Part shown: one piece after another, positions 1 to 64,000 of the stretch
How positions within the stretch are numbered: the stretch's first letter is position 1
How the letters are laid out: each line of letters opens with the position of its first letter
From: Chrysomallon squamiferum
Lineage: Eukaryota > Mollusca > Gastropoda > Neomphalida > Peltospiridae
Length of the DNA stretch: 64,000 nt
Assembly: GCA_012295275.1 (NCBI GenBank)
Contig: CM022672.1
Location: 28,749,972 to 28,813,971 of the forward strand
Direction: 5' to 3'
Position numbers and translations under genes: made by a program
The notes under the pieces: generated by a model
Database searches by the model: none
What the model saw: the letters and a program-made list of their open reading frames with translations, nothing else
Told to the model about the DNA's origin: nothing

Positions 1-110
1 ACCAGAACCCCCCCCCACACAAAACCAACAACGATATTTTGTAAAATAAAACACTTCTTTACCTATCAACTGTGCGTTTCTCTTTTTTTGACGGAGTGTA
101 TATAAACCCT

Positions 111-236
111 TCAAGCAGGTTTATTTGGCAGGGAAATGACAGTTCTCAGGCTTCAGGTTGAGATATATAAACAAGTTTTTCACAAAGTGCTGACAATTGT
201 GAATTTAAAGGACTGTTCAGTGAATTTATAACGATT
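111..236 (+). pseudogene. Decayed duplicate of the 3' end of constant exon 3
   Basis: This stretch aligns by eye to the last ~125 bases of constant exon 3 and its donor (about 5820-5947): both contain 'atgacagttctcag', 'acaagtttttca', 'caaagtgc', a short Cys codon region and 'tgttcagtga' after the donor. Read in the exon 3 frame it carries in-frame TGA and TAA stops and lacks nine bases present in exon 3 (an in-frame loss of three codons). The position matching the exon 3 donor reads GA instead of GT. It lies upstream of the predicted first exon, so it is probably a relic of an older duplication of the constant region, not a working exon. Confidence 0.6.
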
Positions 237-359
237 TGTTTAAACGTTGATATACATCTATATATCTATATATATATATATGTATGTATATGTATCATTT
301 ATTATATATTTATTGTCTACCTGATCAGTTTGTTGTTTGTTGAAAGGGAAGTAAGTGAA

Positions 360-479
360 GTGTAATCACGTGATATCCTTTGCTCATGTAGCTGAAAATG
401 GCGTAGCTGTAGTTAATAATTTCATAAAGAAGCAGCATTTTGTAACAAGTATTTGCTTCAGTTAATGCGGTAAGATAAT
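360..479 (+). other. Putative 5' UTR exon of the zinc finger gene (start unknown)
   Basis: A good splice donor (gcg|gtaaga) ends a candidate non-coding first exon at 479. The next acceptor is at 758, 22 bases before the start codon of the constant region. The transcription start cannot be placed; no convincing TATA box or initiator stands out. The coordinates give the likely 3' part of the exon only, and the left edge is arbitrary. Confidence 0.35.
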
Positions 480-642
480 AGATAAATCCTAAACTGTTTA
501 ATTAAGTCTGTAAGTTTTCTTATTTAAAAAATATTTTATAGTTAATTTTTTGGTGACTCAGAAAACGTTAATGGTGCGGACAAAGAACCGGTATTTACCG
601 CAAAGTCAAGTAAACGTAGTAAACGTTTCTTAAATATTTTAT

Positions 643-684
<42 letters not shown>

Positions 685-757
685 TTTTTTTAAAAATTAT
701 AGTTAGAATTCAGTAATCAGATCATTACATTCTTTTCATTTTTGTTGTTTTTCACAG
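480..757 (+). other. Putative 5' UTR intron with (CA)n microsatellite
   Basis: This interval lies between the candidate first-exon donor (gtaaga at 480) and the acceptor ttcacag ending at 757. A CA dinucleotide tract occupies about 644-682. Nothing else was recognised. Confidence 0.35.
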
Positions 758-1416
758 ATCTCAGTTTTAACTGGACATAATGGATAAACAGTATTCTGTG
801 AAATTCTTTACTTCATTTGTTGAAGCAATGCAAAAACTGTGCCGTGAATATTTAGACTTTGAGCAGGGTGTTGAATTGAGTGGTTACCTGGCTGTAGAAA
901 TAGACAATTTCAAAAAGGAAAGATATGTGCTTAGTGAACTTGTTCAAAGTACTGGAAATGTTATTAGTGAGAGTTATTGCACAAAAGCTTTCAAAACATT
1001 GAGAAAAGAAATACCACCCAAAATTAGTAACATGCACGGAAGTGAGAACATTGCTCCAAGAGACCATATGACAAGAACAGGAAGATCACATTCTGAAGAA
1101 GTTACAATAGTTTTAAGAGACAGTCCAGAAACAGTCTCACATCATGCTAATTATCAGCTTCATACAACCCCTTTCAAATCATCAAATCAGAAGCATTCCT
1201 TTAATCAGAATCCACATGTTCAAACATCTAGTCATCACAGAGACAGTTCATATGGGTTGTCACCCTCAAACAAGCAACAACTACCTTTTGAAATCCAGCC
1301 AAGGTGTTCAGAAAGTTTACAGGCTCTGTCTAATCTTTCACCAAAAGCTGTAATATCACAGAAACGCAGTATTATGGATACTGATGCTTCAAGTATGAGT
1401 TCTGCACCTAAAAGAG
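758..1416 (+). CDS. Constant coding exon 2: shared N-terminus of the alternative zinc finger protein
   Basis: The acceptor tttttcacag ends at 757, the start codon is at 780 and the donor GAG|gtatgc is at 1416/1417, leaving phase 1. It encodes residues 1-212 plus the first base of codon 213. Residues ~1-80 are compact and predicted mostly helical, with Cys20, Tyr and Phe patches and the segment 'SESYCTKAFKTLRKE'. The remainder is a Ser/His/Gln/Asn-rich, probably disordered linker. The N-terminal block is not a BTB domain that I can recognise; it may be a dimerisation or cofactor-binding domain, which is inference. The exon is followed by exons 3 and 4 and then by alternative zinc finger exons. 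If the donor is not used, translation stops three codons later at 1427, close to an AATAAA at 1436, which would give a finger-less short form. Confidence 0.8.
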
Positions 1417-2175
1417 GTATGCTGTAGATTAATTTAATAAAACTCTTTGTAAAGCCATTTTAATATTAGCAAACTTATGTTTGTTTCTGAGTTATTTTAA
1501 TCAGTTGTTGATAATGAATCTGTAATGTTTACACACTGGTGACAATACATGGTCCTGACATGTCAGTATGTCAATTTCCTTATGGGCAAAATTAACCAAC
1601 ATTTATGTGAAACTAGATGCAGATTATTAAATCATTTAAATATATCAAATATTATTGTAGGTTTTTTCAAATCCAAGAAAAAAATGAAAAAAAGAATTCA
1701 TGCTTGAAATTTTTATTATTTGTGTATTGTAGTTAGTCACTTAGTGCTATTATAGAACAGTTATTCTATCATTATCATTACTAATGAGCTGTGTTTTGCT
1801 TTAAATTATATGGTTTCCTTTCAAATGGTAATTTACTATTTATACTTGTCTGAAAATCATTTAAGCCAAGTGGCTTGAAACTAAACCCCCTCACACACAT
1901 AAACAATATGAATGATAATAAATTTAATAACATAATCATTTTAGACAGCATCATGTAAATGTAAAGCAGTGTCGCTCATGTGGAAATTAGCTTTAAGTCA
2001 AGATCAGCTTAGGGTGAGATTGACATCCACCAACAAATCAACCAGTTTTCATACATTTTAAAGTATTCCTTAGCTAAAAGTAGTTGCCATTTTAATTCAG
2101 GCATAAACATTTTAATTATGTCTTTTTTCAAAACGTTCTTTTATATTTATTGTATAATGTATGATTAAAGCTTTT
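1417..2175 (+). other. Intron 2, 5' part
   Basis: AT-rich intron sequence after the exon 2 donor. It contains the in-frame stop TAG (1425-1427) and an AATAAA (1436-1441) that could serve premature polyadenylation. No coding feature or named repeat was recognised in the rest. Confidence 0.5.
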
Positions 2176-5029
2176 GGGTCATTCCGTGTCAAATCACCCA
2201 ATGGTTTAAACCCGACCGTCTCAGATTTTTATGAAACTTGGTATACTTGTTGACTGGGATCCCACAACACCAAATCTGAAATTTTAGCTCAATCAGACCA
2301 GTGATGTGGGAGATACGGCCCACCGAATTTTGAGATTTTTGCCAAAAATGGGTGTGACCACCAACCTTAGAACCCTCATATCTTAGGAACTACTGGGCCA
2401 ATCTTCATAAAATTGGTATTGTTAGAAAGGCAAAATGACAAGGATACCAAATCTGCCATTTTCGTTTAGTTTGGAAAATATTGGAGTACCTTGACCTTTT
2501 GACCTTTGCTATGACCTTGAAATTGACTGTGTGGATCACGTGATCTTGAGATAACCTTTATTGAAATTTAATCTCCCACATGTTAACTAAAACATATAAA
2601 AGTTTCCTGGGTGTAATATTTTTTGTTTAGCCACAATATAGATTTAAAAAATGCACATACATGAAAATAACACCTTTTCAGCCATTAACATCTGATTAAC
2701 TAAAACCTGAATGATCAATTCTGGATGCTAGGAATCACCATCTCTCTTGATCATCAAGTAAGACATTGTAGGCCTACATGTATGCATAAAGTTCACATAT
2801 AAAAGTTTCCTGGGTATAATATTTTTTGTTTAGACATAATAGAGATTTAAACAAATGCATACCTGCATGGATGATTGATACAACGCATTACAATGTACAT
2901 TTTCTCTGATACTAAAAACACATCTTTGGAGTTAAAACCCACCTGACATGTCTGAAGGAATGCATGAAGGATATGAAAAGATGCCAAATGGCATGACATG
3001 TTCTACACAATCAGGCTCAAAGGGTTAACAGGAAGTGATGCTTCAGGCAGGTCAGGAACTCCTTTAGATTCCCTGGTGCAATCCCCATTGAGCACATGGC
3101 AATTAGAAGTTTAAGACAAAGAAGTTTCTGCATCTGCATTTCTTTGACAATCTGAAGCTTTTTAAGTTGGACACAATGTCAGATGTTGATATATAAACAA
3201 TATTTTTATTTCATAAAACCTATTAAGTAATTTTATCATGTCATGTGGGCCTTGCCATTGGTTTTGAACAAGGTTTCAGTCAACAACAGTACAACCCAGT
3301 CTGAAATTAGACGTCATCAAGTGATGTACTGCCTAATGTATTTGTACACCCAGTCTTCGGCACAGAGTATGAACAAGGTCTACTTCACCTTAATAAACTG
3401 TGATTTATACTTGAGAAGATTGACATAAATGCCCAAGACTTGTGGGCCTTTGGCAATAACACATGTACTCTGCTGCCATTTTATGACCTGCTTAACTTTA
3501 CTGAAAGGGTTTCAGGATTTGATTTAATATTTAGGAAAGCACTGACTTTGTTCTATTGAATTGAAGGTGCAGGCCAATACTGAAAATCCTTATTTCTTCC
3601 AGGGCTAACTGCAGTTTTAACTCTCCTGAAAATGTGTGTTATCAACACCATCATATCAAAAAGGAGTTGTTGCGAAGTGTATGGAAAACTGAGGAAGTCG
3701 AACTCCTCACTCTTTGAAGTGGGATCAAAACACAGGACATCAAGAGTATCATGAACAAGAACTTTTCGTCAAATTTTCAACATTGCAGAAAAACTGTTGT
3801 GATCCCCTTAATCGCCACCCTGAGCAAGCACACACTAGATCTTTAAGAATTGTTAGCATGGGCACTTACAAATGCTTAGTAAATCCTCCAAAGACACTAG
3901 TGCCAGGAGACAAGTTGTGCTGTGACTGTCTGATTACCCTTCAGAAATCAAAGGTCCTGCAGAGGATGGCTTTAGTATGGGTGGTATTACAATGGGAGAA
4001 TTTGACGATAACTTGCCAGACAAACCGCTGGTTGTTGTTTCCCCAGAAAAGGACTTTGATTTGAATTCTATTCTGTCGAGTTTAGGCGAAACTCCTGTCA
4101 AACTCCATTCACTAGCACATTCCAGTAAATGAATGAAAGGACAGAAAAAAAACTAGCATCAGCTACAGTAACATTAAAATGACATGTTAATGTCTGAATC
4201 CTACCCAGAGTGTGTGCAAATCTTGATTTTGTCACCCTTTACCATTGAAAGGACAATGAATTGAAGGAGGAAATAATCCAATTTTATGAAAGTGATGAGA
4301 ACAGTAGAAGGTGTCTGGGAATGAAGGATACAGTGATCATTTGAAACAAACATAGTGAGAAGGTTAAGCATCAGAAACACCTAGTTCTCTCAAATTTATG
4401 TGAACTTTATGCATACATGTAGGCCTACAATGTCTTACTCGATGATCAAGAAAGATGGTGATCCCTAGCATCCAGAATTGATCATTCAGGTTTTAGTTAA
4501 TCAGATGTTAATGGCTGAAAAGGTGTTATTTTCATGTATGTGCATTTTTTAAATCTATATTGTGGCTAAACAAAAAATATTACACCCAGGAAACTTTTAT
4601 ATGTTTTAGTTAACATGTGGGAGATCAAATTTCAATAAAGGTTATCTCAAGATCACGTGATCCACACGGTCAATTTCAAGGTCATAGCAAAGGTCAAAAG
4701 GTCAAGGTACTCCAATATTTTCCAAACTAAACAAAAATGGCAGATTTGGAGTTCTTGTCATTTTGCCTTTCTAACAATACCAATTTTATGAAGATTGGCC
4801 CAGTAGTTCCTGAGATATAAGGGTTCTAAGGTTGGTGGTCACACCCATTTTTGGCAAAAATCTCAAAATTTGGTGGGCCGTATCTCCCACACCACTGGTC
4901 TGATTGGGCTAACATTTCAGATTTGGTGCTGTGGGATCCCAGTCAACAAGTATACCAAGTTTTATAAAAATCTGAGATGGTCGGGTTTAAATTTCTTTTT
5001 TTGGGGGGTGATTTGACATGGAATGACCC
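2176..5029. mobile_element. DNA transposon with ~620-bp terminal inverted repeats (foldback-like)
   Basis: Two long arms, about 2176-2798 and 4398-5029, are near-perfect reverse complements of each other, differing by scattered substitutions and a short indel near the tip. The termini read gggtcattccgtgtcaaat on the left and the complementary ...gaatgaccc on the right. The flanks are T-rich (cttttGGGTC / GACCCttttc), compatible with a 4-bp TTTT target duplication. A ~70-base segment beginning 'acatataaaagtttcctggg' occurs at ~2588 and again at ~2797. The 1.6-kb centre holds only broken reading frames. The superfamily is not certain. It sits in intron 2 of the zinc finger gene. Confidence 0.85.
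3714..4064 (+). pseudogene. Broken open frame inside the foldback element (possible transposon protein remnant)
   Basis: This is an open frame of ~116 codons in the central, non-repeated part of the inverted-repeat element. It has a Cys-rich pattern with 'CCDPLNRH', then 'SLRIVS' and 'PGDKLCCDCL', which looks like a metal-binding or structured domain. Frames before and after are interrupted, and no DDE triad or other transposase signature is visible. It is probably the leftover of a protein once carried by the element; function unknown. Confidence 0.25.
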
Positions 5030-5555
5030 TTTTTCAAAATATTTGCTGTGTTCTTTTTCCAGCATATATTTGAAATTTGATTAAAAAGACTTCCATTTTT
5101 TAATTCATAATAGGCCTAATTGTTCATTTACAGATACTTTACTTTAATGTGGAAATTAAATATTTCAAAAGTTGATTAAAAAAAAATAATTTTTAAAAAC
5201 CCACATGATGCTAATATTAGGTAAATATTATATTACCCAAAGAATTGTCACAAACAGCATATATCAACAATAAACATAAATACTTTTTAATGTCATTACA
5301 TTTGTGGAATTAGCTGTCTGATCATTTTATAATTTAATATTAGGTACAGATTGATGAAAATGCTTAATTTGAAACAATTTGATCATGCTTTATATAATCT
5401 AGTAGAAATATTTGAAATATTATGTTTGATAAAAAATGCCAAAATGAAAAGCTAGAATTTCCTTAAGAAATAATTGGAACCAGAATTAAATTTGAAAACT
5501 ACACACTGAAAAATCTAATGTACATAATCATCAGTCAAATTTTTATATTTTACAG
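5030..5555 (+). other. Intron 2, 3' part
   Basis: AT-rich sequence between the right end of the foldback element and the exon 3 acceptor (atattttacag, ending at 5555). Nothing further was recognised. Confidence 0.5.
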
Positions 5556-5929
5556 ATAAAACGGAATATGTTGAATCTGGGATAGAATCACTACTTGCTG
5601 CAACTGAAAACACTCGGGAAAATGTGGAATCCTCATTCTCTGCTGCAGTTTCTGCAGCTACTTCAACAGAATCCACTGACACGGGCCATAGCTCTTTGCA
5701 ACAAGATAATAATGAAAGCCTTAATATGCCTATTGAAATTGATATTAAACAGGAGAAGGATGATGATTCACCATTCATGATAATAGAAAATCCCAATGAT
5801 CCAACAGTTAAAATGCTGGAAGCAGAAGGTGTATTTGGTAGGGATCATGACAGTTCTCAGACTTTGGCTTTAGATACATCCACAAGTTTTTCAGCTGATT
5901 CACAAAGTGCAGACAACTGCGAGTTTAAG
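5556..5929 (+). CDS. Constant coding exon 3: acidic Ser/Asp/Glu-rich linker
   Basis: The acceptor tatattttacag ends at 5555 and the donor AAG|gtattg is at 5929/5930. It enters in phase 1 (G from exon 2 + AT = Asp213) and leaves in phase 0 after Lys337. The segment is rich in Ser, Thr, Glu and Asp and is probably disordered. Residues 276-279 form 'IKQE', a consensus SUMO acceptor (psi-K-x-E, Lys277) followed by an acidic run and 'SP', the type known for transcription factors; modification itself is a prediction. If the donor is not used the frame stops at 5969-5971. A decayed copy of the 3' end of this exon lies at about 111-236. Confidence 0.75.
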
Positions 5930-6115
5930 GTATTGTTCAGTGATTTTTCTAATGATTTCTTTAAATCATAGAGTACCTGATTTTCAGAAATATTCTTGAT
6001 TGCTTGTTTGAATTTTTCAGGTGACAGTAATTCAGTTGTTTAATGATAGTTTATACTAAATATATGTACGTTAGCCATGTCTATAATAATATCTTTTTTC
6101 ATTTTGTTTTCATAG

Positions 6116-6168
6116 GATTCAAGGAATGTCAGTGATAGGGCAGGAATATCATGGGAATCTAGTAATCA
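6116..6168 (+). CDS. Constant coding exon 4: 53-nt phase-adaptor exon
   Basis: The acceptor ttttcatag ends at 6115 and a strong donor gtaagt starts at 6169. It enters in phase 0 and, being 53 nt, leaves in phase 2 with 'CA' of codon 355. It encodes 'DSRNVSDRAGISWESSN' plus the split codon. All 15 downstream terminal exons begin with A or G followed by an open frame, so codon 355 is always CAA or CAG (Gln). Skipping this exon would put every + strand finger exon out of frame, so it sets the phase for the array. It is too short to be found as an isolated reading frame; the match of phases on both sides is the evidence. Confidence 0.75.
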
Positions 6169-8075
6169 GTAAGTACCTTTTAACTCTTACATGTGATTGA
6201 CTTAGTTCCTCCAACATATTACATGGAATATTTTATTTTCCAAATGTTCATATTTGAAAAACATTCAGATTTTTCTTGCTCATTAACATTTTTTTGAATT
6301 TGATACTGATGAGATTCATTCTTGCTATATGACATTTTGCAAATGTATCCTGCAGCAGGAATTGTAATGATAAAAATACATTGTTTCTTTTTTCTTTTTT
6401 ATTACACTTATATTAAAGCCAGCATTTTGTCCTCACAGAAAGATTCCATGCAGTTATTAAATACTTGAAATGTTCTGATATTTTATATTCCAAATGGTGA
6501 GAACATCATTTTAGAGATAAAAGCTGTGTTTATACTTCTGACACATTTTCAGTCAACATTTGCGATTGCATAAATTTATACTTAATCAGCAGAAAGCACT
6601 TTTCATATTCTGTCATTATTTTAAGGTGCAGTTTTCCAAATACAGCTGCGCAGAACATCCTGTGTATATGATTGATATTGCAAGAAATGTTTTATGGTAA
6701 TAAAATAGTGAACTCATACTGCATTAATCCACAGTCTATCAACTGATGTACAGAGCCTTGCACCAAATGCCTTGAAAATTGGACAGCAGGTGTTAACATG
6801 TGGGACAGTGACCCAAAACAATAAATAATGTTTGTTTGCATTGGCATATTATTGTATGTGACTACATCAGAAGTATAAACCCAGCTTTATTTAAAAATTC
6901 ACTTTAAAAAGAATTTAATGCTGATGTTGGAGAAACTATGTCATTTCATCTAATATAATAAGACATTTTCAGTTGCGTATGATGCCAGAATAACTTTTTA
7001 ATACAAATCCAAAACATTTGCTAACTGCTAATTATCAGTAGCATTATTTGAGTATGCAATGTAACCATATAATGACAGTTAAAACTTATTTTACTGCTAT
7101 TTATCTATAATCCACATTTTTATTACTCAAGTTGCAAAATTCAACACTTATAATCAGAACTGTATTAATTTTTCATTTTCACTTTAGAAAAAAATTAGTT
7201 TGTCTGACATTGATTTATTATTCAGAGCTTTCATTTTTAAACTTTTCAAATTAGCATAATGTTTCTGTCAGATAAATATTTATGGAGCCAAAAATGGAAA
7301 GGTGATGGACATTACATTGGCTGCTGTTTATTGAGAATCTTATAAAATTAAGGAATAAAATCATTAAAAAACAAAACAAAAGTAAATAGTAATAAATAAT
7401 GTTATATATTTTATACTCGTTTTCTGATAACAATCAAAACTGTACAGAAAGGGCCTTTCTCTTGAGAACAATATATGTATATCTTTTATCTTTTTAAGCC
7501 AAGTGTCAGAACAAGTGGTTTTCAGTATACAACTTAATTAAATCATTATACATAAATTGATATTTAGAATTAAGATGCCTCTATGAGGTGTCCCAACTTT
7601 AATTTCCTTTGTATTTGTAACCATTATATCAGTCATGCTGTTTTTAAGTTTTTATATTTTGCAAACGTTTTAATTTTCTGAATGTAATGAAAAAAAAGAA
7701 TTCTGAGATAGCAATGGAGCAGTAATGTTAAAAGGAGATACAGGAGGGACTAATGTTAGTTACTTTATTTATTTATTTATTTATTTATTTATTATCATTC
7801 TTTATTTATTTGTTATCATTATTTATTTATTTTTTATTATTTGAATTTTTATTTTTTTGAAGGAAGAACAGCAGGGGAAACCCTATTTTTGCATCGGTAT
7901 ATATTTTTTGCTAAAATAGCACTAAAACTTTATTTGAACAGTTGTTTTTGTTCTTTTATCCTGTGTCAGCTACAAATCATATTGTTGGTGAAATTATTAA
8001 TATGATGATGGGATAGCACAGACTTCCAGCCTTCAGAAAGTATATAAAGTTTTTGGTTTCTTACTGTATTTACAG

Positions 8076-8127
8076 GATTTTGCCAGTACAGATGCACTTT
8101 TAACGATAATGCAGAAAGTGGACTTCA
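8076..8127 (+). other. Exon-like interval of doubtful function
   Basis: It is bounded by a good acceptor (tactgtatttacag) and a good donor (ca|gtaagc) and is 52 nt long, close to constant exon 4 (53 nt). Joined to exon 3 (phase 0) it would be open for 17 codons but would leave in phase 1, wrong for every P terminal exon. Joined after exon 4 it would reach a stop quickly. It has no sequence similarity to exon 4. It could be a poison cassette or chance. Confidence 0.2.
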
Positions 8128-10538
8128 GTAAGCTTGTTTTAATGCTAAAAAATTAAAGAGTAAAAGGGTTAAATCACAATTGAAACTGTTGTGGAAAGGC
8201 ATAATTTTGGTGGGGTTTAATTTTTTTCCTTTCAGACTTGTGTCCTATGGAACTTCTGTGGACTGTACCATTTTATTTATACCAGACAAGAACTTTTTGC
8301 TTGTGATAGAAGTCCTGATAAATTATGTACAAAAAGTAAAACTGAAGTATATACTATTATATCTAATTAAATGTGTTACTAATGAGGTGTGTGGGGGAAA
8401 AAAAAAAAAAAATTTGTAAGAGTCCAAATATTTTGCAAAGTTTTGTCAAACTGGAATTGTCTTATCAATACCTCATAACTTAAACATTTAGTTCCCATTA
8501 TCATTGGTATACATTATAATAGCTAATTTTAAATATGTTGTTTTACACGCTTCAGCAAACAAAATTTAAACACACTTACCAAATAGAAGTACAGAAAATT
8601 TCAGCCAACTATTTCTGATTGTTTTGGAAATATGGGTTCCTGATGGATACCAACAAATGTTACAAACAATTGTCGTTATGAAATGCATTTACTTACAGAC
8701 CTAATGGAATTACTCTGGATATATGCAGTTACAGTCACAGGTTTCTTGTTTCCAGTTGATATAAATGCTAAAAGCAAATCTGTTTCCAAGAGATCAAACC
8801 ATCAATTCTTTTGTTTTTCATTCCTTTGTAAACCAATTTTTAATTGGTTTATGCACTTCTGACAAGTATACGGATGGATAAATTTACCGAAACTAGTATG
8901 TATTTTATTTATTTATTTATGTTAACAGTTACCAACAAAATTCTTGAATGCTTTATGTTTTTTAAAAATATTTCCACTATGTAACATTCACCTCAACATT
9001 GGGAGCAAACAAACTGGTTACAAAGTTGTGAAAGCTCATTTACAACCCAGTTTGTCACGAGACTTTCCAGTTGTGGTTAATAAAGTATTAGGAACAACTT
9101 GATTGTCAAGTCAGCCAAAGAGCTCTGAATGTGATATCAGAAAACTTTGACCGACTTTGTCTGTATGTCAATTCACCAAAAAGTGCAAAATGCAGAAGTG
9201 TATGTTTACAGATTCAGTCATCAATCTTGTCTGACAAGTTTAATGTATGTTATGAAGGTATAAAACCGGTGTCAGCTTTAAAGCTAATTACACATTTTAT
9301 CGATGGCATATGTATTTCTGATATCAATATAGGCTTTATTTTTCACAATCCCACATCAGATTAGCAAGAAAAAATAATTCACAAAAACGTGATAATATAA
9401 CAGCATTTGTTATTTCTATTCTAATAATTAAATTTATAAATAAAAAAGAACTTAGTTACATGTTAATTCAGGATCATTGTTCCAAAATATAGATGAAAAA
9501 GTGTTGAATTGAGAGTGGGATGAGTAAAAAAAATAATAAAGCGAATCAGTATGTCTGCATATGATAGACTTTTCTTTCTTTTTTTTAACCTAAAAAGTGT
9601 ATTCCATTAAGTTAAGTTCTAAGAATCAAGTTACTATATGTACAAAACTAGGTTTTGTAATCTTTACAACTCATAGATTCTCTTGATTTGGAATATGTTC
9701 ATGTGACATAATTGTAAGAGTGCTCTGCTTACAGAAATACAGGTTTTGTTATGAATATATATTTGTTAATAATTTAAAGTAAAATATGGCACTGCAGAAA
9801 TATCACAGTAGGTACAAAGCATTTAAAGCTATCAAAATTGGATAATACCTTGTATGTGTGATAAAGTGATTAAAATCTGACAAGAATTAAAAACAAAATA
9901 ATAATAATAATAATAATAATAGTAATAATAATAATAAAATTAAAAAACAAAAAAATAATTAAAACACATCATGACCACATTTTATGATATGCCAGTAGAT
10001 TACTGTTATTTCCTTCAAATTATATTTATTAAAATTAAATTTATTAATAAATTATTTTTTTATTTCTTTCTATTCTACTTTTGTTGTGTACAGTTTTATG
10101 AAAAATGGACTTGATAAATAAATCACAAACAAAAATAACTAAAAAATAATGCTGCCAACTTTTCTGGTTTCATTGCTTTTAGTCACAAAGAAACTGGTGT
10201 AAAGATTATGAATAATCAAAGAAATGCAGTGTTTTACTGTTAAAATTAGAGTTGACAATAAGCACAGTTCTTATAAAGTTGTATTCAACTTAACTGAGAT
10301 GGACGTGATAACTGACTGTACAGAATTACACAAACCTAAGCAAAAAAGGGCAAGATAATTTTTTTTTTTTTTTTTTTTAAGAAACAGCATATCGATGCAT
10401 GTTTGTAGATGTTTAAATTCATGTTCATGAGAAAGGCTTCATTATGTTGTTTCCTTTCACCTTCACAAACTTTACTGTGCCCTAATGCATCTAAAGGGAG
10501 AAGTCATTTCTCTCTGTTTTTCTTGCCTAGCTTGAACC

Positions 10539-10542
<4 letters not shown>

Positions 10543-10591
<49 letters not shown>
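10543..10591. repeat. (TG)n microsatellite
   Basis: About 24 uninterrupted TG units, running into a short TGGG repeat on the right. The apparent Cys-Val open frames over it are repeat translations. Confidence 0.9.
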
Positions 10592-10600
<9 letters not shown>

Positions 10601-11299
10601 GGTGTGTTATAATGTTTGTTCAACATAAACATGCTTCTAGTTCAGTACTACAATTGCATGCTACTTCATGGCTATCATGTAAATGTCCTCTAGAACCTCA
10701 TTATTGTACTGATCATATTTCAAATTAAAAATAGAACTGTTTGTCATTCGTCATTCAGAATTTGAAGTCAATCCACATAATAGTTTTTAAGTTATGGCCA
10801 TTGATATGTTTTACTCTGTGGTGATTGTTTATGTCTGCACAAATCATTTTGAACCTACCTCATATTTGTAGATTTTATCATAAAACAGAATACAATGATC
10901 ATTGTCAAAAATATTACAGGTACACTCTAGATGGAGTAGTTTGAGACACTGATCATTAGAAACAGAATGATAGACTGCCAGAATTTTTTTTTTTTTCCCA
11001 TTTCTGGTTTTAAGTGTTTGTTTTTCAAATTTTCATGAATTGACATTTTTTTTAATATTGCATTTTTAGATTTGAACATTTGTGAGGTACTTCTTGTAGT
11101 TGTAGTAAAACAGATGTCATTTGTTAAGTAATCAAGATAATGTTTGTTAAATGTGTCGGTTAAGAGAGCAAATGTTTTTCAGGTATAGATCTTATTATTG
11201 TATTGTTCTTTACATTCTCCACACCTGATATACAAACTCACACATGTCTAAATGTTGAACAAAATATTTCACACAAGTTTTTGTCTGTTTCTCATAAAA

Positions 11300-12319
11300 G
11301 GGTCATTCTGTGCCAACTCAACCAGAGCTGTCCAGGTGATCATCTCCAATTTTGATAAAATTCATTTGTGCATCTGTACAAATAATGGAAGCATGCAAAA
11401 GTTTTGAAATCATGGTTGATCAGATGTAGGGATCATGCACCACCAATACCAGCACAAGGGTTCTTATTATGGCTTGTGACAAAATTAATAATGATTTTAA
11501 TGTTTTTATAGTGACCAGCAGCCCCATCACTATAGTATATTACCTCCATAATGGATGGTATTGTGGTTTTAATATGCAGTGATTAAAATCGGTGAATGTA
11601 TGGCAACAGTTTCATGTTTGAGGCAGTCTGAAATTATACAGTCATTCAGGCATTTTAATTTGTCATCCAGTCTATAATACATCAAAAAGAAAGAAATGTG
11701 GCTTGAAAACTGTCTTAGTGGTAGACTTACATTACATCTTGAATTATGAAGCTGTAGTTTTATGCAAAGTCTGATAAACAGCCTTGTGTGGAGCAAGGTA
11801 TTCTTCAGCTTCCTAATGCCTTGTGCTTTAGCTATAAAATGGTGCTGACAGATATCATAAAGTAAGTTGTTGGCTTTTTCTGTGCATTCTTGAGCAGATT
11901 CCAATAGTCAGACTTAAGAGTGGTCCTGTCTGTGTGAACACCCTGAGTGAGATTAAGAAATGTCCATATGTACATACTTCAAATCAGTCAGAGTTTGTAT
12001 CCATAACAAATAATCGTAACAGACCTCCAAAATATAAAAATAAAATTTAGTTTCAAAGGATAAAAAATTAAACTTTGGATGTCTCCTGGTCAAAAACTAT
12101 CAGAGCTATGTAAATAACATTTCATTTGTAGATTCTCCAGGGATGAATTATGTAACACAGCAAATTTCAGATTAATATTTTTATAGCACTCAAGAATAGC
12201 CCAAAACTATTTGACATAGTTGCGCATGCCAAAAATGGGAGGATTGCCCACCATTTATCAAAATTGGAGACGGCCACCTGGGAAATTTTCCGTAACTCAT
12301 ATTTTGGTGTGGAATGGCC
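11300..12319. mobile_element. Second inverted-repeat element related to the foldback transposon
   Basis: The left end reads gggtcattctgtgccaactc and the right end is the imperfect reverse complement (...ggaatggcc). Inside the tips the pair 'ctccaattttgataaa' / 'ttatcaaaattggaga' extends the inverted repeat to ~60 bp. The tip sequence resembles that of the 2176-5029 element, so both probably belong to one superfamily. The flanks are A-rich (ataaaa / aaaaata). The interior has no long open frame. It is a short, probably non-autonomous derivative located just before the first finger exon. Confidence 0.7.
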
Positions 12320-12500
12320 AAAAATATAACTGACAGTTGAGAATATCAGACATTTATTTTATTGAATTGGTGAGAACTCTTTAGAAAAAGCTGCAGTGGG
12401 TATTCGTGTTTTTGCTTACTTATAACAGTGAAAACGAAGGTTGAATATTTGTGTAGTATTTAGAAAGTGCTTAACTGAAATTTAATTGTTTTGATTTCAG

Positions 12501-12751
12501 AACAGATATAGGAAGACAACTGGAGAAAGTTGATAAAAAATCCCCCCGATCAGCTGGAATACATGTTTGTGAAATTTGCTATAAAACTTTCACGTTTAAC
12601 TGGACACTGAATCGGCACAAACACAGTGTACATCAGAAACTCTGTACTCACATATGTGGAATTTGTGGGAAAGCATTTACTCGTAAAGATCATTTGGCTG
12701 CTCACATATCTGTGCATAACAGATTACTAACTAAAAAGATAAACCTGAGAT

Positions 12752-12753
<2 letters not shown>
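12501..12753 (+). CDS. Terminal exon P1: two C2H2 fingers
   Basis: The acceptor ttttgatttcag ends at 12500. The first base A completes Gln355, followed by 83 codons and TGA. Finger 1 is C-x2-C ('CEICYKTF') ending H-x4-H ('RHKHSVH'). Finger 2 ('CGICGKAF') ends H-x3-H. Helix residues at -1,2,3,6 are F,W,T,R and R,D,H,A. The exon has no internal Met, so it is visible only as a splice-dependent frame. A run of ~30 T follows immediately at 12755-12784, and an AATAAA lies at 13205. It is the promoter-proximal member of the array. Predicted full product 438 residues. Confidence 0.8.
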
Positions 12754-12789
<36 letters not shown>

Positions 12790-13314
12790 TTATGCTCATC
12801 AGAATTGAATATCATCCAGTTCTATAATTTTGAGTGTTCTTGCTTTGAAATTAATTGGTATTTGAAGATACTATCAATGGCTGGTTACAAATGTGTACAA
12901 TATTTGATATAGCAAGCCTTTTTTTTTTATACTAAGTTTAACCATTACATAATTTGAGTTAATAATTATAATGATAAAAAAAAACTTTACTGGAATAACA
13001 GATATTATATACATAGCTGGAGAGATTTAATCATAATGACAAGCAAACATTCTATATAAAACATTTTTTGTTTTTGTTTTTTTTGTTTATGCTGTATAAT
13101 TGTATGTAATAGAAATGAAATATATGATAGAATTATAGAAAACAAACACAAATTATTAACCAAATAGGCTTTCATATAATAAGTCAACCTGTCAGGTATG
13201 TTGTAATAAAAAATAAATTTTGTATTTTATATCTAATAAAAAAAAAATGCATAAACTATAAATTATTGGAAATTCTTTATTACTGAGAAATTCGTGTAAC
13301 TATTTTGGTTTCAG
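12754..13314 (+). other. Spacer P1-P2
   Basis: Holds the ~30-nt T run (12755-12784) right after the P1 stop, a candidate AATAAA at 13205-13210 and the P2 acceptor tract (attttggtttcag). Nothing else was recognised. Confidence 0.5.
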
Positions 13315-13549
13315 AAAATCAACACTTGGAAAAACAAAATCCTGTAATAGAGAAAAGTCAAAATCTACAAGATCAAGAGAGAAAAGACATGTTTGTTTTT
13401 TATGTCGCAAATCATACGTTTTCTCGTATGATCTGAAACGTCATCATCAAGCTGTACATGAAGGACGCCGAATTCCATGTTCAGTCTGTGGCAAAATGTT
13501 CACCAGTGTGTCAAATGCAAATTTGCATATAAAACAGATGCATCGATAA
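13315..13549 (+). CDS. Terminal exon P2: two C2H2 fingers
   Basis: The acceptor ttttggtttcag ends at 13314; A completes Gln355, then 77 codons and TAA. A basic lead (Lys/Arg/Ser-rich, about 25 residues) precedes finger 1 'CFLCRKSYVFSYDLKRHH', which ends H-x4-H. Finger 2 'CSVCGKMF' ends H-x4-H. Helix residues are F,Y,D,R and S,S,N,L. Closely related to P3, which shares the 'NxNLHIK' second helix, so the two look like tandem duplicates. AATAAA at 13696-13701. No internal start codon before the fingers; expression requires splicing from the constant exons. Confidence 0.8.
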
Positions 13550-14541
13550 ATAGCTGCACAAAATAACAATGGCTTCTGATTTTTCAGTTATGTTTAAAAC
13601 TTTTTAAACAAAGATAAAGATCATACAGATTTTAGATTTTTGTGTCTGTATACTTCATTGGTAAATCAGAAACAATGTTTGTATTTGAATTAAATAATAA
13701 ACAAAATGTCTCTTATTGTAAATAAGTGGTGTTGAGACTTGTTTTGAAAGAGTCCATGATAAAGTTCCGGATATTTAAAACTAAATTTGTTTTTTTTATA
13801 ATTGAAATGTAATCATAACTTCATTATAATCTGGTATTTTATTATTATTATTTTTTATTTATTTATTTATTATTATTATTTTTGTTCAATTGGTCTAAAG
13901 GTCATTTCAGTTATTACATAACATCATTCACCATTAGCACTTGTTACATAATGCCTCAAAAGTTTGCTAGCTTATGAACTACATATCAAAATCCAGTCCT
14001 ATGTTGAGTAAGTTTGTAATATTTTACAATGTAAGTTACAATGTACAGTTAAGTCATCTCAGCTGGAATAGTTATTACTGTATAGGTCTTCCTTTTTTCC
14101 CCCCTTCTTTTTCTCTGTATTCAGTTTTGTGATTCTGTAACATGCTGCCAAGTTTGTGATTCTACTTTCTGATTCAGAATATATCTTTCTAAAAAATAAA
14201 ATCAATACTTCTATGAATGTGTGGTGGTCTTGTTTGGGTGTGCATGTGCATGTGTATGTACATGAACCTATTAAGACAAACTAATTAACACAAGGAAAAG
14301 AAAATGCTTCTTACAGTGTTATTTATTGTTAACCATGATGTACCTCTGATAGAGGTCAGTATTTATAGATTGTCAGATATAATAGCTATTTACTTGCCTG
14401 ATTCTTGAATCTCTTATTTTCAATATAAAAATAATAATTAAAAGCCAGCAACCTGCATAGATTTTTATTGATGCATATAGCACAGTTTTTAGCTTTTTAC
14501 TAATTTGTTTTTATTTTAACTTTCAGTTATTTTGGTTTCAG
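13550..14541 (+). other. Spacer P2-P3
   Basis: 3' UTR of P2 with AATAAA at 13696, ATT/ATTT-rich low complexity at ~13838-13880, and the P3 acceptor tract. No further exon seen. Confidence 0.5.
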
Positions 14542-14782
14542 GACAGCAAGAAATGGAGAAATGATTAAAATGCCTAGAAAAAGTCCTATGTTTCTATTTC
14601 CAAGGACAAGACAGAGATGTCACATTTGTGGTCTTTGTAATAAGACATTTACATATGCCTATGAACTGAAACGTCACCATCGTGTAGTACATGAAAAACA
14701 ACCATTTCCATGTAATTTTTGTGACAAAACTTTCAGCAGTATTTCTAATGTGAACTTGCACATCAAGCGATACCATAAATAA
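14542..14782 (+). CDS. Terminal exon P3: two C2H2 fingers
   Basis: The acceptor tattttggtttcag ends at 14541; G completes Gln355, then 79 codons and TAA. Finger 1 'CGLCNKTF' has an extra 'CHI' just before it, so two overlapping C-x2-C pairs exist (CHIC and CGLC); spacing to the helix favours CGLC. It ends H-x4-H. Finger 2 'CNFCDKTF' ends H-x4-H. Helix residues Y,Y,E,R and S,S,N,L. The Met codons inside the exon are not needed for translation. Sister of P2. Confidence 0.85.
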
Positions 14783-15642
14783 CATCCATATATTGTTTCA
14801 CTGATGAACTGTTAATGATAAAAGCAAATATTATATTATAAAACTTGTTATTCTTGGTGTTTGTTTGCTTCAGTTTATATCAAGATTGATTGTGGGAAAA
14901 AAAATTGCTGTTCACTATTTATATCCAGATCTTTAATTTTCAGAAGTGGAAAGTTATACTGGTATGTCTGATAATACTTAGTATGTAAAGTAGCCCCATT
15001 TTCACATGACAAACCCTGCAGCAAGTGTCTGTATAAAGCAAGCACTGAATTTAAGGGGAACAATCAAGGAATGTAACACAAACCTGGAAAAAAATGTTTG
15101 GGCAATGCCATTCAGAATTACCAATATCAGATAATTTATCTGTGCATTAGTCATGTGTACAATATATATGCAGGTGTGTTCATTTAAAACTTAAATTTTC
15201 CGTTTTCATAATAGTATAGAAAGATTAATTTGTGTATAATACTATCAAAATATTATAATGTTTAATGAATTTCATAGATATTTGTATTTTCAAGTACTTT
15301 TTTATGTCCATGAAAAGCATAATGAAAAATAAGGTTTCTTAAAGAAAACAGAATTGTTTAGTAAATTATTCTATAGATTCAGTATTTTGGGTATGTTAAA
15401 ATTATTAGTTTTAAATAATAATGAACATTTTTAATGAAGTGTTATTTTTTTTATTATTATCATATTATTATTTTGAAACAATCATATGAATGATAGTACA
15501 TTTTTTCAATTTTGACATTTATTTATTTATTTATTTATTTATAAACATGAAAACAAAGAACAGAAACAAAAATGATTAGACTTCGGTACGTGAGCCTAGT
15601 AGAATGCTTTTGGATAATGTTTGGTATCCATTCCCTTTTCAG
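14783..15642 (+). other. Spacer P3-P4
   Basis: AT-rich spacer with an (ATTT)n tract at ~15521-15541 and the P4 acceptor (ttcccttttcag). No recognisable gene; a minus-strand open frame at ~14875-15063 has no domain. Confidence 0.5.
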
Positions 15643-15847
15643 AGGTACAGCCTGGAAATGGAAAGATGTTTTTAGAAAGTCTCCCTTCACTTGCAGAATA
15701 TGCCAAAAAGAATTTCAGTATTCCTACAATCGCAATCGTCACATGAAGAGTGTACACCAGTTGCTATTAAAATTTTCTTGTTCAGTCTGTGGAAAACAGT
15801 TCAATAGAAAGGACAACCTGTACACTCACATGAAAATACATGAGTGA
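15643..15847 (+). CDS. Terminal exon P4: two C2H2 fingers
   Basis: The acceptor attcccttttcag ends at 15642; A completes Gln355, then 67 codons and TGA, the shortest of the array. Finger 1 'CRICQKEF' has Arg where the helix normally has Leu ('SYNRNRH'), so its core may be weakened; it ends H-x4-H. Finger 2 'CSVCGKQF' is regular and ends H-x3-H. Helix residues Y,Y,N,R and R,D,N,T. The finger 2 motif 'FNRKDN' is shared with P5. AATAAA at 16161. The open frame extends upstream of the acceptor by chance. Confidence 0.8.
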
Positions 15848-16569
15848 AAATTTCACATACTAACTATCAAAATTGCTTATTGTGTATTTGTGTGATGGTT
15901 CATAAAAATTTAAATGTTAGTAGATGAAAAAGAATATTTGAATCATGAAGCAAAACATGTATTGTATTCAAGGTAACAAAAACCAACAACAGTGGAAACA
16001 AATTTTTACTGTATTACTCTTTTTTTTTTCTATTCCTGTCCCTTTTATTCTTTTTTTTTCACTTTGGAGGGCATTATAAATAATGTTATTTGTATGGAGT
16101 TATGTCCATTTTGGGATCATTATAAATAAGTGGTGTGTGTGCGTGTGTGTGAACAAGTAAAATAAAAACATATCCAGGTACATCTTATAACTATTTTTTA
16201 TGTCTTCATAAGAAAGGAAAACAAATAATTTATCCAACAGTGTTGTTTGGTTGGTTGGTGTTTTATCAGGATTAATGCAGTTCCTAAATATTGTTCAGTA
16301 ATAAAGTAAATTTATATTGTGAACCACATCAATAAACACAGAAAAATCCTATGAAATGAACTGTATCAGGAATCTGTCTGCTTCTTTGTCAGTAGTTCTG
16401 TTAATGAATATATCTATTAGTAAAATGAGAAACTCATTAAGTAGTGAAAATTGGAAATGTACCTAGCACACTATAAATGAAATAATTATATATAAAAAAA
16501 TGTTAAGAATGAAACTGATGATACTGAAACTGAGATGCTTAACATGCTGCTCCATTCTATATGTTTCAG
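15848..16569 (+). other. Spacer P4-P5
   Basis: AT-rich; a short TG/CG-type run near 16133-16151, AATAAA at 16161 for P4, and the P5 acceptor (ctatatgtttcag). Nothing else was recognised. Confidence 0.5.
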
Positions 16570-16813
16570 AAAACATTTACCAAACAGACTTGGGTTGATG
16601 GTTGGTACTGACAGTGCAGTATGTGGCCTTTGTCACAGACACTTCTGTTACTCGTATGATCTGACTCGACACCACCGGACAGTGCACCTCAGTGTATCAC
16701 TGTTTTCTTGTAAAATATGTAGAAGAAAGTTCAACCGAAAAGACAATATGATTCGACATCAGAAAACTCACACTAGTTTAAATAATAATGTGTATAACAC
16801 AGAAGATTTGTAA
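16570..16813 (+). CDS. Terminal exon P5: two C2H2 fingers
   Basis: The acceptor tctatatgtttcag ends at 16569; A completes Gln355, then 80 codons and TAA. Finger 1 'CGLCHRHF' ends H-x4-H and finger 2 'CKICRRKF' ends H-x3-H followed by Thr. Helix residues Y,Y,D,R and R,D,N,R. A polar tail of ~14 residues (Asn-rich) follows finger 2. Upstream in-frame Met codons lie in intron sequence and are probably not used. Confidence 0.85.
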
Positions 16814-17406
16814 AGAAAAGAAACCAGTCATTTTGGTCTATAAATTCTTTTAAATTTCATTGTTATTATGCCTTTTAATTAAAATTCAATTGTGTTACAT
16901 GATGTGAAAGAAATTTAAAAAATCAGTGTTTATTTACATCTGATAAGTAAAATTGTATCCTTAAAATATATAATGAAAACAAGAATTAAACATTTTCACC
17001 AGAAGGGTTTATGTCAGCTGTTTTGGGGTGTTTGTTTTTAAATTTTTCTGTTTGTGTGTGTGTGCGTGTGTCCCATGATACCTGTTATTTACAGTGACCT
17101 AAGAGGACATTGTTTTTATTATTTTGTTTATATCCTGTGAATAGATATTTATTCTGGCAACATCTTTACCTGGTATTTAATTAATAATCTAACTTTCTGT
17201 CAGACTAATGAACTGTCATTTCTTTGTATAGTTTACAGTTTTCCTAAGAAATTGCACAAACTGTAACAGTTTTTAAAATCATATCTTAAAGCAAGGGGTA
17301 AAAAAAAAAAAAAAAAATGTAGGAAAAGTCTATTTTAATTTTATATTTGTGATTTCCTCTAATGACATTAAGAACAAAATGAAAGACTGAGTTATTTTGA
17401 TTTCAG
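16814..17406 (+). other. Spacer between P5 and the decayed terminal exon
   Basis: AT-rich 3' UTR and spacer sequence with short TG and A runs. It ends with an intact acceptor tract (ttattttgatttcag) at 17406. Confidence 0.5.
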
Positions 17407-17640
17407 GTCAGTTGGCCATAACTGGAATGTTAGAGAATTTGACAGATAAGTAGATTATAAAAAAAATTAATGTCTTCTGTTCCTAACAGTAGATTCGCAG
17501 AATATAATAATCTCAGCAGGCATCACAAAATAGTTCATTAAAAAAATAAAAAATAAATAAATAAAACTAAATTTTTCCATGTTAGTCCTGGCAGACTTTT
17601 TAACAGAAGAGTCATCTAGTGCAGCATTTAAACTATAAAA
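17407..17640 (+). pseudogene. Decayed terminal zinc finger exon
   Basis: A normal acceptor (gatttcag) ends at 17406, and its first frame runs only 14 codons to a stop. Further on, at ~17492-17541, the second half of a first finger survives: 'RFAEYNNLSRHHKIVH' with F, L, H and H-x4-H correctly spaced, followed directly by TAA. The Cys half is damaged by indels and stops. At ~17588-17640 bases resembling the second finger of P6-P10 remain (cctggcaga...tttaacagaagag...), also broken. The surviving helix keeps Arg at +6 like every live P exon. This is a dead member of the array. Confidence 0.65.
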
Positions 17641-18863
17641 AGGAAAGCTGTTTTTCTAAACATTCTACAGTGAAGAGATAATTGGTCTAACACATACAAA
17701 AATTATATTAGTAAATTGTAATCAGTACATAAATACCTTGTTTTAATAATTAGTTTCATATTTCCTGTTAGGTTTAGCATGTTCTTGTTAATAAGCAGTC
17801 ACTGAAAACAGCTGGAATATCGGTACTGTGCTTCTTGAAAAGCTTTTCAGTTTATAACAGATTGTCTTCAAATATGTATATTGTGTATCTGTGCCAGATC
17901 TTGTTATGAAAAATGTAAATCACTCTTTTAGTTAATTATCATGCAGTGTAGATCAGTGAGTGAAAGAAATTTTTTTTATTAATGGAAATTACATATAAAA
18001 CAACAAAATGTAATATTTCTTACTCATCAAACTTCCAAGAAGAATAAATATTCTTAATACAGAAATGAAAGCAGGAATAGATTAAAACTCCGAACTTTGT
18101 TGACTAGCATAAATACATATTCAATGTTTGGAAGTGGGAAATAATTTTATTATACTTTTTATACCAGTTCTAAGGACAGAACATTTTTTATTTGTCAACA
18201 TTCTGTTTCTTTCATTCTTTTGAAAAATGATAAGTTGATTAATAGAAATTTATTTTTTGAAGCCTAATGACATCTTATGTTTAATCATTTCATTAGTATT
18301 TTAATGTACTTGAATATTTTAAGTTTACAAGAAAGAAATCAAATATTACAAACTATATTTTATTTTACATACACATCATTTTGATTGCATTTGTGAATGA
18401 CAGCATAAATGTGAAACTGATATATTAACTTTTTCAGTGAATCTTCCTTATAACTTCTTTATTTTTTATTCTTTTATTTTTTTTTTACATCAATTCTAGA
18501 TATCTCTACGATAGTTTGTTACATATGTGTTTGTATTAATTCAGAGTTCACATTCATTGTTCTTTGGATAAAGTTTATTCTTTTATTATTTTTGTGTTTT
18601 GTGAATTTGATTTTTTTCTGATTCCTCCCAACCCTGTAAACAAGTATTCAAAAAAAAAAAAAAAAAAAAAAAGTAAAAAAAAAAGTGTTTGGTTTATGGG
18701 CTTTTTCATTATATTACTTTATAAAATTAATAAATCACTAAATGTCAGGTGAACTGTGGATATGTTTAGAATATATTATAAACATAAGAGAATGGATTCA
18801 GCTGAAGTGCTGAATAGTGTCACCTGCAACCTGACTACCACACTGGCATATTTTCCTTTTCAG
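17641..18863 (+). other. Spacer before P6
   Basis: AT-rich spacer with an A run at ~18651-18672. A short Lys-rich frame there is a repeat translation. It ends with the P6 acceptor (ttttccttttcag). No exon recognised. Confidence 0.5.
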
Positions 18864-19098
18864 GTCAGCTATTCAGAGGATTTCAGACACCATTGTTTCA
18901 TCATCCCAACACATTTGTCATGAGTGTGGTAAATGTTTCACCACTCGGGGGAATCTTATGAGACACGCCCAAAGTGTGCATGAACAAGTCACTTTTACCT
19001 GTCCAGGCTGTAGACGAAAGTTCAACCAGAAGAGCAATTTAATGCGACACTTAAAATTTAACTGCAGAGTTATAAAATCTTTATCAGAAAAAATATAG
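18864..19098 (+). CDS. Terminal exon P6: C2H2 + C2HC fingers
   Basis: The acceptor attttccttttcag ends at 18863; G completes Gln355, then 77 codons and TAG. Finger 1 'CHECGKCF' ends H-x4-H. Finger 2 'CPGCRRKFNQKSNLMRH' ends H-x4-C, so the last ligand is Cys (C2HC). Helix residues T,G,N,R and Q,S,N,R. The exon has no Met before the fingers. First of a run of five similar exons (P6-P10) sharing the 'FNQ(K/R)SN' second helix, evidently recent tandem duplicates. AATAAA at 19409. Confidence 0.8.
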
Positions 19099-20927
19099 TT
19101 TGCAAATAGTCAAATGAAAAAACATTTTCCATTAGTAGCAATGATGAAAAGTAACTGATACTGACTGCAGTTGTATTTCTGGTGGTTTGGGTGTTTGTTT
19201 AAATCTTTCTATTGGAATGTTTTTCTGTTTATGCAGACCCTGATATTTCTGTGCAGTAAGATCAGGTTAAAATAGAAATTATATTATTTATTCATTACTA
19301 TCTAGAAGGTAATTTAAAAAACATAATTAAAAAAACATCCATGCATAATAAACACGCAAGAAGAACTTATGTTTTGAAATATTTGCAACAGAACTACTTT
19401 AAAAAAACAATAAAAAAACAAAAACAAACACACACACTTTTATTATTTATTTTTAATTAATTATTGTTACTGTTATTGTTATTATTTTTAATGTTTCAAA
19501 AGATCAATTTTGGGAGTATTTTAATTGTATTTTTATGCATTTTTATAAAGACATCAAGCCTATTTGTTTCATAGTTACTGGAACTGGTATTAAAAACTGT
19601 ATCGGTCACATTTAGCTATAGAACTGTAGATCATAACCATCCAGCAACTGTTACATATTTTACACTGCTGTTGTTTTAACAACTTCTTAACATTTTATGG
19701 AATTTGTCCCTTTGTAAAGAGATGATATTTACATGTTTGATGCCAAATGTTAACACTGCAGTCTATTCTGTTTGACAGATATCATTATTTTTTTTTTTGT
19801 GTTAATTTTAAATGTGTTATGTAATGACATAATGTAATTTATTAAAATAATCTTTAGGTGAAGTACAGAAATCAGTGAAAATTAAGATAAAGTTTCAGGA
19901 AAGGCTCATTAATAAAGTCTGATAAAGTAATCTTAATAATGTTAGTTCAAAATGAACTGAATCATTGGGGGAGAAACCTCAAACTTAGAAATAATTTTAA
20001 ATGGTTGATTTGATATAACCAACTTTCACAATGAAATGTTTTGTCACAGTTATTTCTTTGTGTAAGATGATCTTTTACATCTCTGTAGAAACAAAATAGG
20101 AAATACAAACGTACCTGAAATAATCAAGTGAAATCAAGAACCTGTGCAGATTTAAGTATTAACATTTTTTAATATTTTTCACTGATTTAACCTCATTACA
20201 CCATTTTTAGGTCACCTTTTTTTTTTCAGTTTAGGATTAAGTGATAAGTTATTTGGAATATAATCTTCCAGCCAAGATTAATTTCTAATAAAGTTTTAAT
20301 CTTTGAAACTTACTATTATGTACTAGAAGACAGACATGGATATAAAATAAAGAATGGTTTGAATATTTGTGACGCTAACAGCTAATAATGAGTCACCATA
20401 TCTGTGCATTAAAACTCTTCTTCTTCCTTTAAAACAACTGCAGTAAATTAGAGTACTTCAAATTTAAATAAATAAATAAATAATAATAAACATAATAATA
20501 AATTTCTTTTCCATGATACTAGTTCATGAAAGAATTAAAGATTATTAATATTTGTATTTTCAGACTGTTTGATTGGTAAAGATATAGTTATCATTATTTT
20601 ACATGCAGTCATTGGCAGTTGTCTCATCATACATACTTGGTTAATGATGCAAATTATTATTATCTTTTTTTTTTTCGAAAATTGTATTTTGTAATAATCA
20701 TGAATGTTTATTATTTGGTTTCATTATTTTAACTAAATATTGTAATCACAGTTTAAAAGCCATGTTAAATAATAAAAATATTCAGATGGTTATTGTTATC
20801 ATTATATTGATTTTATTTTTTGAATCAATTTTAATAATTTTTAAAAACATTGTTACCATTGTTTTCTGAAGCACATTTTTCATATCCTTTTGATATCCAC
20901 CAACCTGCTACTTGTTTACAATTTCAG
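19099..20927 (+). other. Spacer P6-P7
   Basis: AT-rich with short ATT, TAA and T runs (for example ~19440-19490, ~20467-20500). No zinc finger remnant or other gene recognised. It ends with the P7 acceptor (gtttacaatttcag). Confidence 0.5.
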
Positions 20928-21183
20928 ATCTCACAGAAACTTCAGAAAAAGTAAGGATTCTAGTAATGGCTGTGTGGGTAACAAGACTTTGCATCACACT
21001 TGCTACATTTGTGGCAAATATTTTGCTAAACGTTTTTGTTTGCTGAGGCACATACAGAGTCTTCATGATAGAGTGTGCTTTGACTGTCCAGCTTGTGGAA
21101 AAAAATTTAATCAAAAGAGCAACTTCATGAGACATTTCAAAATGTCATGCAAACATGTTGTCAAGATTGGTGAAAAATCATAA
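20928..21183 (+). CDS. Terminal exon P7: C2H2 + C2HC fingers
   Basis: The acceptor ttgtttacaatttcag ends at 20927; A completes Gln355, then 84 codons and TAA. Finger 1 'CYICGKYF' ends H-x4-H. Finger 2 'CPACGKKFNQKSNFMRH' ends H-x4-C. Helix residues K,F,C,R and Q,S,N,R. It differs from P6 mainly in the finger 1 helix while finger 2 is almost constant, which suggests selection for new finger 1 specificity or relaxed constraint there. A minus-strand open frame across it is a shadow. Confidence 0.85.
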
Positions 21184-22628
21184 TCACAAGTCAATCCTAA
21201 TAGTACTGTGTGGAATAATTGTAAAGACTGTCTTGTTGGTCTCAAGATGAGGTTCAAATATTGATATAATTTGTATCATTTCATATTGATTAATCCAAAA
21301 TGGAATGGATGTTGGACTGAACTACAACTATAAAATTGGAATATTTTAATTTTAATTTTTATTTGTTATATACTCGAATGAAAAACAAAATTGCTACTAT
21401 TATTATCAGACAGTTATATAGTACTTTGAATATTTCAACATTGGTGTCTTGAAGATATTCAATTTTAACTACATCAAAAAAACTGGTAAATGAATCAATC
21501 TCTTGTGTGAAACTGGTGTGTCAAAAGTTTGAGAGTTAAGCAAAGAATAGAGAGAATGTGGACAGCATGTTGATATCAAGTGACATGCAGGTAGATTTGG
21601 TACTTGAGTACAAAAGTTGGACTTAGATGAGGATAAAGTTTATCTTTATTTTAATTTAAAAGAGATTAATTTGCAATCATTCTAATATTGTTGGATCTCA
21701 CATCTAATAAATGAACAAATTGGAGACAGAGTATTCACCCAAAAAGTAGATCAGCTTGTAGCTGCAGAATTCATTCACTACAAGAAAGATTGTTTTACAT
21801 CCACATCCTGAGTTTAGAATTTCTTAAAATTACAACTTCTTAATTTTTATATTTTGCAAAATCCATATGTACCTGGCATTTATATTTCTTACATTCCTGT
21901 TTAATATCCAATAGGTCAAGCATAACTAAGTTTTCATGGAATGAAATTTATAATAAAACTATTAAAGTTTTTAAACTTCAGAAGAATATAAATCTGTTCT
22001 GTCATTTGGTTACTGCAGTTATTTTATTTTCAGATAGATTATAATTTTCTGTGTACAAATGTTAATAATTTTTTAGAATATTTTACTGCACTATCATAAC
22101 TAGTTTAATGTATATTTGAAACAATTTGTGTCTTACCCAAATTATCATCCATTTACAGACATGATTATCATCTATGTGTAATATTTCTTTGTTTTCTAAA
22201 CCAGTGAGTGAACACTGGAAAAGATTTTCAACCAATTCACTTTTTCTTTTTGAGTATGTTAGCTTTAAAAACTCTGAGAACATTACATGTTTTTCTGTAT
22301 GCTTATTTCACTTTCATCAAAAACTTTAAATGTTGTGAATATATTTATGCTGAAAAATGTATGATGACATCTTTCTTTGCAACAATTTTTATGAATTCTT
22401 CTTATTGGAAATTAATAACTTTAGTTAGGAATGGACACATTTGAATTTTCATATATCCCCAAAAATATTGCCTTACTTTGAAAGGTGGTAATGAATTTTT
22501 TAAGCTACAGAAAGAAAAAGGCATATACAAGCTGCAAAAAGCTGTTGTTATTGTTTTCATATATCAGGAAAATGAAAAAGAATCCAGTATGATGTCAAAA
22601 CCAACAAAGTAATTCTTTCCTATTTCAG
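21184..22628 (+). other. Spacer P7-P8
   Basis: AT-rich sequence without recognised repeats or domains. Open frames near 22083-22444 on both strands show no family features. It ends with the P8 acceptor (tcctatttcag). Confidence 0.45.
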
Positions 22629-22863
22629 ATTCCATGGGGACAGCAACTTGAAGTTGTCAGATAGTAGCAGGACCATGGAACATGTTTGCAATGTTTGTGG
22701 GAAAGCTTTTGCCACAAGTGGCACTTTGAAAAGACACAAGCAGAGTTTACATGAAAACTTGTCATTTGTGTGTCCTGGTTGTGGAAAAGACTTTAATCAA
22801 AGAAGCAACTTCATGAGACATTTAAAAATATATTGTAAATATGTTGATAAATTGTCACATTAA
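22629..22863 (+). CDS. Terminal exon P8: C2H2 + C2HC fingers
   Basis: The acceptor ctttcctatttcag ends at 22628; A completes Gln355, then 77 codons and TAA. Finger 1 'CNVCGKAF' ends H-x4-H. Finger 2 'CPGCGKDFNQRSNFMRH' ends H-x4-C. Helix residues T,G,T,R and Q,S,N,R. Only 66 bases separate its stop from the start of P9, and no AATAAA lies between, so a P8 transcript must run through P9 to the poly(A) signal at 23211. The choice between P8 and P9 is therefore made by acceptor selection alone. Confidence 0.85.
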
Positions 22864-22929
22864 TCAGTTTGCTTGTTTTTAACTGATTTGATGATCCTTT
22901 CCAACAGAGTGATTCCTTTGCTGTTTCAG

Positions 22930-23197
22930 GTTTCATTGGACAAGAGGACATTCTAGCTTGTTGGGTCACAACAAGATCTTCAAGCATTATTGTAATGTGT
23001 GTGGCAGAGGTTTCTCTACAAGAGGCAACGTACAAAGACATAAACAGAGCATTCATGAAAAATTACAGTTTGCTTGTCCAGACTGTGGTAAAATTTTCAA
23101 CCAGAAAAGTAACTTCATGACACATACTAGAATACATTGCAAAAAAAGGATGAAGAAACAACTTGATGCATCTATTGCAGATGGAACTAACCATTGA
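22930..23197 (+). CDS. Terminal exon P9: two fingers, second with both His and Cys as possible last ligand
   Basis: The acceptor cctttgctgtttcag ends at 22929; G completes Gln355, then 88 codons and TGA. Finger 1 'CNVCGRGF' ends H-x4-H. Finger 2 'CPDCGKIFNQKSNFMTH' continues 'TRIHC', so either H-x3-H or H-x4-C could close it. Helix residues T,G,N,R and Q,S,N,T. A Lys/Arg patch follows finger 2 (about 8 residues). AATAAA at 23211-23216, just 14 bases after the stop, probably shared with P8. Confidence 0.85.
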
Positions 23198-24497
23198 TTT
23201 TCATTGCATCAATAAAATACACTGAAGAGGATTTACTGGAAAACAATACAAGGAAAATGTATTCACATGGTATACATTGAATTAACTGAGCCATATTGGA
23301 AGTGCTACATTGAAAATACTTTTGTGTTTTCATTATTTAAAGGATTACAGCTTCTGAAAATGATAATCTTTCAGTAAATGGTTTGGATAAATAAGATTTT
23401 ATAACCTTTTTCTATTGAAAGCCAACAGATTTATGTTGCTGCATTAATTTTCTAGAATGTTCAAATACGTACTTGTTATTTTACAGTTTTTAGCTGAACA
23501 GTGAGATGATGGGGATGGCTTTTATTGTTTTTAAGAAAACTGTATCAGCCACCTGCTACAAAACTATAATCTTTCCCTTTTGACTGCTAAAATGTTAGGT
23601 TCTCAAGAGGTTTTTTTTAAATGTTTGATTAATACATCTCCAGAAACTGAGAACAAACCTGATTTTGTTACATTGTGTATTGTTTTCTTTGATTTGTTTT
23701 TGTTTTTTTTTGCTAAAAAGTAAGTTACTATTATTTAAAACAGTTTAACTATGAATACACTGGGCTCTGAATTAACCTTCAGATTGCATTGCATTGGTTA
23801 AATTTAGTTTAGTACAATCTAATTTCATTCAAGTCAAAAATTGGAACATTAAAAATGGTTTTACTTAATGATCTTCTGTTTTGCTTTTAATAATATCTTC
23901 AATGTTTGTTTCACATAATTCCTAACAGATCAATCTAAAACTGAATGTTACTTGATAAAAAAGTATATTTCATTCATCTAGGAGTGTCAGATTAATAGCA
24001 GTTGGGTTAAAATAAAGTCAGTTGCATGAAAACTTTCAATAGAAAATTTCTCTGTATTGAGTCATTTATTGCTGTTGTCACCTTTCTTAATTAGTTAAAT
24101 TAACTTAATTTTTAATGTTATAAACAACAGCACAATCTATTATTACAATGAAATAAAAGGGTGAAAAATTATCTGTTTATTTATAAATTGTTCAAACTGA
24201 AAGCTAGGAATATATTTTTTTATTACCAACAGTATATCTTTTCTTCCATTAAATTATCTTTTTATTCTTTCTTTACAAAAGAAAATTATAATTTGTTGCT
24301 GTATTAAATGAATACTAGCAAGTTATAATGTGACACTTTGATAAATTAATCCTGGAAAACCTTATGATGAAACATTTTGTAGGAAATAAGGAATATGTAT
24401 ATTTACATACGTGCAGTCATCTCTGTTAATTATTTTATTTTTTTTAAGATGGTATTTTCTTCTATCCAAACCAACTGGCAGTTCCTTTCCTTTTCAG
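23198..24497 (+). other. Spacer P9-P10
   Basis: AT-rich. AATAAA at 23211 serves P9 and probably P8. No other recognisable element. It ends with the P10 acceptor (cctttccttttcag). Confidence 0.5.
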
Positions 24498-24753
24498 ATC
24501 ACATGATAGGAGAAGTGAGAATAGCAATCCAGCTGAAAGCAGTTTTGGTTGGAGAAGATTTAAACACACTTGCAAAGTTTGTGGCAAACATTTTTCTACT
24601 AGAGGCAGTTTGCTCCGGCACGATCAGAGTATCCACAGAAATATTTTTTACTCTTGCCCAGGTTGTGGAAAACAGTTTAATGAGAGAAGCAACTTCATGA
24701 GACATGTCAAACAGTACTGTAAATCAGATGTATACTCACAGACTCCAAAATAG
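24498..24753 (+). CDS. Terminal exon P10: C2H2 + C2HC fingers
   Basis: The acceptor tcctttccttttcag ends at 24497; A completes Gln355, then 84 codons and TAG. Finger 1 'CKVCGKHF' ends H-x4-H; the usual Val before the last His is Ile. Finger 2 'CPGCGKQFNERSNFMRH' ends H-x4-C. Helix residues T,G,S,R and E,S,N,R. The longest ATG-initiated frame over this interval (from 24395) is in a different frame and has no Cys/His pattern; the splice-dependent frame described here is the real one. AATAAA at 24888. Confidence 0.8.
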
Positions 24754-25507
24754 AGTAAACAGCTCCATACTTATTTAAAATATAGCAATAAGATGATTAA
24801 TCAAAGTATCTTACCTGTAACATATCAAAATTTTAAATGGAATTTTTACTTGGCCAAAGAGATAGATGCAACAGTTCTGCAGTCTGCAATAAAAAATAAT
24901 GCCAAAACAGGAAAAAACATCCCACCAGTGTTCATCATATTCTGTTTGGTGATTAAAACACATTTCACATATCTGCATTTGTCATGATTCTGTAATTTGT
25001 GATGCATTTTACAATGTTTTCACAGCTAAGTTTATGTAATGTAGCATCATGTAGCTTGTCTAGGTTCAGCTGTGACATATTTATAGACATGTTCTTTCAA
25101 ATGCATGAGCTGTTATATAAAATATTTGTTTTCCTGTTTATAAAATTAAATATTACTTCTTTCAAAAATGTGTTGTTGTTTCTATGTGTAAGTCATATGC
25201 CAGATATATTTAATTAAAAATGAAAGCTATATTGTGTATAATCACTGACATATATAGTCACACTTGCATGAAGATATTACGGTCCTATATGCTTGAATTG
25301 TGGATGTAAAGAATATATATAAATATGGGCACCAATCTGTAATCTGTATGAATATGCAAATAATTGTCTACATGCATGCACATGCACACACAGACACAAA
25401 AATTACTGAACTGAAGAAATTGACACTGTTGATTTCTGGTTTTATTTCATCTTGTAATAGCCGACTAAGAGGGAGATAATTACACCTATGTATTGCTTTG
25501 TTTTCAG
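24754..25507 (+). other. Spacer P10-P11
   Basis: AT-rich, with a candidate AATAAA at 24888 for P10 and the P11 acceptor (ttgctttgttttcag). Short open frames at ~24793 and ~24999 show no domain. Confidence 0.5.
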
Positions 25508-25760
25508 GCCATCACGAACATCTTCAGCAAGGTATCTGTCAAAACTGACACATGCTGATGGTTCTACAGCTGTGTATAAATGTCATCTGTGTGAAAAACA
25601 GTACTCAGAGAAAAGAAATCTTTGGAGACACAATCGATTTGTTCATGAGAAGGTCAAGAAATATGTGTGCAGTTTGTGTGGCCAGAGATTCATGCAGAAA
25701 TGTCACTTAACTAGTCATCTCAATAGTAAACTGGTGCATGCTGGATTCCACAACTCATAG
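25508..25760 (+). CDS. Terminal exon P11: two C2H2 fingers
   Basis: The acceptor attgctttgttttcag ends at 25507; G completes Gln355, then 83 codons and TAG. Finger 1 'CHLCEKQY' has Tyr in place of the usual Phe and ends H-x4-H. Finger 2 'CSLCGQRF' has an unusually long last spacing, 'HLNSKLVH': His-x3 would fall on Lys, so the closing His is at x6 unless the ligand differs. Helix residues E,R,N,R and Q,C,H,S. Finger 2 may be weakened. Confidence 0.8.
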
Positions 25761-26485
25761 CTCCAGAATATTGGTGCTTACTAGATACCTCAGCATTGTC
25801 AACTTAGAAAAATACATGTTCTGCTAATACTGAAGTTATAGTAACACTAACAGAACTAATTTGTGCTGATTTGTCATTTTGTATATCTGTATTTTCAAAA
25901 TGTCTTGTGTTTTTCTTTTTTTCTTTTTTTACATCACCAGTAGCATTTGCTTTAGAAACTGATGTTATTACATTTTTAAATTTACATTTTAGTATAAAAG
26001 GGTAAAAAACTGAGTGTGTGTATATATATATATATTTTATTCTTTTTAATTATTATAACGAGAGATGAATGTTCAACCAATTATACATTATGTTCATAGT
26101 TGTGTTCCATATATTTTGTTTTTGTATCATCAAAAAATTAATTTAAAACATAAACATTTAACAAATGATTACAAAATTTACTAATCTGTGCTGTCAAAAA
26201 TAAACAGTGAAAGACCCAGTGATGTCAGCTCAGTATTGTTGTGATAGTGCAGTTACAAGTTTAAGATGATGTATGACAGTACATGCCTGAACTAACAATA
26301 CAGTTGTATTTGAATACAGATTTTTAATACAAATGTTAAACAGAGTTACATAACTGATTTAAAAATAAAAAAAGAATGTTGTTAAATCCATATATTCTGT
26401 GTATTTCTTAGAGTTTTTCTTCATTATTGGATATGACACTGTGCCTGTATTTGAGCAACAAAGGAATTTATCCTTTTACTTTCAG
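25761..26485 (+). other. Spacer P11-P12
   Basis: AT-rich with a short TG/TA run at ~26011-26034. It ends with the P12 acceptor (cttttactttcag). Nothing else recognised. Confidence 0.5.
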
Positions 26486-26702
26486 AGTGTCCACACGACT
26501 TGACAAAGAACTGGCTGGTACTAAACAGTATGTTTGTTCTCAGTGCAGCAAAGTGTTCACTCTTCATCACAATCTGCTACGACATCAGAGAAGTGTACAC
26601 AGACAGGGATTCAACTTCAGCTGTGCATTTTGTGGCAAACTGTTCTTTAGAAAGGACCATTTGAACTTGCATCTGAAAGGAAAACACAACATCACAAATT
26701 AA
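26486..26702 (+). CDS. Terminal exon P12: two C2H2 fingers
   Basis: The acceptor atccttttactttcag ends at 26485; A completes Gln355, then 71 codons and TAA. Finger 1 'CSQCSKVF' ends H-x4-H. Finger 2 'CAFCGKLFFRKDHLNLH' ends H-x4-H. Helix residues L,H,N,R and R,D,H,L. The 'RKDHL' second helix links it to P1. AATAAA at 26876. Confidence 0.85.
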
Positions 26703-29700
26703 CAGTGTTAATTGAATAGTTAACATTCAATGAGGGGATCAGATTAACCATTTCACAGCTAAGAACTGAACTGAGTTAATCAGATATTTTACTGCCTATG
26801 TTTTATAAACAATACAAGGATATAATGAGGATGGTATAAATAATGACTTTTAGGTCTGTATATTTCAAGGTAAACAATAAAGATGATTACAGAAAATACT
26901 AGTTACATTTAAACAAGGGCTTCCATATCATATTTGGACTTTTAGGTCAGATCAATTGACATCATTCTACAGGGTAGAACAGATCTATAATCTGCTCATT
27001 GCTGGGCAACAGGCCTTCACTGAATAACTGACATGAATTTGAAGCAAACAGTGATACAGATTTTATCTACTCTGAGTCATGTTCGTTATCAAAATAATTT
27101 ATTATTTCAAAGCTGTTCTGTTTGTCAGAAAAATCAGATATTTCAATAAAGTTTTCAGCATCTCCCATAATTATTGTAACCTTTGAAACTCATTCTTTCT
27201 TAAAGATTTTAAAGTTGGAAAATGTTTCCTTCTTTAAATTAATTGCAACTGCTTAAATTTAAATTCGATATTTAATTCTTATACACAGATAAATATATCA
27301 AAAACATTCAGTGACTGCAGAATATTAATATATTTTGTGTTGGAGATGGAAATTACACTGAAAAGGTGAAATATTTCCCACTGGTTGGTAGTTCATTTGT
27401 CATCAATGTTTCACCACTTTGTATTTATAAAGTAAGAATAAATCATTTTTAAGTATTAAGATCCAGGGGTATAAGTTAAACTCACAGCATGTTACTTCTG
27501 TGGACAATGGAAAAATTGTGAAAAAAAAGGAAATAATGAAAAAAAAAATAATCTCAGAATTTTCTAAATCATTTAAAAAGACTGAAAATAATAACTTGTT
27601 TAATTTTTTTTTAAAGAATAAAAAATCAAGTTTTGTTATGACTGACAATTTTTTTTTTTTTTTTTTTTTTAATTTTTATTAAATATATTTCTCAAATCTT
27701 TTATAACTTGTCTCTTGTTTAGATGCATTACTTTCTTTTTATTTATTGGATTCCAAATGGACAGTGATTTACAGTTCTTCATATAAATAATTAGAATAAA
27801 GAAAAAAACAAAAAGTTCCAAACAAACTTGCCACACTGTCATAACATATGGTTTTTTTTATTATTATTATCTTATTTTATATATGTTTTCTAATTCACAC
27901 ATAAAGATTACAATTAAAATAAAATTTTGTTTTACAAGGTAGGTTTTGGCAAGCAAAATATAATAATGTATATAATAAAAGTGATATATTGAGGCTTTCT
28001 CCATAAAATTAAGTTTTATTACCATCACTATTTTTCATTTTCAAATTTTTACTTAATAATTCATCATATAATTTTACAGAATAAGGGAAAGAACAAAACA
28101 AAGAACTTCATAGTTGTAAGATGGAGTATATATTTGGTTCCTTGGTTTTTAAAGTTAAGAAGCATTTTAAAATAGTTTACTTCTGAGAAATTGAAATGAC
28201 TGCCACTGAGGCTTATATCCAAAGACCCTTCAAACATCAAAAAATGTCCAATTTTTTCTCATCATCTTCAAGATATTTATTAAACAAGTACTTTAGGCCT
28301 TGGACTATAATACCTCACACAGGCTATGAGAATAATTTGAACTGCCAAAAGTTGATTAACCAACTTGAATAGAAAACTTTCAGTGTTGAAGCTCAGATGT
28401 CAAGTTTCTCTCCACATCACAGCCATCATCTCATCAGTGTGTTTGCATTGTATTAACACTTAATGCTTCTCATTTTAAAACTGGTGGAGAGTCTTTGTTC
28501 ATACCATTTTAAATACATCTGTAACTGCTTATAATTTGCTAGATTTCTAGTAAGCACTATGGTGATCACTAATGCTAAGAAGAATGCAGATAATATTTAC
28601 AAGAGTTTTTGAAATTTGAATTCATACCTTCCATTTGCTAATGAAGCAATCCTATGTGCTTCTTATGCGAAAAGACTTTAAGTAATGAATCATGAAACCT
28701 GCTAAATGAAAGACCACCTCAAAAAGATTCACTTTGCTAAGTAACGGAAAGATCTTAGTTTAATAAAAAAAAAAATGCTGAATGAAAAAAAAAGAAGGGA
28801 AATCTGGCAAATGTTAAAAGTAAATACACAGCTATCAGTTCATTGACAACTATGACTGAGAGGGTGTTGAGTATGGACTGGCTGTATCTCGGCTGGTTGG
28901 TTCATTGGGAAAAATTATGAGCTTTGGTACTGAGCTTAGCCACAACACAGATTTTCATTATGTACTTTAAAACAAAGCAACAGCTAAGCTAAAATGTTTT
29001 AAAATGTTATAAAGACTACATTGCTAATGATGAATAATATAGTTAATACTTTATTAAGTATTTTAAAAAAATAGAGCATATGAGGAAAGAACATTTAAAT
29101 CAATTCATTTATGCGAAAACAGGTATTACACTGGTCCATTATGTTTTGATTCCAACGAATGATAAATTATTGTAGCTGTGTTATCATCATGTTTCACTAA
29201 AGTTCAAATAGCATATAAAATAAATAGACAAATGAAAAAGAAAAAAAACCCACTTTGGAGAATTATGTTATAGGTCTTGCACTGACTAATGGTACCTGAA
29301 ACCTCTTGGAACTAAATGTGGCAATTTGCAAACAAGCTGCAAAACTTCATCATACTCAACTTCTTGTGTTTATCTTGATGATGACTATGAAGAATCAGAG
29401 AAAGTGTTTTCAGATTTTTTGAAAAATAGAATCACATACAACAACCTTTTTACCCTGCCTTTAAGAATGGATCAGCACTGCATAATATGACCCAAATGTT
29501 TGAAAATATATCTTGAAATGGTTGACAATCATAGCACTGCAATATGAAATGCTCCATTCTTTGTTAGCAAAGAAATGTAATCTTAGTTCATACTTTCCAC
29601 ATAATGTTGATACTGTGTGAGCTTAAATTACATAATTCACATCAATGGTGTCAAGTCTCTTATCGGTTATTCACACAAAAATTCATATTTTGGCTCCTAG

Positions 29701-30061
29701 GTGTCACTTTCATACCTGAATAATACATTCATAGCATCTAGGACAGACTGTTACGAGATAATTGTCCTGAGACAGCTTGCTGTCAGCTATTTTGAATTTA
29801 TGCAGATTAGTAGTGTGATATTCAGAGATAGAAAGTGTCATAAAAATTTCTAATGTAATTTTTTCTAGGTTACTTATAATCCTACTGGCCTCTCTCTCTC
29901 TCTCTCTCTTTCTCACACACACACACACAGACATTTTTTTGTTTGTTTTTGTTTTAATAAGGTTACAAGTTAGACTGATTAATAGTCTTACAGAATAAAA
30001 ATCATTTAAAACAATTACTGGAAGCAACAAAAAGCAACTTTACATTCAACAAACATTATAC

Positions 30062-30103
<42 letters not shown>

Positions 30104-30707
30104 CAGGCAATTTGTCCTTCCACTATGACTTACTTTTCTGTAACTGGAAATAAATGATTTTACTTTAGTTTTTGGGCGTACAGGTGTTCAGCTTGTATAT
30201 GTTAAGTTGAGTATATAACATTTTAATTTAAAATCACTTTCCATATTCATTCTTACCACAGTTGTTAGCAAATATGTAAATTAATCATTTTCAGATGTTT
30301 ATATTTTGTTGAGAAATAGTTGATTAAATAATTTGTAAACATAAACAGTATGTCTCTGGATGATTATTTTTATTTTCAGATTTTAAAAAAGGGTGCGTAG
30401 CATTCTTGTGATGAAATAAATTTCTTTACAAGAAAAAAGTAACAGTTTAAAAAAAGAAATCATTCCTTTGGTCTCTCTGTGTAAGTCATCATATTTGTTT
30501 TTTTCTCTCTCTCACTTTTTTATTATTTATTTAAATGCTAAAAACAAAGCAAGATCCATTACAACATTTTTTTTTTTTGAATCGATGATGCATTTACAGC
30601 AAACTTGATTGTGCCATTGGATGCATTTGCATATTCATTAATAATGTTTTGAAAATAGTCCAGTTGGAGTCTGTGTTGTTAATATGAGACAACTGTTCTG
30701 TTTTCAG
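26703..30707 (+). other. 4-kb spacer P12-P13
   Basis: The largest gap in the P array. It contains AATAAA at 26876 for P12, T and A runs around 27530-27670, a (CT)n/(CA)n stretch at ~29887-29930 and a (TG)n tract at ~30063-30102. I found no zinc finger codons on either strand and no transposon protein. The short open frames at 27403-27682 and 29710-30030 cover low-complexity DNA. Confidence 0.45.
30063..30102. repeat. (TG)n microsatellite
   Basis: About 20 uninterrupted TG units. Confidence 0.9.
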
Positions 30708-30936
30708 GAGACCTAATAGAAGAGCTGTGAAATCAGCATTAAGGAACATGTCACATTTAAGTTTGCACATTTGTCCTACATGTGGCAAATCATTCACACA
30801 GCGTGGCACAATGAAGCGCCACCATCAAAGTGTGCACCAGAAAGTGGCAAGATTCCAGTGTCCATTCTGCAACAGGAAGTTTTCCAGAAACGATCACCTT
30901 GGTCAGCACATGGTCTACTGCAAACGGAAACTTTGA
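30708..30936 (+). CDS. Terminal exon P13: C2H2 + C2HC fingers
   Basis: The acceptor aactgttctgttttcag ends at 30707; G completes Gln355, then 75 codons and TGA. An Arg-rich lead precedes finger 1 'CPTCGKSF', which ends H-x4-H. Finger 2 'CPFCNRKF' ends H-x3-C (C2HC). Helix residues Q,G,T,R and R,D,H,Q. AATAAA at 31009. An overlapping minus-strand frame and a second plus frame are shadows. Confidence 0.85.
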
Positions 30937-33812
30937 ATGTATCTGTTAACTAATACATTAAGTTCTTGGATAACTAACTAAAGTTTTCTATGTGTTCAGC
31001 CACAGAACAATAAACTGAATCCATATTTAGATAATTATATAACCAGTTTCAGACAATGACATAAGAAAAAAAATAACAGGAACAAAAAAAAATATGTTTT
31101 CAAAGATTTGTCATCATAATAAATATGTTTAAAGAAAAGTGTTTGTGTGTAGGTAATTATATTGCTATTAAAAAAAGACAAAAATAAAATTTAAATTAAA
31201 GAACAGTTGAAAAATTAACAGAAAACGATGCAGTGAAATACATGTAATACTGTACTTTTACTCTGGCTTAGAAGATGCTAATAAAAGTCAGCTTTAATTT
31301 GAAATATTCAAAAGTCATCAACATTCTGTTTTAAAGTGTAAAATACTGTATATATAAACACTCAGTAAAATATTTTCAAAAACACTGAATTAAAGAAATG
31401 TCATTGGAATTACAAAGTACCTTACATCAGTCAATAGGGGTATTTTCTCTGAATTATTAAAACTAGTATTTTAATATAGGTGTAATAGCATTGGTTATTA
31501 ATTAGGCTGGTGGCTTGAAGAAGTTGTAAATTTGCACAGGAATTTGTTAGAAATATATTTATCTGGTGGTGTTATACTATAATTATAAATAATTATAATT
31601 TTCTTTTTTTAATGTAATAAAATAGATTAATATGTTAATAACTGATTGTTGAAAGTTAAACATTAATATACTTGAGATTTGTTCCCATTGTTGCAAGGAA
31701 TATTATAAATGCATCTTTCCAGCAGAATAAGGAAAATATATATAAAATCTAGTGAATGCATGAACTAAGAGCAGATCACACACATGAAAATCACACATAT
31801 TATTAATGCTTAAATAAAATAAAACCATATTACCATTTAGAATCATTCTTTGAGTGCAGATTTTATGCTGAAAGGAAACTGATATAAATTTTATTACTTC
31901 AGATTTTCAGAGTCTGTCCATGTTGGAACATCACATGTATTAGCTGTGTAGACCAACATTATTCTTCAGAATCACAATGTACAGCATATACCAGCATAGG
32001 AATAGATTCTCATGTGAGATGTGTTCTTTCATTCCTAGAAGAAACAAAACAAAAGCAAAACCATTTTCATTCTATATTTTTATCATATATTCATAGTTGA
32101 CTTTGAGGATTCTTTTTTAATTATGTAGTAGGATTTTTATTATTATTATTACTGCTCGTGTGATAAAGTTACAAAAACATTTCAGTTGCTGTTCTGATTT
32201 CATACTGTTACAATGAAGGAGTTTTCAGTTCTTAATATGACATCTACTTGATGTCAGTGGTTTTGAAAAAAGTAATGGAAAAAGTAGTGTATTTCAATAC
32301 TGTTACCTATATTAGATTTTATACATATGATATTGTATTTTCCTACAGTTGGTTTGTTGTACAATGCTCTCTGAATTCTGTTATCGCTTGCTATTCCAGT
32401 TTACATAATCTAATTGCAGTTATTCTGATTGGTGTAACACTGTAATATCTAAGTAAAACACTGCAGTGTTTTCAAATCACACCCACCCAACAAAAAGCCC
32501 AATTGATGTCAAATATTCCTTCTCCTCACTGACTACAAGTGTGTTCCAGTGTTTGTGAGGGCCTGCTTCTGATCATCCTGCACATCATACATACAAGAAA
32601 TTTTTGTCAAACTTTGAACTGATTTACTGATAATTTTAGGTGTTTCATGTATGCACTTTGGCATTTTGAGGTAAGACTGAGGCAGTTAATTTTAACAATT
32701 GATACAGCAGTCAGTTTTGTCCTGTCAGTACTAACCCACACAAGTCTGGTGTGTTGTCAGCATTAGTCAGGTCAACACAGTTATCACAGTATTTGAAACC
32801 AGGATTTTCCTTTCAGTGTCCCACCAAATACTTTTTATCCCTAGTGAAGCATACACAGAATTTCATAAGATTCTTTAATGGGATATTTCAATCAGTCTTC
32901 TGCCATTAGCTTAAGGCTCTGATAATACTTACCAGAAAAGAAATGAGTTCCTGATGATGCAGTGAGAACACACCATTTTGGGCACAAAGCTGAGAATGAA
33001 GAAAATCCATTCTTCTTTTCAGGATAGGATTCGTTTCAAAAAGAATAAATCTCCTTGAGATTCAGTAATATGAACCACTTGTGATGTTTTCACTATTCTC
33101 ATTATGAATATTCTCAGAATCCTTCATTTCAGAACTACTTTCATTAAAACTAATAATGTCATTTTTTTCTGATAAAACCTATCTGGTTCTTATCACATTA
33201 TCCTAATATACCCTTCTGCTTTTTTTTTTTGATACAGTGTTATTTTTCACCAAAAGGTTTGTGGCACCAAATTTTTCATAATCCCATCTTTCTTCTAATA
33301 TCACAACACAGGTAGTGTTAAACAAGATATTAAAACTATGATACATTTTCCTACCACATTATAGTGTATTTTGTACATTAATGCACATTAATTAGCGAGG
33401 TTAATATTTTAGATTTTGACTAGTTATAACAAGAACACATTATACACAACTGAAGATGGGAAGGTTATACCCACTGAATGATTTTATGTGGAATATCCCT
33501 ATAGTTTGTGCAAATAATGTCATAAACTTCCTGTATAAGTACACTGTGAAACAAGGTGATGTGTACTTTAGATATATATTACTTTAGTATATAAATAGCC
33601 TGCAGATACTGCTAATAGTTTCGTGCTATTAAATTGATATATAAATAATCTTTTGATATTAAACTAATATATACATATATTGTGTACAATTTTCCATTTA
33701 CAATCATATATAAACAAATATATAATAGTTTCTATACACTGACTTGATAGTTAGCATTCAGATATTGATGTGTAAACAGTTCTGTGATTTTAAGTCCTAT
33801 TTTGTATTTCAG
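30937..33812 (+). other. Spacer P13-P14
   Basis: AT-rich. AATAAA at 31009 for P13. The interval ~32480-33180 is less AT-rich and could be an old transposon insertion, but six-frame reading gave no family I would name. Nothing else recognised. Confidence 0.4.
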
Positions 33813-34041
33813 AATGTGCTGTGCTATCTCTAAACAACACGATTCAACAACTTGCATTTACAAATGTCCAGAATGTCAGCGTCCATTTGGTTTCAACCAT
33901 TCTCTTTTGCGACACATTCGCTGTGTGCATCAGCGAATAAAAAACTTTCCCTGTAACAAGTGTGGAAAACGATTTACTCGAAGTGATGTTCTCAACAAAC
34001 ACATGGGCACTTGTACTCAGACATTTCATAGCTCTAACTGA
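33813..34041 (+). CDS. Terminal exon P14: C2H2 + C2HC fingers
   Basis: The acceptor tattttgtatttcag ends at 33812; A completes Gln355, then 75 codons and TGA. Finger 1 'CPECQRPF' ends H-x4-H ('RHIRCVH'). Finger 2 'CNKCGKRFTRSDVLNKH' ends H-x3-C. Helix residues F,H,S,R and R,D,V,K. A minus-strand open frame across the exon is a shadow. Confidence 0.85.
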
Positions 34042-35721
34042 TTTCTAGCTGAGGAAATGATAATAATTACAATCATCTAGCAGAATGTGAAAAATAGTGA
34101 TAAAAAAAAAGAGTTTAAAATGTGACTGTTTTAGGAAAGATTAAATACACCAGAAGAAAGCATGTCCATATACTATTGAAAGCAGTGTCTGGTTAAAGTA
34201 TTAGACCATTACAAAGATGTTAAACAGAGTTGTTACATTCAGACACTGTGGTAAAGTGTGAAAATCAAAATAAGAGATTTATTTGTTATCTATCTAGATT
34301 CAAAAACATTCAAAACAGAAATATTTAATTCTAAAATATTTCATATTACTTCAATTCTGTTCCTTGCTTTACTTTGTTTTTGTAAATGATGAAGATAACT
34401 GTTCGTGTGGCAGAACTGTCTTTTGTATGAGCAGAACACCTCTGAAGATATCTTACCTGGGAAAATAATAATCAAGACAATGTATTAATAACTAAACACA
34501 CATACACACATATACACACACATACACATATAAACACATACACACATGCACATATACACACACATACACACAAACACACATTTGACCTGATGTACGTATA
34601 ATCCTAGCCTGTTGTTACTTTTGGAGTAGCTGTTTTCTAGGCAATAAATTGTAGCCCTTTGATGTGATGTTTTTTCCATTTAGGAATGTGTGTAAGAAAA
34701 AACAATTTACCAAATACCTGACAGCTATGTTTTACATTTCTGATATTAAACAATCCAATATTAATAATAAACAATCCAAGACATTAATAATTGTTTAGAG
34801 TTCATTGTAATCTTTAGAAAATATTAATTGTTATTATTGTGAAAAATATGTCTTTACTAAATCCTCTTTTTATTATTTATGTGTTCATTATAGAAATATA
34901 CAACATATTACTATTGTGACAAGCCAGTATTGGTACAGGGTGGTGAATAATGTGGTGCATAGCATGAAGGTCAAAGTTGGAAAAAGATTTTGTCCCAAAT
35001 TTTCTTTGAAATGACATAGTATTTATCATTACAATAGAAAAAATCGGTAATGAATTTAGCAACCTTTTTTTCATCCATGGCCTTCTAGGCAAAGACACAG
35101 AATAGGGCCTCAACATACACAAGCACAAAAAGTTACTGACAGCAATCCACAACATATATAATAAACTGCATGGGACCCTAGTTGAACAGACAATTCAGTA
35201 AATGCTGAATCATAAAATGGTGTGATTAATATATAATGATACCAAATATTTGCTAGTTTTTTCATCAACAGATATATATATATATATAGTTGTGATGTTA
35301 AATTTGTTGATTTTATCTTGGAGGATTTTTCTGCTGTCTATAAAATTCAGGATATGTTATTCTGTTAGATGTGTTTATTTATTTATTATATCTTTTTCAT
35401 TTTATTTATTTATTTATTTTTATTATTTTTTTTTTTTTTTTTTTTTTCAATTTTAGCTTATAATTGAAAATGTATAATTCACAAATATTTATCTAATACT
35501 GACAAATTCCACTCTTATGATAAATGAATTTCTGTTCTGTGCTATTTTTTAATTGATATTATGGTATAAGTATTTATAATCATCATTATATCATTTCAAG
35601 ATAATCCAGACAAAATGCCACAGCTAAATAATATATTATTAGCAGCATGTATAAGGGACTTATGTGTTTTGTTTATTTCAATAATAATTAAAGTATTATT
35701 TTCATTCTTTTTTCTTTTCAG
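34042..35721 (+). other. Spacer P14-P15
   Basis: AT-rich with an imperfect (CA)n/(CACATA)n stretch at ~34493-34580, a TA run at ~35273-35288 and (ATTT)n/T-run DNA at ~35375-35450. A minus-strand open frame at 34877-35155 has no domain I can name. It ends with the P15 acceptor (ctttttcttttcag). Confidence 0.45.
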
Positions 35722-36037
35722 GACACTTCAAAAAAGATTAAGGCAAATAAATAAAATTAATAAGGGAAGTAAGAATTTTCATCCATTTTCTTGTTTTGTT
35801 TGTTCCAAATTGTTCACCTACCGCTCAGCTTTAGTACGTCATCAGCGCACCCTGCATCAACAACAGAAGAAAAGATTTCTGTGCACTTTCTGTGAGGCAT
35901 CATTCAGTCGTCAAGACAACCTCACTCAGCATGCTAAAATACACAGACCATGCAGTCACTGTGGCAAAATATCACTCAGCAGTGAAGAGTGGAAAAAACA
36001 TTTAAAGGAGCATTTTCAATTACAAAAACAAATTTAA
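35722..36037 (+). CDS. Terminal exon P15: three C2H2 fingers (last exon of the + array)
   Basis: The acceptor ttcttttttcttttcag ends at 35721; G completes Gln355, then 104 codons and TAA, the longest of the array. Finger 1 'CFVCSKLF' ends H-x4-H. Finger 2 'CTFCEASF' ends H-x3-H. A third finger follows with only two residues between: 'CSHCGKISLSSEEWKKH' ending H-x3-H, with Ser where Phe is usual. Helix residues for fingers 1-2 are Y,S,A,R and R,D,N,Q. AATAAA (36036-36041) overlaps the stop codon. P15 is the only + strand exon with three fingers, and the one nearest the - strand array, whose exons all have three. Confidence 0.85.
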
Positions 36038-37093
36038 TAAACTGTACTAGCTTTCAGAATTAAAAAACAATTATGTTTTAAATGATTGCTATTGCTTTTT
36101 TCTGAATATTGATGAGATTGAAACCAAATATTTCCCAGTAATTCAGGAGCTGCATAAGAATTAATGGGGCTGAACAACTTCTGGCATTTGCTTATCCAAT
36201 CCAAATTTAAAGGTGAACATCTCAACAATGTTAAAGTGCATTTAGCTGATCAGGACACAGATACAGGAAGCAGCATTCTTTTATTTTTATAAAATTAGCT
36301 CAGTAGTGTTAACAAAAGAGAAAGACAAGCTAGTTTATAAAGAATATACTAATATTGAAAGTGAATGTTTTTATCAGAAAAATCATGTGATAAAGAGGAA
36401 AAGTTGGCCAAAACTTGTAGATATGGAAAATGACAAAATGAATAATTTTCAGATGGTTGTGCCAGAAATTATTGACAGGACATTCTGAGTTTGAGTCACA
36501 AAGGTTTGTTTGAGGGTAATGTAGGATGTATGAATAGGCTTATATTGCATGGGTTTTTTTATTGACTGGGCATATATACTGACACAAATATGCTAACTAA
36601 ATATCAAGTGGCAGGTAAGCCCAATCAGGTAATTCCTCCAGCACCTATGAAATTAATTCCAAATACATTTTGTGGAGGTCTTGAAACAAATCTGGATGTA
36701 AAGATCCTCAATCAAGTACCACTTTATTTGGATGTCAGTATGATGAGGTCTCTGGTGTGCATTCTTCGATGCCAAATCTTTACTTTTTCAGTGGAAAATA
36801 CTAATAGGTTTACAGCCAGCTGCTGAATTTCACCAGACTGCTGTGATGTTCTGGCTTCATGTGTAGTCAGTGCAATATTTCATCTTTTCAATATGTACAG
36901 AACAGGACGTAGTTTGTCAGGTTCATCCTCCTCCATCTCTTAACTGTGGCAGAAGTGGACAGATGTTGTAATTGTTGTTATGACTGTATTTATATGTATG
37001 TTTTACTTAAATGTGTAAATAAAATTTCTTATTTGATGTAATTTTGATTTCTCTTATTTGACTTTAAAATAAGCTGCTTTCGTATTTAATATA
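36038..37093. other. Intergenic sequence after the + array
   Basis: AT-rich intergenic DNA. The interval ~36590-36835 may hold a transposase scrap (listed separately). An AATAAA-like site near 37018 is unassigned. Confidence 0.4.
36590..36835 (+). pseudogene. Possible pogo/Tigger-like transposase remnant
   Basis: A ~78-codon frame contains 'LNQVPLYLDVSMMRSL', which resembles the segment around the second acidic catalytic residue of pogo-like and related transposases (N-x-D/E-x-[TV]-P-[VL]-x-[FY]-D-x-P). Only this short block resembles the family, and the expected catalytic acidic residue before 'VPL' is Gln here. Treat as a weak, degenerate match. Confidence 0.3.
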
Positions 37094-37320
37094 CAGGGTG
37101 TCCCAGAAGTCACGCACCATGAAGATTTTTATTTAGATACATATGAATAAAATTTTTATTAATAATAATCATAACAAATGCTCAAATTGCTTGCCCTCTG
37201 CATTGATACATACTTCAATTCTCTTTATAAAACTGTTTTTTACTCTGTTGAGGGTTTCGCTACTAATTTATGTGTATCTAAATAAAAATCTTCATGGTGC
37301 GTGACTTCTGGGACACCCTG
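37094..37320 (-). mobile_element. Deleted mariner-type element with transposase C-terminal codons
   Basis: Near-perfect ~50-bp inverted repeats starting CAGGGTGTCCC and ending GGGACACCCTG are flanked by TA on both sides, the target duplication of the Tc1/mariner superfamily. Between them, on the - strand (~37169-37258), 29 codons remain in one open frame, 'ETLNRVKNSFIKRIEVC' through 'KQFEHLL' and a stop, which fits the C-terminus of a mariner-like transposase. The rest of the gene is deleted, leaving a 227-bp non-autonomous element. Confidence 0.85.
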
Positions 37321-40300
37321 TATATATCAATGAATATCCTGAAAAAAAACCAAACCCCCCAAAAAACCTGGAACTGGTGGCCAAATGCCTACGTTTTTTT
37401 AACTTTTGGTTGAGCAACTTGTACACTGGGTGAATCAATGTTTGGATTCAGGGGTAGGCATGAAATTTGTAACATAACTGCACAAATAAAACCATCAAAC
37501 ATACATCTCTCTGTCTGTTATGTATGAATGTTTGATATGAGGGCATCATAATGTAATCAGTTTTTGTGTTTGATAGTAAATAAGTTATGATTAAATAAAT
37601 AAAAACCACACACATATACACACTCTGTGTTTGCATATGAATCTAGAAGAATCATGTTTATGTGGGTGGGTAAAAGGAAATAACTATCCACATACCATAG
37701 TATGAAACTAAATAAATAATAATGAAGCTAAAAAAATCCATTTTTGGATGGACTATCACTCTGTGTGCTTCAGTATGAATGTAGAAGAATCCATGTTAGG
37801 GTGGAGCCAATCTGGAAAGAATCAATTTGTATGTATCACAGAATGAAAATAATTTTGCATGATGGTAGGAAACTGAAACAAATAATAAATAAAAACACAC
37901 TCTACTTGGTATGAAGAATCTATGAATGGATTGACAGGCAAATATGACTCCTATTATGAAAACATGATCAAGCAAACACCTCATAGAAGGAAAGAGAAAG
38001 GGATTCTCATTACACTTGCATGACACAAGAGAGTGTTGAGTAGATCAAATTGTAATGAACCGGTTGCAGTGTTTTGTTGTTGTTTTCCACTGGTTGATGC
38101 TCCGGGATTTGTGCAGTTCGTTCAATTTGTGGTTTTCATCACCAGGTTCGTGAAGGTCGGTCCTATCTGCTGTTCAGTTCTTGGGTGCTCTTGACATTTT
38201 CATCTCCTTGCTGGCTCTTTCTTTATCATTCAACAATTCCCAATATTTATTTATTTCTTTTCTTTTTTTGCCAATGGTCTTTTTATTGGTTTAAAAAATA
38301 TTAATAACATCAGTAATTAAAACAGTAATAGTCAATTTGTGCTGAACATATTTTCAAATGTTGACAAAATTTCATTTGACCTATATTAGGTTGTTTAATT
38401 TTTATTTCCTCTTTTTGAAGCCTACAAGTTTAGTTGTGCACAATAACCCATGCTCTTTATATGTGCTCTTACAAGTAAAAGTGGAAGAATGTATGTGTGG
38501 ATGAGAGGGGCTAAAATGGAATCATGGATAAAGAAGCATGGATGAAATGTGTTTATAAGAATGCACATACAAATAGAAACCTGTCAATAAACATACAGTC
38601 TCTGTCGCCGTGCTTGGATATTAATGTGGAAAAATCTGTGGTTTCTGTACCCAAGCACACAGTATGAAAGAAATCAGTTGGTACGTATGTGTGCTTGGTG
38701 TGAATGTGCTACAGTCTATGTTTGGATGGCTTGGTTGTCACAGTGCCAGTGCCTAAAATGCTCAATACAATTGGTAAATTTTAAATTGTGACAGTAAAAC
38801 ATATATCCACTAGATAAACAACATAAACAAGAGTGCAGTTCGAGTTATTTATTTATATGCAAAATAGAGTTTGTAATAATATAATATAAAAAAAATAAAC
38901 ACAACTAAATTATTTATGGTTTTGTGGAAACCTGACTTAAAATACGGAATCAACTGAATCCCAATTAGACAGAATCGGTTACAGAGAAACAAGTATATAA
39001 GTTTTACATATATATTAATTAAACAAATATGACATTAATGACACAGATTACACTGCCTAATGATGGTATAAAAAACAAAAACACAAAAAAAACAAAGGGA
39101 GAAATGTATTTTACCATATCCCTCTGCCAAATGCTTATCAAAGAAAGACCAAAGTCCCATGACTCAAACCGCCATGATGTACAACCACCTGCTTGTCACT
39201 TCTTCTTTGAGACCCAGAACTTGAAGCTGGTTGAAAACTGCAGGATCAAAGAAGAAGGCAAAGCGACATGTGCAAACAAATTTCAAAACTTTATTACTTT
39301 GTCACACAAACCTTGCCCTGTCATGGACTCTAATTAATGCAAGTTTGAAATTTAAAAACTGACTTCACAAGTTCCTGTAGAATGGTATTACAAATTGTAA
39401 AACAAAACTAATTATTTGCACATACCGGCAGATAAAGATAGTTTATTTACTGATTATGATTATTAATACATTAATTATAATTAGTTGTTATTTTGTTCTT
39501 TTCTTTATTTCAATACAGACACTCACAAGATTATATACATATAAAAATGAGTACTCTAATAAAATATCTATAGTATATAGAAAAGAAATGTATCTAATGA
39601 AATCGGGTTTTATGTAGAACAAAGTCGTGATTATCTATCTTCCTCAGAGTGGTATGGATGATTTCATAAATGATCATATGAAAAGAAACCGTCAGTAAAC
39701 TGAGCTCGTCCTCGAGTATTAATGTGGAATAACCCGTATTTCTTTTAATCAGTTAAATTTTGTTTAATATTTATTTAAACTTCCAGCAATGCTTATGCTT
39801 CAAAGAAATGGGAGAAATATATATTTAGTTGTTCAGTGGTGTATTGTTAAACTATTATGTAACCTCTTTTGGTCTGGAAAAACTGATGATCGAGAAAGAC
39901 TTTGGAAAATTGGTAATGTACTTCACACACACATCAGATGTTTTAAATATTTTTTTATACATTTGTTTCTTAGAAAGAAATTATGACACAAAAGACTTTT
40001 ATATTTTATTTATTTCTCTTACAACTACTTTAAATTTATAAACTGTAAAACATGTATATGAAAACAGTTAAAGGAAAGTTTGTTTATTCCGATTTACTAA
40101 AACAAAATAGTTATGTTGGTTAAACCGTTTGAACTTCAGTAATTGAAAAATTTTATACTACATTCACTGCCAAATATCCTAAACATATTTATAAAATATC
40201 CTAAATTTATATTTGTATTTTATATATCACATACATTATTTAAACAAATTATTGTTTTGATTCATATAACTTCAATTAAAAGTACCAAATGTGGTAATGT

Positions 40301-40484
40301 CATTTTTATTTTGAAAAATTAACTTCAAATACACTTAATGACAGAGAAATATATTCTAATTTTGTTTAGTGATGTACAAAAGCTTAATGTATTAAAATAA
40401 ACAATTATTTGGCACATATGTAGTATATATATACATATATAGAATGCTGCAACATTGTTTTATTTTATTTATTATTACAGTGCT
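37321..40484. other. Intergenic sequence with degenerate tandem repeats
   Basis: It holds irregular ~140-bp repeats at ~37619-38030 and related shorter copies near 38470, 38590-38740 and 39700 (listed separately). An open frame at 39029-39337 shows no recognisable domain. The rest is anonymous AT-rich DNA. Confidence 0.4.
37619..38030. repeat. Degenerate tandem repeat, unit ~140 bp
   Basis: Successive units start near 37619, 37759 and 37898 and share 'cactctgtgt', 'tatgaatctagaagaatc' and 'gaaactaaataaataataa'-type blocks with many differences. Partial related units ('aatgtggaaaaatctg', 'gtgtgcttggtgtgaatg') continue to ~38740. No coding potential. It looks like an old satellite or zinc-finger-unrelated minisatellite. 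Confidence 0.45.
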
Positions 40485-41341
40485 TATTGTAGGGATGTCT
40501 GTTGGGCCGAGTAAAAATGTCCTGTCATCGGGACAAAATTACAATTTTTAATATATGTTAACTATCTGTATTTACATGCACCACACCACAACAGAAATAA
40601 ATCATCGTGGCCAGGCATTGCCATAGCAAGCAGCCCAGCTTTCTTCTACAATACAACTGCAAAAATATTGAATTCATTGATGGATGTAAACAAAATATTT
40701 TGAACGGCATAAAACTCAAAAGCAAATGTTGCATTTGAAACCTAATACAGCTCTGATTTGCGCCAGCTGCACAATAAAAAAACAAAAGGTGCTGTGTATA
40801 AAAACATATGTGGAACGATGATGAATGATTGAATTATCAAAATTATGTACCAAATAGGTTGAACTTGCATGTTTTGGCAAGCGTTTGGCAATTGAAATTT
40901 ATGGAACCTTGTTATCGACAAAAACAATATACCTTGCAGTTCATATATAGCAGCTGTTCAAATAAAATTATTTATTTTAGAGAAAACAAATCCAAATCAG
41001 TTATTCCATATTTAATTTGAAAAGTTACAATATATATAGCAGTTGTAAGAGACCCAAAACAATTTACAGAATATGTGGCCAGTCTGCAAATGTTGGATAT
41101 TGTGGACAGTATCAGATAGATGAGGATGAAACATCCGATGTTGTTGACAAGATTTTGGATTGCTGGCTAGCAACCTTTGAAGGATATGGATATAAAGACA
41201 ATAAAATAAATGAAAAAAACAAACTATCTGTTTGCTTTAAGAGTGGAATAATAATGTAAAATGATGTCCATTGATCTAAGGGACATTTGAAAAAAGAATC
41301 AGGACTCAAACATGGCCATTTAAGACTTTACCACTGTTTGT
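40485..41341. repeat. Diverged duplicated segment, copy 1
   Basis: It aligns by eye in direct orientation with 44225-45074, sharing blocks such as 'attgatggatg', 'gaattatcaaaattatgtac', 'ttggc(a/g)agc' and 'gaaaacaaatccaaatcag'. Relative to copy 2 it has ~220 extra bases (~41001-41223) containing an open frame with 'CGQSANVGYCGQYQID' and an acidic stretch of unknown origin. It may be a copy of a transposable element or a segmental duplication; no transposase or reverse transcriptase was recognised. Confidence 0.6.
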
Positions 41342-42781
41342 ATATCTGAAAGATAAGAAGAAAGACAAGAAGATAAAAGAAGAGGTTACAAATGTGGGTC
41401 AGTATACTGAAGGCCAATCTACCGCAGAAAGCAATTATGGTGATTACTAGCATAAACTGGAAATGAGAGATAGCACACACACACACACACACACAAATAT
41501 ACACACACATTTGTTTTGTATTTAAAAATTTTAAAATTAAAAATAAATAATAATAATAATGCTTAGTGGACCAAAAAAGGCTTTGTTTTGTCTTTGTTGT
41601 TGTTTTATTCTTGCTTTATTTATTTATTTATTATTATTTTGTTGTTGTTGTTGTTATTGTGCTGTTTTATTCCTATAAATTATTTGAATGTAATATTTTA
41701 AATATTTTTCAGGCTCAGTTAGGGAAGGTTTAACACTGTGGCAAACTACATTTCAAGATGGCTGATTTGAATCATACGTCCCAATAAAATATGCTTTAAA
41801 TAAATAAATAAAATAAAAATGTAATTGCAGAAAGTGTATCAATCTCTGAAATGAAGCGTGAAAATGGGTTTCAATTTATTTTATTTCACTGAATAAAAAA
41901 GCTTATTACAGCCTCAGATTAGTAAATGTGAATCGGCAGCACCTTCACATGCTCTCTTTCAACTTCCCTTTTCCCTGTTTTTTCTGATGGTTACAAGAAA
42001 TTGGGTCCAAACTGTAAGAGTTACTACAAATTTAAATTATTTCATTGTGTTGCCATGGTGACATTTTTATTTTATTTGTGTGATAGCAGTCAATAAACTA
42101 TCAACAGAACTTCTGTTATTCCATTGTTTAAAGATACCAGAAATAAAATATATGACAACACAGTCAAACTACAACACAGTTTTGATAAAACGATATAATA
42201 ATAAGATAATTGTTTTCGAATATCTTACAGGTGATACTGTTTATTCTAGACGTTGTATTTCTGTCTGTTTCAAAACAAATAATTAAGTTCTAATTGTATA
42301 CATTATTTCAGTTTTCTTTGCCAATTCTCTTTTTCTGTTTTATATTTAACACATGTATTCAAAACATGACAAGAAAATGTCTTAATAAAGAAAGCAGCAT
42401 TGGTTTACTAATCGCCATATTCAGTTAAAAATGATAGAGCAAATATCTGCAACAATGTTTTTACTTTTTTTCATAATTTTTTGTTTTGTTCTTTTCTCTC
42501 AGCTAAATCTTATGAAAATATTAACAATATAGTTTTTACAATGTGGGGATAATCCTGGTGGATGATAAAGTTTAATACCATGTGTTGTCATACAGACATC
42601 CAAAAAACGTCGTCAAGAAATAGAGATTTATTATTATTATTATTATTATTATACGTTAAATATAAAAAATATATGTATATTTCAGTGTTGTTTCTTTTTC
42701 TTATGCCATAGATTATACATGACAAACAAACAAAATTACAATAATAAAAAAAAAAAAAAAAATTAAATTAAAGTTAAATTA

Positions 42782-42832
<51 letters not shown>
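42782..42832. repeat. (AAT)n microsatellite
   Basis: About 17 AAT units. Confidence 0.9.
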
Positions 42833-42833
<1 letters not shown>

Positions 42834-43170
42834 TAAACTGCATGAGGTACAATTATTGCATTCTGTTCGTTTTCCCTCACATCTCATGAACATCAGTATT
42901 AAATATGATTATAATTTATATTTTGTTCTAAACTGAAGAATGAGAATTATTATTTTTTTTTTACATTTCTGCAGTACCTGATGAATGCTGGATTGGTGAG
43001 AGAGGATCTAGCGAAAAAGAAATAACTAGTTATCTGTCCGCCATTTGCCTTTTCAATAGCCACATAGAGTGATGAGCCCTGCAGTCTATCAGTAAAAGAA
43101 AATTAATTTTTTGTATCAATACCATAAATACAGATCAGCTTCTTTCCTTTAGAAAACAGTTTATTTGAAG

Positions 43171-43204
<34 letters not shown>

Positions 43205-43305
43205 ATGAAAAGAAAAGAAAAGAAAAACATTATAATAATAATAATAAAATAAAATTATAAAATTTTATTATTATTATTTATAATGTTTTTCTATTCTTTT
43301 CATTC
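43171..43305. repeat. A run followed by a large A/T palindrome
   Basis: A run of 32 A is followed by two arms, ~43203-43252 and ~43263-43305, which are imperfect reverse complements (outer tips gaatgaaaag / cttttcattc, inner ATT repeats). The arms can fold into a stem of ~43 pairs with a few mismatches. Confidence 0.7.
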
Positions 43306-43970
43306 TGTTTTTAAAATTATAAAATTTTATTTTTAAGATAACACGAAAAATTAATTTGGTTCCTAACAAATGTGTTTGTGATTTAATGTTCACCATGAGT
43401 GGATCTATTATGAAACTATTTAGCTTAATCTTCATGGCCTCTAATCCAGGACAGGCCCCAGAAGCAACTTTAATCAAAATCTGTAGTGCCGTGGTTACAT
43501 TTTTTAAAAATTAATGACAATTTGAAATTTAAACATATTTAAAAAGGAAAATTTACGATGAATAAATATAATGAAAAACAGTTATTTAAAAGTATCAACA
43601 ACATTTTAAAAATTAAATAAATAAAAATATGGGTATTAATTCTGTCTTCATTTCGTACATATTTTATCACTTACATGAACAACATCAGCAGAACGTTTTG
43701 GTTAAGCCTTAATAAATGATTCTAAAACTTTAAAGAAATCATAAGCCTGAAGATCAGACACTTGCAATGTACAAGAAAATGAGAACTGTGATTGAATTTT
43801 CTTAACTCAGTGATCCATTGATATTATTCCCTGGGTGAAGAAAAACAGCTGATCAGTGTTCAAAGGGCAACACGTAATTAGACACAAGTACAACTTCAAC
43901 ACAGTAGAGATTTGTGAAAGTTTTCTATCACTGATATTAATGAAATCATTCTGAAACAATCATTCTTTAG

Positions 43971-44022
43971 TGCCCGTCGTAGATGTGCTTCACAACAGCT
44001 TGCTCTGATTAACGCGTTAATT
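43971..44022 (+). repeat. Partial copy of a short dispersed repeat
   Basis: The segment beginning 'tgcccgtcgtaga' and continuing 'gtgcttcacaacagcttgct' matches 48567-48618, part of a short insert in the L1-like remnant, with a handful of substitutions. It ends in the 14-bp palindrome attaacgcgttaat, which differs from the other copy. The 5' hairpin half of the repeat is missing here. Confidence 0.65.
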
Positions 44023-44025
44023 CTT

Positions 44026-44085
44026 TTTCAGTTTCAGAGACAACCATTCATGACCTCTGAGCAATGGTTGTCTCTGAAACTGAAA
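44026..44085. repeat. Perfect 23-bp inverted repeat (hairpin)
   Basis: Arms 44026-44048 and 44063-44085 are exact reverse complements (core cagtttcagagacaaccatt) around a 14-nt loop. It lies directly after the short dispersed repeat. Length and perfection are far beyond the surrounding low-complexity palindromes, and the arms are not low complexity. Could be a recent foldback insertion, a structured RNA or a terminator-like signal; function unknown. Confidence 0.85.
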
Positions 44086-44224
44086 CTGATGAGGTTCATG
44101 GTTAATGACGTTGTTTAAATATAACATTGTTATAAGATGTGTTTTTTTTTGTTTTTTTTACATAGCTTTATTTTATTTTATTTTATTTTTCATTCTTTCT
44201 TTCTTTCTTTGAGATTACATTGGT

Positions 44225-45074
44225 ACCTCTATTATAAGGACATCTGTGTGGCTAAGCAAAAGTGTCAGTATTTCGCAGGTGTCCCATCATTAGAAGGACA
44301 AAAATTACTGACAATATACTTAACATATTTACAATCTTTACTCAGTGCACCCCCAACAAACATAAACGGTCAAGGCTGGGCATTGTCATAGCAACCTTTG
44401 CGGCTTTCTCCTAAAACAGAATTGCAAACTTACTGAGATCATTGATGGATGCAAATGAAACATATTTTACACATCTTAACTCATTATAAGCAAATACTGC
44501 GTTTGAAACCCAAACAGAACTTTCATTTGAGCCAATAGATAAAAAAAAAAATAATAAAAAAAAAAAAAAATAAAAAAAAAATAAAAAAAATAAATAACAA
44601 TAAAAAATAATAATAAATAAACAAATAAATAAACAAACAAATAAATAATACTTTTTTTTAAATTAAAAATCTTATAAGACATTGTGTTTATTAAATATAA
44701 ATTATGGAATGATGCTGAATATCTGAATTATCAAAATTATGTACAAAAAACTCCCATGGGTTGGCGAGCAAGCATTTGGCAGTATAATTACGTGGGACCT
44801 TGGGATTTAACAAAAACAACATACCCTGCTAAGCGTATAAAGCTGCCGTACAAACAATAAAATTATTTATTTTGGTGAAAACAAATCCAAATCAGAATGA
44901 CTGTTCGCTTTCAGAGTGAAATAATAAAAAAAAATGCTGTCCATATCCGTGTTTAATATGCGTCTATTGATGTAAGGGACATATCCAAGAAGAAACAATC
45001 AGGTCTCGGAAAATTGGCCCTACATCGTAGGTACCTTTCATTTCGGGGACCGCTAAAGACTGGCACCACTGTAT
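44225..45074. repeat. Diverged duplicated segment, copy 2
   Basis: Direct-orientation counterpart of 40485-41341. It lacks the ~220-base internal stretch of copy 1 and instead carries A-rich low-complexity DNA at ~44540-44650. It ends next to the last exon of the - strand array (M6). Confidence 0.6.
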
Positions 45075-45116
45075 TTATATTTATTTCAATGCCTTGCATA
45101 ATATTAATGAATCATT

Positions 45117-45470
45117 TTATTCATCACCTTTGATCTTTATTTTTGGCAGTGTTTTTTTATGATACATTAATCCACATATTGATCTATAATGTTTGCCACA
45201 ATTCTTGCACTTGAGAAGTCCAGCATGTCCTTTCAGGTGATAAATCAAGTGACTTTTATCTGAGAATGTGCATGGACAGAGGTGACACTTGAGATAGTTT
45301 CCTGTGTGTGTCATTTCATGCCTTGCTAGGTCAGATTTCCGAAGAGTTTGGTAATCACAAAATACACATTTGTGTATCTTTCTACCAAGGTGAAAGGTCT
45401 TCTTTGAGTGAAAGTGTTTTGAAACACAGCGGTTCCTTTTGTCTAATCCTCCACCACGGACAGGCATGTT
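45117..45470 (-). CDS. Terminal exon M6 (- strand): two intact C2H2 fingers and a broken third
   Basis: On the - strand the acceptor ctttcttcactgcag ends just above 45470. The exon opens in phase 0 (AAC, ATG...) and runs 117 codons to TAA. Finger 1 'CVFCDYQTLRKSDLARH' ends H-x3-H-T, finger 2 'CHLCPCTFSDKSHLIYH' ends H-x3-H, and finger 3 'CKNCGKHYRSICGLMYH' lacks a second His or Cys ('HKKTLPK'), so its zinc site is incomplete. AATAAA (TTTATT on +) at 45080-45085. It lies 6.7 kb from its nearest array neighbour, separated by transposon DNA. Confidence 0.8.
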   Translation of the reverse strand, partial: NMPVRGGGLDKRNRCVSKHFHSKKTFHLGRKIHKCVFCDYQTLRKSDLARHEMTHTGNYLKCHLCPCTFSDKSHLIYHLKGHAGLLKCKNCGKHYRSICGLMYHKKTLPKIKIKGDE

Positions 45471-46989
45471 CTGCAGTGAAGAAAGAAAAAGGTGTAAAGT
45501 AGTTTATATAAACTTTAAATTTTTTCTTAACTCAAATGTGTAGCAATTACCAAATTATATTAGTGTAATAAATTATCTCTGCAACTATCTTTAAACATAA
45601 TGTAGCATTAAAATTGGCTTTCGTTCAGCAGTCAAATTAAATTATTTATCTATATCAACAACAACAACAACAAAAAAGGAAAAAAAAAAAGAATTATAAA
45701 TTTGTATTTGATATAAAATGTATTATAGAATCTTTATTTCTTTTTTCTTTGAAGACTATGAAATAAAAAAGTAAAAGCAAAAATAATATATCTTATGTAA
45801 AGTTATTTTAATTAGCAAATCAAAGGAACAAGAAACAGCACAGCAAGAGAATAACAAATCGCTATAAAAAGAAAATAATTTAATAATTATTGAGATTCCA
45901 TTTAAAAATAATGAAAAAAATAATGTTCAGAATTTATTCATTATGTCTTTCTGGACATGAAACAATGGTTTGGAACAATGTCATCTATTTTAATTTAAAG
46001 AAAAATCTGTGTCCTCCACTAAGTTATGAACAACTCAGTAATAAACATCACACTATATGTACTTTATGGAAAGTTCAAATGGTATCAAACACTAGGCAAT
46101 AGGTCCCGTTGCATGAAAAAAAGCATTATGCTACAAGACAAAATCATATTTTAAGTAACAGAGGAAAACATTTCCTGTTTCATAAAATATGGTTTTGTCT
46201 TATGTTTTTCTCATTAATATTTTAATTTTGCACCAGTTGGCAAAGTATTTTAGTATCTTTCAAAATATATATTTAATTCCACCAACAACAAATATTTTCA
46301 GCTGAAATATATACTTTAAATTTTTTTATTTTAACCACAGAATATACAGTATAAAATATAATATTAGCTAATAACATGCTAATAATGTAAATTAATGTGC
46401 TAAAATAGAGAAGTCTCCAAATCATCAGTAGAGAAAAGACAAAAACAAAACTCTTAAATATGTTCTACATATTCCTGTTAGTAAATATTTGTCATATAAA
46501 TAGAAAGTGTATGTTATGTAAGAAACATACAAGAGTACATAATGGAAAGAATTAAATAGAAAAATAAATAAATTATTTGCATATGTTTTCATATTTTATC
46601 CATTAATAGTTATGATATTTATTTACATTTTATACAATTAATTTTGTCCAGATATTCCATTTTTCTTCAAATTTAATTGTTCCATTATTTATCTTTCAAA
46701 TATATTTATCTTTGCAATATTACATGTTAAAAACATTTTGGAAAGCAGTCAAAAATAGTTGTTGGTGTTTGTATTTTGATTTATGTATGTACTGCTTGGC
46801 AATTAACAATATTAAATTAATTATATTTTTCAGAATTATTTGGGTCGCCTAAAATTATTGTTTGTGCATTTATCTGAAGTCTCACTTTTGTTCTAAAAAA
46901 TATCCATTTTGTAACAGTTTTCCAAAAATGTCTGAACATGTTTATATAACAAGATAATATAAATAACAAGATCTTGTATTGAAAATATC
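45471..46989. other. Spacer between M6 and the L1-like remnant
   Basis: AT-rich, with a (CAA)n run at ~45658-45673 and a strong hairpin at 46135-46201. No gene recognised; a short open frame at 45890-46102 shows no domain. Confidence 0.45.
46135..46201. repeat. Hairpin of ~67 nt, pre-miRNA-like shape
   Basis: Arms 46135-46153 (aagacaaaatcatatttta) and 46183-46201 pair over 19 positions with one G-U. Inside, aggaaa/tttcct and aac/gtt continue the stem to a 3-nt loop with small bulges. The fold could be transcribed from either strand. It could be a small palindromic transposon; there is no evidence of expression. Confidence 0.5.
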
Positions 46990-49640
46990 TGAGCCTTGTG
47001 TCTGTTGTTAGCTTGAACAGAAGAAGTTATATACTTTTCCACCATTTGTCATAGAACTCTATACCAAAAATATGCTGCCATTTTATTTTCAAATTTTTTT
47101 TATGTTCTGAAGTAGTTTCTATTATACACTCACTGTAGAATTTTTTCAAACATTTGTTCTAGGCAGTTAGGAATTCCTGGTATTTGTAAAGTTATTTGGT
47201 CAGTAAGTAAAGAGAATTTATAAAAAAGAATTTATTGCTAACATCAAGCCATTGTAAATGGTGGTTTAAAGTTATATTTTTACAAAATGCAGTGTATGAA
47301 AGCCAGTTGACACAAACAGATGTTTTAAAAATAAAATTCCTCTATTTGCCCTTGTCTTATAATAAACACACTTATTATCAGTTTTAATATGAGAGTTAAC
47401 CAGATTAGCAGACTCAGTATTTTTGTCATGTCCCTTGTAACTTCACACTTTTCTAGAAATTTGTATATAATACATTTTTCCAAAAGGGATTTGTGCATAT
47501 CAGCAATTTTACCTTACTGGAGGGTGAGCCCAAAATTAACATTAGTGAATCTCTATATTGTAAACAATTACTGAGTAGAGAGGCCATATCTTGGCTCAAA
47601 TACATACTGTTAAAACAAAATAGTTTTATAACTTAACATTTATTGCTCTTAAATCACCATTTTGATAATACTGAATTAATGTTTTTCTAGCTATTTTATC
47701 AGGCTTTTTATTTCAAATGAACTGAAAGAAATAGGTTTCTTATAGTTTTGAAGAATCAGTTGGATTTGGCAGTGAAGAAAAAAGAAAAACAATTATTGAT
47801 CAAACTAAACTTTTTGACTATAGTAAATTTTCCTAGAGGAGATAAAGAACATTTTGCCCATTGTTCAAGCAGCTTTTAACCTCATTCAACTTTGCATTAC
47901 AGTTTAATTCACATCTGATAGAGATCCCCAAGTATTCTAAATACTCTAGTCCATTTTAATTCATGTTTTGAATACAGTTTTCTGTTATTATTACAGTCTT
48001 TGCCAAATTTTATGACATTAGTTTTATTTGTATTAACTTTAAGATAATTTGGTAAAAAATTCTAAGGTTTCTATAGTTTTATCACACCAGTCTAATAGCA
48101 GTGTTATGTCATCAGAAAACTGAATTTTTTTTAATTCATTGGATTTATCTCAGCCCCACACACGTTTGCTATTTCAAGAATCTCCAAACATATGATAAAA
48201 AGTAGCAAGATAGCAGATCTCCATGTCTACATCCTCTGCCAAGTTTGAAGCATTCAGTGATCTTACTATTTAGATATAAAAATGATATACATTCATTATA
48301 AAAGGTCAGTATCCATCTTTGAATCGAGACTCCAAACTTGAAATAAGCTAAAACATTTTTTTAATAAAATCCAATGAAATTGAAACAAAAGCTTTTTCAA
48401 AATCTACAATTAATAACACCCCAGGTTTATTTTTTGTGTATATATAACATAATTGATTGGTCATGTATAAATCTATTTTGATCTGAGAGGACAGATTCTA
48501 TTTTTTTCTGCAATAACTCCTGATCCTAATCTGCGACGGACGCGCCCGCTGACCTGTCAGAAAGCGTGCCCGTCGCAGACGTGCTTCACAACAGCTTGCT
48601 CTGATTAGCACATTAATTTTTTTCCTATTCCTATTCCTGATCTTAATTTGAAAACAATGTTTAGGAGTGGTATTGGTCTCCAGGTCTTAATATATTCTTT
48701 TGCCTTATCTTTCTATGGAATAAGTGTAATAAAACCTGATTTTTGTGAATCTGATAACTTACCAAGTTGATATCCAAGATTTAAACATCTTATAACAAAA
48801 TAGTTAATATTGGACCAAAAGAATTTAATAAATTCAGTAGTATATCATCTGTTTCCTGGGACTTACTCATTTTTGTTAAGATGTTCTTAATTTCTTTATA
48901 ACTTAATTCTCCGTGTAGCAATTTTGACATATTTCATCTGGCTACTTCACAGTTATTAAGTATTCTGTCTAGATCTATATTAATCAAATCATTGTCTTGA
49001 TTAGCATATAATATTTTATAAAAAGTTGCTACTTCTTCCTCAATTTGTTTTTGATTTTATAATAGATTATTTTAGTGTCTATTGATATTTTAATGTTTTT
49101 GTCACATAATTTCTCTTTTTTAAGCCACACAAAAATTTTGATGTTTTTCTCCGTGTTCCAACCATCGATCTCAAGACCTAATTTAGATTTTTCTTTCCTG
49201 TAGACTTCTAGATCAGTTTTAGGATTACAAAGATTTTATTATATATGATGTGTTTCTCTATAACTGAATCAAGTTGTTTGGAAAATGATGGTTTATCTTT
49301 ATTGCTTGGATCAGGTACATTAATGAGAGTGAATCACTGTTTGTTTAATGAATTGTTATTGCTATTAAATTACCATCAGTGCTGCTTACCTGATTTTGTA
49401 TAGTAAAGAAAGATTTTGAGTTGTTAAGAAAATGGCCACATCCCCAGAATTACTTTTAAATGAACTGAAATGACATTACCTACATCCCACTGAGACCTGA
49501 TTATAATTTCTTTTGTGAAGTGTTTATCTTGTAGCAAATACATAATAGTGTATATCTCTTAAATATTTAAAAACATCTTTTCTCTTCTCATTAGTTTGGA
49601 GACCTTGACAATTGAGAGACTTCATTTTTTTATGTATTAT
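46990..49640 (-). mobile_element. L1-like non-LTR retrotransposon ORF2 remnant
   Basis: Reading the - strand through many stops and frameshifts gives the ORF2 order. The endonuclease start 'LNCQGLQTNEKRKDVF' is near 49620, with further endonuclease blocks to ~49330. Reverse transcriptase blocks follow: 'ILRPGDQYHS' (family RPISL region), 'SDQNRFIHDQ', 'IVDFEKAFVS' (~48400), 'FKLGRGCRHGD' and the catalytic 'FSDDITLLLDW' (~48110). The C-terminal block 'NSHIKTDNKCVYYKT' (~47380) completes it. The protein is dead (stops in most blocks). A short SINE-like insert splits it at 48531-48635. It separates M6 from M5. Confidence 0.8.
48531..48635 (+). mobile_element. Short SINE-like insertion (105 bp) in the L1-like remnant
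   Basis: A GC-richer 105-bp block is bounded by cctgatcctaat (48519-48530) and cctgatcttaat (48636-48647), an 11/12 target-site duplication. The first ~50 bases form an imperfect hairpin (ctgcgacgg... / ...cccgtcgcag). A second small stem gtgct/agcac follows, then a T-rich tail ending in cctattcctatt. Part of it recurs at 43971-44022. The parent RNA was not recognised; no tRNA A/B boxes were identified. The size, duplication and tail fit an L1-mobilised short RNA. Confidence 0.6.
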
Positions 49641-49828
49641 CCAAATAAGCAATATAAATAGTAATTTCTTACTGTACATTGTCTGAGTTTTTAAGGTGAA
49701 AGTGTAAAAGATTTTTTTAACATGCACTTTCACACCAGACACATATCTTCTTTCATACAAGTTTTGTAGAAAAAGAAAATCCAAATCTCATTCGTACTTA
49801 TTGCTTTCTACATAGAGAAGTTCTTGTT

Positions 49829-50560
49829 TCAAAAATATCACAGGAAGATTTAAAGGTTGTGTTACATAAAGTTACTGGAATGGTCAATTATATAAAAAGT
49901 AGACCATTGAACTCACAATTAATTGAACAACTAGGCAAAGTGATGAACTCTCAGCATGTTAAGTTATTAATGCACACTGAGGTTCGCTGGCTGTCAAAAG
50001 GCAAAGTACTAAATCGTGTTCACGAACTGCACAAGGAATTACTATCATTTTTTTCTCCAGGAAAAGCAGGAGAAATTCTGTGAATACCTTAGTTGCATCT
50101 TTGGATGTCTAAAATGGAATACCTAACAAATATTTAGTGAACTAAATAAAACAAACAGTAGTATGCAAGGTAAAAACAAAAATATTCTCACTTCAACAGA
50201 CAAGTTAGTTGCCCTCAAAAAGAAAATTGTGATTTGGAAAAAAAGAGCAATCACTGGTAATCTTGATATGTTCCCTTTATTGCGTTCTATCTGCATTTGA
50301 GAAATGATCCCTACTGTATTTACTTAAAGTCATTAAGGACAGAAAAGTATGATTGGATTAGAGATCCTTTCACAAATCATTCTTCCAGCATTGAACTTGA
50401 CTTGCAGTTATGTGCTGTCCATGACTTGCCATGTTTCTATTTTGCAAAATTCAAATATTTTTCATATATATTCAGCCATGTGTGCCACTATTTTTTCATG
50501 TGTGGTCCAAGGTATGCCGCTGACAAAAAAAATGTTGAGAATCACTGCTCTAAATAGTTT
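49829..50560 (+). pseudogene. hAT (ZBED5-like) transposase fragment
   Basis: The frame from ~49829 reads 'QEDLKVVLHKV', 'IKSRPLNSQL' and 'HTEVRWLSKGKVLNRV', a highly characteristic block of ZBED5/SCAND3-type hAT transposases. After a frameshift near 50060 it continues with 'YLTNIFSELNKTNSSMQGK' and 'GNLDMFPLL', then degenerates to about 50350. The 3' end ('gttgagaatcactgctct') resembles a hAT terminal region. Only the middle of the protein remains, and it is interrupted by frameshifts and stops. Confidence 0.8.
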
Positions 50561-52209
50561 GTACACAAAATGTGGCTAGTTTTTTTTTTGTAACCAGTAC
50601 CTTTCACATGCAACACATTATTGTGATATAAATTGAAGCATCTGAAATATAGACATTACGCACAGTAAACATGAGGTAACATAGAGGACTAGATTGAATT
50701 GTAAGCTAGAAAGTGTTATATTTTAAACGCTAAACACATTTTTTAGTGAATGGTGGGTGGCATGTTTGAAATGTACATGGACTGGCAAACTCATGTCTCA
50801 TTCTTTTGTGTACACAGGTGATGCAATGCAAGCTTCTAAGAGTAACATTTTACTAATATTTAAATATTAAACTTGACTAATGATTAAAAATTTTAAAGGT
50901 AACTTAGTTGGTATTTTTCAATCTCACCTTTCAGTCTGACCTATTGTCAACCAGCCTTTCAAGTTTTGTTCTCCAACTTTCTTTGTGATGTACTGAACTA
51001 AAGTAAGTATGTGATCGGATCATTAAAATGGTAACTTTGTAGACATGAAATAAATGTATGATGACTCTCACCTTTTCATAAGAGTGAAGAATTAAACAAA
51101 AAATTAATCTAGATCAAAAGTATGTTTCTTATAATTGATGGTCATTGATGATCACCAGGCCCTGTGATTAACTGGTGTTACATTATTTCCTTCTTCTTCT
51201 TCTTTCTTTTTTGTCTTAGATCAAGTAAAACCTACAATTTCCTACACCTTTGTAAGTTTTTTTTTAACATAAAAACTAGATTTCAACACTAGATACTAAT
51301 AAAATAAAAACATATTTTTTTTTTTTTTTTACAACAGATTGTATGTAGTACACATTTAATGTTGGTTCACATTTTATCAAATAATTTTTTTCAACAAGAA
51401 ACTGTTGTCACTGAAATGATAATCCTATGTGGTTTTTACTGTGTTTATAGTAAGCAAAAAGCATAAATAAAATGGTTTAATGGAAAGATGTTATTTCTTA
51501 AAAACAATCCTTAGAATTCCCTCTCTTATACTGTTATTATTTTTTAAAATATATGTTTTAAAAATTAACAACCATCAGTATTAAAGTTATGATCAGATAG
51601 ATATCATCACTTACAAACTGCTTTTAGTTTTAACAATAACTGACTGCTGTTCATTATTTTTCAGTCAGTTTTTACAGGATTTTATTACTGTTTTCTTAAA
51701 GACAGAACAAACTTGCTATCTCTTGTTTACAATGAAAATTAATGCTGCATAGGTAAAATCGATAAAACTTTATTTTTAATTTTTTTTGTTATCTTTAAAA
51801 CAAATGATGGAACTTTAGCCTGTCCATATTTTCTACTTTGCATCAAGTGTATTTAATACTTTAAAATAGTGATAGCAAACTGTAGCCTGCCTAATTACCT
51901 GAGACATTTTTTAGTAGGCTCTACACTTGATGATGAACAATGTATTACTGAAAAAGCTGCCCATACCAGATTCAAACATCAAACAGCAAGTTAAAAGAGG
52001 AAGATCTGAAATGTCAACCACTGACATATCTTTACCATCTTTTTAAGTGCACACATACTTTTGAAGAAATGCAAATCTGAAATTAGAAACTTTTGTCAGA
52101 GTTTGTTAACTTTGTTAATTTATTTCAAATATAAATATGACATCATTAAAACAAATACTGACAAATAAGAAAAAATGCATCTTTAGGTGAGATGTAGATG
52201 TTAATATTT
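50561..52209. other. Spacer between the hAT fragment and M5
   Basis: AT-rich. It includes an AATAAA on the - strand (TTTATT on + at 52119-52124) suited to M5. No other gene or repeat recognised. Confidence 0.45.
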
Positions 52210-52611
52210 CTAATGATGTCTTTTCATGTGATGATTCAAAGTACAAACAGAACCGTATGTTTTTCCACAGTGATGACAATAGATCTTCCCTTCATGCCAT
52301 CTAATGTGATAGTTGAGTTGTCCTTTATCTGAAAATCGTCGTGGACACAACTGACACTGAAGATAGTCACCAGTATGAACTCTAACATGTCTGGTGTAAT
52401 TTCCTTTCAGTCTTGTCATATAGCCACAGGTTGAACAAGTGTACAATGTCCAGCGACGTGTAACTGATCTTGATGCACTCTGTGATCCAAATTTTCTAGT
52501 CCTTGTTGTACTAGTCAAGTAACTGAGACTATCAGATTTGTTATCCTCAACAAACTCACAGTTTTGATAAAGTTTCTTCTTGCTGTTCTGGTGTTCAGAT
52601 GAACTGAAGCT
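52210..52611 (-). CDS. Terminal exon M5 (- strand): three C2H2 fingers
   Basis: The acceptor ctttcttcccttcag ends just above 52611. It opens in phase 0 (AGC TTC AGT) and has 133 codons to the stop. A Ser/Thr/Arg-rich lead of ~65 residues precedes finger 1 'CSTCGYMTRLKGNYTRH' (H-x3-H-T), finger 2 'CQLCPRRFSDKGQLNYH' (H-x3-H) and finger 3 'CHHCGKTYGSVCTLNHH' (closing His at x3 or x4). Helix residues -1,2,3,6 are L,G,N,R for finger 1 and D,G,Q,Y for finger 2. The 21 bases between the in-frame ATG at 52632 and the acceptor are intron. Confidence 0.85.
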   Translation of the reverse strand, partial: SFSSSEHQNSKKKLYQNCEFVEDNKSDSLSYLTSTTRTRKFGSQSASRSVTRRWTLYTCSTCGYMTRLKGNYTRHVRVHTGDYLQCQLCPRRFSDKGQLNYHIRWHEGKIYCHHCGKTYGSVCTLNHHMKRHH

Positions 52612-54624
52612 CTGAAGGGAAGAAAGCAACATGTTACATATGCCATTTTTTAACCAGCTGTCTGTATTTTATAATATAAATTTATTTTATAAAAAAAAAA
52701 AATTCATTAAACTTACTTACAAGACTGTCATATCTGTATTTACAACATAATTTATTGAATTATCTATTCTGTCAGAAGTAAACAGATACTAGTTTCAAAC
52801 ATGAAAGATAAAACTGTTCATACAAAACATTATGGTAATGTACATTTGCTTTCATACATATCACTGTCAGTAAAAAATAAAAATTATGCTGCTAAGAAAC
52901 ATGCAACAAATTAAAAATAATTATAAAAAAGAGTTTAGTTAAATAACTAATTAATCTACTAAACAAAAATTGGTGTGTAAGTTAACATTAAAGAGTTTTC
53001 AAAATATTACAAGAGATGTAGTGAATTAACTTTCACTGCAAATGCAAATTCATAATTATAAAATGATTAGTATGAAGTCAATGGTTTTTTTTTATACAAA
53101 ATGAAGTAATGTTATCTTAGAGGCAATGTTGAGTGAAATAATAACACTACAGATGTCACTAATTACAACATTATTATAAATATGTATGTGCACAGACACA
53201 AGGGAAGTCTAAGATTACTCTTACTTTCACATATATTCAGGATGTATTATTTTATTATTACTAACTGAAATACTGTCACAACCAGATGAGTAATCACTGT
53301 AGCAATTTTCTCCTTAAAATAGTCTGTTCATGTGTCAATAAAAATGTTTCAAGTCGTTTGTTGTCTGCTTTTAGAACAAAGACTGCTGAATAAATTGTCA
53401 GGATATGGAATTACCAGAAGCAGTCATCTTTTTTTTTGATTTTCAACATTTTTATTTTTTATTTCTTACAAATTATGTTACATTTAATTTTGGAAAGAAG
53501 CCATATTATAGGGATATCTATATTCAGTTAACAAAATTATTTTTACCATAATTTTTGATGAGAGTGTATATACAGTCTTAAGTAATAATATAAGTGATCA
53601 TAATTACTTATTTAATCATCATTTTGTATGAATGTTAAAATTATTTTAAAAAATTACATTTAAGTACAGGTTCCAGGGTAGCTATACTATGTGAAAGAGA
53701 TTAAACCAACCAAAGTATTAATAAGTGCATTCATTTGAAAAGAATTTGTGTTGTTCACTTTGCTATTAAATAATTAAGTTTTCTGAGACCAGCTGGTGTA
53801 ATTTAGAAGGAAAAAAAAAGGGAATCGGTGATTATATAGTTTATTGCCTCAACAAGTCAAAATCTGGTTTTAAATCATGAATTGATTTGGACCAAATTAG
53901 CATTTTCACTTTTAACATCAGCATTGTACAATTTTCAAACCAAGAACACACAACATATCTAGTATTTGTTGACATGATGATATTCAAAGACAAAATTTAA
54001 ATGATAAAGAATATAGTGATGCCTTGTACTTCAAACATTCGAGAGTTCAAAACGCTTCTACATTCAAACTGAACATGCAATGAAAAAATGCATTAACTGT
54101 GTTTATGACAGGTATTGTGCACCAATGTTTCTTCTCTCACACTTACTGTAAAGCTATATCTTGTGTCACTCTGGTGATTTGTTCAAAGCCTTTTCCACTT
54201 TATTTTTTGTGTTTTAGGTTTTATATATATATCCCATCTATTAGCAATGGCATCCAAAAACAATGTGGAAACAAAAGCAATTGTTTATTTTATTAAACAG
54301 TATTTACTTAATTTATTTATTGGTTAACGTTTTCTTGTTTTAATTTATAATTTTTATATTTCTACTTTATATTATATGTATTTGCTCTTTATGTTTATCA
54401 AAATGTGTTCTGGTCTGGAAACTGACTAATTCACTTTCTGCTATTTCTAATATTTCTAATATTTCACAAGTAACAAAACTTGTAAACCTTCTAGATTTTT
54501 GAATCATTAAAAAATACAAGTAATAATGAAAATACATATAAAAATGTAATAATAAAAATAAAAAACAATAAAAAAGTAAAAACATCTTCTTTATTTTTTT
54601 ACCAAACTAATAATTCAAAACAAT
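52612..54624. other. Spacer M5-M4
   Basis: AT-rich sequence without recognised domains. A TTTATT (AATAAA on -) at 54590-54595 lies ~30 bases after the M4 stop. An open frame at 54367-54585 is low complexity. Confidence 0.45.
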
Positions 54625-55122
54625 TCAGAGAAAATGTTGAGTTCTTCTGTGATTGTGTAATCCAGAAATGGAGGTGTATTTCTTTCCACACACAGTGCAC
54701 TGTAGTTTTCCTGCGTGGCCCATCATGTGATAGGAAAGCTGTCCTTGGTCAGAGTACTTGCGAGGACAGAGAGGACAGAGAAAATAATCACCTGAGTGCA
54801 CACGTTTGTGTTTTATTAGATTTGTGGTGTAAAAAGTCTCATAGCTACACTCATCACATTTGTGTAACCGTATTCTTGATTTGTTAGGAACGTCTTTCTT
54901 CCTTCGGGTTCTGTTCACAAAAGCACAAGACCAGGCAGCTGGCTCTGGCTCTGTAACTCTGTTACTTTTGGAAGTCTGACTACAGCTCTGTAATCCTGCT
55001 AAACTCATCAGTTCTGCATTATTAACAAAATAACCTGTCTTATTGACAAAGGATGAATCTTGTCCAACTCTTCTCATCTGCCCTCTGTTGTGTACAGAGA
55101 TACAACCAAATAGTGAAGAACT
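54625..55122 (-). CDS. Terminal exon M4 (- strand): three C2H2 fingers
   Basis: The acceptor ctttgttctctgcag ends just above 55122. It opens in phase 0 (AGT TCT TCA) and has 165 codons to the stop, the longest of this array. The ~85-residue lead is Ser/Asn/Arg-rich and ends in a basic patch. Fingers: 'CDECSYETFYTTNLIKH' (H-x3-H), 'CPLCPRKYSDQGQLSYH' (H-x3-H), 'CTVCGKKYTSISGLHNH' (H-x4-H). Very similar to M3 in all three fingers, so the two are recent duplicates; M4 has a much longer lead. AATAAA at 54590-54595 on the - strand. Confidence 0.85.
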   Translation of the reverse strand, partial: SSSLFGCISVHNRGQMRRVGQDSSFVNKTGYFVNNAELMSLAGLQSCSQTSKSNRVTEPEPAAWSCAFVNRTRRKKDVPNKSRIRLHKCDECSYETFYTTNLIKHKRVHSGDYFLCPLCPRKYSDQGQLSYHMMGHAGKLQCTVCGKKYTSISGLHNHRRTQHFL

Positions 55123-56581
55123 CTGCAGAGAACAAAGGCAACACCTTAATTTTAGAAATAACATTTTAATACAATCAAATAGTTTCTTAACAATTCTGTA
55201 ACTTTAATTACATACATTCCAACTATCAAACATTGATATAAAATCAGGAATATTTTGATCTCCTTGATTATCCAATACAAAACAACTTATTTGTTAATTT
55301 GGAAAAAAAGAAGAAAAAATATTTGTTTTGATAACTGCATAAATTTATCATAAATTTTATTATTTACATAACATTATTTATTTTTAGAAATAAGATAAAA
55401 AATGTTTAATTTGCTTACATGAATAGAAGCTAGCAAAATGTTCCCCAAATGATGGCATAATTAAATAGTTTTATGAAAGATCTGCACATCACAACCTGCT
55501 GTAACAGAATTTGCTATCTTTTTTCATAAACATGTACTGGTGTGATTACGATTCATATTATGAATATGTTCAGAGAGATCCATTTAACTAGTTAACTGAC
55601 AAAAATCAAGAATCTTGTCAGTTATTACAAGTGATAATTTCTCAGTAATAAAATCATATTCTAAGCAGTATAGATAAAAATAATAGTTATTCATATGAAT
55701 AAAAAGAAAGACCAAGTAGAATACAAAATTTAATTTCAGATTGATACATTATTTAAAACCAGTATTTGACTATTGAAATATATTCATGAAGGCTGGATTT
55801 TGAATAAATTATTATTATTATTTAAATGCACAGTGTGCTGATATAGTACAAGTATTGACAGTTTTCTACAGAATTTCTGTTTATCAGGTTGTATTAAAAG
55901 TTCTGTCCATTTTTTTAAGGCTCAATAAAACAATAAAAAAAAACAATATATCTTATTTATTTAATCATTAGTATAGTCATCAATCTTCTCTATGACCTCT
56001 TTCCATCTGTCAATGAGCTTTTTAATGCCACATTCATAAAATTGCTTAGGTTTACCTATTTAATTTTAAAAAATGGACAGAACTTTTGTTAGAATGGTAC
56101 TTTTACAATATTATTTTTAAACATTTTATTCAGGCCTAAAACATGCTAAATTGTTGTTTTTTATGCTGGTCATTACTGCTGTACTTAATGGTCTGTTTAA
56201 AACCAAATTTAAAATAATAGTAATAATAAAATAAAAAACAAAAGTACAAAATAGTAAAAAGTTAAAAAGGTTTTATTACTTTGTAAGATATTTTCAAATA
56301 ACTCAAATTTAAGATAAGTCTTTTAAATAAAAGTAAATTCTAATTTTAGATATGAATATTCCTTTTAACATGAATATTAATGATTTTGAAGGACTGTTTT
56401 TCTCATCCATCTTTGGCAAGTAAACTGAATTACCCAAAAACCAACACTGCACAACTGAATTAGCAAAACCCAATTAGGGATGCAGAGAAATGTTTTTGTA
56501 ACACTATGTAAACTGAAGAATATTACTATAATTATACATTTAATGAAGTAATGCATAAAATGTCTGTATATTGCTTCAACA
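55123..56581. other. Spacer M4-M3
   Basis: AT-rich. It contains the mariner-like remnant at ~55885-56101. Nothing else recognised. Confidence 0.45.
55885..56101 (-). mobile_element. Deleted mariner-like element with transposase C-terminal codons
   Basis: Terminal inverted repeats contain 'aaaagttctgtccattttt' on the left and its reverse complement on the right (~56065-56086). Between them the - strand keeps ~31 codons, 'KPKQFYECGIKKLIDRWKE' and on to a stop at 55961, which fits the C-terminus of a mariner transposase (family pattern F-Y-x2-G-I-x2-L-x2-R-W). The rest of the transposase is deleted. It is a different mariner lineage from the one at 37094-37320, as shown by its termini. Confidence 0.75.
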
Positions 56582-56935
56582 TCAGTTTTGACAGTTTTTC
56601 CGGTGCAGATTTAATCCAGAAAAAGATCCATATTTCTTTCCACACACATTACATTTGAGTTTTCCAGCATGACCTTGCAAATGATAGGACAATTGTCCTG
56701 CGTCTGAGTAACGTCGAGGACACAGGTGACACTGTAGATACTCGCCCGAATGGATTCTCTTGTGTTTCAGCAGGTTAGTTGTATAGCGAGTCTCATAACC
56801 ACACAGGTCACACTTGTGCATTTTCCTCTTCTTTATTGGAGTGATGTTTCTGTGTATGCTTATGTTCACTGATGTTCCTAACATGCTGCATGGTGCCTTA
56901 AATCTGGTAGAATGATTTCTGTATACAGATGCTTT
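56582..56935 (-). CDS. Terminal exon M3 (- strand): three fingers, last one C2HC
   Basis: The acceptor ccattctctgcag ends just above 56935. It opens in phase 0 (AAA GCA TCT) and has 117 codons to the stop; 17 of them precede the first Met. Fingers: 'CDLCGYETRYTTNLLKH' (H-x3-H), 'CHLCPRRYSDAGQLSYH' (H-x3-H), 'CNVCGKKYGSFSGLNLH' closing H-x3-C. Sister of M4. A Lys/Arg-rich patch (IKKRK) just before finger 1 could add nuclear targeting; that is inference. Confidence 0.85.
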   Translation of the reverse strand, partial: KASVYRNHSTRFKAPCSMLGTSVNISIHRNITPIKKRKMHKCDLCGYETRYTTNLLKHKRIHSGEYLQCHLCPRRYSDAGQLSYHLQGHAGKLKCNVCGKKYGSFSGLNLHRKNCQN

Positions 56936-57706
56936 CTGCAGAGAATGGAAAAAAACAAAACAAAAAAAAACAACAAAAAAAAGAGGGAGAAATACTTTGA
57001 TTTACTTCAAATAATCCAATAATAATACTGAAATACACACTAGATAATTAAAGAATATGGTTAAAACATAACTTTATTTTCAGTGATATCAGCTAAAAAA
57101 AATATTTGAATTTCTTTATGGTTTCTTTATTATTTGCAATTGTAATTACAGTCATACTACTGTACTTAAGAATTCCTGCATATTTTATATGGCAACAAAA
57201 AAAGAAAAAAGAAAATAAAATCTTTATTTGTTTATTTTGAAAGTTAATTCAACTTCAGGTAAAAAAAAAAGAAAAAAAAAAAGAAAGCAAAACAAATACA
57301 GAATTATGCTAATCTGTACTGAAGAACCAGAAAAGCCAAGTGTCAACAAATGAACCATTTCACAATAAACTGGTAAATGGAACAGCATCATTCATCAACA
57401 CAACATTCATGTGTGGCCAACATTTTGTTTTGAATTTATTTTTGTCTGTGAGCCATTATTGATAATTTACTTTACTTCAATACCATGTCACAACTAAGCA
57501 TCAGCAGTGTGCTTCCTTCTACCTCTTGTTTTACAAGCATAAAAAACACATGATAAGCTTTTATCCTTATTTTGTAAGTATCAGTAAATTTCACAATGAA
57601 ATGTATCACTTAATGCATAAGAATGTACTTGATAAAAGACTTCTGGTTTATGATCTCAAGTGCTGATGTTCTGTTACAAAACATTTGGTTACATTCTTCT
57701 ACAGAC
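56936..57706. other. Spacer M3-M2
   Basis: AT-rich with A-rich runs near 56950-56985 and 57259-57288. No feature recognised. Confidence 0.5.
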
Positions 57707-58042
57707 CTATCTGCAAACTTTTCTATGCCTCCACAAGGTAACTTTGGACATGAATTTACGAGTACATTTTGTACACATAAGTTCTCCTTTGTGTCCTTTC
57801 AGGTGATACACCAGGTTACCTTTGTCAGCAAACTGTTGTGTGCAGACGTGGCATTTATGTAAATTCCTTGTATGAGTTCTTTCATGCTTATCCATGTTAG
57901 AAAGGTTGTTTGTTTGATAGCTACAGAACTGACATGAGAATAATCTTTTATATATAATTATAGGAGGTCCTGTTGCTGAATCTTTAACTACACGTTTGAA
58001 AATACAGCTTGCAACCTTTTCATGTGGGTGATCATGATTTGT
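57707..58042 (-). CDS. Terminal exon M2 (- strand): three fingers, last one C2HC
   Basis: The acceptor atttcttttgttttcacag ends just above 58042. It opens in phase 0 (ACA AAT CAT) and has 111 codons to the stop. Fingers: 'CQFCSYQTNNLSNMDKH' (H-x3-H-T), 'CHVCTQQFADKGNLVYH' (H-x3-H), 'CTKCTRKFMSKVTLWRH' closing H-x3-C. Finger 2 helix residues D,G,N,Y are identical to M1, marking M1/M2 as a duplicate pair. A + strand open frame across it is a shadow. Confidence 0.85.
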   Translation of the reverse strand, partial: TNHDHPHEKVASCIFKRVVKDSATGPPIIIYKRLFSCQFCSYQTNNLSNMDKHERTHTRNLHKCHVCTQQFADKGNLVYHLKGHKGELMCTKCTRKFMSKVTLWRHRKVCR

Positions 58043-60467
58043 CTGTGAAAACAAAAGAAATAAATCACAGTTATGTTAATGACAGTGTCAAACTATGATG
58101 TAGCAAAGCAAATCTAAATTTTTATTATTAATTTATTAAACATGAATATTTGTATATAAATATCATGAAATCATATCTTGAACAGATGTACAAAAATTAA
58201 AAAATATTTTTGCTTTCTTGTTTTTCTCGCACAATTTTCGTTCTGAGTAACATTTTTATTCTGAGATAAATATTTTTTTCTTTCTTTCTGTTCACACAGA
58301 TATATACACATACACAACAAATATAATATTAATACTGACATTAACTAGTCAGCAAAATTTGGAGTAAATGCTGTTTTTTGGTGAAAAAAGTAATAACAAA
58401 TCTATCTTGAGATTTCTCCTGTAAATGATGTTTTATCAATTTAAACAGTGGACAGTCTCTAAATAATAATTTTTCTTTATTTTTTTAAAAAGATATCTGT
58501 AAATATATGATATGTCATTTGCTCATTGCCTTAAAATCATGTGAAAATGGGAGATTTGTATGCTTTCTGTTTAGGTAACTGTTAGACTATCCCCTGAAGG
58601 CTTGAAACATCATCTTTCCATCAGTATGTTAATATCTGTTCGTCTTCTTAGAAAACAGTTCCATAAAGTTCAGCAGTGTAAACTACTTTGATCATTTGAT
58701 GACAAGATCATGACCCAAGCTATTGTTTTCATTGGTTCACTGACAATAATAAACCAATAAATGCATACTTTGTGTTTATTTCCACAGTACAGCAGCTGAT
58801 CTACATAAAAGAAAAGGAAAGAAACAATAATAGTGAATGTTGACATAATGTTAAATGTTAATGAATGTTATGCAGTTTGAGGAATTGAAGAATATTTTTG
58901 GAGGATCTGATACATGATAGTGAGACATGGGACTGAAGATGATTAAATGAACTATGAGACAGATGAATAGAACCATTTCATCTTAAGACTTTCCAAACTG
59001 ATCGAAGTGAACGTGAGAAAGACCTGTGTATCGGCATTTGGGCAGGGTAGGGAGCAATGAATTGTCCATTGATCTTCTTTATCATCTGTACATCTAAGTG
59101 AGGCAGAAATAAGAAATAAGTAAAAATATGACAATTATTTAAAATGAAAGTTTATTTTTATTTTTGCCTAGATGAGAAAACTGCATTCATTTTCATATAT
59201 TTACTATGACAGTTCACTGTAAAACTGATTCCTAGCTTTTGATACTTATACAACCTAGGTATAGTTGTCTTAATGTATGACATTTTTGTGTCTTTTTTGA
59301 TGTTCATAAAGTAATTAATTCTATTCTTGATATTTGTGCTTGTGTCATTATCAAAAAGAGAATGCCTTTATTTTTGACTACTCCAAATGTATTCCATATG
59401 AATTATTTGGATTATCAAAAAGTAAAATGTTATGAGACCCAACCACATATGGGACAACAGCAGAACAAAAACAAAATGAATTTAATATAGATAAAATAGA
59501 TAAAAAATCCTTTAACATTTTTTTGAAATATTACTACTGTATTTTACATTTTATTTCAAACACAAATGTGACGACAGTTTGGTCATTACATTTATTTTCA
59601 TTATAAAAACATTTGTTATTTTATTGTTAATTTTTCTAATAAGAGTATTATTTTATGTATTAATACAGTATGAACCAAAAGCCATTGACTGGTTTAAGTT
59701 TAAGCCAGCTTTGTTCACATGAACCAAAGAATAATGGTAGTGCCTATTCATCATTTTTCTTATTCTAATAAAGATACTGTATTCTTATTAGCAGAAGATC
59801 AAGACAATGTTCAAAACTTATAACTGACCAAATCTGAAGATCAGTCCATGGTAATAAGGTAAATGTCCAAAAACCAAATGAATATTCTGAAAGTCTTTCT
59901 CTGCATTTTAACGTTTCTACTTCCCAACATGTTTATCATTTATACTCCCATAAGAACTGATGGATATTATTTTGTGATATATCATAAGAAATGCTGTTTT
60001 TTTCAGGTTGTATTTATAATTAAGTCTTGAATTTTTTTAACAGGTGACTGATTTTGTCAGACTCTGACACATAAAAGGCTTTTTTCATTAAATGTTTTAA
60101 AAATAGTAATTGTTTTTCAACACTTTTCAGACCATTTCATTTTCACATCCAAGTAGCTCTTTGTTGTTCAGATTTAGAACTAACAAATATGTTGAGTTAG
60201 TGATTATTTCTCTTCAGTAAAATATAATTATTTCACAGAATTTCAAGAATAATTCAGAACTTTTAAATATGGAACTTTAATGTCATTTGAAACTTTGATA
60301 TTGTAAAAATATCACAATGTCCAAAATCATGCCAATTTTAGAAGTATACAAAGTATTTTGATTTCACAGTCCCACAGTTGTTAAAAACATTTCATACTTT
60401 CTTCTTTAATATCTTAATTAACAACAGTATCTTTTTGCGAGTTCTAAATCACATGTCAAGCCCACCA
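58043..60467. other. Spacer M2-M1
   Basis: AT-rich. A minus-strand frame around 58952-59134 follows an acceptor-like site, but its Cys residues do not have zinc finger spacing. No gene or repeat recognised. Confidence 0.4.
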
Positions 60468-60806
60468 CTATTTTAGACTGTATTTAACAAGGCAGTGTTT
60501 TTTTTTGTGTGTTCTCAAACCACCTGCTGACATGAATGTTCTGTGACACACTTGACAAAATAGTTCACCTCTGTGTGCTTTCAGATGGTAGACAAGGTTA
60601 CCCTTGTCAGCAAACTGTCTTGAACATTGAGTACATTTATGTAACTCCTTTGTATGTGTTCTGACATGTTTTTCCATATTATTTTTATGGTTGGATTGGT
60701 AACCACAGTAAGTACATCTGTATTTAACCCCACATGCATTGGACACTTTAGTTGTATTTTCTTGATGTTTTATGGACAGTCTACTGATCCACTGTGTTGA
60801 ACAAGT
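60468..60806 (-). CDS. Terminal exon M1 (- strand): three C2H2 fingers, first exon of the array in transcription order
   Basis: The acceptor tttttgtttttcacag ends just above 60806. It opens in phase 0 (ACT TGT TCA) and has 112 codons to the stop. Fingers: 'CTYCGYQSNHKNNMEKH' (H-x3-H-T), 'CTQCSRQFADKGNLVYH' (H-x3-H), 'CQVCHRTFMSAGGLRTH' closing H-x3-H or H-x4-C. The in-frame ATG at 60890 lies in intron sequence. The constant exons that should precede it on the - strand were not found between 60.8 and 64.0 kb. Confidence 0.85.
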   Translation of the reverse strand, partial: TCSTQWISRLSIKHQENTTKVSNACGVKYRCTYCGYQSNHKNNMEKHVRTHTKELHKCTQCSRQFADKGNLVYHLKAHRGELFCQVCHRTFMSAGGLRTHKKKHCLVKYSLK

Positions 60807-63800
60807 CTGTGAAAAACAAAAACAAAAATAAAAACAAACAACAGTGATTTTTTTCTGCTGAAAACTGTTTCTTCTTCTTTTTTTACACAAACTGAATCAT
60901 TAATTCATTATTATTATTCACTTATGAAATTAAAATAATGGTATTTGAAATCCATGTTCATAAATATTTTCAATGTTTTAGTGTGCAACCAGTAAGCAGT
61001 AATGATATCACATTTGATGATCATATTTTAATTGGGTGTATTTATAACTCACAAACAGTTTTATATATTAATTTTTTAACTTAAAAAAAAAATGATAATA
61101 ATAATAAAGAAAACAACTATAATGAAATTTCTTAAATTTTATAATTATAAATTATTATGACACACACACAGAGGTCCTTGCTGTATGTTTCCCCTATGAA
61201 TATTGTTTTGCATATATATCAGTAACAAATGATGAACGCTATTTCACTTCTATTTTGCAGTTTTGTTGTTTTGGACAGATAAAAAGCAGAATGTGAGCTC
61301 TGTGTGACTGCCATGATTGTAATTCTCATTTTTATTTTTGTTGTTTTTTCACTGTACATTTATTTTTATTGTAAGTTGTTTATTACATATTTGTCAGGTA
61401 TGAACATTGTATATTTGAGATATTTCATAATTTAAGTATCACCTAAAAGTTACTTCTGAAAAATCATTTCTCAGTCAAGGTTAATGGACAAGCATACTGA
61501 CACATCACAACTCTACTAATAACAAATACAGAAGAAGATGTCTTTGTTATAACTTTCTGAATCAAAGACAAGAAAAGCAAAAAGTGTGGATCAAACTGAA
61601 AATGAAAGTTGACTGGATAACATTGTAGTCAGTGAAGAGGCAACTTTCCAGTGGGGTCAGCCGTTAATCATCTGAAGTCACAGAATGGCAAAAACTCTCC
61701 AAAAGTTCATATGTTATTGGAACAACTATAACAGGTCCCATCTACCTTGACAGGTTTCATCAGTTTCTCAGACATCTTGATGATGTATTCTTGATAAATG
61801 TTTGTTTCAATAAAATGTTATCCTCTTGTAAAAAGATATGCAAACTTTTAACCATGGAAATATAATAACATATACAGTACATTTTTGGAAACTGTTCACA
61901 AACCCAGAATTAAACACCGTAATTTGACATTAAATTTTTTTAGATCCAATAATGGGAATTATTTTGTAAAATGTTGTATGGGTTTTTGTGGGGGAGAGGT
62001 CATTTGAGACATGTTAAAATAATGAACAATAGATTAAACTAATGAATTGTATAAATAGTACTGATTATTTACCCTGAGTCTTTTGATTTGCAAAATAATA
62101 ATAAACATCAAACTGAAAACATGTTTTAATATTTTGACTCTTAGGCTGATTTTCAGTGGAAATGCTCATACTATATTAGACATAACAAAATGGTATTTTT
62201 TGCTATTACCTGAGCTTACCAAGTCCATACTGGTGTTTGTATTCAGTTGATGTACACTAGCTCACAAACAAGTGTAGTATTTCATCTGTTTTAAAATTTT
62301 CAGGAATAAAATCTTTTTCATGACTTAGTACCTCTCCACTGTTTTGCAATTTTGCCTGTCTACAATATTTTTAATTTTCAAATGATGAAACTCATATTTC
62401 AAATAGGCAATGTACTTCATTTCTGGAAAATGTTATCAAGATGCCCATCCACAAAAATCATCTGTTTTTGCTGTATCAGTCATAAACAAACCATTGTCAT
62501 GTGATCAAATACAGGAGTTTTGTAAAGTTATCTTGTTTTTGAAGGGAGGTATGAATTTTTTTCAATAAAGCTTGAAGCATGAGGCCATAATTACAGAAAT
62601 TGAATTCATGTTTTGGATGACTGTAAGTTTCTTTGTATTTCAAAGAATGAAATTAAGCCTATGGCTATTTTTACTTGACCTCATCACTCGTATATTAGTA
62701 TACCCCTACCCAAGAGTTGTTATTCACCACATCATACATCCTCAACTATTTCTGCCCCCTTTTGCCCTATAGTATCAATTATAGTCTAAATATTGTCCCC
62801 AAATGTTTTATTGCTCTTCTAACTTGCTTCAGTTTCTGGGTCAGTATTCTCATGCCAGCTCTGCTATTTGATAATTTTCAACAATGATATAGCTTTCTAG
62901 GATAGTTCATATATATGACTGCTCTGTTTTCTCCACAGCTGCAAACAATTGTTTCTTAGTCATTTTAATTTTTTTGGATCATGTTCTGATATATTATGAA
63001 ATGACTGTTAACAGTATCATCATCTGATTATTTAAATTTACATGACTTTGAAAAGCATAGTAATTGTTGCAGCCTAATTTTTTTTTTTTTAAATGTACTT
63101 ATGAATTCATACAGTTTAAGTTAGAAATAATGACCATAATGAATAAATGTTAAAATCCATTTCACCTAGTATTCAGGTTGCTTTCCTAACCAAAGAAAAT
63201 TACAGATAATTTGAATCTGTGGCCTAAATATATTTCATTTCATTTCAAGTTATCACTGTACAGGTTACTGGCAACCAATGTTCTTTTTTAGTATATTAGT
63301 TCAGATTATACTAATTATACAGTTTTAAAAATTTTGTTTCAAACTGCAGCTATCTGGGTTTTTTAAGGTGAAGAAAAAAAAAAAATAGAATTTGTAAAAT
63401 ACTCATGATATATAAACCAAATGAAAAATACACAAAAACTATTTTAATATCACATGAATGATCAGTTTCACTCTGAAAATAGTGAAGCCTGCACTTTCAG
63501 TTTTATTCACTGCTTTAACTAAAGTTTAAGTTAAACATAAATTCAGGAAATCAAACCAGTGTGATTTACAATCTTAACAATAACATGTTTCCTTATAGAT
63601 TATCATTTCAATTCAAAATAAAAGATCTATCATGACTGCAGAAACAAAGGAATTGATAAAAACATTAATCTAAAGCTTAACAATAATGTAATTTTGTTAC
63701 AATTTATTACTAGCAAATATTATGATATGAACAAATGAAAATTCACACACAAGTATTATAAATGTATTAAAAAAACCACAATGGTAACATTATTTATTGA

Positions 63801-64000
63801 TATGAATAGAAATACAAAACAAGGCAGTGATCACAAACTTGTCAGTCTGCTTGATGATGAGTTTTGTTTACAATTTGTTGTCCAGAAGACAACACAATCT
63901 AAAATGTTGATGTTACAGCTGATCACGTCAGTTCATTTACACTGTAACCCAGAATTATTATTTTTAACTATTGTTATAGATTGTACTAATAATTCATTTT
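60807..64000. other. Sequence upstream of the - strand array
   Basis: AT-rich, probably intron of the - strand gene or intergenic. I looked for a further finger exon and for a constant exon resembling 758-1416 or 5556-5929 and saw neither. Short open frames (for example 62572-62772) have no recognisable domain. Confidence 0.4.

Follow-up and report, generated by a model that had tools for sequence, protein, structure and literature searches.

In the Drosophila gene lola a set of common 5′ exons is spliced to a single 3′ exon taken from many alternatives. C2H2 zinc fingers are carried by 17 of its 20 isoforms according to PMC11426971, the title of which calls the TTK-type BTB domain Arthropoda-specific. 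The fly gene mod(mdg4) likewise combines common exons with alternative 3′ exons, giving more than 30 isoforms (PMC12692577). A smaller vertebrate example is KIAA1958, described as having two isoforms whose DUF3504 domains differ and are encoded by separate exons (PMC3212892). In flies the layout is known from BTB genes, and a front part joined to interchangeable DNA-binding last exons provides diversity without duplication of whole genes. The KRAB zinc-finger clusters also resemble the arrays described below, as diversifying, clustered C2H2 units with a common N-terminal domain; in these clusters whole genes are duplicated and the finger arrays are long.

The window is a stretch of 64,000 nucleotides from the snail Chrysomallon squamiferum (C8:28749972-28813971), and all unit coordinates given here are window positions. 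Very probably it contains two transcription-factor genes of the terminal-exon-switching type, the first complete and the second represented by its 3′ part. On the best reading the complete gene is lola-like and built upon a non-BTB domain, and is one of six clear loci (a seventh is unclear) within 360 kb. The architecture comprises common exons together with exons of fingers and a stop codon that match them in phase, and this is found for all 15 finger units of the plus strand and all six of the minus strand.

The constant region of the window gene (locus C) is formed by three exons on the plus strand. Constant exon 1 (758-1416) follows an acceptor-like site at 757/758, is coding from the ATG at 780, and has a donor after 1416 in phase 1. 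Its first 76 residues form a conserved N-terminal domain. The intron that follows contains a transposon-like inverted repeat. Exon 2 (5556-5929) ends in phase 0, and the 53-nt exon 3 (6116-6168) ends in phase 2 at the sequence CA/GTAAGT, which is the common donor. The coding segments 780-1416, 5556-5929 and 6116-6168 sum to 1,064 nt, or 354 codons plus the bases CA.

The plus strand then continues as an array of finger units, each comprising two C2H2 fingers (three in P15) followed by a stop codon. These are P1 (12501-12753), P2 (13315-13549), P3 (14542-14782), P4 (15643-15847), P5 (16570-16813), P6 (18864-19098), P7 (20928-21183), P8 (22629-22863), P9 (22930-23197), P10 (24498-24753), P11 (25508-25760), P12 (26486-26702), P13 (30708-30936), P14 (33813-34041) and P15 (35722-36037). 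All 15 units of the original prediction are thus present, with their AG acceptors, single extra base and stop. The second finger of P11 has a longer His spacing, so that the unit is scored as having one finger by pattern. A decayed finger unit interrupted by stop codons lies at 17446-17610 (plus strand), and matches two locus B units in tblastn with E values of 7e-4 and 0.002. The P9 acceptor is located 66 nt past the stop codon of P8, a narrow space for any 3′ end belonging to P8 itself; this counts against the main reading.

Acceptors were scored without regard to phase, on pyrimidine content, the base preceding the AG and the distance to the previous AG. In every P unit the best-scoring acceptor ends in TTTCAG, one base ahead of the finger frame. 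The proposed common entry phase, complementary to the exon at 6116-6168 with its terminal CA, is therefore borne out by all 15 acceptors. The junction codon was predicted to be glutamine throughout, which holds for 14 units; in P3 the acceptor at 14542 (G) gives Gln, while a second, better-scoring acceptor of the same phase at 14527 (T) gives His. Four units (P1, P2, P6 and P10) had been said to lack a start codon before the fingers. These do so, but P7 and P9 also have no in-frame ATG there, making six in total. Three of the 21 units of the window were scanned with Pfam, and all three exceed the zf-C2H2 cut-off of 25.2 bits (P1, 40.4; P15, 45.1; M2, 44.9).

The original prediction ended at 36037, and did not include six units on the minus strand between 45117 and 60806. 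M1 (45117-45470) has two fingers by pattern and a third without its last ligand, while M2 (52210-52611), M3 (54625-55122), M4 (56582-56935), M5 (57707-58042) and M6 (60468-60806) have three fingers each. All six enter in phase 0, and their fingers differ in type from those of the P units. They are assigned as tails of a convergent paralogue (locus D), because this has its own constant exons adjoining the window, with a phase-0 donor. Its constant exon 1 is located at 65255-65875 on the minus strand, just past the right edge of the window, and its second constant exon ends in phase 0 at TTTACAG/GTACAG. In mod(mdg4) antisense exons are joined by trans-splicing, and exon 2 of the window gene also ends in phase 0, which would have fitted antisense M exons. 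The M units are nevertheless rejected as trans-spliced antisense exons of the window gene, given their own phase-0 constant exons beyond the right edge.

The window gene is a member of a cluster rather than a lone gene. A genome search with constant exon 1 gave at least 24 matches at E ≤ 0.001, all on C8, the weakest with 29% identity. The stretches examined around the window were C8:28640001-28900000 (joined) and 28980001-29020000. The first contains constant copies A to F, on both strands, and the second contains copy G; the seven lie inside a span of 360 kb, and each has finger frames downstream on the same strand. Loci B and C each have a third constant exon ending CA/GTAAGT (the phase of the B exon was counted by eye), and the constant regions of D, E and F stop after exon 2 in phase 0.

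The phase of the best acceptor equals that of the donor of its own locus in 62 of the 65 units with at least two fingers at loci B to F (B, 19/19; C, 14/14; D, 6/6; E, 8/8; F, 15/18). The remaining three F units favour phase 2. When single-finger frames are included the matches are 21/23 for B, 15/15 for C and 10/10 for E, and the two out-of-phase frames of B are both single-finger. The binomial probability of 62 in 65 under an expectation of 1/3 is 3e-26, a value that is too small because duplicated units inherit their phase. A control set of 295 finger-free open frames (70-130 codons) from the same 260 kb is distributed 79/103/113 between the three phases. An acceptor score of 19 is reached by 160 of these control frames, compared with 64 of the 65 multi-finger units. 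Locus G has phase 0 in four of its seven units, and its single constant region is followed by units of both Psq-HTH and C2H2 type. At locus A, the unclear one, the four frames have phases 0, 2, 0 and 1. The phases at F, G and A that do not conform weigh against the main reading. Poly(A) signals were rejected as proof of terminal exons, being no better represented than at random places; a signal occurs within 600 nt of 57 of the 65 units and of 90% of 2,000 random places, so that there is no enrichment.

The nearest named proteins come from Gigantopelta aegis, another peltospirid. The constant region of the window gene is 66% identical to its G. aegis orthologue over the full length and 73% over exon 1. 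In best matches of exon 1 among 130 proteins, C pairs with P0001 (73%), B with P0004 (74%), D with the P0062 set (63%), E with the P0013 set (60%) and F with P0048 (72%), while the copies at 0.126 and 7.59 Mb pair with P0006 and P0059 respectively (both 76%). Each of these seven thus has its own separate best match. Exon 1 of locus G is 72% identical to P0026, whereas no G. aegis protein is close to that of locus A, for which the best match is an ‘ena’ protein at 52%.

The G. aegis isoforms are database models, of a type generally built on RNA alignments. Grouped by identical first 150 residues, and counted from cluster representatives so that the numbers are lower bounds, they include at least 19 tails behind one constant region of exactly 362 residues. 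Other sets have at least 12 tails (common prefix of 338 residues), 9 (384), 9 (314), 8 (317) and 7 (369), and there are smaller sets too. The tails behind one constant region can be of different folds; BEN, Psq-HTH and C2H2 tails share one (P0083, P0084 and P0087), and a DUF3504 tail and a seven-finger tail share another (P0049 and P0061). The orthologue of the window gene has 374 residues in common up to SSNQ and then diverges into two tails, only two being visible because isoforms are collapsed in the database. Neither has a close match among the P units, the best being 51% among the matches listed.

Conservation of tails can be seen at other loci. Each M unit has a G. aegis counterpart: M1 in P0068 (82% over 82 aa), M2 in P0076 (83% over 104 aa), M3 in P0070 (77% over 102 aa), M4 in P0075 (72% over 111 aa), M5 in P0073 (50% over 113 aa) and M6 in P0066 (68% over 91 aa). 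Seven of the eight E tails are 57-86% identical to their counterparts. For 20 of 21 multi-finger units the best tail belongs to the orthologue of their own constant region (D, 6/6; E, 7/8; G, 7/7); the exception is the E unit at 28827411, which is slightly closer to a tail of a different locus than to that of its own. A tree of the units (117 rows) is poorly resolved, with 17 of 114 inner branches starred. In this tree M2 to M5 and five of the eight E units pair with tails of their own orthologue, M1, M6 and E5 are placed within small open groups that include orthologue tails, and E3 and E4 fall without a group.

These comparisons bear upon what the arrays are for. They could serve genome defence in the manner of KRAB clusters, an arms race with transposons driving the turnover of tails, instead of having set roles in development. 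This concerns purpose and not splicing, and so could be compatible with the main reading. At finger positions that we take to be those contacting DNA, the predicted residue sets are all different among the 72 multi-finger units of loci B to G, as such a role would favour. The near-identical neighbouring units in locus B and the decayed unit in the window point to birth and death of units, and the transposon-like inverted repeat of intron 1 also speaks for a defensive role. Against this, the D tails (50-83%) and seven of the eight E tails are kept between two genera whose divergence is put at ~66.3 million years ago (PMC7736800), a conservation that suggests stable roles, and the majority of tails are limited to two or three fingers. 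We consider a defensive purpose unlikely.

In the mechanism we propose for the window gene, the spliceosome would select one of the 15 last exons for joining to the donor at 6168, and each of these exons would supply its own finger pair (once a triple) and its own stop codon to the 354-residue front part. The N-terminal domain may mediate protein–protein association, probably with itself, while the fingers would direct each isoform to a different DNA target. Splicing probably takes place mostly in cis, the transcripts having alternative 3′ ends. Alternatively, finger exons transcribed from promoters of their own could be joined to the constant transcript by trans-splicing, perhaps also across neighbouring loci of the same phase (B and C, or D, E and F). 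There is precedent in mod(mdg4), which makes its >30 isoforms in this way (PMC12692577), and the split-codon junction common to B and C would permit such exchange. Yet each array lies downstream of its own constant exons on the same strand, so that splicing in cis suffices, and the D, E and G tails keep their own constant region in 20 of the 21 G. aegis best matches. The latter argument is weakened by the fact that gene-model software is unlikely to propose trans-splicing. Trans-splicing seems to us rather improbable; the simplest explanation is that a single donor is joined in cis to the alternative last exons.

A more elaborate possibility is that the ~24 copies of the domain on one chromosome constitute a combinatorial factory. 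This would bring together tail arrays of mixed fold behind many of the copies (C2H2, Psq-HTH, BEN and DUF3504, counted across the Chrysomallon genome or in G. aegis), two phase classes within each of which loci might exchange tails by trans-splicing, and mixed multimers assembled by the shared domain; we regard it as very unlikely that all of this applies. The last alternative is that each finger unit is a small zinc-finger gene or pseudogene in its own right, brought next to a constant-domain gene by tandem duplication. Clusters of C2H2 genes are indeed common, and an in-frame ATG is present in the open frame of nine of the 15 P units, but six have none ahead of the fingers, the phases fit the donors at five loci on both strands, and fusions of constant region and tail occur in the isoform models of orthologous loci, so that this can be virtually dismissed.

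The preferred reading of a lola-like gene spliced in cis leaves the nature of the constant domain to be considered. Searches of Pfam gave no match for constant exons 1 and 2 at E ≤ 1, and no BTB match for 13 sequences of the domain at E ≤ 10. At the latter threshold four non-BTB families appear, with one member each, the best at 0.033. A search of PDB sequences with exon 1 gave no match, while the best for a profile of the domain are two chains of Lon protease at E = 2.2-2.3. The structure models have mean pLDDT values of 52.9 and 60.8, and with this weak query Foldseek found nothing at E ≤ 0.001. A hidden BTB domain is thus rejected for want of support from Pfam, PDB or Foldseek, although with models of this quality the Foldseek list argues neither way. 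The domain had been predicted to be helical; the model of pLDDT 60.8 does contain one helix, but has three strands as well, all at low confidence. Since there is no BTB match in Pfam and no solved structure better than E = 2.2, the proposal of a non-BTB, lola-like isoform generator is supported, with up to 19 tails in the G. aegis models. An alignment of 45 sequences (A3) has the invariant residues F9, F10, C21, G35, Y36, D42, E47, R48, Y49, S52, E53, G59, S63, E64 and C67, and the window domain fits this gastropod family. For structural studies it offers a new candidate for an association domain.

Protein searches (104, 103 and 118 rows) covered sequences that are of comparable length and have short exact words in common. 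Among the matches listed, relatives come only from G. aegis, species of Haliotis, a single Batillaria protein and ‘ena’ proteins. The aligned N-terminal domains of the Haliotis proteins are 56-74% identical to that of the window and the Batillaria domain 44%. Unlike the window gene, most of these proteins have a DUF3504 tail, a few have no Pfam domain, and none has C2H2 fingers among the matches listed. According to PMC3212892, DUF3504 derives from Crypton tyrosine recombinases. The same N-terminal domain heads DUF3504 proteins in both genera. At two sites on C8 of Chrysomallon DUF3504 and the N-terminal domain occur in one frame or ~3 kb apart (10160668-10162404; 30855580 with 30859285); a disrupted DUF3504 sequence is located at C8:15735918, and C5 has a single DUF3504 match. 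The DUF3504 tails P0049, P0047 and P0092 have no match in C8:28640001-28920000 or 28980001-29020000. The constant region of locus F and its G. aegis orthologue end at HVKVFQ or HVKLFQ, and it is from this point that the DUF3504-bearing tail of P0049 follows. The family may have arisen from a gene of the N-terminal domain with a DUF3504 last exon, which gained finger exons as alternatives to it and then duplicated along the chromosome. The DUF3504 relatives with the same front domain provide an outgroup, and the beginnings of such an array are open to study because the constant region of P0049 and P0061 carries both DUF3504 and seven-finger tails.

Among the matches listed, titles and abstract openings in the literature give no account of such a snail array, most subscription papers being outside this scope; one snail genome paper mentions an expansion of BTBD6, by name a different family. 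The constant domain of lola is a TTK-type BTB domain, while the snail domain has no significant family match. Moreover, lola is a single locus and the snail loci are several, side by side. Trans-splicing is known in lola and is a conjecture for the snail loci. In mod(mdg4) the constant domain is also BTB, all the mRNAs are trans-spliced, and the tails are mostly FLYWCH according to PMC11426971. KIAA1958 has two tails of one kind, in contrast to the many tails of many kinds in the snail. The snail loci also differ from the KRAB clusters in multiplying last exons behind each constant region. Neither Pfam nor PDB finds in the snail constant region the BTB domain of the lola and mod(mdg4) family, and by the tests made the snail gene appears to work like these genes without being a member of the BTB family. 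A gastropod example based upon a domain without detectable BTB relationship would show that the layout is a repeatable route to transcription-factor diversity.

The window gene is preceded by the remnant of a decayed duplicate (window 114–244, +), which across 142 bases shares 76% identity with the end of constant exon 2 and the bases following that exon's donor. Intron 1 of the gene contains a 595-nt inverted repeat, the arms of which (window 2205–2799 and 4397–4991) are 97% complementary and enclose 1,597 nt; the structure resembles the insertion of a foldback element or DNA transposon. Within the array of zinc-finger units, the stop of P8 is separated from the acceptor of P9 by only 66 nt (window 22863–22930). 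The nearest poly(A)-like signal downstream of P8 is located 347 nt away, just beyond the P9 stop.

At locus B, another copy of the constant region on C8, near-identical units occur as two pairs, B1/B3 and B2/B4 (C8:28693448–28698782). These evidently derive from a two-unit block that was tandemly duplicated recently.

Other tail types are found on C8. One uninterrupted reading frame, 848 residues long (C8:10160668–10162404), carries the conserved N-terminal domain together with DUF3504, and is possibly an intronless copy. At locus G one constant region is followed by Psq-HTH type last exons (C8:29006168–29008094) and then by C2H2 units. The Psq-HTH type exons reach 69% identity to the tail of P0026, the Gigantopelta aegis protein matching constant exon 1 of this locus.
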